Notes under the pieces: model-generated
Database searches by the model: none
The model's input: the letters and a program-made list of their open reading frames with translations, nothing else
What the model was told of the DNA's origin: nothing
Source of the DNA: Ectocarpus siliculosus
Taxonomy: Eukaryota; Sar; Phaeophyceae; Ectocarpales; Ectocarpaceae
Length of the DNA: 57,364 nt
Assembly: GCA_000310025.1 (NCBI GenBank)
Contig: FN649755.1
Span: forward strand, 3,720,387 to 3,777,750
Reading direction: 5' to 3'
In this document: positions 1 through 57,364 of the stretch, one piece after another
Layout: every line of letters begins with the position of its first letter
Position numbering within the stretch: the stretch's first letter is position 1
Translations under genes and position numbers: made by a program

Positions 1-2314
1 AGGAGGAGGATGAGATTGAGGAGGGGAGCGAAGAATCTGGGGATTGCCAGCCAGTGCCGGTAAGGACATTCACTCGTTCAGAAAACATGTGCTGGTAGTT
101 CTTCAGTGACGCTGCGCAGGCCGAAATAAAACAAACCAGACGAGTTTTTACCATCCGCGCACAACAACCGCACGGACAACCAGTCCCCCCTCCTAATTGG
201 TATTCGTGTATTTTTCCAGTGAATCCCGGTGAGGTCATGCACCCCATTCAGTCAAGACAACCTTCACTCATGCTGTCGTTAAAGAAGCCGATATCACAAG
301 AGTATCGAAACCGAAATCAAACCAGTGGTCTAGGCTTGTTCTTGGATATTGTTTTTGTATGTTTTGCGTTGGTCGCCGTACCATGCGTTTCTCATACTTT
401 CTTCGTGTGAACAGCAGAAAATTGTTCGCTCCTCCCCCGAAATGGTATTCCATTCGATCTGTGTGAATGAGGAGTGAATTCAAAGAAGCCCCTCTATTGT
501 AACGCTATCGCAAATGAGCAACCGCCGCCAGTACCAGCGGCTATGGCCACCCGGCAGTATGGTAACGCCACTTGCTAACCCCCGTCTTCCTATTTCGGCG
601 CCTTAGCTGCTGCCCTCGCCATGCTCAGTTCACAAAACGCTTTTGGTGACCTCTCGTTTCGATTCTGTAGCTGCTCCGCTCCCATAGTTTTGGTCATTCG
701 ACGCCCTCCCTCACTTTTCCATCTCGATGCTGCAGCTGTTGCCCTCGTCATGTTCAGGCCACACGACACTTTCTGACCTCCCCCCCATCCCCATATGGTC
801 CATGTCAATGTCTCGGCTGCTGCATCGTGTACTACGGTCACACGACGCTTGCTGACCTCCTTCTTCCCCCTCGTTAACTTCTAAATATGGCCCTTGCATG
901 TCCAGGTAACACCACTTTCTGATCAATTCTTCGTATATACCCCCTCGTTTCCATCTCGACGCTGCTGCTGCAGCTGCTGCCCTCGTACATTCAGGCCACC
1001 ACCTACACTCAGGCGGAGCACCCGGCGTCTTCCCTCGTAGACGGCGACTTGTACAACCGATGGTCCGCCCAGGTGAGCATTTTCGCTCATCCTCCGGAGT
1101 GCTTTTCGAGTTGGGCTTTCATTAAGCTTCCACTAACAGGAGGATATTATAAATAGTACAATAGTCCGATAGACTCATCAAGTTCAATAGGTGACGAGTT
1201 CAACGTGTTGCCGATCGGTTTCGCCAAGCATTGGACGTGCCGTTGGCTTCTGTAATGATGATATGCTGCGAGCAATTTGCAATTTCCTTTCGTAATCTTC
1301 TCCAATCCTGGTGAACCTCACACCCTTGGTCCCGTATATCAACAACCTCAAAACATGTCATCGAGAGATTCTTATTCATGTATATCAGAAAAAACGAGAA
1401 AAGACCGAGGCGTCTGTACATTGCACTACTACGAAATGAAGTGATTTGTCACGAAATGAATTGGTTTATCACGTGATCTTTGCGAACCTCACAACTCTCA
1501 ATTGACTTGATTTCACTATGGTCGATTCACATCTGACGTATGACCTTTGTTTACTATGGTCTTTGTAAGCTCACAACTCGCAAATTTCTTGACATTGTCA
1601 CGACCGACTTCATTTCATCACAAATGACTTTAATTCAATTATGGTGCAGGGCACCGGCGCGTGGTTTTCCGTCGAGCTGCCGGAGGCGGTGGTGTTGTCC
1701 GGGATGAAGCTGTGGTTCGAGGATGGTGACGAGAGGCAGCAGAAGTTCACAACTGTCTGTGTTGGCAGTGGAGAGGTAACGCAGCAATCACCAACGACGC
1801 TCATAATAGTGCGGCAACTTTCACAACTCTCGTAACGTTCCTCGCTGTATGCATGAGATGAAATATTTATTTTAGAAGTAAAGCAGCAGAGAGTAGATAA
1901 ATTTCTCGATATGTGAACCACATAAATTGCTGAACACGCACGACAACGAACAATGCCACGCACTGATACTTGGATTCGAGTATGTACGCAGGGCGATGAA
2001 GATTGATACTTGCTGACATTTAAGTATTGTGTTGGTTGGGTGGTTTCTGGCATCCAATCAGGTAACTCATTGATAGGGATTGTCTCAACCGGGTGTTTCG
2101 TCGTGCCCAATCCATCAGGTTATCCTTCAGGAAGAAGAGAGCGTGATGGGGGAGGCCGGAGAGGGAGAGTTCTTCCCATTCCAAGAAGAGATGCTGATCA
2201 AGTCGGTCATGATCGTGGGATACGGGAATACCATCAACGACTGGAATAGGTGAGCACAGCCGTACGTTCTACGTGACCTGAGATGCTCACAGAGTCGGTC
2301 ACGGATTATTGTCG

Positions 2315-2362
<48 letters not shown>

Positions 2363-3816
2363 TCTTCACGTTTATAACCATTCCGACCTCTCTACCCAGT
2401 ACCTTTATCAGTCCGTATGCTTGACGCGGTCGACTGCCGGAGGTTCACAGGTTAGCTTTCCAGAAAAAGGTACCTGGTATACAACAATTTTAAAATGGAT
2501 CCGTCGTGGGATATAGAGGAACTGTACACGATTGGAATAGATCGGTGTAGTGGTATCTCGCGTTCTCTACGTTGTCCGGGGTGTGTGGGCTCTACCAAAT
2601 TCGCTGCTCTTGGTAGAAACAAGAGACCCTGCTAGATTCACTTCGGGCAATCCTGTAGCGTTCTACAAATATCCTCTACCAGGTTTACTGCGGAAAACAG
2701 TGTAGCGCAATTGGCCCTACTAAAATACATTCGCCGTGAGCACTAGTGTAGCGCCGTGCCAACGATATCTAGCCCCTTAAATATATGGCCCCCAGACGAG
2801 GTCAGCCGCCGCCGCTTCGAGTGAATGGACATGTTTGGGGCGGCGGGGATGAGTTGTCGGTGCCAGTGTGGTTCTTTGCACTTGAACAGTCGTACTGGTA
2901 TCTGCTCAGCACTTTGCATTTTCCGTACTAGTCCAAGAACCCCTACTGCGGGCGGCCGCACGCTATGTAGCCACCTCACTTCTGGGTACGGAAAGAAAAA
3001 GGACCCAGAACATTCGATGGTGCCTACCAAAGCAGTCAAGACGTTGCTTGTCTGTGTAAGATTGACTTGGGCTATAAGGAATGAATCGAAAAAAAATGAA
3101 TGTGAAGCAATGATGTTTGAAAAATAATGAATCGAGAAGCAATGATGTTTGCGTCGGAATGAATCGAGGATGACGTCGTCCCACGAAGAACACGTGGAAT
3201 GTTCGCTACAGTAGATGGACCGGACGACGAGACCACTCGCTTAACAGTGAGCGGTCTAGATGAATGTCTGGAATCATTTTTTGGAGCGAATGTATTCACG
3301 GAGAACGCCTTGCATTTTCGCTAACCGTAGATGGACGGACCAGCCATCTGCGCCAACCACATAACAGAGCGTGGTCTTGAATGTTCGAACGGTGTCATCC
3401 GAAATGAATCTGGAAGAGCAACCCGTAGCACCTCGCTGGTTAGACTTTTGGCCTCTGGATATGTCTTTCCTACCGTAGACCGTAGACGTCAAGTCCATCT
3501 GGCTTTCAAACGCAAGTACTAGATGTGTTTTTGAAGGGTTGGGTTTGTCGTCATATGACGCCAAGGCGTCTCCTCAATCACCTGAGCCTTTTTTCTCCAG
3601 TACTGGATGTGTTTTTGAAGGGTTGGGTTTGTCGTCATATGACGCCAAGGCGTCTCCTCAATCACCTGAGCCTTTTTTTCTCCACCATCCCGTGTGTGCG
3701 CGCGCGTGTATACATTTCGTGTGGGAATGAACCATCTGACTATTTTCAGCATCAACGAGATCTGGCTGTGTGAAGGAGGCCAGGAATCTTCCAGGAAACT
3801 TCTGGGAAACATCTAG
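1..3816 (+). CDS. Discoidin / F5/8 type C domain protein, 3' part of gene
   Basis: Five exons join in phase: 1-59 (enters from the left), 995-1072, 1650-1775, 2131-2249 and 3750-3816, with TAG at 3814. All four introns are GT-AG. The first exon reads an acidic linker (EEDEIEEGSEESGDC). The remaining ~130 residues form one galactose-binding-like beta-sandwich, about the length of a whole F5/8 type C domain. Family hallmarks seen are DGDLYNRWSA (the DG..RWSA motif), GTGAWFSVELPEAVVLSGM (the W-I-x-V-D-L-G strand) and a closing INEIWLCEG strand (family I.EIEV.G). Such domains bind sugars, often cell-wall or extracellular polysaccharide, at the C-terminus of secreted enzymes; the partner domain lies left of the window. 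The last exon is short but matches both phase and the expected final strand. The family call is an inference from motifs. Confidence 0.7.
520..994 (+). repeat. Degenerate tandem copies of the exon-2 acceptor region
   Basis: The true acceptor of the discoidin gene at 994/995 lies in the last of about six degenerate units of roughly 65-80 bp. A clear upstream copy at 724-780 repeats the pyrimidine/CTG tract, the CAG and the first exon bases (GTTCAGGCCACACGACACT against ATTCAGGCCACCACCTACA). Weaker copies start near 530, 603, 668, 800 and 890. Confidence 0.55.
2311..2361 (+). repeat. (GTT)n microsatellite
   Basis: About 16 GTT/TTG units in the last intron of the discoidin gene. Confidence 0.9.
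3516..3684 (+). repeat. Near-perfect 84-bp tandem duplication
   Basis: Two adjacent copies begin at 3516 and 3600 and differ by about one substitution and one T in a poly-T run. Each unit contains the palindromic core GTCATATGAC. It lies in the last intron of the discoidin gene, 65 bp before the terminal exon, and looks recent. Confidence 0.9.
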
Positions 3817-6390
3817 GGAATCTTCTTGGTGGCGGTCCGCGGTGGACGGAGACGTGAGTGGTCTACTGAATTTTACGTGGGATTATCAGCTGGGATTTAT
3901 CGTGCTGTTGTAGAGAGTGGGCAACGCCTGCCTGCCAATCGTGAGTTTTGGTCCTGTACGAATATTTTTTTTTGTGCAAGGATATTTTGTCGGAAGTATC
4001 CGGCGGCAGATTGTCCATTCAACACGCGGCACCTTCTTGTGGCATTTCTTCACTACGCAATGCGCATAGTGGTCGACCTTTTTTCAGTTGCATCATTTTG
4101 TGGGTGGCGTTCGCTCTGTTCCCGGAGTATTTGTAACGTTGATGAAGTGGATGTTTTCGTCGAAGAGGCTTTCGTGCCGTCAAATATCACACTATCCTCC
4201 TCGGTGCTACCTCCATGGAATGCGTCTCCCACGTGATGAAACTACGACGGCACGTATCGGACAGCGATGAACCTATTACCACCGAACATTCCGAGTGATG
4301 CATTTACCATAGCGCATGCATCTCACGCGCGATGAAACTGTTTGTCCAGGAGTATCTCACCCGTGATGAAAGGTACGTGTGAACGGTGGTAGTCAATGTA
4401 GTAATGTTTCCCAACACTGCTGCCCAATGCCCCAAAAGTACAGACCGCATCAAGCGTACTCAGCCTGATATCTTGTTCTCGCCCCGACTTTGCTCAGGGG
4501 GGAGGCGGTGCAGGTAACGCGGAAGAGGCGCAGATATCTATCACCGGGGGTGGGTTCACAAGTGTTGACGCCTCGCCGGCCGCCTCCCTCACCTATGTTC
4601 CTTCCCCACGCTCATGCCTGATGATTTGTTGGCGTTTCTCGACGGAAACAGACGACCCACGCCCCGCCACAACCTCTCGTTCAACATCGGCCGTGCCCAT
4701 GGGGGTCCCGTAAATCGACAATTCCAACTGGCAAGGGCCCCGCTGGTGGAGAGGGAATCAATTTGTAGATAGGAAGGCTTTCCGTGTGTCAGTCGCGGGG
4801 TCGCTGAGGAAGCTGCGGGCACTGTTGTAGATATCCTGGTTTTTCTGTCGCAAAAACACGGGGGCTTCTCTTGCAATGAATTCATGTAGTACAACGTCTG
4901 GTGGTTAACGACTTCGTGCAGTACAACCTCTTGGGGTTGTTAAACCAACGGGGGGTTTTCTCTTGCCTTTGCTTCATGCAGCAGTACGTGTCTGGTGGTT
5001 ATTACAACAACAGGGTTTCCCTTGGATTAACTTCATACAATACAAGTTTGGTGATAAGTACCATAACACACACACATACGTAGGACGGGGGTGGTAGGGG
5101 ATCAGGCATACCACGCTCCTGGGGTTAGGATAATACAAACCGGGCGTCTAAGAGCGCGCTAGGCAGCCCAAGTCTGCGTTGCTCTCTGAGTGAGTGAGTG
5201 ATGTGCAATATCCCCCGAAAAGGGTGGTTGTGGTATCATTTTCGTTCAGCCGAGTACTGAGGGCGGGGCTCCGTCGACTTAGGGTGGCCACGTCTGTGCA
5301 CCGTCGCAGCCTCTGTACCATAGCGTAAGGAGGCGTTCGTTCCGTTATGGGAAGACCGGACTCTCGCCCTTGGAGTTAGACCGATATTGTTAGCTATTGG
5401 TAGGAAGGATTTGTTCTTTTCCGTCTAGAATGGGAGAGATGTCGGGCCCTCTCGGCTTTGTGTGAAAAAAATTCTGAACGCCCACGTTCGGATCGTCTCT
5501 TTATTCATGGGTTGAGGGGTTTCTACAACCCTCAATTGAGATATTATTAGGTTCTCGCCGTCGGGGGTGAGGGCTAACGGTTCTGTTGTGGCTCGGGGGG
5601 ATTTTTGAGAGATGTATGGGGTTGCTCTCTCACTCCCGGGTGAGAGCATAACGCAGCGGTCCGGCTGGTGTCCGTCTCAGTTGTCTGAGCTGGGAAACGA
5701 GGAACTTTGGTTCTCGCGTGAAAACATCACATGATTTCACGATTTCGACGGACTGCTTTTCAAGTATTATCACCGTGTTCAGCGCGTGTTTCAACGTTTT
5801 TTTTTCATTCGGAGCATGTCTCGCGCCTTCAGCGCACAGATTTGGTTTTCTTGGTCCCGGGTGTAGCTTCTCCTTCTACATCGGTGTCTTGATCGGACTT
5901 CAATTGAATCGTTATTCATATGTTTCCGCTCCTGCGGTACTTGCGGCAGGATTCTTCTGACCTACATCGTCTACTAACGTAAGATATTGCCGCTAGCTGC
6001 CGCTTTCCTTCGAGAGACAGTTTTTGGTTGGGTTTTGTGTGCGTGTGTGCTGCTCCGTTGGATGGATAAGCCCCCCCCCGTCATATCACGACGGTCCTGC
6101 TGCCCGCAACGGCAAATACAAGTGGGGGGCATCGCGGAGTGCAGTAGTGGTGGTGTGCCGTGGTATTCCCGCCCTTCCGGCGAATGACACTTTTAGTCCT
6201 TTTGCTCGTGCGCGTCGTGGAGCGTCTTTCATTCAGTCATGCTGTCGGAGAAGCGGTCGGGATATAGGTCCAAATTGAGGATGCGCGAGCAGCTCGGGGC
6301 CTCGGGTATTACTGAGCTGGGTATGTAGAGGAAGCTCCTTTTGTCGTGCGCTTTTTGCGTGACCTGGCCAGTATTTTCATGCAGTCAATT
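3817..6390. other. Intergenic, no supported gene
   Basis: I see no convincing gene. One weak candidate coding stretch is on the minus strand between about 4750 and 4600: after an acceptor-like CCACCAG it reads GPCQLELSIYGTPMGTADV and about 30 further residues to a TAG that overlaps a donor-like sequence. It matches no family I know and has no partner exons, so I do not call it. Confidence 0.5.
4850..5060 (+). repeat. Degenerate tandem repeat, ~65-75 bp unit
   Basis: Three to four diverged units carry the motif TTC-ATG/GTG-CAGTAC followed by TCTGGTGGTTA and a GGGTTTTCTCTTG-like segment. It is not close to any recognised exon. Confidence 0.6.
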
Positions 6391-6400
6391 ATGTGGGCGG

Positions 6401-6900
6401 TTGGTTCTAGGGTAGGTCCAGATCGAGGATGCGTTAGTAGCTCGGGGCCTTGGGTGTTACTGGGCTCGACAGTAAGCAGACAGTGCTCCATTTTCGTGCG
6501 TGTTAACGCCGTCATTCAGCCGGCATTTTGATTCAATCAATTATATGGGGAAAGCGATTGGTTCCAGGGTAGGTCCAGACCGAATGCGATATTTAGTAGC
6601 TCGGGGCCTACACTGTAGGGGCTGGATAGTAAGCAAACACACCTTCAGTTTTTTCGTGCGTGTTCACGCCGTCGTTCAGCCGGCATTTTCGTCCAATCAA
6701 TTATGTGGGAAAAGCGGTTGGTTTTAGGGTAGGTCCAGACCGAATGCAATATTTAGTGGCTCGGGGCCTCGAGTGTAGGGGCTGGATAGTAAGCAGGCCG
6801 CCCTTCATTCTTGGTGCGTCATTCAGCCAGCATCGGCCTTCGATCTTGCTGTGGGAATGGTGGTTGGTTCTAAGGTAGGTCCAGATAGAGGATGCGTTAG
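6401..6900 (+). repeat. Minisatellite array, ~146-160 bp unit, four copies
   Basis: Units start at about 6401, 6558, 6718 and 6864, each with TTGGTTCTAGGGTAGGTCCA, then AGCTCGGGGCC and a GTAAGCAGNC segment. Open frames here change from unit to unit and are shadows of the repeat. Confidence 0.85.
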
Positions 6901-9460
6901 CAGCTCGCGGCCTCAAAGTGGTGCGTTGGTATGTAGCGGCCTGGGGAGTAAGCGGAGTAAGCGTCGGGGAAGAATCCACAGATTCAATGACGTGCCCTTT
7001 GGCCTCCCCAACTGCCGTGTGAGTGTTGTTTTCAGGTCTTGTTGCGGATTCGTTAGTAGACAATGGTTTACAGATACTTCGTTTGTACTCTACGGTGCAA
7101 TCGGAATGTTTGCCACATGGTATCGTTGCATGCGGGAAGGTCATTGAGGAGTTAAGTTATTGGGTGGACCCATCGTGGTACAATATGTAGCTTTCGTAAA
7201 ACGCCTCTTTCGTTGGTTTTCTCAATGGGCCCGTGGCGGTTTTATTACGGGTCAGTTGTCGTGGGATTTTGGAGTGGTGTAGTTGAAGAACTGGCACGGA
7301 ATGCCTCAATGAAGATGGCCAACTTTATTATCCCCTCTTTCATGACGAATGCGGGATTCTTAAACAACATGGGTAAAAGGTTCGACCGCAGGCAGTAGCT
7401 AAACGACAGGGTCAAAGTCAAAGCCTTCACGCCCACACAAATCCATGTGCGTGCCATAACGGTCTCAATAGGCAGTGAACCCAGTGAGCAGGTGCCCAGT
7501 TTTGCACCCTACCCAAAAATCAATACTGCCGATCCCACCTAGAACATACGAAAAACGAGGCTCTTGGGAAATCAGAGATTTTCAAAGGTACGACTCCGCC
7601 CGTCGGTTCCTGTACAACGTCGGCCCGCTCATCCGGGAAAAATGAATAAACGGATGAGATCCTTTCGCAACATGGCCTAGCTAGCGTAGCGCGGCCCAGA
7701 GATCAAAACAGACCATCATATCAGTTGCAGGCAGGAATAACCAAGACAATGCTCGGCAGAAGCAGTTGGAGCCATGGCGAGCGGGGACGGCGGAGGTTTA
7801 GTATATGTAGTATCCTTCTGCCTCACGAAGCCTTATGTACATGTAGACAAGTTCTAGTGAGTGAAATTCCGAGCCACGAAAAAAGCCAATAATGAGATGC
7901 CCTGTACAATTTCTGCGTGTGGCCGAAGGGGGGCACACTGCCGGAACACATAGTCTAGGTACACAATGTACAGCACCCGAGAGGGCCTATGCAGAGAGAT
8001 ATCGGCTATTATGATGGAGAGGACAAGCGAACTGTGCACCATGTACCATGGTTGGTTGCTCCGTCCAAGTCATCCTGGCTTATCAGAAATCAGCGCTACA
8101 CTGCTGACCAACAGGAAGACTGCGATTTAGGAAGAGGCCGGATGAATGGCGTCCATTCCGTGGGCCCGTCCAAAGAATTTCGGGCCAATCACGAATCAGC
8201 GGCACCCCAACCTTTGCAAATGAGACAACAGCGGGCACAGCAGTACTTGACAGCCAAGCAATTGTTGAGTGAATTATTTCAGTCATCATGTCGTCAGTCC
8301 TGTGCTCGAAAAAAACACATGTATTGTCGACGCGAAGCACGCAGCAGTGATGTCACGATCATGGCCATGCTTCAGGTTGACGACCCCCGCATAGACTAGG
8401 CCACGGAAAACAACTGGACAATCAGGATTCGACGGCCGCGGCGCAACTGCTGTAGTGGCCAATAGAAGAAACGGGGGCAGTGAAGCACACGGGCCGCTTC
8501 CAGGCATGTGTGAACCAATGCCCTCCGCTGATCGCAAGCAACACTACGGTCGAAATGTCTTTGCAAAAAAAGAAGACTGTTTTGCTAACACAAAAGGCAA
8601 AACATTGTGGTTCTTACGAAGAGAAAACGTTCTCTTGTTCTTAAAAGAAAAAAGAAGACGAATCAACTCTTTTCACGGAGAAATTACTTCCACGAAGAAT
8701 CTCTTTCCACAGAGAAGGGAGAAAACCCCACAGGTCCAAGACAAAAAAAAATAATTGCAACGAGTTCATAGTCCTGCAATGCGCAGAGCGCGCTCGATTT
8801 TGGCGAGAGAAGGCCCACACCAGCCTTCGGACGTCGCAATTTTTGGGGAAAAAAAAAAAATGCACCCGAACGCATGACCCAGCGAATGAAAGACCAACTG
8901 CTTCCTGAACAGGGCGAGAAATAGTTAACTTGGCATGCCTTCGAACACCCAGCCAATGTAAGAGCAACTGCTTCCCTGAACAGGGCGAGAAAATAGAAAT
9001 ATGGAAAAACGGGCACCGCGATAGGATTATGACACATCCGGCACTATGTAAGACAACTCAGCAGTCAGAAATCGCAATCAATTATGTAGCAGCGTCAAAA
9101 TAAAAGCACGGGAACATACATAATCGGGCCAAGCCAAGGTGCCAGTTATGCCACAAAGACAAAGAGAACCACAACGCCCTCGAAAACATTCCTTCCCACC
9201 ATGTTACAATTCATGTCGTATCGCTCCGTGGTCCACTACCAGCACACAAAATTTTGAACACTTCCAGCACCAACCGCAACAACAGCGAAAAACCGAGACG
9301 CAAACAACACTCACCATGCCCAGGTATTGGCAGAAAACTGAACCTTGACTTATGACAAACTGCATGCTATTTCTCAGGAAACGGCATGTTCATTTCTCAT
9401 CTACATGTATATTTCTCAGAAGCCGCATGGTCGTTTCAGCCGCATTTTCATTTTCTCACA
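6901..9460. other. Intergenic, no supported gene
   Basis: The open frames here (for example 7213-7398 and 7989-8399, plus strand) have no recognisable domain, no consistent splice partners and mixed codon use. A 71-bp tandem duplication lies at about 8876-8995. Confidence 0.5.
8876..8995 (+). repeat. 71-bp tandem duplication
   Basis: Two copies of an A/C-rich unit contain CTGAACAGGGCGAGAAA. The first starts near 8876 and the second near 8947, with a few substitutions between them. Confidence 0.75.
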
Positions 9461-9467
9461 AACTGCA

Positions 9468-9539
9468 TCTTCGTTTCTCAGAAACTGCATTTTCGTTTCT
9501 CAGAAACTGCATTTTCGTTTCTCAGAAACTGCATTTTCC
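9468..9539 (+). repeat. 22-bp tandem repeat
   Basis: Three perfect or near-perfect copies of TTTCTCAGAAACTGCATTTTCG, with more diverged copies leading in from about 9360. Confidence 0.9.
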
Positions 9540-9708
9540 ACACAGTAAGATTCCAAACCCGAATGAATGCATTGCTCGTTCGTGCTCCTCCAGCGAAGAG
9601 ACAGACATTCACAGTGCCCGGGCGTTGTCCACTTCCTCTGTCGGCGAAGAGCATGCCGCCAGTAGCACACGTTGTCCGTATTTCCATAGCCCGTGGTCCC
9701 GGCAACAC

Positions 9709-9930
9709 TACCGATTACGACTCAAGAAAACACACCCCCTGGACCGATTTCCAAAACTCGATTACGCCACGGCGAAGATGATGCATGAACGAAACAACAC
9801 GTTTTCGGAGAGCCCTCGACCACACGGCTTCAACGCCGCCGTTTCGGGCGCTGGGACTCTTTCTGCTGTTGATAAATCGAGCTTTGAAAATCGGTCCAGG
9901 GCGGGGTACTATCTTGTGTCTTGTACGGTA
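9709..9930 (+). mobile_element. MITE family A, full-length copy
   Basis: A 222-bp element runs from TACCG to CGGTA. The family consensus left end reads TACCGTATACGACACAAGAT, then a C-run, then TGGACCGATTTTCAAAGCTC; the right end is its reverse complement over about 55 bp. The body carries GAGAGCTCTCGACGAGACGG-like sequence. The outer TA on both sides suggests TA target-site duplication, as in Tc1/mariner-type MITEs. No coding capacity. Confidence 0.85.
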
Positions 9931-10249
9931 CATTAATCACGACTCGTTGCCTCTACCCACGCCCCCGACTAGCATCGGTTTTCTGAACAACGCCATCCAC
10001 TTGCCGGAGACAGTTGGTCATGGAAAGTTAGCCGCTTCAACCAGGCATGGACAGCTGCTATCCCCGTATCAAAACACCCTCCTTGATATTTACCACCCCA
10101 GAATGCAACAGCACCCCGCTCAAAGTGGTTATAGTGTGATCACCCAGCAGGGTGCCGGTTGAAAAGCGTCGGCGTTTTCGGCGGAAACATCGATCATGAC
10201 AATTTTGCCGGTTACCCGGCCGGTACACCGTAGATCAAATATACTTCAG

Positions 10250-10470
10250 ATACCCCACGCCCCTTTGGACCGATTTTCGAAGCTCGAACAACTACTACGC
10301 AGCAAATAAAACGCGGTGATGTGCCTGAAAATGTTGGCGTTGGAGCCATCTCGTCGAGGGGCTTTCCGAAAACGTTTCATTCAGTCTTGGCGTCATCTTA
10401 TTTGTAGTCGGGGAGCAATCGAGCCTTCAAACTCGGCCCAAAGGCGGTGGTGCTACCTTACGTACGAGAT
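10250..10470 (+). mobile_element. MITE family A, degenerate copy
   Basis: The left end (TTTGGACCGATTTTCGAAGC), the central CGTCGAGGGGCTTTCCGAAA and a decayed right end are recognisable, but both termini are eroded. Confidence 0.6.
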
Positions 10471-10489
10471 CTACGGGAATTCCGTAGTG

Positions 10490-10620
10490 CCCGGTGTGTT
10501 AGGCGGGAACGTACGGTCACTGCTGAAAAGCATTGTCGTACGCCAGTCAAAATCCATTATTCCGTCACTGCTGAAAAGCATTACGGTACACCAGGCAAAA
10601 TCCATTTCGGGAAGCGAGGC
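10490..10620 (+). repeat. Tandem duplication, ~55-bp unit
   Basis: Two copies of CACTGCTGAAAAGCATT followed by a variable GTA-CACCAGGCAAAATCCATT segment. Confidence 0.7.
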
Positions 10621-10639
10621 CCCTGGCGCAGTCGATCCA

Positions 10640-10870
10640 GAGGTAGATCCGCCGCCAATCGAAAAGCAGTTCCGCCACCTATCGAACTGCAGTTCCGCCG
10701 CCTCTCGAACAGCAGTTCCGCCGCCAAACGAACAGCTTCACCGCCTGTCGATCACTCCCGTCGCCTATCGAACGGAAGCAGTTCCGCCGCCTATCGAGCA
10801 ATCTGGCCGCCTATCGCACAGTCTGGCCGCCTATCGAACAGCAGTTCCGCCGCCTATCGACTAGTCTCGC
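10640..10870 (-). repeat. Minisatellite overlapping the VPS26-like stop codon
   Basis: About eight or nine units of 18-24 bp (minus strand: TCGATAGGCGGCGGAACTGC) form the start of the 3' UTR. The gene's TAG lies within the first unit (TCGATAGG), so most units repeat the same terminal sequence and stop triplet. Confidence 0.8.
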
Positions 10871-13800
10871 CGCCTGGCAAGGACGGGGCCGTCACAGAGT
10901 TCCCCTCCTCCATGCTGCTCTCCACCCCCACCGCCCCTCCCGCTGGTGCCCCAGCCGCCCCCGCTGCTGCTGCTGCTGCTGCTGCTTCGTTACCCTTAGC
11001 GGCCGCCTCTTCCTCTTGTTGCCTCACTCTTCGCGACTGAGACTCGCTATCCCCCCCCCCGTTGCCCTGCTGTTGACCGTTGAAAGAACCGTTGCTCCGG
11101 TATCCAGCTTCGGGGTCGTCGACGTCGTACTCGCCGCCGGTGCTGCTGACGTCATCGTCGCCTTGGCCCTGGGATGACGGGGAAGGTTCCGATCTGAACC
11201 GGCACCAGTGGGGCCGCAGGGCGGCGGTAAGCGGAGCGGGTTGGGGGGAGAGGAACAAACGTGCGCGCGCGCGGTGAAAAGATGTGTAGCTGACTGTGGT
11301 CATTGGTTATGGACTGTTCAGAAGTGAAAATAATAAATTGAAAACATGTAAGATGCGGTTTCAAAACTAATTCAAATACATGTATAGACTCGTTCAGACT
11401 CAAAAAGGGAACAGCGTTTAAGGCCATCGTTCTGGGGATCATTCCTGACAATCTCGCCAGAACCCACGATAAGGAAAACGAAAGTATAAATCCAATATGT
11501 TTCATGCAAGTTTTGTCTTTTCTTGTTTTCGTCCTATTGATTACGGCCCAATAATATAAACAAATTTACGGGTACAGCCTCTCCGGTGGCATCGTAGGCA
11601 TGACAACGAACGGAAGTTTTAGATCGTGTTTCTTTCACATTTGGGTTGGCACGTGAGACAAAGATCTGTTTCACCATCGGTTGGTTTCGTTGGTGGCAAA
11701 AAAAAAAACAAAAAACGCACATTATACTCTTCCATGTCACTGCGGGGTGTGTATGTGTGATCCCAAGAGCCGACCGCACACATTTGTGCTGTTTCTGGAG
11801 GAAAAGAAAAAAAAAGGAAAGAACAAGTCAAATTTTATCGGTATATCGATATGCTGTACGGGCCGAAAGAAAATGAAAAAATAAGCTGTTTCTACATCAA
11901 AAACTAAATGCTCCTGATTTTTTCAAGACCAGGCGCCGAGAGGGCACCGAAAAAAACACACAAAAAAGTAACTAACCAAGTCAATCCTCACCTGTGAAAG
12001 AAAATCTCGTGCGTATGCCAGTAGGCCTGCTGCGTGCTGTCCTCGAGGATCAACCTGATGTAGTAGCGCACCCCCACGAGCTCGGCCTCGTCGTTGACCG
12101 CTGCGATGTCCTGGGATTTTTCGACATATGGACACATAGGGGGCAAGGGGAAGATATGTCGCTTGCTTGAGTCGTTGTTGATACCTGCTGCTGCTGCTGC
12201 TGCTGCTGCTCAGCTATTGGGCGTTACAGCATGTCGCCTACAAAACAAATGCATCGTGGCAGCTACCGATTTTCGGGCTTCGCAACGTGCAACATTATAA
12301 TACAACACCGTCTACTCTATTCGCAAAACGGGGAAAAACACAGCACAACCACAAGAAAAACGTATCATAATACCTGCGTGAGAGACATGTGAGACGGCGT
12401 GAGTGGGAAGGCATGAAGAGGGACGTCCACCACGATGTCCACATCGCCCAACACAGCCTCCATTCGACACTCCTCTCCCTGCAAGCGGCACGTTCGAGGC
12501 GCGGGGGGGGGGGGGGGTCTCAGCACTGCATTCAAACAACGGCAGAGAAATAACTCCATGGCGTCTCCCATGTGCATATTATTCCCTTGTACAAAATATT
12601 AAGGGTCGCGAGAGGCGACCCGCGAGCGTTGGAAGGGGGGGTACCGTGGGTAAAAAATGAGAGGTAAAACATGGGTAGGAAAGGGGGCATCGTTGATAGA
12701 AATGGGGGCCTCGTGGGTAGCACGGGGGCACCGCGGGAATGTATGGAGCACCGCGGGTATATATAGGGGCACCGTGGGGCATCGTGGGTAAATAAGGGGG
12801 CATTGCCGGTAGTAAACGGCACCGTGGGAATAAAATGGGGCACCGTCAGTAGAAAAAATGGGCCACCGAGGCAGAAAAAGCGAAAGAACGCACATAGCAG
12901 CCATAGCAAAAGAGTCTCGTGAAGCACGACATGCTCCGTCGTCCTCAAACGTAAGCTATATATGGAGAGCAAGAGGCAACGCACGAAAAAAAATGTGTCC
13001 CGACCCCACGAGCTACCAGATTTATTGCACCGAAAAAAAGCACGTGCATCTCCAAGCTTGGCATCAGCAGTTGTAAACTCCAAAACTTCACCAATCTTCA
13101 CTTGGCCGAACAATACCTAGCGCATAATCTACGTTGTGCCCATCTTGTGTCAATAGAGTACTCTAACGAGAAATCAAATCCATTCCCTTGGCAACAAACA
13201 AACAAACAAAAAATGACGAGAGGAATGCAAAATGACAACCGCAGCCGCGGGGGCGGGGAGCCTTTGTTAGAAGGGCGTGCCACTTTTGCTATGCATACAA
13301 GTCGTATCATACCTGTGATCGGACGAAGTGAATGTCCTTCTGCTCCACGTAGGGGGACATGAACTGACGTCGGACCTGCTCTTCCTCGCTCAATCCCACA
13401 GCTGACAACGGGTCCTGCCAGTGACAAAAAAACAAAACAAAAAACACAAACACATGTAAATAAGTACCGTTTCTTCTGTCATAACTGACGTCGGACGTGC
13501 TCTTCCTCGCTCAATCCCACAGCTGACAACGGGTCCTGCCAGTGACAAAAAAACAGAAAAAAAGGAGAAAAAAAACACACACATTGTAAACGATGCGGTT
13601 TCCTTCTGTTAATGCGACGGAATCTCTCTCAAATCCGGAGGGTAGTGTAGACTCTCCGATGACGCTCGGTCCCAGGTTGTGGCATTTAGCAGTGTTATGT
13701 GTTTTCAACCGCTTTGAGACTGGCGTCTTTTCATTGGTCAGCCCGGTTGCGTGGTCGATGCTTATACCAAACATAAACTCACTCACACAGGGAGAAAGGA

Positions 13801-16800
13801 GACAAGGTAAGCACATTGGAAGGCCAGGCTCTCAAGCACAAGGGATCCTATCAAAAACAAAAAAAGAGACGGATGATGTAAGCATACGGTCAGGCTGGAG
13901 CACAAAGACCCACAACACATACACAGCGAGAAAGAAGTGGAAACAGTGTACCACAGCAGGGTAGGGCTCGAGCACACAAGGGACCCCTTGATAAAAAATA
14001 CCGTATGACACAAGATAACACACCCCATTGACCGATTTTCAAAGCCCGATTTCTCAACAGCAGGAAGAGTCACAGCGCCGAAAACGGCGGCGTTGGAACC
14101 GTCTGGTCGAGAGCTCTCTGAAGATGTGTCGGTTCGTTTATGCATCCTCTTCGTCGTGGAGTGATCGAGCTTTGAAGATCGGTCTCGGGGATGTGTTATC
14201 TTGTGTCATATGCAGTAGCCTTCGCAAGGTTTTTCATACAGTACGTGGCGCGATACAGTGGCATGTAGGGGCAAGAGGAGAATATGGCAATATTAAGGGC
14301 AGGGCCACTTTCGATATATGCACGCACATATATCGGGTTCATGTATCATACCACATGTTGAGATTGTGACAAGAGAGATTTTGATGCCACTGCTATATCG
14401 CGAGTTCCACCACTATTCAAGCTGCCACGATATCGGGCCACCTACTCTAAAGCAAATATATTGGATAAGGCACACAATCGGGGAAGTTGGGTTAAGGAAT
14501 AAAGTTCGCGTCCCCCGTTCCTGTTCTATTTCCTCATAAACTTATTAATCTCGCGGGAAACGGGGACATACGAGGGTTGGGCCAAAAAACAAGGTACAGT
14601 ACCCTGCCCAAAAGGGGGGGGGAACCGCCTTTCAAAGCGCTCTCTCGAGGCGAGACGAGACCCTTCGGAGCTCAGGCACAGCTGGGTGGTCGTCACTCAG
14701 ACCTCATTGCGATAGCCAAGCATGCATGAAGACAAGAGCGGTAGTGACCAAGGCGGTCGGCCATCGTACATCGGACCCCCCTCTTGTACCGGAGAAAGAG
14801 GGTACGCAACTACAGAACAGTGGGGGCTACGGTTTGTAAGAGAGGGTCGTGACAAGCCAGTATTTCTCTGTTAATTCCGGTTTTCTCTTAAACCGTACTG
14901 TGAAATGTATGTATTTCTCATGGTCATGACATATTTCTCATGGTCGTGAAGATCCAGTTTCTCTTAATTAGTCTCTCTCTTAAACCGTAGCCGCCACTGT
15001 GAACAATAGCGAGCCAAGTCCTTGAAAACCCATTTCGACCCCCTCATTCGCTTACGAGGTCGAAGGTGTACGCTCTGGTATCGGAGCCACGACTGTGATC
15101 AGTTGAAGAGCTCTCTACCGAAGCCAGGTGTTCGTCCTGGCCTCACTACGAGAACATAGCTGTTCGTCTTGGCCTCACTACGAGAACATAGCTGTTCGTC
15201 CTGGCCTCACTACGAGAACATAGGTACTCAGTTGCAAAGATCACCAAAGCGCAGCCGGCTGTTTACGCCATCCTGACCTCGTGTGAAGACAGGAAGGGGA
15301 CTCGGAGAGCTCAATAACAACCGCAACCTTAACGCTGACCCTAATCCTTAACACTGGCCTCAATACGGTGTTTACTTCTGTGGAACATTGTCGCCAAGAC
15401 GACCACAACAACAAAAAACGGGCATGGTTCCTAACTCTTGCAGAAGGATCTTCAGCATATCAGATGATGGCGTGAATTGGTGGTACGGCTCCCAAAACAA
15501 CACAGCTGCAACACAGCTGCAACACCAGTTACACCCCTTGCATACATACTACGCTGTTTCATTTGCTCCGCTAGTCAAGGGCGCGTGCAGATGAGAAGGG
15601 ATAACACACAGTTGCAAAGCTCCAAGCACAGCCGGGTGGTTAGTCGACCTGACCTTTTCCTTTCTGCACTCTCCGAGGATGGTGTGTTCGGCCACCAGCA
15701 CCTCTGACGCCTCCCCGTACATGAACTCCGCCCGAAGCAGCATCACCTGAAAAACCAATAAAGAAAAACAAAGAAAAAAAAACGGCCATCTTTTGGAGCT
15801 GCGGAAAACCGGTTTTTGGAAGGTGAACAAATTTCTTGGGCAAATCTTGCTGTTGGACACTACAGCCATGCAAGCTCGCCTGAACAAAAAAAAAGAAAAG
15901 TCGTGTGGCAGCGTAGCGGAAAGCCGTTTTTCGAAGGTGCACTTCTTTGACAAGCTTTGCTGTTGGACACTACAGCCATGCATACATCGCCTGAACAAAA
16001 AAATAAATTAAAGAAACAGTTTCGCAGCGAGACGGAAAACTTCTTTTCGACGCACTTCCAGACAAATCTTGCTGTTGGACACTCTATGGTCACGCATGCA
16101 TCGCCTGCAGAAAACCGGGGGAAGACGTGGGCTTAGATTAGAGCATGAACTACTCTTCGATCAAGACAAGGGGTGTGATGTCTTGCGTATGCGACTTGCT
16201 GTTAGAACATGTCATCTCACGTGCGCTGCGACGATGGGCGAAGTGACATCCGTGAACCGGACGGTTCCTTGGAGGACATCGCCGAGGTTGAAGCTGTCCA
16301 CTCCGAAATCCTGCACGAAAGACAAAGAAGAACGAAAAAAATACATACGATATGGGACAAGCGATCAAAGAAATATATCAGTTGTCCACGAACATGAAAA
16401 AGATAAAAGACAAGTGAAAGCGTCCAAAATCCTGCTCGAAAGGGAAAGAAAGAAAAACGAAAAAAAGAAAAGAAAAAGAGCAAAAAATTGCACACGGAAC
16501 ATTATTACAAGCTGTTCACTCCGAAATTCTGGACGAATGAGAGAGAAAAAAAACGTACCGGAAAAGCGAAAAAAAACAAAAAAAATGTCCACGAACACGA
16601 AAGAGATAAACAAGAAAACATGAAAAACAGAGCACAGTACCCGCGTGAGGGTGACTCTAAGCAGGAAGGTTTGCATCAACCGCATTATGTAGTGTAGTTT
16701 AAATGCATGCACTCACGAAAATCACAGGGACGTTGCGGTCGAGATGACAGAGGACGCGGCTAGACCCTCTACCCCCCTCCCTTCTCCAATACGCCAAGCA

Positions 16801-19800
16801 AAACAATCAAAACCAAGTATGTAGCTGTGCACACGACCGTTTATTTTTTCTCGACGCCATAGTCCATGCTTGCACTCACAGCGACTGTTGCAATCGAGAT
16901 GACTACAATATAGGACGTGGCTAGGCCCTCTACCCCCTCCCAATACGCCAAGCAAAAACAATCAAAAGCAAAGCGCATAGCTGTGCACACGAACGGTTAT
17001 TATTTCTCGACGCCGTAGTCAGTGCAGGCACTCACGAAGTCGCAGCCACCGTTGCAATCGGAGATGACCAGAGGACGTGGCTAGACCCTCTACCCCCTCC
17101 CTTGTCCAATACGCCAAGCAACCAAACAAATCAAAACAAAGTACAGAGCTGTGCACACGAACGTTCATTATTTCTCGACGCCATACAAAAGTCAGTATGC
17201 AGGCACTCACGAAATCGCAGCGACCGTTGCAATCGGAGATGACAAGGACGTGATTGGGCCCCCCTTCCTCGTTCTCCTGGCCGGCATCCTCGTCAGGGGC
17301 ACTCGACAAGTACTCCATCGCCAGAGGGAGCTGCGGAAAGGGTGTTAACGGTGGCGTTGGATAAGGGATAGGGGTAGTCACTTACGTTAGACGCCGCACG
17401 GAATATTCCCCACGTTCAACGGTGGGTGGGATCGATGGACGGGTTTGCCTCAATAGAGGTGATGTCATATCCAATACGGTGTTTGACGACAAGTACTCCA
17501 TCGCCAGGGGGATCTGCGGATAGGGAGTTAAGGGTGGGGTTGGTTAAGGGGCAGGGGTAGTCACATACGATAGACGAATGGAATGTGACCCGCGTGTAAC
17601 CGTGGGTATGGTCGATTGACGGGGTTGCTTCAATACAGGTGGTATCATATCCAATACGGTGTTTGTGAACTACTCCATCGCCAGGGGGATCTGCGGATAG
17701 CAACGTGTACCCGTTGGGGGTAGTGTCGATTGACGGGTTTGGGCTGTAGACAAAAACACTCCAACGACGGGAGAGGATCTGCGGCCAGGGGTTGGCCAGA
17801 GTTAGACGAGTGGAACAGGCCCCAGGTGTAACCGTCGGGGGGTAAGAGTTTACTGAACGGGATGCTACCATGGAGGTGATGTCGTGCTCTACACAACTGA
17901 ACGGGATGCTACAAAGGAGGTGAATCACCGTGCTCTGCACAACTGAACGGGATGCTACGAAAGAGGTGATGCGCTGCTTTCGACAACTGAGCGGGATGCT
18001 ACAAAGGAGGTGAATCACAGTGCTTTAGGTGAGAACTCCAATGCCCTGGAATCTGCGGATGGCAACGTGTAGCGGTTGGGGGCAGGATCGATTGACGGGT
18101 TCGAGTTGTTGCTACAGCAGGTCCTAGACACAGCACTCCGTCGCCAGGATAGGGTAAGGATAAGGGTTAGGGTTCGGGTTAGGGTTAAAGGGGTAGGCAT
18201 GGGGTAGGGGTCAGGATGCAACGGGCTGGTGTGGGGTAGGTTAAGGGGATCTGCCCCAAGGAGGAACTTAGAACGTGCTCAAGGAGGAACGGCAGCAGCT
18301 GCAGCAGCCGCAAGCAGCAACAGCTGCAGAACAGCAACGACAAAAAGAGCAGCAGCAGCAGCAGACCCAGCAACAGCGGCAAACAGCAAACAGCAAGCAA
18401 CACCACCAACAACAATACCAACAACACCACCAACAACAATACCACCACCACCAACAACAACAACAACAACAACAACAATACCAACAACAACAACAACAAC
18501 AACGTCACGGCTAGAGTCAAGCCAGCCAACCGTACCTGCGAGTAGACGTTGAACGTATACCACGGTCTCTGAGCCGACACCATAAGTCTATGCCTCAGCG
18601 CCATAAGATCCCCCACGTACGTCTCTCGCACCGGCCACCTTCGGTGTCCGTCTAGGAGACCGAGGTCCAGGTTGAAGCTGAACACAGCCTTGTCGCTGCA
18701 ACGGAGCACAAAAACAGGACCGAGGGGGGGGCTGGGGGGTGTAAACAGGAGGGGTACTAAAATAATTTTACACAGGTATGTACTTCATTGATCAGGGGGT
18801 TACGAAGCAGATCAAGGAGACCGAGATCGTTAGATCGAGGAGACCGAGATCCAGGTTGAAGCTAAAACACGGCTTTGTCTCTGCACCGGAGAACATAAAC
18901 AAGATCGGGGGGTGGGGGGGTGTAAACAGGAGGTGTATTGAAACCAACTGACCGGAGACCGGAACGGTTTTCAATGTGTAGACAACAACAACCCGACAAC
19001 AACAACAACAAGTTTGTGGTAGGTTCTTTTTCGCTCACTTGATGAATTGACCCGTCGCTACTTGCGCCTCCAAGGCTCCCACAAGCTCCCCGGTATCGCT
19101 GTCCACCGTCATCAGGTGCTCCTCAAAAGTCACCGTTATACCGGACATCCATACCTGGGATAACCGGAAAAAACCGCGACGAGCAGAACAAAAACGGGGC
19201 ACAATTGTGAGCACCAACGCCCGCGGGAAAAACCCGCCAGTCGTCCAACACCCATGGGAAAACTCGCGAAATATCGAACACCCGCGGGAAAAATTCATTC
19301 ACCGTGTGCATCCCTGACAAAATATCCGCAAAAGGTGAAACATCCAACCAACACTCACAGACCAACCATACCTGTATCGGAATTCGAACCCGGGGTTACT
19401 ACCGTAGGCACTTTCCGTATCATCGTGAGCCAACCAAGCACCGCTACTGCTGCTGTACCATGGTATACCGCAAGGATGTGAGAGAACGCACGGGGGTGTC
19501 AATGTTATTCTTAGCGCGATTTCTCCACCACTAGGATGGGTATCGCTGTCGACAGGGGTGGTTTTGGAAACACATCACGTCGAGGGCTTTCCTGAGAGGT
19601 ATCAGTTGGTGTTCGCACGCTCCTGGTTGTCGAGCAATCAAGCGTTGAAAAACGCTAGGACTCCATTGCTTTCTCTCGCATCCTTACGACAGGTCGAGAT
19701 GCCGCGCGACAAAAAAGCTTACCCTTTTCGAGGTGGGCGCCGTAACGGTGACAGTTCCCGTGATGTTCTCCGACGTATCAAGCAACGGACAGTGCCGTTG

Positions 19801-22583
19801 GAAAACGTTTCGTGGCACCAGGGAAAGCGACAGCGTGTCCATCCATGTTCGGTCCGAGTCTACCTCGACGGATATCTGCAGCGCAGACAGCCAGACAGGA
19901 CGAGAGAGAAAACAAAGAAAGAAAGGGAGAGAGAGAGAGAGACGAGAGACAGACAGACAGACAGATAGACAGACAGACGGACAGACAGACGCAGAGAGAG
20001 ACAGAGAAGAAAGAAAGGGAGAGAGAACGAAGAAAGAAACGGAGAGAGAGGGGGGGGGAGACAGAGAGACAGAGAGACAGAGAGGCAGAGAGACAGAGAC
20101 AGAGACGACTTAGAAGCAGGGTGGATGACAAGTACGCCACGCGCAAAACATCCTCAGTCTAGGACAAGGAAACTCGCACCCGCCGTACGGAGGACCGGCA
20201 ATTTGCTTCACGTTCCGACAAAAAAAATAATCCTGGTACAGTAGGGGGCGCGGGTTAGCGACCCCCTGTTTAGCGACACGTGCTGTTAGCGACATGCCCT
20301 GTTGAGCGACATCCCCTGTTTAGCGACATGTCCTGTTGAGCGACGTGCCCTGTTTAGGGACATGCCCTGTTTAGCGACGTGCCTTGTTTAGCGACACGCC
20401 CTGTGTAGCGACCACACCACGACGGCATCGCCACACGGCGGTAGCATAACAGCTACTTATATCATTGGTACAGTTCGGTTTAGCGACCTGCCCTGAATAG
20501 CGGCCACCTTTCGTCGTGACACTAGGCGTCGCTAAACCGCCCCCCTCCCACTGTAAATACCCCATGCCGGTGTTCGCGTGCTGTGGACACATCCAATACA
20601 GCAGTGGAGGTCCCCGTTTAGTGCCGGTTCAATAGTGCCAGTGCCCGGCATGGTGCCCGTGTTTTCGGCGGGCATACATTGAATTTCCACGTCATTGTCA
20701 GTACTTTGAATACTACCGGTCCGGTAAAGTACCCGTGTTTTCGGCGGGCATACACTGAATTTCGACGTGATTGTCAGTACTTTGAATACTGCCGGTCCGG
20801 TAAAGTACCCGTGGTTTCGGCGGGCATACACTGAATTTCCACGGCATTGTCAGTACTTTGAATACTGCCGGTCCGGTATAGTACCCGTGTTTTCGGCGGG
20901 CATACACTGAATTTCCACGACATTTGTCAGTACTTTGAATACTGCCGGTCCGGTAGTGCCGTGAATAGTCTGGGCACATATACCGGCACTAACCCGGGAC
21001 CCCCTCCGTTGTCAAGGAATAGTGGCTAATAGTCGGGGTGCAGTAGTGGCGCCACGCGATCTTGAGGCCGTTTGTAAGCAGGGCATGCCTGCATTTGTTC
21101 CTGTTCGTTCATGTTCGGGGATCACCCAACACCCACACGAAAAACCGTGAAACGTCGAGAACCCATGGGAAACCCGCGATATATCAAACACCCACGGGCA
21201 AAAACCCGTGAAACAACGTCCAAAACTCAAGGACCGCACGAAAAACCGTAAAACATCGAGATCCCATGGGAAAACCCCGTGAAATATCACACACACATGG
21301 GGAAGAACCCGTGAAACGTCGAGAATCCATGGGAAAAACCGTGAAATATCGAACACCTACGGGGAAGAACCTATGAAACAGCATCTAAAACTCACGGATT
21401 GTGCAGACTGAACTGAACGCCCGCCTTATCGAGGACCGACATCTTGGTTTCACGTGCTGCCCAATAACCCAATCCTCAAACGTCTCTGCCCGCACCTTGA
21501 AGACATCGTTGAACCATCCCGGGCCGCCGAGGTTAACCTTATCGAGGTTGCAGATGTAGTTGTACGGCCTCTCGTCCTCCCCCACGCCGTCCATCGGATT
21601 CCCCATCATGCCTGCCGCGTAAGGAACAAAAACGACCAGTATTTTATCAATCCTGATTTGAACTGTTGGTCAGTCCTCAGAAGGCAACCACTTTAAACAA
21701 AAATGACGACACCAGGTCAACAACCAGCAGCGGCAGCAACCCCAACGCCAACAAAAGCAACAACGGGAACCACCACGGCACCGACACCGACAACAACATC
21801 AACGCCAATAACAACAACAACAACACCACCAACAACAACAACAACAAAACCAACACCAACAACACCAATAACGCAACCAACATCCACTGCACGACACCAG
21901 CAAACACCAACCAACCACTTCGAAACAACAACAACACTAACAAGAGCAACATCACCGAAAAAACACCTGCTCACCTTCAGGGGGACGTTGTCGGACCCCC
22001 TATTATCGTTCCGAACAGCAATGACGCCATGGCCATCGCCAGCCCAATTCCAACGGTCGCCAAATCAACACCACAAGCATCGTCGGCACCATCGGCAGCA
22101 ACCAACGAAAAACATGAGCAGCAGCAGCAGCATGAGAACAAATATGCATAGGAGCAGGGGTTTCAGCAGCACAGGGAACAAACACAGAGGAAAAGCACGC
22201 ACACAAGCAGCAGCACTAGCAGCAGCATGAGAACAAACAGCAGCAGGAGTTTCAGCAACAACGGTGAAGAACAGCATGCGCAGCAGCAGCAGCAGCGGCA
22301 GCAGCGGCAGAAGGATTTCACAGCAACAATGGCGGCGGGCAAAAAAGACAACAATACATAGCAGATAGGAGCGGCAGTGGCAGCACCGAGATAAAAAACG
22401 GTCTGGAACATGAAGAAGACAGGTCGAGTGTCCTGTCTTTGCACGGCAAGTGGCATCACCATGCATGCAGAAACAGCCACATTGGGAGCCAACAACATGG
22501 GACAGAACATGACCCCGAAGCAGCAACAGCAACGACGACGACAGCGGCAACAACAATAACAACAACAGACCACCATCATCACT

Positions 22584-22617
<34 letters not shown>

Positions 22618-23494
22618 CCATCAACACCGCCGCCTCCACCCACATAACCACCACCACCACCACCATCACAAACAACACCACCACCAACAACAGCAGCAGC
22701 AAAAACCGCACACCAACGTTCTCACCCTGGGCGAAGACTTCCCTCCACCCGCCGCCTCCGCATCAGCACCAAACCCCGCACTCGCCGCCGTGCTCAAATC
22801 GCCACCTGCGGCTGTTGCGGCGGAACTACTACTGCCGTTGTTGCTTTCGTCACCTGTGACTCAAACGAATAGCGGCGGCAACAAGGGTCTGACATGAGAA
22901 CACACTTCAGCAAGGCTACCGATGTCACGCATGAAACGAACATGACCACCCACGGGTGTTGTTGCTGTTCCCTGTGACTCGAAAGGAAAAGCGACGACAA
23001 AAAAGGGTGTGACATGAGAACACGCTCGGCATAACTACTGCTGAAATTCACAACATGACATGATGGAGACCATGACCACCGTTGTTGCTGTCGTCACCTG
23101 TGACTCGAAGGAATAGCGCCACGGTAACAAGGGTCTGACATGAGAACACCACGGCATAACTACTGCCGTTGCGGCGGTACTCTTAATACTACCGCTGTCG
23201 TCACTGCTGTTCCCGTCGTTGTTGTCACCAGCGACTCGAACAAATATCGACGATAACAAAGGTCTGACACGAGCCCATTCTTATCCCGCTACAAGACTCA
23301 CGTCTTCCCTGGTACTGGTCGACGCACGAAAAAAAATACACAAAAACACAAAAACACAAAAACGCACCTGGCCCCTGAGGATCTTCAAGGTCCACTTCCC
23401 CCGCGATGTCGACATCCGCCAGGCCCGCCGCGCCCCCTACCGCTCCCCCCCCGCCGCCTCCGCCCGGGGCCCCTTCTCGCGATTGGGACGTCAT
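10854..23494 (-). CDS. VPS26/arrestin-fold retromer-like protein, 12 exons, complete
   Basis: Exons in coding order: 23494-23368, 21611-21496, 19875-19723, 19154-19039, 18695-18536, 17330-17211, 16310-16221, 15746-15654, 13414-13313, 12478-12374, 12110-11992, 11193-10854. All phases agree, giving 546 residues. VPS26 is the arrestin-like subunit of retromer, binding VPS35 and sorting endosomal cargo. Family pattern: SENITGTVTVTAPTSKRVW matches VPS26 'GESVSGKV..NPGKRLEH.GIKIEF'; VDSFNLGDVLQGTVRF matches 'YNKSKYHLKDVIVGKIYF'; FPLTPSH plus VRYYIRLILEDSTQQAYW matches 'ELTPT..FSVRYYLNLVLIDE'. Typical VPS26 is about 330 residues. The extra length is a Gly-rich N-terminus, an acidic insert (APDEDAGQENEEGG), a helical insert after the second arrestin lobe and a 110-residue Ser/Gln/Ala-rich tail. 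Exon 8 uses a weak donor (GTCAGG). The ATG lies two bases after an acceptor-like CCCGCAG, so a 5' UTR intron is possible. It could instead be a diverged arrestin paralogue. Confidence 0.75.
12600..12860 (+). repeat. G-rich minisatellite, ~24-32 bp unit
   Basis: Units resemble GGGGGCACCGTGGGTANNAAT, repeated about nine times in the intron before exon 10 of the VPS26-like gene. A similar G-rich 'GGCACCGTGAATCGATTAGG' motif recurs in the ORC3 gene near 46820-47020; whether the two are homologous is unclear. Confidence 0.75.
13362..13553 (-). repeat. Tandem duplication of the exon-9 acceptor junction
   Basis: Exon 9 starts at 13414 on the minus strand. The first ~50 coding bases, the CAG acceptor and about 17 bases of intron (13362-13431) recur at 13482-13553 with one or two changes, 120 bp upstream in the transcript. 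The copy has an intact acceptor but diverges after about 53 exon bases. Confidence 0.85.
13999..14217 (+). mobile_element. MITE family A copy
   Basis: A 219-bp copy in an intron of the VPS26-like gene. Its left end is TACCGTATGACACAAGATAA and its right end ATGTGTTATCTTGTGTCATA. The ends are slightly diverged. Confidence 0.85.
15122..15222 (+). repeat. 33-bp tandem repeat, three copies
   Basis: Three near-identical units of GTTCGTCCTGGCCTCACTAC-GAGAACATAGCT lie in an intron of the VPS26-like gene. The rest of this 1.4-kb intron (14220-15650) holds no other feature I can support. Confidence 0.85.
15790..16095 (-). repeat. Three tandem ~110-bp units upstream of exon 8
   Basis: Units contain CTTGCTGTTGGACACT, then CATGCATCGCCTGAACAAAA. 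On the coding strand each ends in TTTTGTTCAGGCGATG, resembling the true exon 8 acceptor (GGTTTTTCAGGTGATG) at 15746. The similarity spans only about 15 bases of the junction. Confidence 0.65.
16290..16545 (-). repeat. Copies of the exon-7 acceptor junction
   Basis: The exon 7 junction (plus strand CCACTCCGAAATCCTGCACG at 16298-16317) recurs at about 16418-16440 (CCAAAATCCTGCTCGAAAGG) and 16508-16540 (TTCACTCCGAAATTCTGGAC). Each copy is followed by the same GA-rich tract, all inside the intron preceding exon 7. Confidence 0.7.
16705..17250 (-). repeat. Four ~160-bp units spanning the exon-6 donor junction
   Basis: Exon 6 ends at 17211 (coding strand, ...TGCGATTTC then GTGAGT). The last ~40 exon bases plus intron start recur at about 17030-17100, 16870-16935 and 16712-16770, each retaining CGTTGCAATCGGAGATGAC-like exon sequence followed by CCTCTACCCCCTCCC and TTATTTCTCGACGCC. 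Confidence 0.85.
17486..18165 (-). repeat. Copies of the exon-6 acceptor junction
   Basis: The exon 6 start (plus strand AGTACTCCATCGCCAGAGGG at about 17310-17329, then AGCTGCGG) recurs at 17491-17525, 17668-17700 and, more diverged, near 18028-18062 and 18135-18155. The same block also repeats a GATGCTACAAAGGAGGTGA unit three or four times at 17860-18020. Confidence 0.8.
18150..18190 (+). repeat. Short interstitial telomere-like tract
   Basis: GGGTTAGGGTTCGGGTTAGG and flanking TTAGGG-like units, about 35 bases, lie in the intron between exons 5 and 6 of the VPS26-like gene. It may simply be a variant of the adjacent repeat. Confidence 0.5.
18300..18512 (+). repeat. (CAG)n/(CAA)n microsatellite block
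   Basis: Compound CAG, CAA and CCA triplets immediately precede the exon 5 donor (on the coding strand, just inside the intron). Long open frames on both strands here are low-complexity artefacts. Confidence 0.9.
18640..18945 (-). repeat. ~115-bp duplication of the exon-5 acceptor junction
   Basis: Exon 5 starts at 18695. The block 18651-18760, comprising about 45 coding bases, the acceptor and the intron with GTGTAAACAGGAGG, recurs at about 18835-18945 with roughly 15-20% change. A shorter third copy of the exon part lies at 18815-18830. Confidence 0.8.
19190..19300 (+). repeat. Minisatellite, ~32-bp unit
   Basis: CACCCGCGGGAAAAA units alternate with CACCCATGGGAAAACTCGCG. The same family forms a longer array at 21120-21400. 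Confidence 0.75.
19885..20107 (+). repeat. (GACA)n/(GA)n low-complexity tract
   Basis: Starts directly after the exon 3 acceptor of the VPS26-like gene (coding strand: the intron end is C/T-rich and may serve as a very long pyrimidine tract). Arginine/glutamate-rich open frames here are artefacts. Confidence 0.9.
20236..20553 (+). mobile_element. Tigger/pogo-like short transposon with internal ~20-bp repeats
   Basis: The left end is TACAGTAGGGGGCGCGGGTT followed by AGCGACC; the right end, reversed, is TACAGTGGGAGGGGGGCGGT followed by TTAGCGACG. Inverted termini beginning CAGT next to TA are typical of the pogo/Tigger branch of Tc1/mariner. The interior has about eight TAGCGACATGCCCTGTT units. 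No transposase is encoded. Confidence 0.75.
20596..21012 (+). mobile_element. Second Tigger-like element with internal 78-bp repeats
   Basis: The left end CAGTGGAGGTCCCCGTTTAG (then TGCCGGT) matches the reversed right end CAACGGAGGGGGTCCCGGGT (then TAGTGCCGGT). Between them are four to five ~78-bp units with TTTTCGGCGGGCATACACTG and CAGTACTTTGAATAC. It sits about 45 bp from the previous element. Confidence 0.7.
21120..21400 (+). repeat. Minisatellite, ~33-bp unit
   Basis: About eight units resembling CACCCATGGGAAAACCGTGA followed by AATATCGAA lie just downstream (in transcript sense) of the exon 2 donor of the VPS26-like gene. Confidence 0.8.
21710..22720 (+). repeat. Kilobase of (CAA)n/(CAG)n low complexity
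   Basis: CAA/ACC triplets at 21720-21950, CAG/GCA clusters at 22060-22340 and CAA again at 22530-22700, all inside intron 1 of the VPS26-like gene. Open frames of 160-190 codons on both strands are compositional. Confidence 0.85.
22848..23275 (+). repeat. Tandem repeat, ~115-bp unit, four copies
   Basis: Units contain CACCTGTGACTCGAAGGAAT followed by AGGGTCTGACATGAGAACAC. They start near 22850, 22970, 23090 and 23222 in intron 1 of the VPS26-like gene. Confidence 0.8.
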
Positions 23495-24411
23495 GGCTGC
23501 GGGAGCTAATATTAGCTGTGTGGCGAAAAAGATTGAAAAAAAAAAAAAAAGCGTGCTAGGAGAACGCTCGAACAGAGAAACCACATGAGAAAAACACACA
23601 AGCAAAAAAAAATTGAGACGAGACAGGCTAATTCGGAGAACGCTCGAGCAAATAAACAAAAAAAAAAACGCTCGAGACGACACCTAAGTGTTCAGCCTGG
23701 GCTTGTTACTAGAAGACGGAATCTGACAGGTTTAAGTGGTTTGAGGTCGGCTTCTAAGAGGCTAATCAGGAGAAAAACAGCAAAATTGCACATACGGTAG
23801 CTTCAGCTGACGCTATCAATTGATTGCTATTCTGTCGTACAGAATCTACTTTGAAAAGAGATGGATTCGTTGTGTCATGTTGAACACAAAAAAAAAAATG
23901 GCCAACCAACGAGGCAGCGCCCCACTGGTGGATCCAGAGCGACGACATCAGACACACACAGAGACACACACACAGAGAGAGCACAACTACCCTCGGGCAT
24001 AGGAATGGGTATTATAGTAAGTTGTGAGCCTGCCCGTAGTCAGTCAAAGTGAGCAAGCATACTGGATAAAGCACAGAATCAGCTAAGTTGGTGATAGGGT
24101 TGTACTGCTGTCTTCGTGTTTGGTATTTTCGGTATTAACCTTACTTGCTGGACAACATAAGTAGGGGTGGCAACCTTAATAAGGACACTTCCCCGACTTA
24201 GAGACACATTTTCTTAGGGAAAAAACACGTTTGTCCTTAACCGACGTTCGACTTAAGATTATGGGTAGAGTTGTTGGGGTCCGCGTGCTTGGTCTTTTTC
24301 GTAATAACCTGTGGCAGTCAGAGCCTGCCGCATCTATCCGTCGCCATGCAAATGTCTGCGCTGCAGCTGCGCTGGTGCTCTCGGGCGGTGGAATATGCTC
24401 GTCGCCAGGTA

Positions 24412-24690
24412 CACGGTAGGTTGCATACGCAAGATACCACGCCCCCTGGACCGATTTTCATGTGATAAATTACCTCTAGTACCGTAGGTTGCATTCGCAA
24501 GATATCACGCACCCTGGACCGATTTTCATACCTCAACTACGGTAGGTTGCATACGCAACACAACACCCCCTGGACCGATTTTCATATGATACCTCTATTA
24601 CCGTAGGTCACGTACGTAAGATATCACACCCCCTGGACCGATTTTCAAAGCTAGATTACTCCACGACGAAGAACATGCCGCGTTCAGATC
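24412..24690 (+). mobile_element. Head-to-tail array of MITE-A left ends
   Basis: Four successive ~65-bp units each carry a CCGTAGGTTGCATACGCAAG-like start and CCTGGACCGATTTTCA. They begin near 24413, 24480, 24538 and 24600. Only the last extends into the MITE body (CTAGATTACTCCACGACGAA), and no right end is present. Confidence 0.8.
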
Positions 24691-24815
24691 GAAATAGACC
24701 CAAAATAAGCCCCACGTATCCAGCCGGTTTTCTTCCCTCTCACTGCTGTAAAGACTTCAACACGTCCCTGTCGACTGTGGTATTATCTCGAAAGGGTAGA
24801 CTTGCTGTGAGATGA
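24689..24815 (+). repeat. Interspersed repeat family D
   Basis: GATCGAAATAGACCCAAAAT, a CCGGTTTTCTTCC segment, CCTGTCGACTGTGG and TCTCGAAAGGGTAGAC occur in the same order at 53928-54050. Shorter pieces with CAGAAAGACTACCCGTTCGA occur at 40985 and 42437, and related ones near 38548, 53220 and 54345. Confidence 0.7.
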
Positions 24816-27748
24816 TGTACTTTCTTACAGCATCTAAAAACATCTTGGACACACACCCGGAACAATTTAGGGGAGGGTAGGGGGGTGTTATTTTCCGTCA
24901 CACAACGAGGCGATGAAAAATCCAGGGTCTCCGGCGCTGCAGTGTTGAGTACGATCTCATCATGCCAACGCCGGCAAACCGGTGGTATCGCTACCTTTGG
25001 GCTTGCAAACCCTGTGCCGACAAAGGCGTCGACAGCCAGCAACAGATTGTATTCGGTTGCCCCAAAGAGAACAATATAAGCTAACTGCCCATGTTTGCAC
25101 AGCAAGGGAGCAGAGAGGGTGGGGTGTCAGGGCAATCATTTTTTTCGACTGGGAGAGAAGCGAAAAGCCGTTTTCCAGCTGTGTGACGCGCTGAAAAAGA
25201 GCCGTCTTATCTCGGCACATGGCGCGCACGCTCGCGCAAGCTCCTTCCGGCGATCACCAACCCTCAGGCAGAGGGATCTCATCGCAGTCGGGGACAAGTG
25301 CATCAACAGGCATCGGTGCTTGGAAACAAGCACCGGGGGTACTCAGGGTAGGAGAGGTGCTGTAAAATAGGTCAAATTTTGACGATGGTTTGAATTGGTA
25401 CGAGAACCGCAGAAGGGGACGTGGCCGCAAAAGCAGCAGGTAGCCTGCCCCAACGCTCCCCGGCCTGTCTCGAAGGGACTCACCTTGTGCTGAGGGTGTG
25501 GGGCCCCTATTGTCTGTCGCTCCCTGTCTTTCTCTATCGCCCCTTTGCTCTCTGCTCGCTTGGTTTTGCAACTCGGAGATATCACACGACACTTGGGGGA
25601 CCCGCAGCATGGAATTGTTTTTGGTGGGGTACCTACGTAGGATACGCTGCTGGCTGCTGCTGGGTGGGGTATAGCATACTGCGCATGGACACACCTGTTG
25701 TTCCTTCTGTGGGCTAGATATGTAGGTTTTTGTGCAGGGCTTACAAACGGTACTCAAGGTGTGGCGGAGTGCAGTGAGTTTATCGTTTGAGACCAAAGAA
25801 GGACTTACCATGTATTGCCAGCCCGGTCTCATCATCCCCACACGAATAATAATCGAGGCCAATCAATGGAGGCTGCGACTTTCTTTCGTGACAAAAAACA
25901 GGAAAGCTACTCGTCGAGAGAGTATAAGCTTTCGGCTCTGTCGCCGGCACCACACTACAGTACTGCTGTAAGTACTTACTGCTGTGTACCTTCGAGGTCC
26001 GGTGGAAGAAGATCAGATGGACGGACGGAGGACCGCATCACCGCGTCTGCAATTTTCTTTCAGACCGGCTGCAAACACATTCCATGAACGTATGTATGTT
26101 CGTTCGTCGCTGAAAAAAAGGGATTTAGACTACAGTACTGCTGTTATTTCATGACGAGACCGTTTATCGAGGCCCCACCCACATGCCGACACTAAATTGT
26201 TTGGAAGATATACCGGACCCTTTTGGTCAAACACGACGATTGAGATATATCCCCAAAAGGATCTATGTAGACTACTATCTGCGATCCATCACGAAAGAAC
26301 GAAGAAACACCGTCACAACAGAGAAAGAAGTAATAATGCTGTACACTATATGCAGCAGTTAATCAGGTAGTGAACGAAAACATATTCTCCGTGTCGTCGA
26401 ACATGGTGGTGGTAGACTGACTGCTGGCGGTATGGCTCTTGTCTCGTGTGATGGAGAATTAGGTTGACGAGTTTCGTGACGAGAGTGCCCGTGACAAAAG
26501 TTGGGGCGACGAGAGCGCGAGAATGGGCGGGATTCAAAGGCGAATTCGTCATCGGAACCTCGGGCAAATGAACGGAGTTTTTCTGCGGAGAATCCAACCG
26601 CCCGCTCTAAACCTCCGCCGCACAGCAGTGTTGAGACGTCTTCCCTCCCCCCCACCATAACACACAACCCATCGAACCCAGTTCTACTCACGAGACAGCA
26701 GCTACCTACCGAGTCAGGAGCCAAGAACAGACACGAAAAGCAAGGTGAGAGCTGCAGCAGCAGCTACATCAGAACGCCCTATAAGACTACCGCGAGGGTG
26801 AGGTTGCTGAAATGTTCTCTGCTTGTCGTGTGATTACGCGCGCAGTGGTTTGACGCCTTCGCGCTTGAACAACAGCACCGTGGGCAGGGTGAGGGTCTGA
26901 TCCTCACGCTTCCTCGCGGGCGTTTGGTCATATGGCAGGCGGTAGGCAGGTGTCACTAGGGGCAGGCAGCATTTTGGTGTGTGGCTTTTCTCCCACGAAA
27001 TGCAATGTTATTTTGTTCTGAGCGGCGGGTTTGCGCCCTGGATTCTGATTTTGGCGGTTTGCCAGGAGTCGGTCTCGCTCAGGTTCAGAGCGTCGAACGC
27101 GTGGAAGCGCTGCAGTTCCTTTCGGCCGCCCACTTTACGTTAGTAGAGGCTGTGGCGTGAGAGCTTCTGAGTACGCTTCTCGAGGGAGATAGCAACGAGA
27201 GCAGGAAGCCAGCTACTGTTTCAATCAGCGAATTCTGGATGATGAGTGATCGTAGATTCGGCGTGTGTGTGTGTGTGTGGACTCGTCCCATCCAGTTCCG
27301 CCGTACAATAATGTACAATTCCACGCCTGTCGCCATTCGTTTGACGCTTCACCAGCCGCCGGGTTCGCACATGCACCTAGGAAGCTGCGGACTTTGAATT
27401 TTGGTCATCGTTTACTCTGTAGTGCTTGATTGTTGCCTTCCGTTGATATTGAACGCTTGAATGGTCCAGCAGCTCCTCATGTTCATCCGCCTCCGATTGC
27501 AGCGGTGTATTTTTTTGCTTGATGAGAGATCCAACGCGCAAACAAAGAGTCGGATAATTTCGGGGATATCTGTGCCAGCTGAACCACCCGCCGCGACCGG
27601 TCGGTACATAGCAGCAAGATATATGCTTGCGGCACCGAACACGATGTATATAGAACGCATGCCGCGTATTCCGTCTCCTTGCCGGCACGGAAGCAAGATT
27701 TGATATGCGTTACTATAGTAGTCCATATGAGGACACTGGCCTTTCCAG
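24816..27748. other. Intergenic, no supported gene
   Basis: The longest open frame is 25862-25254 (minus, 202 codons). It has no domain I recognise. A possible terminal coding exon at 27083-27160 (+, VQSVERVEALQFLSAAHFTL then VEAVA and TGA) follows a CTCAG acceptor but has no phase-matched partner. A (GT)n tract lies near 27260. Confidence 0.45.
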
Positions 27749-28000
27749 NNNNNNNNNNNNNNNNNNNNNNNNNNNNNNNNNNNNNNNNNNNNNNNNNNNN
27801 NNNNNNNNNNNNNNNNNNNNNNNNNNNNNNNNNNNNNNNNNNNNNNNNNNNNNNNNNNNNNNNNNNNNNNNNNNNNNNNNNNNNNNNNNNNNNNNNNNNN
27901 NNNNNNNNNNNNNNNNNNNNNNNNNNNNNNNNNNNNNNNNNNNNNNNNNNNNNNNNNNNNNNNNNNNNNNNNNNNNNNNNNNNNNNNNNNNNNNNNNNNN
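27749..28000. other. Assembly gap (252 N)
   Basis: A run of N. The 12-mer GAGGACACTGGC occurs just before it (27729-27740) and again immediately after it (28001-28012), suggesting a tandem repeat or collapsed overlap at the gap. Confidence 0.95.
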
Positions 28001-28944
28001 GAGGACACTGGCTACTGTCGGAGACAGATGCCGGTGCCGTGGCAGTATTATCCCACTGCCAGGGGAAGGCTATTTCCTCTCGTGATGTGTAAACGAGGAG
28101 AAGAGGGTAGAAAGAGAGAGTGGCCATAGCGGCAGAGGGAGAGGAGAGTCGAAGACTCTCCGCTTCCGCTTTCGGCAAGTGGCCAGGGACTTCGGAAGAT
28201 ATCCATCTCCGACGGTGCATTTCCTGTCACTCTCCTTGTGACAAGATACCCCGAGGGAGCCATATCTTCCTACACTTTGTATGTGCACACATGGTTGGTT
28301 ATACTCCTGACAGGTGTCCTCCACCCATACTTCTTTCTCCTTGAAGAATGCCAGGCACTCAAAATTCCTTACCCGCACGTATCTTAACCAGGTACGTACG
28401 TAGATTTTTGCCGGAAAAGATCTACTGTATTTATTTCCCCGATCTTCGTATCATATTTGTTCATGTTTGTTCTACAGTAGGTTTCGGATCCTTCCGGGGA
28501 TTCTGTTGTTCGACTTCCTTCTGCTAAAATATGGAACCCTACAACAGACACACATTCCGCGGTGGCTGGGTTGTACTGCTGTGTTGTCTCGTAGGACCCT
28601 CGAAATTGCTGCGTGTGGGTGGTTGTCGATCATTGCCCGGGAGCTCGACGTTGCTTCTTCAACTGGTACATACAGTACAGCAGTAGTTTCTATCGTACAC
28701 GAATGACAGCCTCACTTTCGCCGTACTCCGTGGATGAACGACGTCGAACTACTGAAGGACAGGAGGAGTGCGTTTTCGCATCAAACGTCGTCGCTGGCTG
28801 CTGGCCCCTTCCGTTCCCCTTACAACTGCTGATATCTGTACTGCACCGCTGCTCTATGTAAGAACGTTTGTTTGTGCATGATTCGAGTTTCGCCATCGCC
28901 GACACGTTCTACAGCAGTATCCAGAACGCGCCACCACTTTCAAT

Positions 28945-29165
28945 GAACCTCTATTATAGTTTCGGCCAAGGCTGGTATTCTTACTGTATTCCTGCAGTAG
29001 GGTCATGCTACGAATGGTCGCTAGTCTATAGCATAACGGTTTTGGCGTACTGTGGGAGTTCTTGACTACTATAACTTGTAGCTCATAAACGGTGCTCAAG
29101 TTCTTCCATTGTGATTTTTGTTTTTTTGGCTCAACTACGCAAGTGCGGGCGCGTTCTGTATCTCG
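28945..29165 (+). repeat. Upstream segment shared with an ORC3 intron
   Basis: From TAGTTTCGGCCAAG through GGGTCATGCTACGAATGGTC, GGTGCTCAAGTTCTT and GCGCGTTCTGTA, this segment is colinear with 50040-50240 in an ORC3 intron. A shorter third piece lies at 49855-49905. It ends about 100 bp before the SnoaL-like start codon, so it lies where promoter or 5' UTR sequence would be. Confidence 0.7.
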
Positions 29166-29260
29166 ATAATTACTGCACCTTCGTCTAATAATCTTTGCAT
29201 TTATCCCCGCGGGTGTTGTACAGGGTACCAGTACGAAGAACTATCAGCAAGACCCACATC

Positions 29261-30227
29261 ATGTCCCTGCCAGCCAGCATCGTGTTGCCCAGCACTCCGG
29301 AGGGAGAGACCGTGCGTAGGTACGCTCTCGGACAGTCCGACGCGTCTTTCTTCGCCGAGGGAGCGGCTCCGATTTTCTCCAAGGACATGGTGTTCAACGG
29401 GCTCCTGTTCAAGCTCAAGGGTGCGGCCAACATTGTGCCGTTGTTTGCCGATTTCGTGGCGAACAAGATCAAGGAAGTCAGGTGAGACGGACAGACCCCT
29501 CTCTCAGGCGTGTATTGTATATGTACATAATCTTACGTAGCCTACAGTACTGCTGTAGTTTGGTTGTCGCGTAGACTACTGTATGTAGCATCCGATCGGT
29601 TGTTGAGGTCATTGGTATACTCATGGAGGCGTGGTGAGGTTCCGCTGCGAGGATTTGCGCTCGTAGACCCCAAATGACAGGTGTACTCTGTAGTAGTGTT
29701 GTTGGCATTTTAGCGATGAGTGAAAGGGACTGGAAGCTCCAACTTGGACGTTTTGTGCAAGTGTATACCATTGCGGTGAACACTTGTACAAGAGCGAGAC
29801 AATCGAAGCAAATCGCACGAACAACAGCCGTTCATTCGAGAAAAAAGAGTTTATCATCTGGTGGTTCGTGGGAAAACGAAGGTGGGACCGACCTTGGCTA
29901 AAGCTTTGTGTTGGGAAAACCTGTCGATCGTCGGCATGAATCATGATAGTCAACATGAAGCTTTCTTACGACGTACGTGCCCCGTTCCATTCACACCACC
30001 CCCAAACCAGATTCGAGGCGATTGCCGAAGCTGGTTCAAAGAAGAAATACTTGGTGCTCTACTACGTCCGACTTGAGGGCCAAGAGTCCGAGATGCCGTT
30101 GGTGGATCTGCTCACGCTAGACGACGACGGCCTCATCTGCCGCCTCGAGAACTGCTTCGACACCACCAAGTGCCCGCAGGAGATCATCGACGCCGGCGCT
30201 CCCACGCTGGTTGGGTTCGAGGGGTAG
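29261..30227 (+). CDS. SnoaL/NTF2-like small protein, two exons, complete
   Basis: Exon 1 is 29261-29481 and exon 2 is 30011-30227 (TAG). The GT-AG intron is phase 2, and the product is 145 residues. The sequence runs: an N-terminal helix (TVRRYALGQSDASFFAEGAA), a short strand pair with FNGLLFKLKGAANIVPLFAD (the substrate-pocket 'F.G..F.G...I..FF' arrangement of SnoaL-like NTF2 folds), then strands ending KKYLVLYYVRLEG and DDDGLICRLENCFD (family 'G.I....EYYD'). Such proteins are small cone-shaped enzymes or ligand binders, and no substrate can be assigned. No signal peptide or membrane segment is seen. An in-frame ATG lies 66 bp upstream (29195), but MSLPASIVLPS begins the conserved-looking part. 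The gene is isolated between repeat regions. Confidence 0.72.
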
Positions 30228-33200
30228 TCTAGAGTAACAGGAGGAGAGATGGCAACCCATCTACGTAGACCGATTGTCAAAGCTCGATTGCTCCACGACC
30301 AAGCTTGTGCCGACACCAAAAATTGGGGGTTTTGAATCAAGGGTTTTCCGTACTGTAGAGGTATAGGCCTTTTTCGCACCCCCTTGTTAGTGGAGAATTC
30401 AAACTTGAAAGTCGGTGCCGTCTCTCCGCGTCTCACTGCATAGCTTTCGTTGTTTTTGCTTTTGGCTTTGTCGGCGAAAAGACTGGCGTATGTGTTGGAA
30501 ATATAGAGGAGTTTTCGGTGTGAAGCATGTGCTGTAAACATGACTCGGTACCAGATACTTTTGACTAGTTTGTCTAGACCCTTGAGTATGCCACGATGAA
30601 GGAAGGCTGCCCCTCCTGTCCCTGTGTCTCGTTGACGATACTGTGGTAATACGTGTTGAATGTCGAGTGTGGCGTTGTTTGTTCGCGAAGTAGCGCGATG
30701 GAACAATGGTTTCGAGTTTAGAGATACCCTGACACTTTTCCAACGAAGAAGACTTGGTTGGTTTGATGCCCGTGAGTGACGTGCGTCAGACGACGACGCC
30801 TCGCTGCAATGTCTTGCCTTTTCTTCCCCCACGTAGGGGTGAGAAATCCGCTCTGTCGCCACGCTGTATGTAGGTTGTGTGGAAAATGTGTTGGATTCAG
30901 AAAATCTCCAGCGAGAACACTCTATATTCGTGAAAGCACGTTTTCGCATGCATCCGCAGAGCACGGCATGCAGTTTCTAGCTTCTGAGGAGAAAATGGGT
31001 GAACGACACAATCATTTCCTGTTGTACCATGCATAATCACAAAAGTAGATGCACAAAGTTCATTCGAGAGAATCTATTACGGAGGAAACCCAGTAGGAAC
31101 CGGGTTGCCTGTGATACCGACCGTCGTTTCGGACCATTTCTATCTAGGGCCCAGTGAGTGTCACAACAATTTTCGTTCGCTTCCGCGTCTACACCAACTT
31201 GTTTCACTGAGGTTGAAACCAAACTTCACTGAAGTCGGACAATTGTCCCGCTTTCAGGCAGCGTGTCGCGAAAATCGATATTTTCATATTTTCCTCCACG
31301 TTCGTTCAACTCAACCGGCAAAAGACTTACCAATTTCATTCGATGCCCTTGAAAGCGAGATTTTCCCAAGAATTATACACTGCCATCCATTTCGTACGGG
31401 AAATTTCTCGGTAAGAGAGAAACAATTTTGCACACAAGATTAAATGATGTTTAATGTGAATGAAGCGACAACCGCCCATTAACATTTCAACCCATCACGT
31501 CCCCACGCCTCAACGTTCCGGAAGAGTTCCCAGCGGGAGACTGGCTTGGGTTATCAAATGCTCGCACTCGCAGGAACGAACGTTTGTTTCCCTTCTCTGC
31601 ATGTAGCATAGCATCATCTGCAAGGCCGTCGAAGCAACCGCTTCGCGGCCACTCGACGAAAGAATCGTTGGAGGACCATGCCCACGATCCACACTCAAAT
31701 CATAGTCTGGATCTTCACAAACATCGAATGGTCCACCCCCCAGCGGCTTTGAAGACGCCGATAACATGAGCTATCCACCACCCACCACACACGCACCTCT
31801 TCTCTGACGCTCAACCTATTGGTTACGACCACGCACCCATCTCTCACTCCGTTATGCCTGTGTAGCCGCTCAAATTGTGCGGTTTCTACCTAAACGTGGT
31901 CAATCACCCTACCTTCGGTTTACCAGCGAGATATATCTCCGTCCCACCGGCGTTGAATGCGATTAAAAGAGGGGGAGCTCACAACCCCCGGATCTGAATG
32001 GTAAGTAAGAACGTGCGGTGCTCAGGTGAAGAATAAGAAATCAACGAACAAGGAGTACATAATTGATAGATAAGTAGTTGCTAAATGGACTGCTCCACAG
32101 AGGACAACAGAAACGGTCTCTGGGGAAAATGTGAGGTGCATAATGACTGGCACCTTCTGGATACCCGCCGCATTCACATCATCAGTCATGGGGATGTAGG
32201 CTTGTGGATGTTGACGATTGTCCCGTATTGATTCTCGAGGAGATGTTGCAGATTGTCGTCGAAACGTATGCCCTCATTTGTTTTTGAGTTGGTGCGTGCT
32301 CTCTCCGCAGTGTATCGCGCGAGCAGAGCAAACCGTATGCAGCAATGACCACTGATGTACATAAGCAGAGCACCCGATTGTGCAATCTTAAAGTCACAGG
32401 TCAAAGGCAAAACTCAAGTGCTGCGTGTGAGCCTGTACGTGTCCTTTAAAGCTGCAGCGCGGCGTACCAACGCACATGCTGTGCCGCTGGACTCTTAGTA
32501 CGAGAGGCTTGGCTCTGAGTACGTACGCAGGAAGTCCGAAGGAGAAGAAGTTGGTGGAGATGTAGTTTCTTGATCAGTGGAGACCAGAAACAATGTAGAG
32601 AAACAGAGTGAAGCCACAGAGGTGGATCTCTCCAGAGAAGCAGAGGGTGGGAGAAACCCAAAGAAGCAGAGGGTTGGAGAACCCCCAAAAGAAGCAGAGG
32701 GTCCCGAAGAGGCAGAGTGAGAGGATGGGGCGAGTGCGCGCTCATCCTCTCAATATGGAATCACACCTATCCGACAACGTCGACCAATCACACGTGTTCA
32801 GAATACGGTACTGGCAAGCTACGAGCGTTTCTGGAAAGATGAGTTCAACACAATGCTGTCGAACTTGTGCAACGTATGCACATCAAGTACTTGCACGCAC
32901 AAGTGATTAGCTGCACTGACATACGACAAAACGCAGAATACAGCTTCAACAATTGAGCTGCTTCAAGTTCGGCTGCTGGGCGATACGAATATTCATTCAT
33001 TCAAGCACCCCAGTTACTTGCGGCGGTACACATCCTTTCATACACGCAAGTCGAAGATGCTTTCTATAACTGCCCGTTGGATATACGTTCCCGAGCACGC
33101 AAGTCTGAGCTACTTGCATCACTGTGATATATTTGTGGAAATCTACATAGATAGACTAAACAGATTATTTCTGGATATGAAACACAGAACATCAACCATG

Positions 33201-34270
33201 AATGTCTCCTTATTCCGAGTATAACGGATCACACGGAATTTTATCTACGGCACGACATAGAGACATTGACAATATTTGAACTATGTAGTCAAGCTGACTA
33301 CCTAATGCTGAAGCTACGGTAGTGCCAAATATTCCAACAATCAGCGTCTCTAGCCGAGAAGATACAGCCCTAGAAAAATCATTCATTTGTGGATGTCGAT
33401 AGAGGGACTTCAAACAACATACAGTAGTAGAATTAGTCTACGCGGGCCGAATATCATAAGGAAGGCCAGTTCATTTCTAACCCGAAACAAGCCCACGCAG
33501 GGACAACAACGCCAGCAACGCCCCGATCTAACCTGCCTTGTGTGCACAGCACCCCCAAGGCAATCCTCGTGATGAGCAAAACTTGAAGCCCTGCTCGGAG
33601 TGAAAGCGTGGGGGGTGATGCCGACCCTGTGTATTGTGCATCCACACTTTCACTTTTGAAGAAACCGATATCGAAACACTACAAGGCTACAGTAGTCAGC
33701 GCTGAACATACTCAGCCGGAGATGTCGCCTCTATGCGTCAACGGGGCGTGGGCACCTTCTCAAGGAAAGAAACTACGGCAATGCTGCTCTATCTAAATCA
33801 GCCTATGATCACCTGAAGATGTATTGTTGTTGCTGCCACCACGATAACGGTAGCGGCCGGAGTCATCGTTCGTTGTTCCTGACACACGTTGTTCTCCACC
33901 ACATAGCCGCGCATTCGTTACCATAGGTAATCAGGACGTCAGGGCGTCGTCATTGGCGACAATGCCGGTCGCCTCATCTGGGGAACCCTGGTCTATTGTT
34001 TGAATGTGGTGTCACACACGGTTACAGTAGTGAAAAGTAGATACGGTGTGCCGTGCGGATTGAATGACATTAGATCATAGCATGAAACAGCTACAACATT
34101 CCATCGGTGTCGGACGATGTCACCCGGCATTCTTCATGATAACCAGATTTTTTGCGGGACCGCTACTGTACTACCGCAGGCATTTCGTTGGTGTTGGATG
34201 TTTTTACCCGCCGTACCCTCTCATTTTCCAATATGGTCGTTCAGAATTGCTAGATGTTGAGGTACAGCAG
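30228..34270. other. Intergenic, no supported gene
   Basis: A MITE-A fragment lies at 30262-30310. The 300-codon minus frame 30964-30062 overlaps the SnoaL-like exon 2 in antisense and shows no domain. A short AGAAGCAGAGGGT tandem repeat lies at 32620-32720. Nothing else is supportable. Confidence 0.5.
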
Positions 34271-34274
34271 GCAA

Positions 34275-34347
34275 GGGGGTATAGCTCAGTGGTTAGAGTG
34301 TTCCGTTTGCATCGGAAATGTCGGGGGTTCAAATCCCCCTTCCTCCA
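34275..34347 (+). tRNA. tRNA-Ala (anticodon UGC)
   Basis: A 73-base cloverleaf. The acceptor arm GGGGGTA pairs with TTCCTCC and carries the G3:U70 wobble, the identity element of alanyl-tRNA. The D-stem is GCTC/GAGT; the anticodon stem TTCCG/CGGAA encloses TTTGCAT (anticodon TGC); the T-arm GGGGG-TTCAAAT-CCCCC is perfect; the discriminator base is A. Position 6:67 is a T-T mismatch. Internal promoters fit: A box TAGCTCAGTGG and B box GGTTCAAATCC. No CCA is encoded, there is no intron, and T-runs follow at once as a Pol III terminator. The complete A and B boxes and the terminator favour a nuclear gene over an organellar insert. Confidence 0.92.
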
Positions 34348-34362
34348 CTTTTTATTCTTTTC
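34348..34362 (+). terminator. Pol III oligo-T terminator
   Basis: CTTTTTATTCTTTTC directly follows the tRNA-Ala, with further T-runs to 34376. Confidence 0.7.
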
Positions 34363-34904
34363 CTTTTTTTTTCTTCTTCGACCGATAAAAAAAATGGTGT
34401 TGTAATTTATACAAGGAGTAGTAGTAGCTGCTGCGGTTAAGCACCATCCATATATACACGCGACAGCGCAGTAGTAGAATAAGATCATCACTACATAGCG
34501 GCACGAGGTCCATTGCCGCATGGGGCAAAAAGCTTGGGGTTTAGGTGTTGACGTTCTTTTAGCTCCGCTTGGCGTGTATTTTTCATAAATCAATCGTGGT
34601 GTATGTATGTATGTAGAAAAGAGTGTATGTTGAAACATTCATCATTCATTCACAAAAAGCTTCGGATGGTGCATAATAATCATCAAGCGCTACTCCTCCC
34701 CTCGGTTGTCCACGCTAGCTACGGTTCTTCCTCTTATATTACCTTCGTGTGCCTGCTGCAGCAGTAAGGCATTCGCATGGCCCGGTCAAGAACGAACAGG
34801 TTTTACCCGCCCGCGAAATGAATGGCGAGATCTCACGGGTTTGTTTGTAGCTATAAGCGACCCGTCGTCTCGTATTGAGCCTCCCGGATTATTTGCGGTC
34901 TATA

Positions 34905-34985
34905 TCGGGTTTAGCGACATGTCCTGAATAGCGGCCACATAATTCATCGTGACACTATAGAGGTCGCTAAACTGCTGTAGAAGAA
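34905..34985 (+). mobile_element. Tigger-like element fragment
   Basis: GGGTTTAGCGACATGTCCTG through AATAGCGGCCAC, TCGTGACACTA and AGGTCGCTAAAC is colinear with the right part of the element at 20236-20553. The inverted GTTTAGCGAC/GTCGCTAAAC ends remain. Confidence 0.7.
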
Positions 34986-35106
34986 AGTGTGGACACTCAG
35001 CAGGCACATCCTCAAATGGGGGTTAGCCAGATAGCATGGAAAATTTTGAATTTTGTCACCGATACCCACGATGTGTCCAACGTGAAGGCCCCCCCACACC
35101 ACCAAA

Positions 35107-35215
35107 ATTCAAATTCAGTAGGGGACAGAGCAAAGAGAGAGGGAGGCAAGAGAGAGAGAGGGAGGCAAAGGGAGAGAGGGAGGCAGAGAAACGGAGAGGG
35201 AGAGGCCTATCGGTG
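35107..35215 (+). repeat. GA-rich low-complexity tract
   Basis: Repeated AGAGAGGGAGGCAGAG units; the frames here are compositional. Confidence 0.85.
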
Positions 35216-35514
35216 CCAGGGTCGTCGGGTTCCAGAGCTTGGCGTGCCTGTTGGGGTACACACGGGTAAGCGAAATGGTTTGTTGTCGAACACAAAGAAC
35301 TGCTGTACAGCAGCACTGCCGCACTCGCCAGGGCAGTTGCTTTGGGGCTAGGGAAGGAATCGAGCCTCTCAGTGCCGCAGCATGCTTGCCAGCGCATGCT
35401 ACTCACGGGACAGATGGATTGAGCACTCAGCAGCCCGCGCTGGTATATCGGAACACATGGTTCAATGACAAAGACAAGGAGATGGACGTTTGGTCCCGTG
35501 CTCATCCTACAATA

Positions 35515-35785
35515 TGCTACGGCGTGTGACACAAGATATCACCCCCCCCCCCTGGACCAATCTCGATTGTAACGTACGCCACGGACGAGGATGTATGAAT
35601 CAAACGATACGTTTTCGAAAAGCTCTATACGAGACGTCTCCAATGCCACCATTGGTGGCAGCGCCACGCTCTCTCCCCGTCTCCATTTCTTGCCTTGGAG
35701 TTGTACAGCGGTATTCTTTCCACTTTTACCTACCCATCGTAATCGGCTCAGGGGGTGTGATATCTTGTGTCACGTACGCAGCAGT
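35515..35785 (+). mobile_element. MITE family A, diverged copy
   Basis: The left end is GTGTGACACAAGATATCACC and the centre CGAAAAGCTCTATACGAGAC. The right end is TGTGATATCTTGTGTCACGT. A further copy of only the right end lies at 35848-35895. Confidence 0.7.
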
Positions 35786-36539
35786 GGTACTGCGGTGGTA
35801 GTGTTGTAACGACGCATGTGTGTAGTCTACCACTTTTGTGTACCATGGTCATCGGCTCAGGGGGGGTCATGTCTTGTGTCACCTACGGCGGTACGGCCGT
35901 ATGTCAATGTTGTCACGACGCATGTCTATGTATGTAGAGGAAAGCTTACAACCGGGTTGTGACCTGGGAAAGCGCAGAGTGGGCGTGTTGACGGCGGGCG
36001 AGATATGTAGTCCATTGCTGTTGTTGTTGTTGTTGTTGTCGTCGTTGCTGCTGCTGCTGTTGTTGTTGTTTACTGTTGTTGCTCTTTGTCTGCAGGGTAG
36101 AAACCGATCTGCTCAGTACCTTTACCATCCGTACCCCGTCGAACAACTGACCAGGATGCCTTTCATAACCATATGGACCAACTACACAGAGCGGGGGTCC
36201 GCATTTCGAAACATCAAACGATGTACTGGGAATAAAGAGGACCCAGTAAATTTCTACAAACAGCAGCGCTTGTTGGCCGTTTGGATAGCAAGCGGTCCGG
36301 CTGGATGTCCAGCCTGGAAGGCTACAGCTGGCGCCTGCGCTTGAGAAGTTGGCAGTCAAGAACTTCATTCTCTCACCTTTGCATCCAACACAAGAAAACT
36401 TGAGCACCATTTTGGTGAGCCAGGCTAAGAACCGCTAAATCAAAACCTATCTAGCGGTCATGCGTAGGATGAACCTACCCTAGGTTGCGTAAGATATCAC
36501 ACCATTTGTTGTTTGACCTTTTGTTTGAAAGGTGTACCC

Positions 36540-36675
36540 CCCCTTCGGTGGGGCAGTTGGCTTGTGACCACGGAAGGCGTCCTCGCCGGTCGGACCAGTA
36601 GGGACAGTAGAAGGTATTGAGTGGAGACCGGATCGGTTTTTTATGCGAAGACAACAACAGCAACAACAACAACCC
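36540..36675 (-). repeat. Interspersed repeat family E
   Basis: GGGCAGTTGGCTTGTGACCA, CGGAAGGCGTCC and GAGACCGGATCGGTTTTTT, followed by CAACAA triplets, are the reverse complement of 40165-40245 in an ORC3 intron. A shorter piece (GGAGACCGGAACGGTTTTCA plus CAACAA) is at 18952-19010. Confidence 0.75.
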
Positions 36676-36819
36676 CCTGGACCGATCTTCAGATGTAGAT
36701 TACTCGGCAGGAAAAACAGCGACGTGATCTAGTACCCTCTTCGCGGGGGAATGACATGAGCTGACCGCGATCGGGATGGTCTCGCAGGATATCCTTATCC
36801 CAAACTTTCGGTTGTGATT

Positions 36820-36870
36820 TTCCGTAAACGTGACACAAGATAACACACACCCTGGACCGATTTTCGAGCG
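36820..36870 (+). mobile_element. MITE family A, left-end fragment
   Basis: GTGACACAAGATAACACACA-CCCTGGACCGATTTTCGAGC, truncated where the ORC3 5' repeat units begin. Another piece of the family, CCCCTGGACCGATCTTCAG, lies at 36673-36710. Confidence 0.75.
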
Positions 36871-37444
36871 TCATGGGTGCGATGGCCAGCACCAAGCATG
36901 CTCCCTGAGTCGTGCCCTTTGGTCCCTGCTCGGCTTTTTGTCGTTCCCCATTGGCTGCTGCGGTCACTTGTTCCATCACCCGCCCCGTACAATGAGCGTC
37001 ATGGGTGCAATGACCGGCATGGAGCTCCCCCCCCCGGGTCATGATCTTCTCTCTCCGCTCTGACTGTTATCGTGTCGTTCCCCACAAGGCTACGTCCATT
37101 CTGGCAACCTGGTCATCACCGACCCGCTACTACGTCCACTTGTTCATCACCCACCCCTTGCAATGAGCGTCATGGGCGTGATGACCGTCATGAAGCTTGC
37201 CCCTCGAGTCATGACCTTCGCTCTCCGCTCTGACTTTTTATCGTATCGTTCCCCACAAGGCAACTACTACGTCCACTCTGGCACTTGGTCATCACCGACC
37301 CCTTACGCAAGGCTACTACTACTACGTCCGCTTTTTCATCACCCACCCCTTGCAATGAGCGTCATGGGTACGATGGCCGGCATGGGCGGGGGGGGCGGAG
37401 GTCAAGCGCCCCAGCAGTTTCGGATAAGGACCAGGCCACCGACG
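36866..37444 (+). repeat. Tandem units containing the ORC3 start-codon region
   Basis: Four units of about 130-190 bp each contain ATGAGCGTCATGGG (or GAGCGTCATGGG) followed by an ATGGCC/ATGACC-GGCATG segment, at about 36868, 36991, 37163 and 37355. Between them TCATCACCCACCCCTTGCA and CCTTCGCTCTCCGCTCTGAC also repeat. The 37163 ATG is in frame with the 37355 ATG with no stop between. Confidence 0.85.
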
Positions 37445-38346
37445 GTAAGCTTTAGTTTTTTTTTGTTGCTGTTCATTTTTCCGACGTAGCAAGGAATGTG
37501 CAAGAACGCAATGCATGGCGGACGGGTTTTTACGATCAGCCACGTATGTATGTATCCTTCGATTGCTTCATGCACGACCAGTTTCGGTTTGCGCCGCACG
37601 CGATGTATACGAAAGGGCATGAAACCGTAGTTGAAGCAGAAGATAGGAAAAATTGTGTCTTATAGAAGCCGAAGTCAAACAGCGGCTGACTAGTCTAATG
37701 GTTTGATTTCGGCTTCTATTAAGCTTTGTCTCGGGGCTCGCGAACCCCACGACTAACTGTCATAGAAGCCGCGCTCGCTAGTCTAATGGTTTGATTTCGG
37801 CTTCTCGTAAGCCTTGTCTCGCGGCTCGCGAACCCCACGACTGACTTTCATAGAAGCCGAATCAAACCATTAGACGCGGCACTGACCAGTCTAATGGTGT
37901 GATTTCGGCTGCTATTGTCTGCGCTTCGGCTTGGCTACCCGTAGTCTGCGTAAGACCGTGGTTCCAAGCTCGACTGTATATTGCAGCAAGAAACAGAGGT
38001 GAGGGCGCCGAAAATGCAAAAAAAAAAAAAGGTATGTGCCGTCGTTTTTTATTTTTTCGTCCTCTTCGTCATGGAGAATCGGTTCAAGTGATGCGGTATC
38101 TAACGTATGCTACCTGCAGTAATGTGGTGTGATTTCCCCCAGGGGTGTGATTTGTTCCCCAGTGGTGTGATTTGTTCCCCCCGATATTTCACTGCCATGG
38201 CACCCACGCCCGGTTTTTCGCATCGTCAGGGTCCTGACATGATGGAGGTTGAGGATGACCGGCACCCGAAAATGTCCTCGCTCCACTCGGCCTCTCTCCC
38301 TCCCTGCTATCCGGGAGAGGTGAGTTGGATGTGGTGGTGGTGCTGC

Positions 38347-38408
<62 letters not shown>

Positions 38409-38412
38409 TTTG

Positions 38413-38452
<40 letters not shown>

Positions 38453-40095
38453 CATTGTTGTCGTTGTTGTTGCTTTTGCTGCTGCTGTCATTGTTGAAGG
38501 TAATATCGACAAGATTAGCAAACGTTGGCTAGCTGTGCGTTTTCTACAGGAAGACTTACCTTTCGAGATTTAGCCACAGCAGTCGAAGGGCATGTGTTTT
38601 GAGCCTGTTTAGGCCTACCGTATACGACACAAGATAACACACACCCTGAACCGATTTTCAAAGCTCGATTACTTTAAGACGATACGTTTTCGGAGAGCTC
38701 TCGACGAGACGGTTTCAACGCCACCGTTTTCGGCGCTGCGACTCTTTCTGCGGTTGGGAAGTCGGACTTTGAATATCGGTCCAGGGGGGGGTGTTATCTT
38801 GTGTCGTATTCGGTACTCAGCGATTGTTTTGTAGTGGGAAGAGCAGCGAGGACTGCACGAGATCATATCGACAGCGGTATGTTGCTATCGACAACAGTTG
38901 GCTAACGCGGTGAGATTTTTGTTGCACTTGGGGGAGATGCGGTTGGCGAGGACTGCTGTATGACATCCTTATCGACAACATTATCCATCACATATCGTAA
39001 TCGACAACGTTATGTAGCAGTGCGGTATTTTCGCTGCGAGGACTGTAAGAGATCGTATCGACAACATTAATTACATCCGACGCAATTGACTTCAGACATC
39101 ACATCGACAATGTTATCTTGCTGTCGACAACATTGGCAAAAGCGGGTGCGATGTTTTTGCAGTTTCTGTTGGAGGAGCTGCGGTTAGCGCGGACTGCTGT
39201 ATTTTATCCTTATCAGAGATCGTATCGACAAAGTTATGTATTATGGCTATCGGCAGTATTAGCTAAAACGGTGCGGTATTTGCCACGAGGACTGTAAGAG
39301 GTCGTATCGACAACATCATGTTGCTGTCGACAAAATTGACTTCAGAGATCGTATCGACAACGTTATGTTGCTGTCGACAAAATTGACTTCAGAGATCGTA
39401 TCGACAACGTTATGTTGCTGTCGACAAAATTGACTTCAGAGATCGTATCGACAACGTTATGTTGCTGTCGACAAAATTGACTTCAGAGATCGTATCGACA
39501 ACGGTATGTTGTTGTCGACAAAATTGACTTCAGAGATCGTATCGACAACGTTATGTTGTTGTCGACAAAAATGGCTAGAGCGGGTACGATGTTAATGCAG
39601 TTGCAGTTGGAGGAGTTGCGGGTGGCGAGTACTGCAGGAGGCCGTATTGCCAATATTGACTTAAGAGATCATACCGACAACGGTATGCAGCTATCGACGA
39701 ACTTGCCTAAGGGGGTGCGATTTGTTTGCAGCTGGAGGAAGTGGTTGGCGAGGACTGCAACAGACCGTATCGACAACATGTGCTTGATTTATTCAGCACC
39801 TACAGACTATCGATCTAGTCAAGACCGCTCAGGTTGCAGATGGTCTACCGCAAAACGCCCCTCACGTTGCCAACTTATTTTATCGACAAAAGTGACCACT
39901 GCGGGTGCAAACTTGTTTTGTTTTTTTGTAGTTGGAGGAAGTGCGTTTGGCGAGGACGGAAGGCCTGCGGGAGTGCCTGAGCATCGTCAAGGAGTGCGGC
40001 GAAGAGGCTGTAAAAGAGGCCGGCACGGACTGCATTCGAAGCGTCTCCGATTTCATCGCAGGTATGTTGACCCTAGGTTGTTGTTGCTGTTGCCG

Positions 40096-40127
<32 letters not shown>

Positions 40128-43100
40128 GGTGTTGGTGTCGTTGTTGCAGTCGTCTTGACGTCAAGAAACCGTTCCGGTCTCCCCTCAGTACCTGCCAACT
40201 TGTGCGGACGCCTTCCGTGGTCACAAGCCAACTGCCCTAAGAGGGGTGACGTATGATATCACACCCCATGGACCGATTTTCAAAGCTCGATTACTCCACC
40301 ACGAAGAGGATGCCGAACTTAAAGTTTGTGTTTTCGGAAAGCTCTCGACGAGACGGTTCCAAAGCATGCCTTATCTGCACCGTCTCGGCTTTTCCTGCCG
40401 AGATATCCAGCTTCGAAAATCGGCCCCGGGGGTGTGATATCTGTTGCAACCTACGGTATGTGGGACCGAGTCAAAATTATTGATAACTACCTCGAGGGTG
40501 GTTTCGGAAAAGATATCCTCGTCGGATGCTCTCCATTTTGGCACCCTCGTCGGTTGTTGAGCAGTCAATCGAGCTATCCCGTAGCACACTGTCTTCCTCT
40601 GCAAGACTAGACAACGGGCTAAAAGCGTTGCCATCTAGACTACGGAGCAATGCCGGCGATAGTTGTGCCAAAACAGGAATCACCTCGGCCGGGCACGCGG
40701 TAGATGTAGGCATGCGGTCCTTCGACGAAAACCTGACCAAAGCAAGCATGAAGTGCGAGCGTGCACAGAACGTTGGTCCGAAGGGGTGCGTGCGTGACGA
40801 ATTGCACAAGTACGATCGCTTGTTCACATTGGTGGGGTAAGGAGGTCACCCACGGGGGGTAAGATCCCTTTACGACGGGCCAGCAACGGCTCTGCCCACG
40901 GGCTTGGGAATAGCGAGGCGGCTGGGCTCTAACAGCTCCGTTATATGTTACTCTATTAGTTTTTGTTGAGAAAAATACATACACACACAGAAAGACTACC
41001 CGTTCGAGATATACCGACAGTCGAACGGGATGTGGTATATATTACTCTCATTTACAAGCACTGGCGGCGACCATAAGGATGTAAACACCTCCCCCCCGGT
41101 AGAGTAGTGGAGGTAATGCTGCTGGTGCCTGACACTATCCTTGTGACGCCCAGCCTGACTACATGTGGTTTGACGTGTTCACATTTCACATGTGATTTGA
41201 CGGTTTCGTGTTTTGACGACGGGGAAAATAAGGCAAGCACCGTCGTGGGAAAGGCGGGGGCAAATAAACAAAAGAATAGAATGAGAAAAGCTCTTGTATG
41301 ACCCCGGCTGGTACGTCAGGTATTGTATTTACGCCGAAAGGCCTGTAAACCAGCGCCAGAATAGATAGATGGGACGAACACAGTAGTGCGTGCTACTGCT
41401 GTTGCACCCCGACACACACGTGTAAATGCTCGGCTTTGTGTAGTAGATAATCAGATACAGTATACTGCTGGTGCTTAAAAATCTATCCTTGATGCACCCT
41501 GACACGCATGCATTTTTACGGTTTCATTTTCGGCGACCCTCCTCCTATTATTCAGGGTGGCGTTTTCGCGACGGGGATGGAGGCGGTGCGAAGCATGTGG
41601 GGGAGAGCGACCTGGTTCCTCTGGCTGTCGTTGACGCAGGTGAGTCAGGATTCAAAAATGAAAAAACAAGTGGTATTCAGCTAACATTGCAGGCATGAAT
41701 GCATTACCATCTTATCCTGGACCCTTTTCTATGGATAGAGATGAATTTGTTGTGTTGCATTAGGAAAAAAAAGTACAACTGGTGATTTTTTTTATTTCTT
41801 CAGCCGCACTGAGACGGACGTCTTTTCATTGGTCAGCCGGTCACATCGTCCGATGGTACTACCGTAGGTTGCATTAGGTATCACACACCCCGGCCCGATT
41901 TTGAAAGCTCGATTTCTCGGCAGGAAAAGCAGCGACGGTGCCGAAAATGGCGGTGTTCGAACCGTCTCGTCGAGAGCTTTCCGAACACGTATCCTTTGAT
42001 TTCGGAATCCTCTTTGTCGTGGAGGAATGGAGCTTTCAAAATCGTTAAAGCAGGGGGTGTGGTGTCTTGTGCAACCACATACGGTAGATATGTAGTTTGA
42101 GCCTCTTGGTTTCGTGTCGGTCAAGAACACACATCGCTTTTCGAGGAACTTGTGTAGATGAGAAGCTTGAAACGCACACATCATCTTTCGAGGAACATGT
42201 GCAGATAGGTAGCTTTGAGCTTCTTCGATTCGTGTCGGTTAACCAAAAAAAAAAAACATCACAGGTCTCCAGCTGGGGGATCGGAGGTCCGCCGTCCAGC
42301 ACATGAAGGAGGGTCTGGAGAGGGGCAACGGGGAATTGGGCGGGAGACGGCGGTGAGAGAAAAACAAAGATAATGCTGTGCTTTTGGCCCCTAAAAAAAC
42401 AAAACATATTATTTTTGGGGGGAAAATAAATACACATACAGAAAGACTACCCGTTGGAGATATGCACTTTTTTTATGTTAATAACAACCTATGTGTATAC
42501 GGTAATTGATCCCTTTAAGAGATTGCCTTCGCCTCACAAGTGAAGGCTTTTTTCTGCCATTTGTGAAACTCACACAAGTCAATGGAACCGGTCGCAAAAT
42601 ATTAACACCAAATATTTTCTTTTTTTTACCGTTGGGGAAAACCATGATTCTATTTCTTTTACCGCAATAACGGTTATTTTATTTTTGTTTCAGTTGGAAA
42701 GAGTCGTATTTCTATTTTATACCGCAATAACATTTATGTATTTTATTTTTTTACGCGGTTGGAAAGAACAATTTGTCTTTTTCTTGTCGTTGACAAAAAA
42801 AAAAACGTGGTTGTAGGCCTCAGGTGGTGGCGGTGCTGAGGGCTCAGGATTGCAGAACCGTGGAAGCAGCCTTCAAGCAAATACTGCGACAGGTGAGATC
42901 GACCCGCCGAACTCTTGTCTGTGTGCGTGTTTTTTTTTTTTGTAATATTCCGTACCGTGTATGCGAGGTATTTTTTCCGTACCGTGTGCGGGGTATATTT
43001 TTTAAAAACTTCCGTACTGTGTGTGCGGGGTAATTTTTTTTTGTCAATTTCCGTGCCGTGTGTGCGTGGTAATTGTTTTGTGGCAACTGCCGTGTCAAAT

Positions 43101-46100
43101 ATTCAATGAAAACACCGTCATATACCTGCCGTAAGCGGCGGAGAGATGCACCCCCCCCTAGACCGGCTTTCAAAGCTCGATTACTCCACAACCAAGCTTG
43201 TCTGTACCGTACCGTATACCGTACCGTGGTAGTCCGTAAGAGACAGAGAGATGGCACCCCCCCTATTCCAGCTTTCATAGCTCGATTGTTCCACAACCAA
43301 GCTTGTGCCAACAACAACAGTGATGATATTGGAAACATCTCATAGAGGGCTTTCTTTCCGCAGACGTTTCTGGCTCTTTCCGACCCCCATTGGTTGGGAG
43401 CAATCGAGCTTTGAAAGTCGGTCTAGGGGGGGTGCCATCTCTCCGCGTCCTACGGAATGCCACGGTACGTTACGGTACGGTACAGACAATCTTGGTTGTG
43501 GAGTAATCGAGCTTCGAAAGTCGGTCTAGGGGGGATGCCATCTCTCCGCCTCTTACTTAGTACCACGGTACTGTATACGGTACGGTACAGACAATCTTGG
43601 TCGTGGAGCAATCGAGCTTTGAATGTCGGTCTAGGGGGGGAGCCATCTCTCCGCCTCTTACGATAAAGGAAAGGCGCTCCGCTGACACCATCCCCACATG
43701 CAGAAGGTACGCACATGTACCTATATTTTCGGCAGCTCAATCAGAGCTCAATTGGATAATGGGTCGGTCAAATCGAAAGAATTGACGCTTCTCTTGGTGT
43801 TGTTTGTGCACCCCATTGCCATCTCCGACGTTGACAGTAAACAAAGTATTCACTGCTGTCCACAGATAATGAGCCCAGGACGTTGTCGTAGTCGCTAGAC
43901 CGTTGACCTCGCATCCCTACATTACCCGCGAGGTCAAATTGTGCTTGTGCCGCCTCTCCGCGGCGTTCATTAGGGTAGCAATTTGTTCCACTTTTCTCGT
44001 TTGGATTGGGACCGAAAACAATCACACATTTCATTCTTTACAATAACTAATAAGTAATAATATTCACTGCTGCTGCCCACAGGAAAAGAGTATGAATTTT
44101 ACTACCACAACAAAGCAGCCAGAATTATACCCCGAGTAGACTTTCGACCTTGCCAATTATCGTCCCTAAAAGATGCAGCGCTCGAAAGGAACCCTGCAGT
44201 TTCCAGACAGAAAGCAAGACAAACAAGAAAAATGTTAACGTGTGAACGGTAGCTTTCACGTTGAGCGTGAAGTATGTCAGTGTCAGTGAGCGGCGATTTT
44301 CTCCTCTGCACCATAACGCTCGAAAAGACAGAAAGTAAGACAACAAGGAAAAGGGAGCAAACAATGTTAGCATTAACTACAGTATACGACACAAGATAAC
44401 ACACCCCCAGGACTGATTTTCAAAGCTCGATTACGCCACGACGAAGAATATTCATTAAGGAAACGATGCAGTTTCGGAACGCTGTCGAAGAGACGGTTTC
44501 AGCGCCCCCGTTGTCGTCGCTGTGACTCTTTCTGCTGTTGAGAAATTGACCTCTGAAAATCGGTCCAGGGGGTGTGTTATCTTGTGTCGTATACGGTATG
44601 TCAGTACGCGGCGATTGCCTCCTCTGCACCATACCGCAGGTTGCATAAGACATCGCACCCCCTGGACCGATTTTCGAAGCTCGATATCTCGGCAGGAAAA
44701 GAAGTGACAGCGCCGACAATGGCGGCATTGGCACCGTCTCGTCGAGAGCTTTCCGAAAACGTATCGTCTGAACTCGGCATCCTCTTCGTTGTGGAGTAAT
44801 CGATCTGTGAAAGTTGGTCCAGGGGGTGTAATGATGTCTTATGCAACCTACGGTAACATGCTCCGTTTTTGAGCGTGTGCACTTCACACACCACATGATT
44901 GAATTCATCCATCCATCCATGCCGACCTGCGCGTCTCTCCTCCTCCCACAAGTGCCACGCCAGGGGGGGGGCGCGTTCGCGCCGTCCCCTGTTCATGGAC
45001 GCCCTCGAGGAGTGGTACGGCTCCTGCGCGATCTCATCTTCAACTTCAACTTGGGAGCCTTCGGGAGAGGAAGAGGGGGGCGAAGATGGCACTGCTGTGG
45101 ACGGCGCAAGGGCCCCCGGCCGCAGGTACGCTAGTGCGGCATGATTGCAGGTGTGTTGGTGCTATGTATCCTGCTTGCCTCTGCTACGCTACCATACAGC
45201 AGTAGGGACGCTAGGGCGACATGATTGCAGGTGTGTTGGTGCTATGTATCCTGCTTGCCTTCGTTGCGCTACCATACAGCATTAGGCATACCGCTGTCTT
45301 TCGCAGCAGGTGGTGTGGCGCTGTCCTGCTTGCCTGTGTTGCGCTACCGTACAGCGGTAGGCATACCGCTGTCTTTCGCAGCAGGTGTTATGGTGCTGTC
45401 TTGCTTGCCTTTGTTGTGCTTCCACACAGAGGTAGGTATACCGCTTCCTTCTTCGAAAATCGGTGGTGTGGTACATATCTTTTGTCAAGTGATCCCTCTG
45501 GAGTGGGGTGATCCAACATATCACGATAACAACGTGACAAGACATAGGAAAGAGCGGATGAAAGAAAAAACGTGGCATGTTCCCTGGATGATTTCATTTT
45601 GTTCTGATTGTTGTTCTGTTCTGTTTTCAATTTGATTTTTGTTCACGCCGAAAACCCCGTGAAGTGCCTGCGAGCGAAGCGAGTGACGATGCCGCTCGCG
45701 TTCACTCCAAACCGATTACATCAGCAGCACACCAAACCAGTCTTTGAATCTTGGCATTGCCCCGCAGGGCAGCGGCACTGAATTATGTTCGGACACTATT
45801 GTTCTTTGTTTTTTTTCATTGCCCCGCAGGGCAGCGGCACTGAACTATGTTCTGATATTATTGTTCTTTGTTTTTCTTTCATTGCCCCGCAGGGTAGCGG
45901 CAGCGGCCGCGGCGCGGCGAAGGCAAGGTCCCGTGGTGGTCCTGCTGGAAGATGTGGAAGGTTTCGACAAGCAGGTCCGTGCGTGCATGCGTTTTCGTTT
46001 TTGCTTTTGGGGTATGAAACTGTTTCCATGCTGCTTGTTAGGTTTTGAGGGTGCGTCTTGTTGGGGGTGCGTTTTGTGGTTCACAGCTGCTGTTGAAAAC

Positions 46101-49100
46101 GACGTACCTCTTTCGTATGTAGAACTTGTTAAGGACACACCTCGTGTTTTGCTAGCAAAAGTGTCCTTAGGCCGGGGAAGTGTCCTTAAGGTTGATACTC
46201 TTCGTTTTTTTGTGAGCCACCATGCCCGTGAAAAAATATTATCCTTAGCCAAGGGAGTTTCGTTAGTTTTGGTGTCCTTAAAGCGAGGCACAACTGTACG
46301 TGGTACGTACGTAGCACTTGTTAGCCCAACGCTTTCGGTGGCGTTCCTCGAAAATGTGGAGAGTTTTCGTATTTCATTTGCATTATCCCGCGTCAGGGTA
46401 GTCATACATGTACGGGAAGAACGACTGTTGTCCACGCAGGCGGAGGGTTTTCCACATGCGTGCGTTTTCGTGTTGCTCTGGGTCTGTGTTGTTCGTGGCA
46501 GCTAGTGTTCAAGCATACGTCGAGCTGCACTGTAGAGGCGGTACCCGCGAATGTGAACCGTGCCCAGAGAGAGAGAGAGAGAGTGGGCACGTTGTGCGGA
46601 GCAGATGTGCGGAGCGTTGAGGGGCTACGGCATATCACGCGTATCAGACGCCGTAGATCGATGTCAGGACCTACTACACCAACACAACATCCATCAGTAA
46701 ATGTTGCCGATGTCGGCACCGAATCGGTAAAATCCAAAAAAACAGGTTCTCCGGGATCTCCTGAACGTGCTGGCGCAGCCTCCCTGCAAGAGCCGACGTG
46801 TCCAGCGGAAGACCGGGGGCACCGTGAATCGATTAGGGGGTACCGTGACGAGGTTCGGCAGGACGCTTCCTTTGGCACTGGTGGCAATCGCTTCGGTGAG
46901 TAGGGGGGGGGGGGGGATGGGGGGGGTCCCCGCGAATCAGTTAGGGGACACCTTGAATCGATTAGGAGGCACCGTGAATCGATTAGGGGCACCGTGAATC
47001 GGTTATTTAGAGGGCACCGTGACTAGGTTCGGCAACACTCTTTCGATGGCACTGGTGGCAATCGCTTCGGTAGGTTTCGTTGGTGCTGGGGGGGGCGGTC
47101 TGAGAACACGGCTGGTGGAGGTGGTTGTGTTGGTGGTGTTTTCCGATGTTGTGGCTGCTGCTGTGCTCGTAGGTGCCAGATGTTGGTGATGTTGTGTTGT
47201 TGTTGTTGTTGTTGTTGATGTTGGTGGTGTTGGTGACCACGGGAGTGAAGGCACTAGCAGTGATGTGCCCCCCACCCCCCCCGTTTTTGATGACGGCGGC
47301 CGCCGTATTTGCTAGTGTCGCCGGCATTGACTTCCCGTCGGCGTTGTTGGCGGCTGCGTTCGCACTGAAAGGCGCAGCAACGGCAGCAGGAGCACCAGTA
47401 GCACCAGCAGCTTCAACAGCGGCAGCAATCGGCGTTTTACTGCGAATCGTACACTTGCAAAAATAATTCGACATACCTTCAACAGCCTATAGAAGCCGAA
47501 ATCAAACCATTAGACTAGTCAGCGCTGACTAGTCTAATGGTTTGATTTCGCCTTCTATAAAAGTTAGTCGTGGGGTTCGTGAGCCCCGTCACTTTCACTT
47601 CCGAGGAGGGCGACTCCCCTTGCCAGCGCTACTATCCGTCCAATCTTTATTTCGCTTCATATCACTCGCCACCCACATCCTGCAGAATGTTCCAGGGTCC
47701 ACGAGTCCTTCCGTCACCCATACTCTGGCCGAGAGTATCCAGGGTCTCAGGAAAAAAAACGCTTCAAAGTGTTCAGCCTGGGTCTCGAACCCACGACTAA
47801 CTTTTACAGAAGCCGAAATCAAACCATGGTTTGATTTCGGCTTCATCTTGCACGACTATGAGTACACCCCCCCGTTCCTCTCGGGTGAAAAACCCGGCGT
47901 GCTCCGCCTCGGCTTTGTAGGGATGCGAGGTCAATGGTCTCCCCTCGGTGTTTGCCATCGGGATTGGGGTTTCGTCGCTTGGCAACGACGTTGTAAAACA
48001 AGCCAATTCACTTCGTGAACTCGGCAACCAGGTTACCGTTTTTTTTTTTTTTTTTACCTCGTTTTTTTTTTTGGCGGTAACCATAATGGTGGTCGAGTAG
48101 ATCATGTTGTGCGGGGTCGAGAACCCTCACTCCGCGCAACGGGGGATGATCGTACCACGTTGTGTTAAAATGGTCAAGCTTCCTCGAGGCAGTTACACAG
48201 TGCTTACAACTGTCTCTGGAAGTGAAAGCACCAGAAAATAAATTAAGTCATACGTAGCTGTCATCCGTACGCAAGGAAGTAAGCACAAGATGCCGAACAC
48301 CCTTAGCAGGATGCAGCTCACCCTTCATGCGACTCTCCAATTACCTCACGGCGCTTCGCGCTTGGTGATGTGAGAGCCTGGTCCTGTGAGAACCCGGCGT
48401 GCTCCGTCCCGGCTTTGTAGGGATGCGAGGTCAATGGTCTAACGACTACGGCATGCACGACTATGAGTACACCCCCCCCCCCCCCCCCTCCCCTTAATAC
48501 TGTTTGTGGTGCCACATCTACCTTCTTGTTATTAAAAACTTCGAAAAACTTGTGTCGTTGGCGCTTTCGCACAACTGGCCGCAGGCGCGCGTGGGTTTCC
48601 CGATGGACAGGCTTTCTCCGTCAGCGGTGAGGCAGCTATCTCCGGAGAACTTCTACTTCCCGTCGTCCGTGGAGTGCATCGACTTGCTCTATGAGAAGCT
48701 CTTCGTCCAGGTAAGGTACAGCAGTGCTGTACTGCAAGGCGGGATAGGGTACCTTTTTTGGTCGAGCGTATGAGAAGCTCTTCGTACAGGTACTGTAATT
48801 CGGGACACTGTACCTTTTTTGTCGTACTCTACCAGAAGATGATTGTACAGGTAAGGTACAGCAGTGCTGTACTGTAAGGCGGGATACTGCACCTTTGTTT
48901 GCCGGTCGTGCTCCATGACAAGCTTTTCATACAGGTACTGTAAGGCGGGATAATGTACCTTTTTTGACGCGCTCTACGAAAAGCTTTTCGTCCAGGTAAC
49001 GTACAGCAGTGCTGTACTGTAAGGCGGGGTACTGCACCTTTGTTTGTCGGTCGTGCTCCATGAGAAGCTCTTCGTACGGGTACTGTAAGGCGATATAATG

Positions 49101-52100
49101 TACCTTTTTTTCGTCGTGCTCTACGAGAAGCTATTCGTCCAGGTAAGGTACAGTGCTGCGCTGTTAAGGCGGGATAGTGTACCTTTTTTAGGTCGTGCTC
49201 TATGAGGCTCTCTGTCCAGGTACAGTTCAGTGGTGTACTGTTAGGCGAGATATCGTACCTTTTTTTGTCGCAGTCTATGAGAAACTAACTCTCCATCCAG
49301 GCACAGCAGTACGGTCTAGTGATGTACTGTAAGGCGAAGTGAGAGGGGTCGGGGTACCGTGCCTTGTTTGGTCGTGTAATCGGTGTTCGATGTAATTTTT
49401 GCTTGCGACGCACTTGCCCATTGATAATTGTCTTTTCGGCCGATTCGAATCAATATCTTTGCTCCAGGCAGATAAATAGATGCTGGTTGTCTCGCCGTAA
49501 GGCGAAACCATTACCGGTAGTATTTGCTGATGTTCAACCCCGTTTGTTTCCCAAGGAATTAAACCGTGGAAAAACCGTCCCGTGGTACGTACTGTAACAG
49601 CGCCGGCTGCCGGTGTGGATGGGAGGCCGCTTGCTCTCTTGGATGAAGACTACGTTCGACGACACTCACCTCTCTCTGGGGATGTTCTCCCGCCAGGTAC
49701 TTACTGTATGGGATATAGTGTGGTTATAGTAATGCTTATATATTCCATGTTATCTAGGCTATAGCATCACACTAAAGAACCCATATAATAGCATGATACC
49801 GTAGGTGACATAAGATAACACACCCCCCGAACCGATTTTCGAGGCCGGTGTTGTTATTATACTGTATTCCTAGGGTCATGCTAGGAATGGTCGCTATATT
49901 GGTTTGAACGAAATCAAATGGCAAATTTTCTGAAAGCTCGCTCTCGACGAGACAGAGTTCCAACGCAGAAAACCGTAGGTTTGCGTAACATACCACAACC
50001 CGTTGGACCGAATTTCAAACCTCTACACACAGCGCCCGTTCATAGTTTCGGCCAAGGGTGGAGTTGTTACCGTATTCCTAGGGTCATGCTACGAATGGTC
50101 GCTATATATAGGTTTTAGTGTAGAGGCTCTTAACCACTAACAGCTTACAAATGGTGCTCAAGTTCTTGAACTTTGATTTTTTTTAAGGCTCAGTTTCTTA
50201 ACTCCTGGGTTCGTATGTGCAGTCGCGTTCTGTAACATGGTAACCATCGTGCGGTTGTTCACGGTGCAACCGTAGGTTGCGTAAGATATCAGACCTACTG
50301 GACCGATTTTCAAAGCTCGATTACTCGGCAGGCAAAGCGGTGACGGTGCCGAAAATTGCGGCGTTGGAACCGTCTCGTCGAGAGCTTTCCGCTTTCCGAA
50401 ACCCAAACCCATGCGGTCGTTGAATTTCACTTTCTATTTTTTCTTTTGGTGATGTCGAAGGCGACATCGTTTTCGTTCATTTTGCAACGAAAATTGGCAG
50501 CGCTAGAGGACTCATCTTCCAAAAAATTTTCGAAGTGTTGTTGTGCATTTATCTTTTCTGCGTTGTGTCCAGGTGATCATGGCCGCCTTCCTGCACTTCA
50601 ACCGCCCGGCGAGCTACCTCTGCCTTCAGCACTGCCGCCCCTGGCTCTGGAGGTATTAGATGCACATACGGTAGGGGCTCCGTTTTCGGGACCCGCACAA
50701 CGGCATACCCTGTGTAGCCAAACATACCTTTCCTCTCGTCAGCCAATCATATTAAAGCAAGCGGGGTCCTTTTTATTTTCATTTTTATGCTGGTCCTCCC
50801 TCCCCAATACACAGCCTTCCGGCCATCAGCCAATCAGATTGAAGCAAACTGTGGCCTTTCGCTTTCGAGGTGTCCAATCACAGCCTTCCGGCCAACATTG
50901 GCCCGTCCTTTTCGTTTTCCAGGCGTCTGACCACAGCCTTCCGCCCGTCAGCCAATCAAATTGAAGCCCTCATCATTTTCCAGGTTCCCAACCACGGCCT
51001 TCCGCCTGCCAGCCAATCAGATTCGTTTGGTCCGTTTCATTCTTCGCAGGTCCTCCTTGTCGAACTGCCCCGTCGAAGCGATGACCCACATGAAATACAA
51101 GCTGGCACGGGACTCGAAGAGCATGCCGGCTAACACGCTCCAGGCGAGCCTCCCCGGGGTTCCGGCAAGACTCGACCCCCAACAGGTTTGTGTGTGTATG
51201 TGTTATTATTATTAGCATCGAACGCGCTAACCGGCTGACCAATGAAAAGACGTCAGTCTTAGTGCGGTTGAAAACACAAAACACTTATAAATGCCGTTAA
51301 CAACTGGGACCCCGTGAGGGGGCGGCATGGTGTGTGTGTGTGTGCGTGTTTTTTTTTTTCAAATTATTTCTCCATGAAATCTTGTGTTTGTTTATTTTTC
51401 GAAAATATGCATGAGCACTTGTGTGTGATGTTCTTTATAGCATCCACCGCGCTAACTGCCTGACCCATGAAATGACGCCAGTCTCAGTGCGGTTGAAAAA
51501 TCAAACATCAACGGCAACACAACCACAAAACACCAACACCAACAAACGACCACGCCAACAGCTGTCGTTGGTGGGTTGCGCTGTATGCTTTTGTCGTTCG
51601 GCATCCCTTGGTGCCGAGTTCTCTATTTCTATCTCCCTCTCTCCCTCCCTCCCTCCCTATTTCGGGTTATTTGCCGGCTGCTCCTGTTCCTGTGTGTGTG
51701 TACTGGAGCTGTCATGGCAGCGCCTTGAGTTACACATTCGTGCTGCAGCTGGCCAATCAGAACACGTAGCAGAACCTAGTGGGGGGCCCTCAGTACCAGA
51801 GACGACGCAAGATAACACATCCCCTGGACCGATTTTCAAAGCTGGATAACGCCGCGGCGAAGAGGATGCACAAACGAAACAATACACTTTCGGAAAGCTC
51901 TCGACCAGACGGCTTCAACGCTGCCGTTTTCGGTGCTGCGACTCTTTCTGCTGTTGAGAAATCGAGCTTTGGAAATCGGTCCACGGGGGGTGGGTGGGTG
52001 TACTCATAGTCGTGCATGCCGTAGTCGTTAGACCATTGACCTCGCATCTCTACAAAGCCGGGACGGAGCACGCCGGGTTCTCACCGGACCAGGCTCTCAC

Positions 52101-53039
52101 ATCACCAACCGCGAAGCGCCGTGAGGTATTTGGCGAGTCGCATGAAGGGTGAGCTGCATCCTGCTACAAGGGTGTTCGGCATCTTGTGCTTACTTCCTTG
52201 CGTACGGATGACAGCCGCGTATGACATAATTTATTTTCTGGTGCTTCCACTCCGGAGACAGTTGTAAGCACTGTGTAACTGCCTCGAGGGTGCTTGACCA
52301 ATTTGACACAACGTGGTGCGACTATCCCCCTTGCGCGGAGTGAGGGTTCTCGACCCCGCACGACATGATCTCATTCATGGTTACCGCCAAAAAAAAAAAA
52401 GGCTTAAAAAAACGGTAACCTGGTTGCCGAGCTCACGAAGTGATCGGCTTGTTTTTCAACATCGCTGCCAAGCGACGAAAACCCAACCGCGATGGCAAAC
52501 ACCGGGGGGAGTGGCTTGTTTTACAACGTCGTTGCCAAGCGACGAAAACCCGAACCCCGATGGCAAACACCGGGGGGGGGGAGGTCCGGGGAGGGGGGTG
52601 TTATCTTGTGTCGTATACGGTACCGCGGGTATGTGCCTGTTACCGTACATCTAGCGGAGGAACAAAGTAGCTGACGCACGCGGGCCCTCCCATGCTTTTG
52701 GCAGGCGGCGGGATTGATCGAGAAGGGGCTGCGGAGGGAGGCCAGCATGGCTCTGCGGGTGTGGTTCTTCCACAAGGTGGTCCGCAGTAAATAGCGAGGT
52801 GGTCCGCAGTAAATATTGCAACCTTCCCAGGGTTGTTGGTTGAACTAAACTTGTCGGATAATTGCGTGCAATTGTGGGAAGTTGGGTGAGGGATGGGGTC
52901 TGTGTACCCCGTCCCTGATATATTTTCCCCTACGACTCTAAACTTCTCGCAAGAAAGGCGGTCCGTAAGGTGACGCCGAATTTCGCCCCCGTGTTTACGT
53001 TCTTTTTTGGCGGTGGTCGTGCTGCGGTTTGTTGTCGTG

Positions 53040-53092
<53 letters not shown>

Positions 53093-53379
53093 TTATTGCT
53101 GTCGAATTTCGCCCCCATGTTGATCGTCGTTGTTGTTGTTGCTGTTGACCCAAACAACTCACACAGCGACCCAGGTCCTCCAAAACTTCACCACATAACG
53201 TTCGACTGAGTGAGCTTTTATCTCGAACGGGTAGTCTTTCTGTGAGGTTTTGCTTACTTTCTAAAAGCACCTTCAACGAGACTGGCTGCCCCATGTTTCG
53301 GGACGCCCTGCACTCGATGTCGAGATTCCGGGGGCTGCGTGTGTGTGGTGGTAGGGCAGTTGGGAGACGCCCCCCCCGG

Positions 53380-53443
<64 letters not shown>

Positions 53444-56112
53444 TTCAACTCTCTCTGTTGTACAGTAGAGGTGCCTGTTTGGTGCAGGTACAGCAGTATC
53501 TGCCCACCAAATTCACCGGCACAATACCGGATTGGCACGAAAATGGCACAAGATAACAACCCCCCCTGGACCGATTTTCAAATCTCGATCTCTCTCAAAA
53601 GGAGAAAGGTTCACAGCGCCGAAAACGGTGGCGTTGTAGCTGTCTCGTCGAGAGCTTTCCGAGAGTGTATTGCTTCATGCATGTATCCTCTTCGCCGTGG
53701 CGTAATCGAGCTGGGGTGTGTTATCTTGAGTCATATACGGTATTCAAGGCCTTGAGAATGACTTCGAAATTCGGTGTGTGCACGCCGAGAAGACTGGCCC
53801 TTTTCTGGGAACTGGCCTGGCCCTGTTCAATCGGCACTAAACAGGGGTCTCTCTTTTTTTTTTTTCGCTTGAAATTGTCGCTAGCAACATTTGTGCGAAA
53901 ATAATCATCAGTGTAGACCTAAAAGAGACTCGAAATAGACTCGAAATAAGTCCAGTACCCAACCGGTTTTCCTCCACTCACTGAAATGACTCCACCACAT
54001 CCCTTTCGACTGTGGGTAAATCTCGAATGGGTAGTCCTTCCGTGTTTGTATTGATTTTTCCTTAGTACTCCAACCCGGGGTCACACAGAATGTTCCTCTT
54101 CCTGAGACCCCCCCACCCATCCCTCCTGCAGTGCTGTGCCTTCGATTTTTAAAGCGAGAAGAATACAGCACGGACGTACCTCTACTGTACGTAAATAGGA
54201 AGGTCGAGAGGGGGTGATATCTTACGTCACCTACCGTATATGTATCAGGGTCCTGGGGGCAACCGTTGCTCTGCTGTGCTTCTGACAACAAGCTGTCCGC
54301 CTTCAATCACCCCGCTCCTCTGCCCCTTTTTATTGATTATTTAGCATTTACACGTTCGAGATGCAACCACAGTAGTCGAAAAGGATATGCTGGAGTATTT
54401 TGAGTCACTTTTATTTTTGTTGTGGAAAGGTTTGGAATATGTTCCTCAGCTCCTTGGAAACACCCGCCCCCTTATTCTGCAGTTTCTTTTTTTCTCTTTT
54501 TTCCCGAAAAGGTTTGGAACGTACGCCTCAGGTCCTCAAAACCACCCACCCCACCCTTTGTCATCCCCGTGTTACTCTGCGTTTTTTTTTTACCGGAAAA
54601 GGTTTGGAGCGTGCTCCTCAAGTCGTTGGAAGGGCGTGAAACACCCGTGGAACTGCTGAGGATGGCCGACGCGGTTCTGGGACGGCCTGGCCGGCAAGGT
54701 GCGGTACACGCCCCATGTGCAAATCGTATGGGTTTTAGTGTGGTAATAGTAAAACCTATAATATAGGGTCAAGTATGGCACTCTAAAACTCGTATAATAG
54801 CAGGTGTATTGGTTTATGTATAACCATTCTGAATCCTATACAACGAAGCACCATGTGTATGCCGGGCCGGCAAGGTGCGGTGCACGCCCCATGTGCAAAT
54901 CGTACGGGTTTTAGTGTGGTAATAGTAAAACCTATAATATTGGGTCAAGTATGGCACTCTAAAACTCGTATAATAGCAGGTGTATTGGTTTATGTATAAC
55001 CATTCTGAATCCTATATAACGAAGCACCATGTGTAGGCCGGGCCGGCAAGGTACGGTGCACGCCGCATGTGGAAATCGTATGGGATTTAGTGTGGAAAAA
55101 GTTAAACCTTACATTCTTATTCTTTACTGTGTAGGCTCAAGTATGGCAGGTTACAACTCGTATAGTAGCAGGTGTATAGGTTCATGTATTACGCTTCTAA
55201 ATCCTATACAACGAAGCACCATGTGTAGGCCGGGCCGGCAAGGTACGGTGCACGCCGCATGTGCAAATCGTACGGGTTTTAGTGTGGTAATAGTAAAACC
55301 TATAATATAGGGTCAAGTATGGCACTCTAAAACTCGTATAATAGAAGTGTATTGGTTTATGTATAACCATTCTAAATCCTATACAACGAAGCACCATGTG
55401 TAGGCCGGGCCGGCAAGGTACGGTGCAAACCCCATGTGCCAGAAAGGAAAATAAGCCCTACACTAAAACCTACCAGTATATAATATCGTTCATTTGTAGC
55501 CCCACATTAAAACGGGTGTATATCGGCCTTTGCCTTTTGTAGCCCCACACTAAAACCTTTAACCCTCGGTCAAACCTAGAGGTTTTATGGTCGGGCCCTA
55601 CATGTCTGTACAGTCGTGGTCTCGGTTTAGCGGTTCCTTCCCTGTTTAGCGGGACGCCCTGAAAAGCGGTTCCAGAATCCCGTGGCACCGCTGCACCTCG
55701 GTAGTCAAACTTCTGTATATAACTGCCAGTCCGGTTTACCGGCGATGGTCCCAAAAGCGGTGTTAACATTTTGTAACACGTTGGGCCTGTACCGCACTGC
55801 TGCTGCTGCTGCTGCTGCTATTGCCACAGCCGCAGCCGTAGTCGCTTATTCCATCCATTGATTCCTTCCACACCGTACCTCCTCGGCAACTAACTAACCG
55901 TACTGCTGCTGCTGCTGCTGCTGCTTGCTGATGGGTGTGACGGTTCGATCGAATCCGCTTCTTAAGCTGGAGGCACAAGGGAAGGGGCGGGCGCCGGGCT
56001 TGACGTCGGAACGATGCGGCAACGTGCGGTGAAGCTCGGCAGCTCGGTGCGCATTCTCGGCCTTCTTTCCGCTTCGAAGAAGTCCAGGCGGTACTACGCG
56101 GAGCTGAAAGAG
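37355..56112 (+). CDS. ORC3: Origin recognition complex subunit 3, 3' end beyond window
   Basis: Phase-consistent exons: 37355-37444, 38230-38319, 39932-40061, 41556-41639, 42265-42352, 42817-42892, 44953-45125, 45893-45974, 46746-46895, 48585-48710, 49601-49696, 50573-50652, 51050-51185, 52705-52776 (491 codons), then 54602-54698 and 55967-56112. ORC3 is a scaffold subunit of the complex that loads MCM helicase at replication origins; it has a degenerate AAA+ fold. Seen: PQVVAVLRAQDC, then GPVVVLLEDVEGFDKQ (the Walker-B-like strand, family 'PVV.I.ED.E.F'), LPLALVAIAS (family 'P.V.VFGIAT'), RLSPSAV plus FYFPSSVECIDLLYEKLF (family 'LP..V...L....F.FPS....LD'), then FDDTHLSLGMFSRQVIMAAF and HFNRPASYLC (the family's helical insert). 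An acidic linker separates the two halves of the AAA+ core. The C-terminal winged helix is expected beyond 57364. The splice link from 52776 to 54602 is uncertain. Confidence 0.8.
37655..37920. repeat. Fold-back repeat family C, multiple arms
   Basis: AGAAGCCGAAATCAAACCAT-type arms and their complement (TCTAATGGTTTGATTTCGGC) alternate, separated by GGCTCGCGAACCCCACGACT. About three arm pairs lie in ORC3 intron 1. The simplest copy is the palindrome at 47488-47559. Confidence 0.8.
38336..38482 (+). repeat. (CTG)n/(TTG)n microsatellite
   Basis: About 45 CTG/TTG triplets start just after the ORC3 exon 2 donor. Leucine- or cysteine-rich open frames here are artefacts. Confidence 0.95.
38616..38815 (+). 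mobile_element. MITE family A copy
   Basis: A 200-bp copy with well-kept termini: TACCGTATACGACACAAGAT on the left and ATCTTGTGTCGTATTCGGTA on the right. It lies in ORC3 intron 2. Confidence 0.9.
38870..39935 (+). repeat. 47-bp satellite plus copies of the ORC3 exon-3 acceptor
   Basis: An array around GACTTCAGAGATCGTATCGA-CAACGTTATGTTGCTGTCGA-CAAAATT includes five exactly 47-bp-spaced units (39338-39572). Longer units in the same array carry TTGCAGTTGGAGGAGTTGCG-like sequence near 38930, 39162, 39597 and 39730, copying the true exon 3 junction at 39932 (TTGGAGGAAGTGCGTTTGGC). Confidence 0.85.
40246..40458 (+). mobile_element. MITE family A copy
   Basis: The left end is GATATCACACCCCATGGACC and the right end GGGGGTGTGATATCTGTTGC-AACCTACGGTA, with the usual CGACGAGACGGTTCCAA body. 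It lies in ORC3 intron 3. Confidence 0.85.
41860..42085 (+). mobile_element. MITE family A copy
   Basis: The left end is TACCGTAGGTTGCATTAGGT; the right end is GTGGTGTCTTGTGCAACCAC then ATACGGTA. It lies in ORC3 intron 4 and has the opposite body orientation to the 38616 copy. Confidence 0.85.
42930..43085 (+). repeat. ~38-bp minisatellite next to the ORC3 exon-6 donor
   Basis: Four units of CCGTACCGTGTGTGCGGGGT followed by a T-run. It begins about 40 bp inside the intron. Confidence 0.75.
43130..43680 (+). mobile_element. Composite of MITE-A-related termini (subfamily A2)
   Basis: Five termini in alternating orientation read GGCGGAGAGATGCACCCCCC-CTAGACCGGCTTTCAAAGCTC or its complement. They differ from family A in the outer 20 bp (GTAAGAGGCGGAGAGATGGC) and are separated by GTACCGTACCGTATACCGT-like palindromic stretches. 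It looks like nested or repeatedly excised copies. Confidence 0.65.
44378..44598 (+). mobile_element. MITE family A copy
   Basis: The left end is AGTATACGACACAAGATAAC; the right end is TTATCTTGTGTCGTATACGG then TA. It is 33 bp from the next copy. Confidence 0.85.
44632..44855 (+). mobile_element. MITE family A copy
   Basis: The left end is TACCGCAGGTTGCATAAGAC; the right end is ATGTCTTATGCAACCTACGG then TA. Its outer 20 bp differ from the neighbour at 44378 (GGTTGCAT type against ATACGACA type), so these are two sub-lineages side by side. Confidence 0.85.
45126..45450 (+). repeat. ~70-80 bp tandem units starting at the ORC3 exon-7 donor
   Basis: Four to five units with GCAGGTGTGTTGGTGCTATG, CCTGCTTGCCT and GCTACCATACAGCAGTAGG. 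The first unit begins at the donor (GCAG/GTACGCTAGTGCGGC), and later units contain GACGCTAGGGCGAC. Confidence 0.75.
45753..45902 (+). repeat. Three ~63-bp units carrying the ORC3 exon-8 acceptor
   Basis: CATTGCCCCGCAGGGCAGCGGCA occurs with AG ends at 45767, 45829 and 45892. The last is the true exon 8 junction. Units also share CTGAACTATGTTCTGATATT-type sequence and a T-rich tract. Confidence 0.9.
46120..46310 (+). mobile_element. Tigger-like fragment, GTGTCCTTA subfamily
   Basis: AAGGACACACCTCGTGTTTT at the left and, reversed at the right end, TACAGTTGTGCCTCGCTTTA-AGGACAC. Internal GTGTCCTTA motifs repeat. A related piece with AAGGACACTTCCCCGACTTA lies at 24160-24245. Confidence 0.55.
46746..47071 (+). 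repeat. Duplication of the ORC3 exon-9 3' end and donor
   Basis: Exon 9 ends at 46895 in GTGGCAATCGCTTCG/GTGAGT. The last ~60 coding bases and a donor recur at about 47012-47071 (GCACTGGTGGCAATCGCTTC then G/GTAGGT). Shorter GGCACCGTGAATCGATTAGG units lie between and also inside exon 9 itself. Confidence 0.85.
47488..47559. repeat. 72-bp near-perfect palindrome (fold-back family C)
   Basis: Two 36-bp arms meet without a spacer at 47523/47524 (CTAGTCAGC/GCTGACTAG) and differ at one base. It begins TATAGAAGCCG and ends CCTTCTATA. It lies in ORC3 intron 9. Partial arms recur at 47808-47845. Confidence 0.95.
47850..48490 (+). mobile_element. Interspersed repeat family B, copy 1
   Basis: Unit order: TCGGTGTTTGCCATCGGGAT, TTGGCAACGACGTTGTAAAA, CCAGGTTACCG, T-runs, GGCGGTAACC, GTCGAGAACCCTCACTCCGC, GAGGCAGTTACACAGTGCTT, GATGCAGCTCACCCTTCATG, CGGCGTGCTCCGTCCCGGCT, ending GAGTACACC plus a C-run. 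An extra copy of the end segment precedes it at 47850-47942. It lies in ORC3 intron 9. Confidence 0.85.
48690..49310 (+). repeat. About eight tandem copies of the ORC3 exon-10 donor junction
   Basis: Exon 10 ends at 48710 in CTCTATGAGAAGCTCTTCGT-CCAG/GTAAGG. The next 600 bp repeat 'GTGCTCTA(C/T)GAGAAGCT(C/A)TTCGTCCAG/GTA' every 65-85 bp, with GCAGTGCTGTACTGTAAGGC and GTACCTTTTTT between. Many copies keep a credible donor. Confidence 0.9.
49798..50240 (+). repeat. MITE-A end plus repeat G
   Basis: A MITE-A left end (TACCGTAGGTGACATAAGAT) at 49798-49850 is followed by segment G, GGGTCATGCTAGGAATGGTC, at 49870. A second, worn MITE end lies at 49975, and the long G copy (50040-50240) is shared with 28945-29165. 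Confidence 0.65.
50270..50405 (+). mobile_element. MITE family A, 3'-truncated copy
   Basis: ACCGTAGGTTGCGTAAGATA through CCGTCTCGTCGAGAGCTTTC, stopping at a CTTTCCGCTTTCCGAAA micro-duplication. The right half is missing. Confidence 0.8.
50785..51060 (+). repeat. ~55-75 bp tandem repeat ending at the ORC3 exon-13 acceptor
   Basis: Units share CACAGCCTTCCGGCCATCAG and CCAATCAGATTGAAGC, preceded by a junction-like TTTCCAGGTTCC, TTCCAGGCGTCT or CTGGTCCTCCCTCCCC. The true junction TTCGCAG/GTCCTCCTTGT at 51050 follows the last unit. Confidence 0.75.
51797..52622 (-). mobile_element. Family B repeat inserted inside a MITE-A copy
   Basis: MITE-A left end and body run from 51797 to about 51985 (GATTTTCAAAGCTGG to GAAATCGGTCCACGGGGG). 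The missing right end, TGTTATCTTGTGTCGTATAC-GGTA, appears at 52598-52622. Between them lies a family B unit in reverse orientation (52000-52590), joined at G-runs on both sides. Confidence 0.85.
53041..53094 (+). repeat. (CTG)n microsatellite
   Basis: About 16 CTG units followed by a second TTG cluster at 53129-53145, in an ORC3 intron. Confidence 0.95.
53268..53340 (+). CDS. Candidate ORC3 exon, uncertain
   Basis: After an AAAAG acceptor, one frame with high GC at third positions reads TFNETGCPMFRDALHSMSRF plus RGLR before GTGTGT. Its exit phase (0) fits the next firm exon at 54602, but its entry phase (2) does not fit 52705-52776 unless that exon ends at 52760 (MALR-GT, weak donor). Either an extra small exon or a different donor is needed. 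Confidence 0.3.
53383..53441 (+). repeat. (CT)n microsatellite
   Basis: About 29 uninterrupted CT units. Confidence 0.97.
53546..53740 (+). mobile_element. MITE family A copy
   Basis: The left end is GGCACAAGATAACAACCCCC; the right end is GTGTGTTATCTTGAGTCATA then TACGGTA. The inner part of the right inverted repeat is deleted. Confidence 0.8.
53928..54400 (+). repeat. Interspersed repeat family D, larger copy
   Basis: CTCGAAATAGACTCGAAATA, ACCGGTTTTCCTCC, CCCTTTCGACTGTGG and TCTCGAATGGGTAGTCCTTC are colinear with 24689-24815. A second, inverted end with ACACGTTCGAGATGCAACCA is at 54345-54400. Confidence 0.65.
54424..54620 (+). repeat. Three copies of the ORC3 acceptor at 54602
   Basis: GAAAAGGTTTGGAACGTACG-type junctions occur with exon starts at 54430, 54522 and 54602. 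Each continues for 30-40 bases of exon-like sequence (GTTTGGAACGTACGCCTCAG, then TCCTCAAAACCACCC). The last copy is the one that continues into a full coding exon. Confidence 0.88.
54685..55440 (+). repeat. Five copies of the ORC3 donor at 54698
   Basis: The exon end GGCCTGGCCGGCAAG/GTGCGG recurs as CCGGGCCGGCAAG/GT(G/A)CGG near 54874, 55050, 55242 and 55416, in units of about 174-192 bp. Units share CCCCATGTGCAAATCGTATG, TTTTAGTGTGGTAATAG and CAACGAAGCACCATGTGTA. Confidence 0.9.
55609..55770 (+). mobile_element. Tigger-like fragment
   Basis: TACAGTCGTGGTCTCGGTTT-AGCGGTTCC at the left has the CAGT...TTTAGCG terminal signature. CCCTGTTTAGCGGGACGCCC repeats inside. No matching right end is seen. 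Confidence 0.55.
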
Positions 56113-56194
56113 GTATCTACACCCGTGTTTTGTTCTGGCAACTGCAGCGTTTTTGTGCGTTACTATGGTTATAGTTCTTGAACGATGCCTAGTC

Positions 56195-56280
56195 TTCAGG
56201 CTTCTTTCCTCTTCGAAGAATACCAAGCGCTTCTACGCGGAGCTAAAAGAGGTATCTACACCTGTGTTGTGTTCTGGCAA
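56195..56280 (+). repeat. Duplicated, out-of-phase copy of the last ORC3 exon end
   Basis: 56200-56251 repeats the last 51 coding bases of exon 55967-56112 and its donor (CGGAGCTAAAAGAG/GTATCT), and is preceded by an acceptor-like TCTTCAG. Used together, the two copies would break the frame (phase 0 exit, one leftover base on entry), so it is a decoy or an alternative. Confidence 0.85.
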
Positions 56281-56719
56281 ACTGCAAGCTTAGCTGTTGC
56301 TGTTTTTCGGTATGAACCAAAACAAAGCCTTCTACAAGTAGACCTTTGTAACTTTTCTATAACCTGGACAAGGAACGTTGCACGTGTGTGCTGCAATAGC
56401 AGTAGAAGGTGCTGCATTACACGAGCGAGGTGTATGGCCGTCGCCGATAGCTATCGATCGTGGGAGTTCTCTTTTCAAGCCATAACTGTCTGTCGGTATT
56501 ATAGAGCAATTCTATGTCTCGGGTACTGACGTTGCAATGTGCACAACCAAACACTTGGAACCCCCAACCCTCCGCCCCTTTTGCCTTATTCAAATGCAAT
56601 TCCCATATTTTTTGTCACCGAGGCAAGCAATCGCGTTCACCCCCACCCCCTGTGGGAACAAAGCTCCTACCTTTGAGGAGGCTTGGCCAATGGTCTAACA
56701 GATCAGGCCTGTAAATAGC

Positions 56720-57330
56720 CCCCCCCGCCCCCCCCGGTGTTTGCCATCGGGGTTTGGGTTTTCGTCGCTTGGCAACGACGTTGTAAAACAAGCCCCCCAC
56801 TCGGTGTTTGCCATCGGGATTGGGGTTTCGTCGCTTGGCAACGACGTTGTAAAACAAGCCAATTCACTTCGTGAACTCGGCAACCAGGTTACCGTTATTT
56901 TTTTTACCTCGGTTTTTTTTTTTGGCGGTAACCATAATGGTGGTCGAGTAGATCATGTTGTGCGGGGTCGAGAACCCTCACTCCGCGCAACGGGGGATGA
57001 TCGCACCACGTTGTGTTAAAATGGTCAAGCTTCCTCGAGGCAGTTACACAGTGCTTACAACTGTCTCTGGAAGTGAAAGCACCAGACAATAAATTAAGTC
57101 ATACGTAGCTGTCATCCGTACGCAAGGAAGTAAGCACAAGATGCCGAACACCCTTAGCAGGATGCAGCTCACCCTTCATGCGACTCGCCAAATACCTCAC
57201 GGCGCTTCGCGCTTGGTGATGTGAGAGCCTGGTCCGGTGAGAACCCGGCGTGCTCCGTCCCGGCTTTGTAGGGATGCGAGGTCAATGGTCAAACGACTAC
57301 GGCATGCACGACTAAGAGTACACCCCCCCC
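56720..57330 (+). mobile_element. Interspersed repeat family B, copy 3
   Basis: Same order as the copy at 47942-48480 and nearly identical to it for about 300 bases from GTCGAGTAGATCATGTTGTG. The first 60-bp block (GTGTTTGCCATCGGG to GTAAAACAAGCC) is tandemly duplicated. It ends in GAGTACACC plus a C-run at 57312. Confidence 0.88.
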
Positions 57331-57364
57331 CCCCCTGGGAGGGCAATGGTTTAAAGACTACGGC

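Follow-up and report, generated by a model that had tools for sequence, protein, structure and literature searches.

Introns of the brown alga Ectocarpus siliculosus contain diverged local copies of their own exon-intron junctions, with no significant codon-position pattern in the divergence and no enrichment of repeats at junctions in the genes sampled. With a probability of roughly 80%, these "mirage"-type structures are ordinary local tandem duplications whose breakpoints fell by chance on either side of a junction, the junctions themselves being untargeted. The window, that is, the whole stretch of DNA analyzed, spans 57,364 nucleotides.

RESULTS

Host genes and exon models

Spliced alignment to Ectocarpus sp. 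proteins, rather than inspection by eye, defined the exon structure of the two main genes. A Vps26-like gene on the minus strand (10854..21609) was aligned to protein P0001, which gave exons at 21496-21609, 19723-19875, 19039-19154, 18536-18695, 17211-17330, 16221-16310, 15654-15746, 13313-13414, 12374-12478, 11992-12110, and 10854-11193. Its product matches Pfam Vps26 with an E value of 8.9e-06, slightly below the family cut-off. The 3' end of the last exon was taken from the gene finder, which also suggested upstream exons, and additional 5' exons are possible. An ORC3 gene on the plus strand, incomplete on its 3' side (37355..56112), was aligned to P0011, a partial record with a precomputed Pfam assignment (PF07034). 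Its exons lie at 37355-37444, 38230-38319, 39932-40061, 41556-41639, 42265-42352, 42817-42892, 44953-45133, 45898-45974, 46746-46895, 48585-48710, 49601-49696, 50573-50652, 51050-51185, 52705-52779, 54602-54698, and 55967-56112, the last donor (56112) being a predicted one at the point where the Ectocarpus record is partial. Gene prediction in the 20 kb downstream of the window returned no gene, and the remainder of ORC3 was not added because the joined 85-kb stretch is N at 27,888 bases.

The sequence-only reading had assigned the repeats to three unrelated genes. The Vps26-like gene and ORC3 bear this out, and the third, a hand-joined model containing acceptor 995, is an unproven candidate with a subthreshold F5/8 domain match (E = 0.0098) as its support. 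A self-trained gene finder was rejected as a source of exons; it over-predicted at first, and later recovered many real exons but with a decoy copy spliced in. The first ab initio gene model included, as an additional exon, a copy near 13497-13535. A gene-poor 200-kb region of contig C30 served for gene-finder training and repeat density only.

Copies of junctions in the adjacent introns

It had been claimed that the tandem repeat of the neighboring intron contains the junction itself. We confirmed this for 12 of the 14 junctions that the claim listed (acceptors 995, 13414, 16310, 17330, 18695, 39932, and 54602; donors 17211, 46895, 48710, 54698, and 56112), where local direct-repeat copies span the junction; of the others, acceptor 45893 was marginal and acceptor 51050 had no clear spanning repeat. 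The copies consist of the splice site with 9-80 coding bases, lie in the adjacent intron at an identity of about 68-98%, and in several cases, such as 13414 and 54698, stand directly head to tail.

In the Vps26-like gene (minus strand), acceptor 18695 has a copy at 18835..18943 with 67 intron and 45 exon bases and the AG kept. Acceptor 17330 has two copies with an intact AG and 23-27 exon bases, at 17487-17600 and 17668-17752 (TRF 17311-17700), and a weak third one without the AG at 18124-18199. Three copies of donor 17211 lie within 16703..17107 (51-72 exon bases, GT kept; TRF 16704-17252), with a fourth, weak match without GT at 15994-16139. Acceptor 16310 has two copies within 16423..16602 (9-20 exon bases, AG kept), and acceptor 13414 has one at 13480..13621, with a period of 121 bp, 57 exon bases, and an acceptor score equal to that of the real site.

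On the plus strand, in ORC3, four diverged copies of acceptor 39932 were found within 38886..39755 (26-46 exon bases), two of which keep the AG. Donor 46895 has a copy at 46986..47100 with 80 exon bases and the GT kept; donor 48710 has copies within 48827..49314, three of them with 24-32 exon bases and the GT kept and further ones partial. The copies of acceptor 54602 (54409..54534) include up to about 30 exon bases at 69-75% identity; some alignments span the junction (74-75%), the best local alignments end at it, and this site is absent from the set of 25 window-gene copies described below. Donor 54698 is followed by four copies within 54861..55439 that recur at a period of about 176 and retain the GT with 14-15 exon bases, and donor 56112 by one at 56183..56336 (68 exon bases, GT kept). 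In the weakly supported third gene, also on the plus strand, acceptor 995 has a copy at 708..770 with 15 exon bases and the AG kept. The Ectocarpus protein puts the marginal acceptor 45893 at 45898 instead; its 62-bp repeat (45755..45839, plus strand) takes in just 5 exon bases. Near acceptor 51050 (plus strand), the intronic repeats at 50803..50958 exclude the junction: clear repeats end at least 26 bases away, and the sole spanning alignment (63% identity, 7 exon bases) is without the AG.

Arrays reported at a start and a stop codon were found as well. The ORC3 start codon (37355) is preceded on the plus strand by a 171-bp array at 36965..37301 with two ATG-bearing copies that extend into the following coding bases, and the Vps26 stop codon (10854) lies inside a 20-23-bp array at 10648..10875 on the minus strand. 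These coding boundaries behave like splice junctions, which fits the prediction of the boundary-tolerance model set out in the Discussion.

Divergence, splice sites, and locus specificity of the copies

In ten Markov shuffles of the two main gene regions, self-matches within 2 kb never scored above 17, and of the 25 window-gene copies, 23 scored 26-96 and two scored 23 (same match and gap costs as for the shuffles, different aligner). This excess over the shuffles is a property of repeats in general and not of junction repeats specifically. Identity between copy and exon was 0.80, 0.74, and 0.73 at codon positions 1, 2, and 3 (n = 232, 234, and 228), slightly lowest at position 3, with no significant codon-position pattern (chi-square P = 0.14). 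The AG or GT persists in 20 of the 25 window-gene copies and in 3 of 6 in the seven CCT genes analyzed below, and the site score was at least that of the real site in 7 of the 25. Junctions 13414, 48710, 54698, and 56112 each have one or more copies that equal the real site in score. The identity of the splice dinucleotide was 0.88 on either side, somewhat above many neighboring positions (8 copies each). Splicing at any of the 25 copies would lead to a frame shift or a stop. Random inserts of similar length are, by expectation rather than computation, mostly unproductive too.

The statement that units differ from site to site and do not form one mobile family held up for the four stretches searched, which were essentially single-locus. 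A genome-wide search (189 Mb) returned only their own locus, save one 37-base match, although the search skips very common words and a single-locus result is thus no proof of rarity; the stretch with acceptor 13414 and its copy had itself as its sole genome match. In the introns of the two window genes, 36% of bases lie in local repeats.

Frequency of junction crossing relative to repeat density

The sequence-only reading regarded junctions as the seeds of the repeats and had set beforehand, as its refutation test, a comparison with repeat density. In the genes sampled, crossings proved no more frequent than that density predicts. The sample consisted of nine genes (the two window genes and seven CCT genes) with 87 introns and 174 junctions, an intron set that leaves out donor 56112 and the gene of acceptor 995. 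The automated scan required a score of at least 18 and at least 8 bases on either side of the junction, with microsatellites masked; the null distribution was obtained by rotating the repeats along the genes, and self-alignments were also compared with intron interiors. Across the nine genes, 15 of 174 junctions (8 donors and 7 acceptors) were crossed, compared with 19.8 ± 3.9 under rotation (P(≥15) = 0.913, P(≤) = 0.134). The two window genes showed a deficit (9 of 50 crossed, expected 15.2 ± 3.3, P(≤) = 0.046), and straddling may carry some cost in these genes. In the seven CCT genes, which lie on other contigs, 6 of 124 junctions were crossed in five events, compared with 4.7 ± 2.0. No excess of crossing over rotated repeats was observed in any of eight genes tested singly, nor was there a junction excess in the self-alignment comparisons with intron interiors. 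CCT1, CCT7, and CCT4 had no repeats at all.

The automated scan was conservative, missing 39932 and 46895, which were both found by targeted alignment; with these added, 11 of the 50 window-gene junctions are crossed, a share that does not reach that of intron interiors (0.35). The scan's counts include acceptor 41556, a weak match (62%) without the AG, and a single whole-exon copy in CCT3 that crosses two junctions and is entered twice. Under a stricter threshold, three straddled junctions are left in the CCT genes. The CCT count of 6 is compatible with a true mean of up to about 13, and given so few events, a moderate junction enrichment in repeat-poor genes is possible. The CCT sample comprises seven of the ten chaperonin loci grouped from the matches (C8, C31, and C45 were left out). 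Several of these models are incomplete, and they include five GC donors and, in CCT1, a doubtful exon of 13 nt. With their high conservation and few repeats, the chaperonin genes are not a typical sample. Straddled junctions were found on five contigs (C30, C11, C19, C23, and C38).

In the CCT genes, repeats covered 0.064 of far intron, 0.048 of the intron sequence within 25 nt of a junction, 0.043 of exon edges, and 0.011 of exon cores. In the window genes, exon cores (0.186) were no cleaner than edges (0.211) because a few exons are repeat-covered throughout. Junction-crossing repeats make up 2.9% of intron bases in the CCT genes and 10.8% in the window genes. Straddled introns were longer (median 990, n = 14) than the others (median 554, n = 73). 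Longer introns offer more room for repeats.

DISCUSSION

The sequence-only reading knew of no named counterpart of these structures, but the same ones are known as mirages, or mirage minisatellites, in the amphioxus genes Adh3, globin BflGb6 and BflGb9, TnC, and PGBD5 (PMC3087553, PMC3902484). There, regular splicing is reported to be undisturbed as judged by RT-PCR, and array length to be unstable between haplotypes or somatically (PMC3087553, PMC3902484). The amphioxus arrays are found at both 5' and 3' boundaries, their units are particular to each locus and measure about 10-160 bp, the AG or GT survives in many copies though not in all, and both clean and imperfect (PGBD5) examples occur. 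The Ectocarpus arrays share these features: units combine sequence from the intron and exon sides of a single junction at 12 of the 14 listed sites, both boundary types are involved (8 donors and 7 acceptors in nine genes) with locus-specific units in the four stretches searched, and the splice dinucleotide persists in many but not all copies (20/25 and 3/6). They differ in that they occur in a brown alga, several to a gene, at a start and a stop codon also, and with most copies diverged. The original report on amphioxus Adh is that of Canestro et al. (2002).

Related duplications have been described elsewhere. In the potato RdRp gene, a tandem duplication across an intron-exon boundary led to intron gain (PMC4974935); the new intron there took over a cryptic donor from within the former exon, whereas in Ectocarpus existing introns carry the copies. 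In human segmental duplications, internal tandem repeats at exon-intron boundaries account for 27 intron modifications (PMC2812944), and these cases resemble ours in having boundary repeat units of which part is spliced out as intron. Unlike ours, they are recent primate paralogs, compared between copies, and the repeat is often alternatively retained in the exon. The Rogers model and the Drosophila tandem-duplication introns likewise involve a duplication with one copy spliced out and the protein unchanged (PMC2891723). There, the duplications lie inside an exon and require an AGGT/AGGY proto-splice site, whereas the Ectocarpus junctions pre-existed. Gao and Lynch (2009) are reportedly also tied to this model.

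We infer that a local tandem duplication straddling a junction would leave the copy still joined to the rest of the exon, the last at an acceptor and the first at a donor, to yield normal mRNA. The remaining copies would stay intronic, cease coding, decay, and possibly multiply further. Because the protein would be unchanged, such an event would be nearly neutral, while duplications inside exons would mostly be removed, and the crossing of junctions would roughly follow the repeat density of the gene around them. The earlier proposal that the outer copy works and the inner ones become intron agrees with the layout, in which the exon-continuing copy is the outer one and the inner ones lie in the intron; the outer site is probably the one used.

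Among the other explanations, the one with most in its favor, though still unlikely, is that the inner copies are used as alternative splice sites or small exons, giving isoforms or tuning expression via nonsense-mediated decay. The retained dinucleotides (20 of 25), the copies scoring at least as high as the real site (7 of 25), the raised dinucleotide identity (0.88), and the ab initio model that spliced in the copy near 13497-13535 speak for such use, as do extra residues in Hapterophycus P0004 and Scytosiphon P0002 at the exon joints corresponding to acceptors 17330 and 13414, respectively. However, all 25 copies would shift the frame or add a stop, as random inserts mostly would, the Ectocarpus proteins used as alignment references contain no copied pieces, the dinucleotide is kept in only 3 of 6 CCT copies, and the lancelet reports describe mirages without aberrant mRNA (PMC3087553, PMC3902484). 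Rather improbable is a growth of introns from junction hotspots at which sequence, R-loops, or chromatin promotes duplication. The presence of several straddled junctions in each window gene and the greater length of straddled introns would suit it, although longer introns give repeats more room; against it stand the lack of excess over rotated repeats, in eight genes singly and nine together, and the deficit in the window genes.

We consider it very improbable that intron-borne or mobile repeats resemble exon edges by chance, or that an introner-like family brought in the splice sites. The introns are repeat-rich (36%), but the unit differs at each site, and no single family shared by many introns was found with the four stretches searched. 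Since the exon portion of the units codes for protein and is conserved in Ectocarpus, copying from exon to intron is the likelier direction. Least probable of all is an artefact of assembly or gene models. Nothing specific points to one, beyond models based on prediction and homology and the few CCT boundaries with a GC donor or the doubtful exon, whereas the copies diverge by about 3-32% from the junction sequence, unlike collapsed or duplicated reads, exon positions match Ectocarpus proteins and solved CCT sequences, and straddled junctions occur on five contigs.

Chance tandem duplication across untargeted junctions is thus the reading we prefer. As far as literature searches show, the occurrence in a brown alga, the several mirages per gene, and the density test are new. 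Mirages, described in the literature found for a handful of lancelet genes, now appear in a lineage far from lancelets whose introns are unusually long, and junctions in the sampled genes tolerate tandem duplication without being especially subject to it. If the rates observed (6/124 in CCT genes, 9/50 in window genes) hold genome-wide, junction-crossing repeats would form a measurable share of intron length and would supply numerous natural experiments on the choice that the spliceosome makes between similar sites in tandem. More tentatively, and with considerable doubt, brown-algal mirages may reflect a continuing, nearly neutral, genome-wide recycling of coding sequence into introns, which would lengthen introns from their edges, leave many intact but silent decoy splice sites, and contribute in part to introns that exceed those of other compact genomes severalfold in length, with junctions being special only in that, unlike exon cores, they admit duplications.

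Gene structures and junction-straddling copies

The window lies in a genome of 189 Mb and 492 contigs. Spliced alignment of Ectocarpus proteins gave 11 exons for a Vps26-like gene (10854-21609, minus strand) and 16 for an ORC3 gene (37355 to past 56112, plus strand). The Pfam Vps26 match was slightly below the cut-off (E 8.9e-06), and ORC3 was recognized by PF07034 on the Ectocarpus relative. The initial Vps26-like model was 90% identical to the Ectocarpus sp. protein and 79% identical to that of Scytosiphon, identities that point to an ectocarpalean brown alga as the most likely source; for the final exon, the spliced alignment was completed from the gene-finder model. The exon edges coincided with 11 of the 13 junctions of these two genes named in the sequence-only reading. 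The Ectocarpus protein moved the junction listed as 45893 to 45898, and because its record is incomplete, donor 56112 is only predicted. The gene containing acceptor 995 is supported solely by an F5/8 type C match below threshold. Between the window genes, plus-strand exons at 29278-30223 matched a SnoaL-like domain (E 9.9e-05, below the cut-off).

Tandem repeats had been said to carry the junction itself into the neighboring intron. This was largely borne out: direct copies of the splice site plus coding bases were found in the adjacent intron at 12 of the 14 named junctions. The two exceptions were acceptor 51050, where nearby repeats end before the junction, and acceptor 45898, where the repeat reaches just 5 exon bases past it. 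At acceptor 54602, some alignments cross the junction, and the best local alignments of another run end there. Both codon arrays were also confirmed: two ATG-bearing copies of the ORC3 start lie in a 171-bp array upstream, and the Vps26 stop codon is overlain by a 20-23-bp array.

Targeted alignment at the window-gene junctions yielded 25 copies that include 8 or more exon bases (overhang, 9-80 bases), 23 of them at the named junctions. AG or GT was retained in 20 of the 25 copies, and in 7 the splice-site score equaled or exceeded that of the genuine junction; in seven chaperonin (CCT) genes from elsewhere in the genome, the splice dinucleotide was retained in three of six copies. Splicing at any of the 25 inner copies is predicted to cause a frameshift or introduce a stop codon. 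Identity between copy and exon at codon positions 1, 2, and 3 was 0.80, 0.74, and 0.73, marginally lowest at position 3 (chi-square P 0.14), and this absence of a significant pattern is expected for untranslated sequence.

Several related features were observed. ORC3 exon 9 (46746-46895) contains a 21-bp coding repeat (GGTVNRL/GGTVTRF), common to the Ectocarpus protein, and the array at 46930-47029 in the following intron has a similar unit; the exon motif thus looks like the source of this minisatellite. Hapterophycus protein P0004 has four additional residues at the joint matching acceptor 17330, and Scytosiphon protein P0002 has three at that matching acceptor 13414, both acceptors being copy-bearing in the window; this may reflect a shift of the acceptor or an error of annotation. 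Intron 8 of CCT3 (oriented ~6323-6645) holds a copy of exon 9 together with both flanks (64% identity), which reads as a decayed duplication of the whole exon.

Repeat density and junction crossing

Tandem repeats with a period of at least 10 covered 12.9% of the window, approximately fourfold the 3.2% of a 180-kb stretch on the same contig, and far above the 0-1% of each CCT gene (microsatellites masked). Many straddled junctions are visible in the window because repeats are abundant there. Four stretches searched genome-wide matched only their own locus, bar one 37-base match on another contig, and stretch 900-1400 gave one 46-base match elsewhere. These searches are good evidence for the earlier view that the repeats are not one mobile family, although incomplete because very common words were skipped. 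Separately, a dispersed repeat at ~9.8, 13.9, 38.7, 40.3, 42.0, 44.5, and 51.9 kb, with peptides such as SESSRRDGFNA and KALDETV in reading-frame lists of both strands, is probably a degraded transposable element. A second dispersed repeat (peptide GIGVSSLGNDVVKQANSLRELGNQ) occurs in at least three places (47921-48097, 52446-52577, and 56699-57016), two as a two-unit tandem.

Crossing of junctions was compared with a null model, in which repeats were rotated along the genes, and with the crossing rate at intron-interior positions. In the window genes (25 introns), 9 of 50 junctions were crossed, compared with 15.2 ± 3.3 by rotation (P(≤) 0.046) and a mean interior rate of 0.351. The independent sample comprised 7 of 10 CCT loci grouped from PF00118 matches, with exons set by solved CCT sequences. 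Here, 6 of 124 junctions were crossed, by five events, compared with 4.7 ± 2.0 by rotation; the interior rate was 0.043. Since six crossings fit a mean of up to ~13, moderate enrichment in CCT genes is compatible with the data. Combined, 15 of 174 junctions (eight donors and seven acceptors) were crossed versus 19.8 ± 3.9 (P(≥) 0.913), and at a stricter score threshold of 30, nine versus 16.2 ± 3.6 (CCT genes, 3/124). Crossings were therefore no commoner than repeat density predicts, and the proposal that junctions are seeds of intronic repeats is not supported in the genes sampled.

Repeat coverage in CCT genes fell from 0.064 in far intron to 0.048 in intron lying up to 25 nt from a junction; for exons it was 0.043 over the outermost 25 nt and 0.011 over the cores. 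In window genes, exon edges (0.211) and cores (0.186) hardly differed because a few exons are covered by repeats throughout. Introns with a straddled junction had a median length of 990 (n = 14) versus 554 for the others (n = 73), which is no proof of intron growth because longer introns offer repeats more room. Of all intron bases, junction-crossing repeats accounted for 10.8% in window genes and 2.9% in CCT genes. For Ectocarpus autosomes, a median intron length of 524 bp has been published, and tandem repeats are described there as relatively evenly spread (PMC12477816), which fits the density result.

Probable origin and known counterparts

A tandem duplication whose ends lie in an exon and the adjacent intron would leave the outer copy joined to the remaining exon. 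Splicing at this outer copy, presumably the site used, would yield the old mRNA, and the inner copies would thereafter be intron. The likelier direction of copying is from exon to intron, not the reverse, given the conservation of the exonic portion in Ectocarpus. The duplications may have arisen by slippage, unequal exchange, or break repair.

Tandem duplications of an intron-exon boundary are called "mirages" in lancelets (amphioxus) (PMC3087553, citing a 2002 report on Adh). The present structure is the same, and the sequence-only view that no such system had been named does not hold. Lancelet TnC and PGBD5 are further cases (PMC3902484). A potato gene (PMC4974935), human boundary repeats (PMC2812944), and Drosophila introns (PMC2891723) are close relatives of the boundary-duplication idea. 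No brown-algal report was recognized in the literature searched, most subscription papers being outside its reach. The junction-straddling copies of Ectocarpus are a real structure and a fresh occurrence of an already known type.
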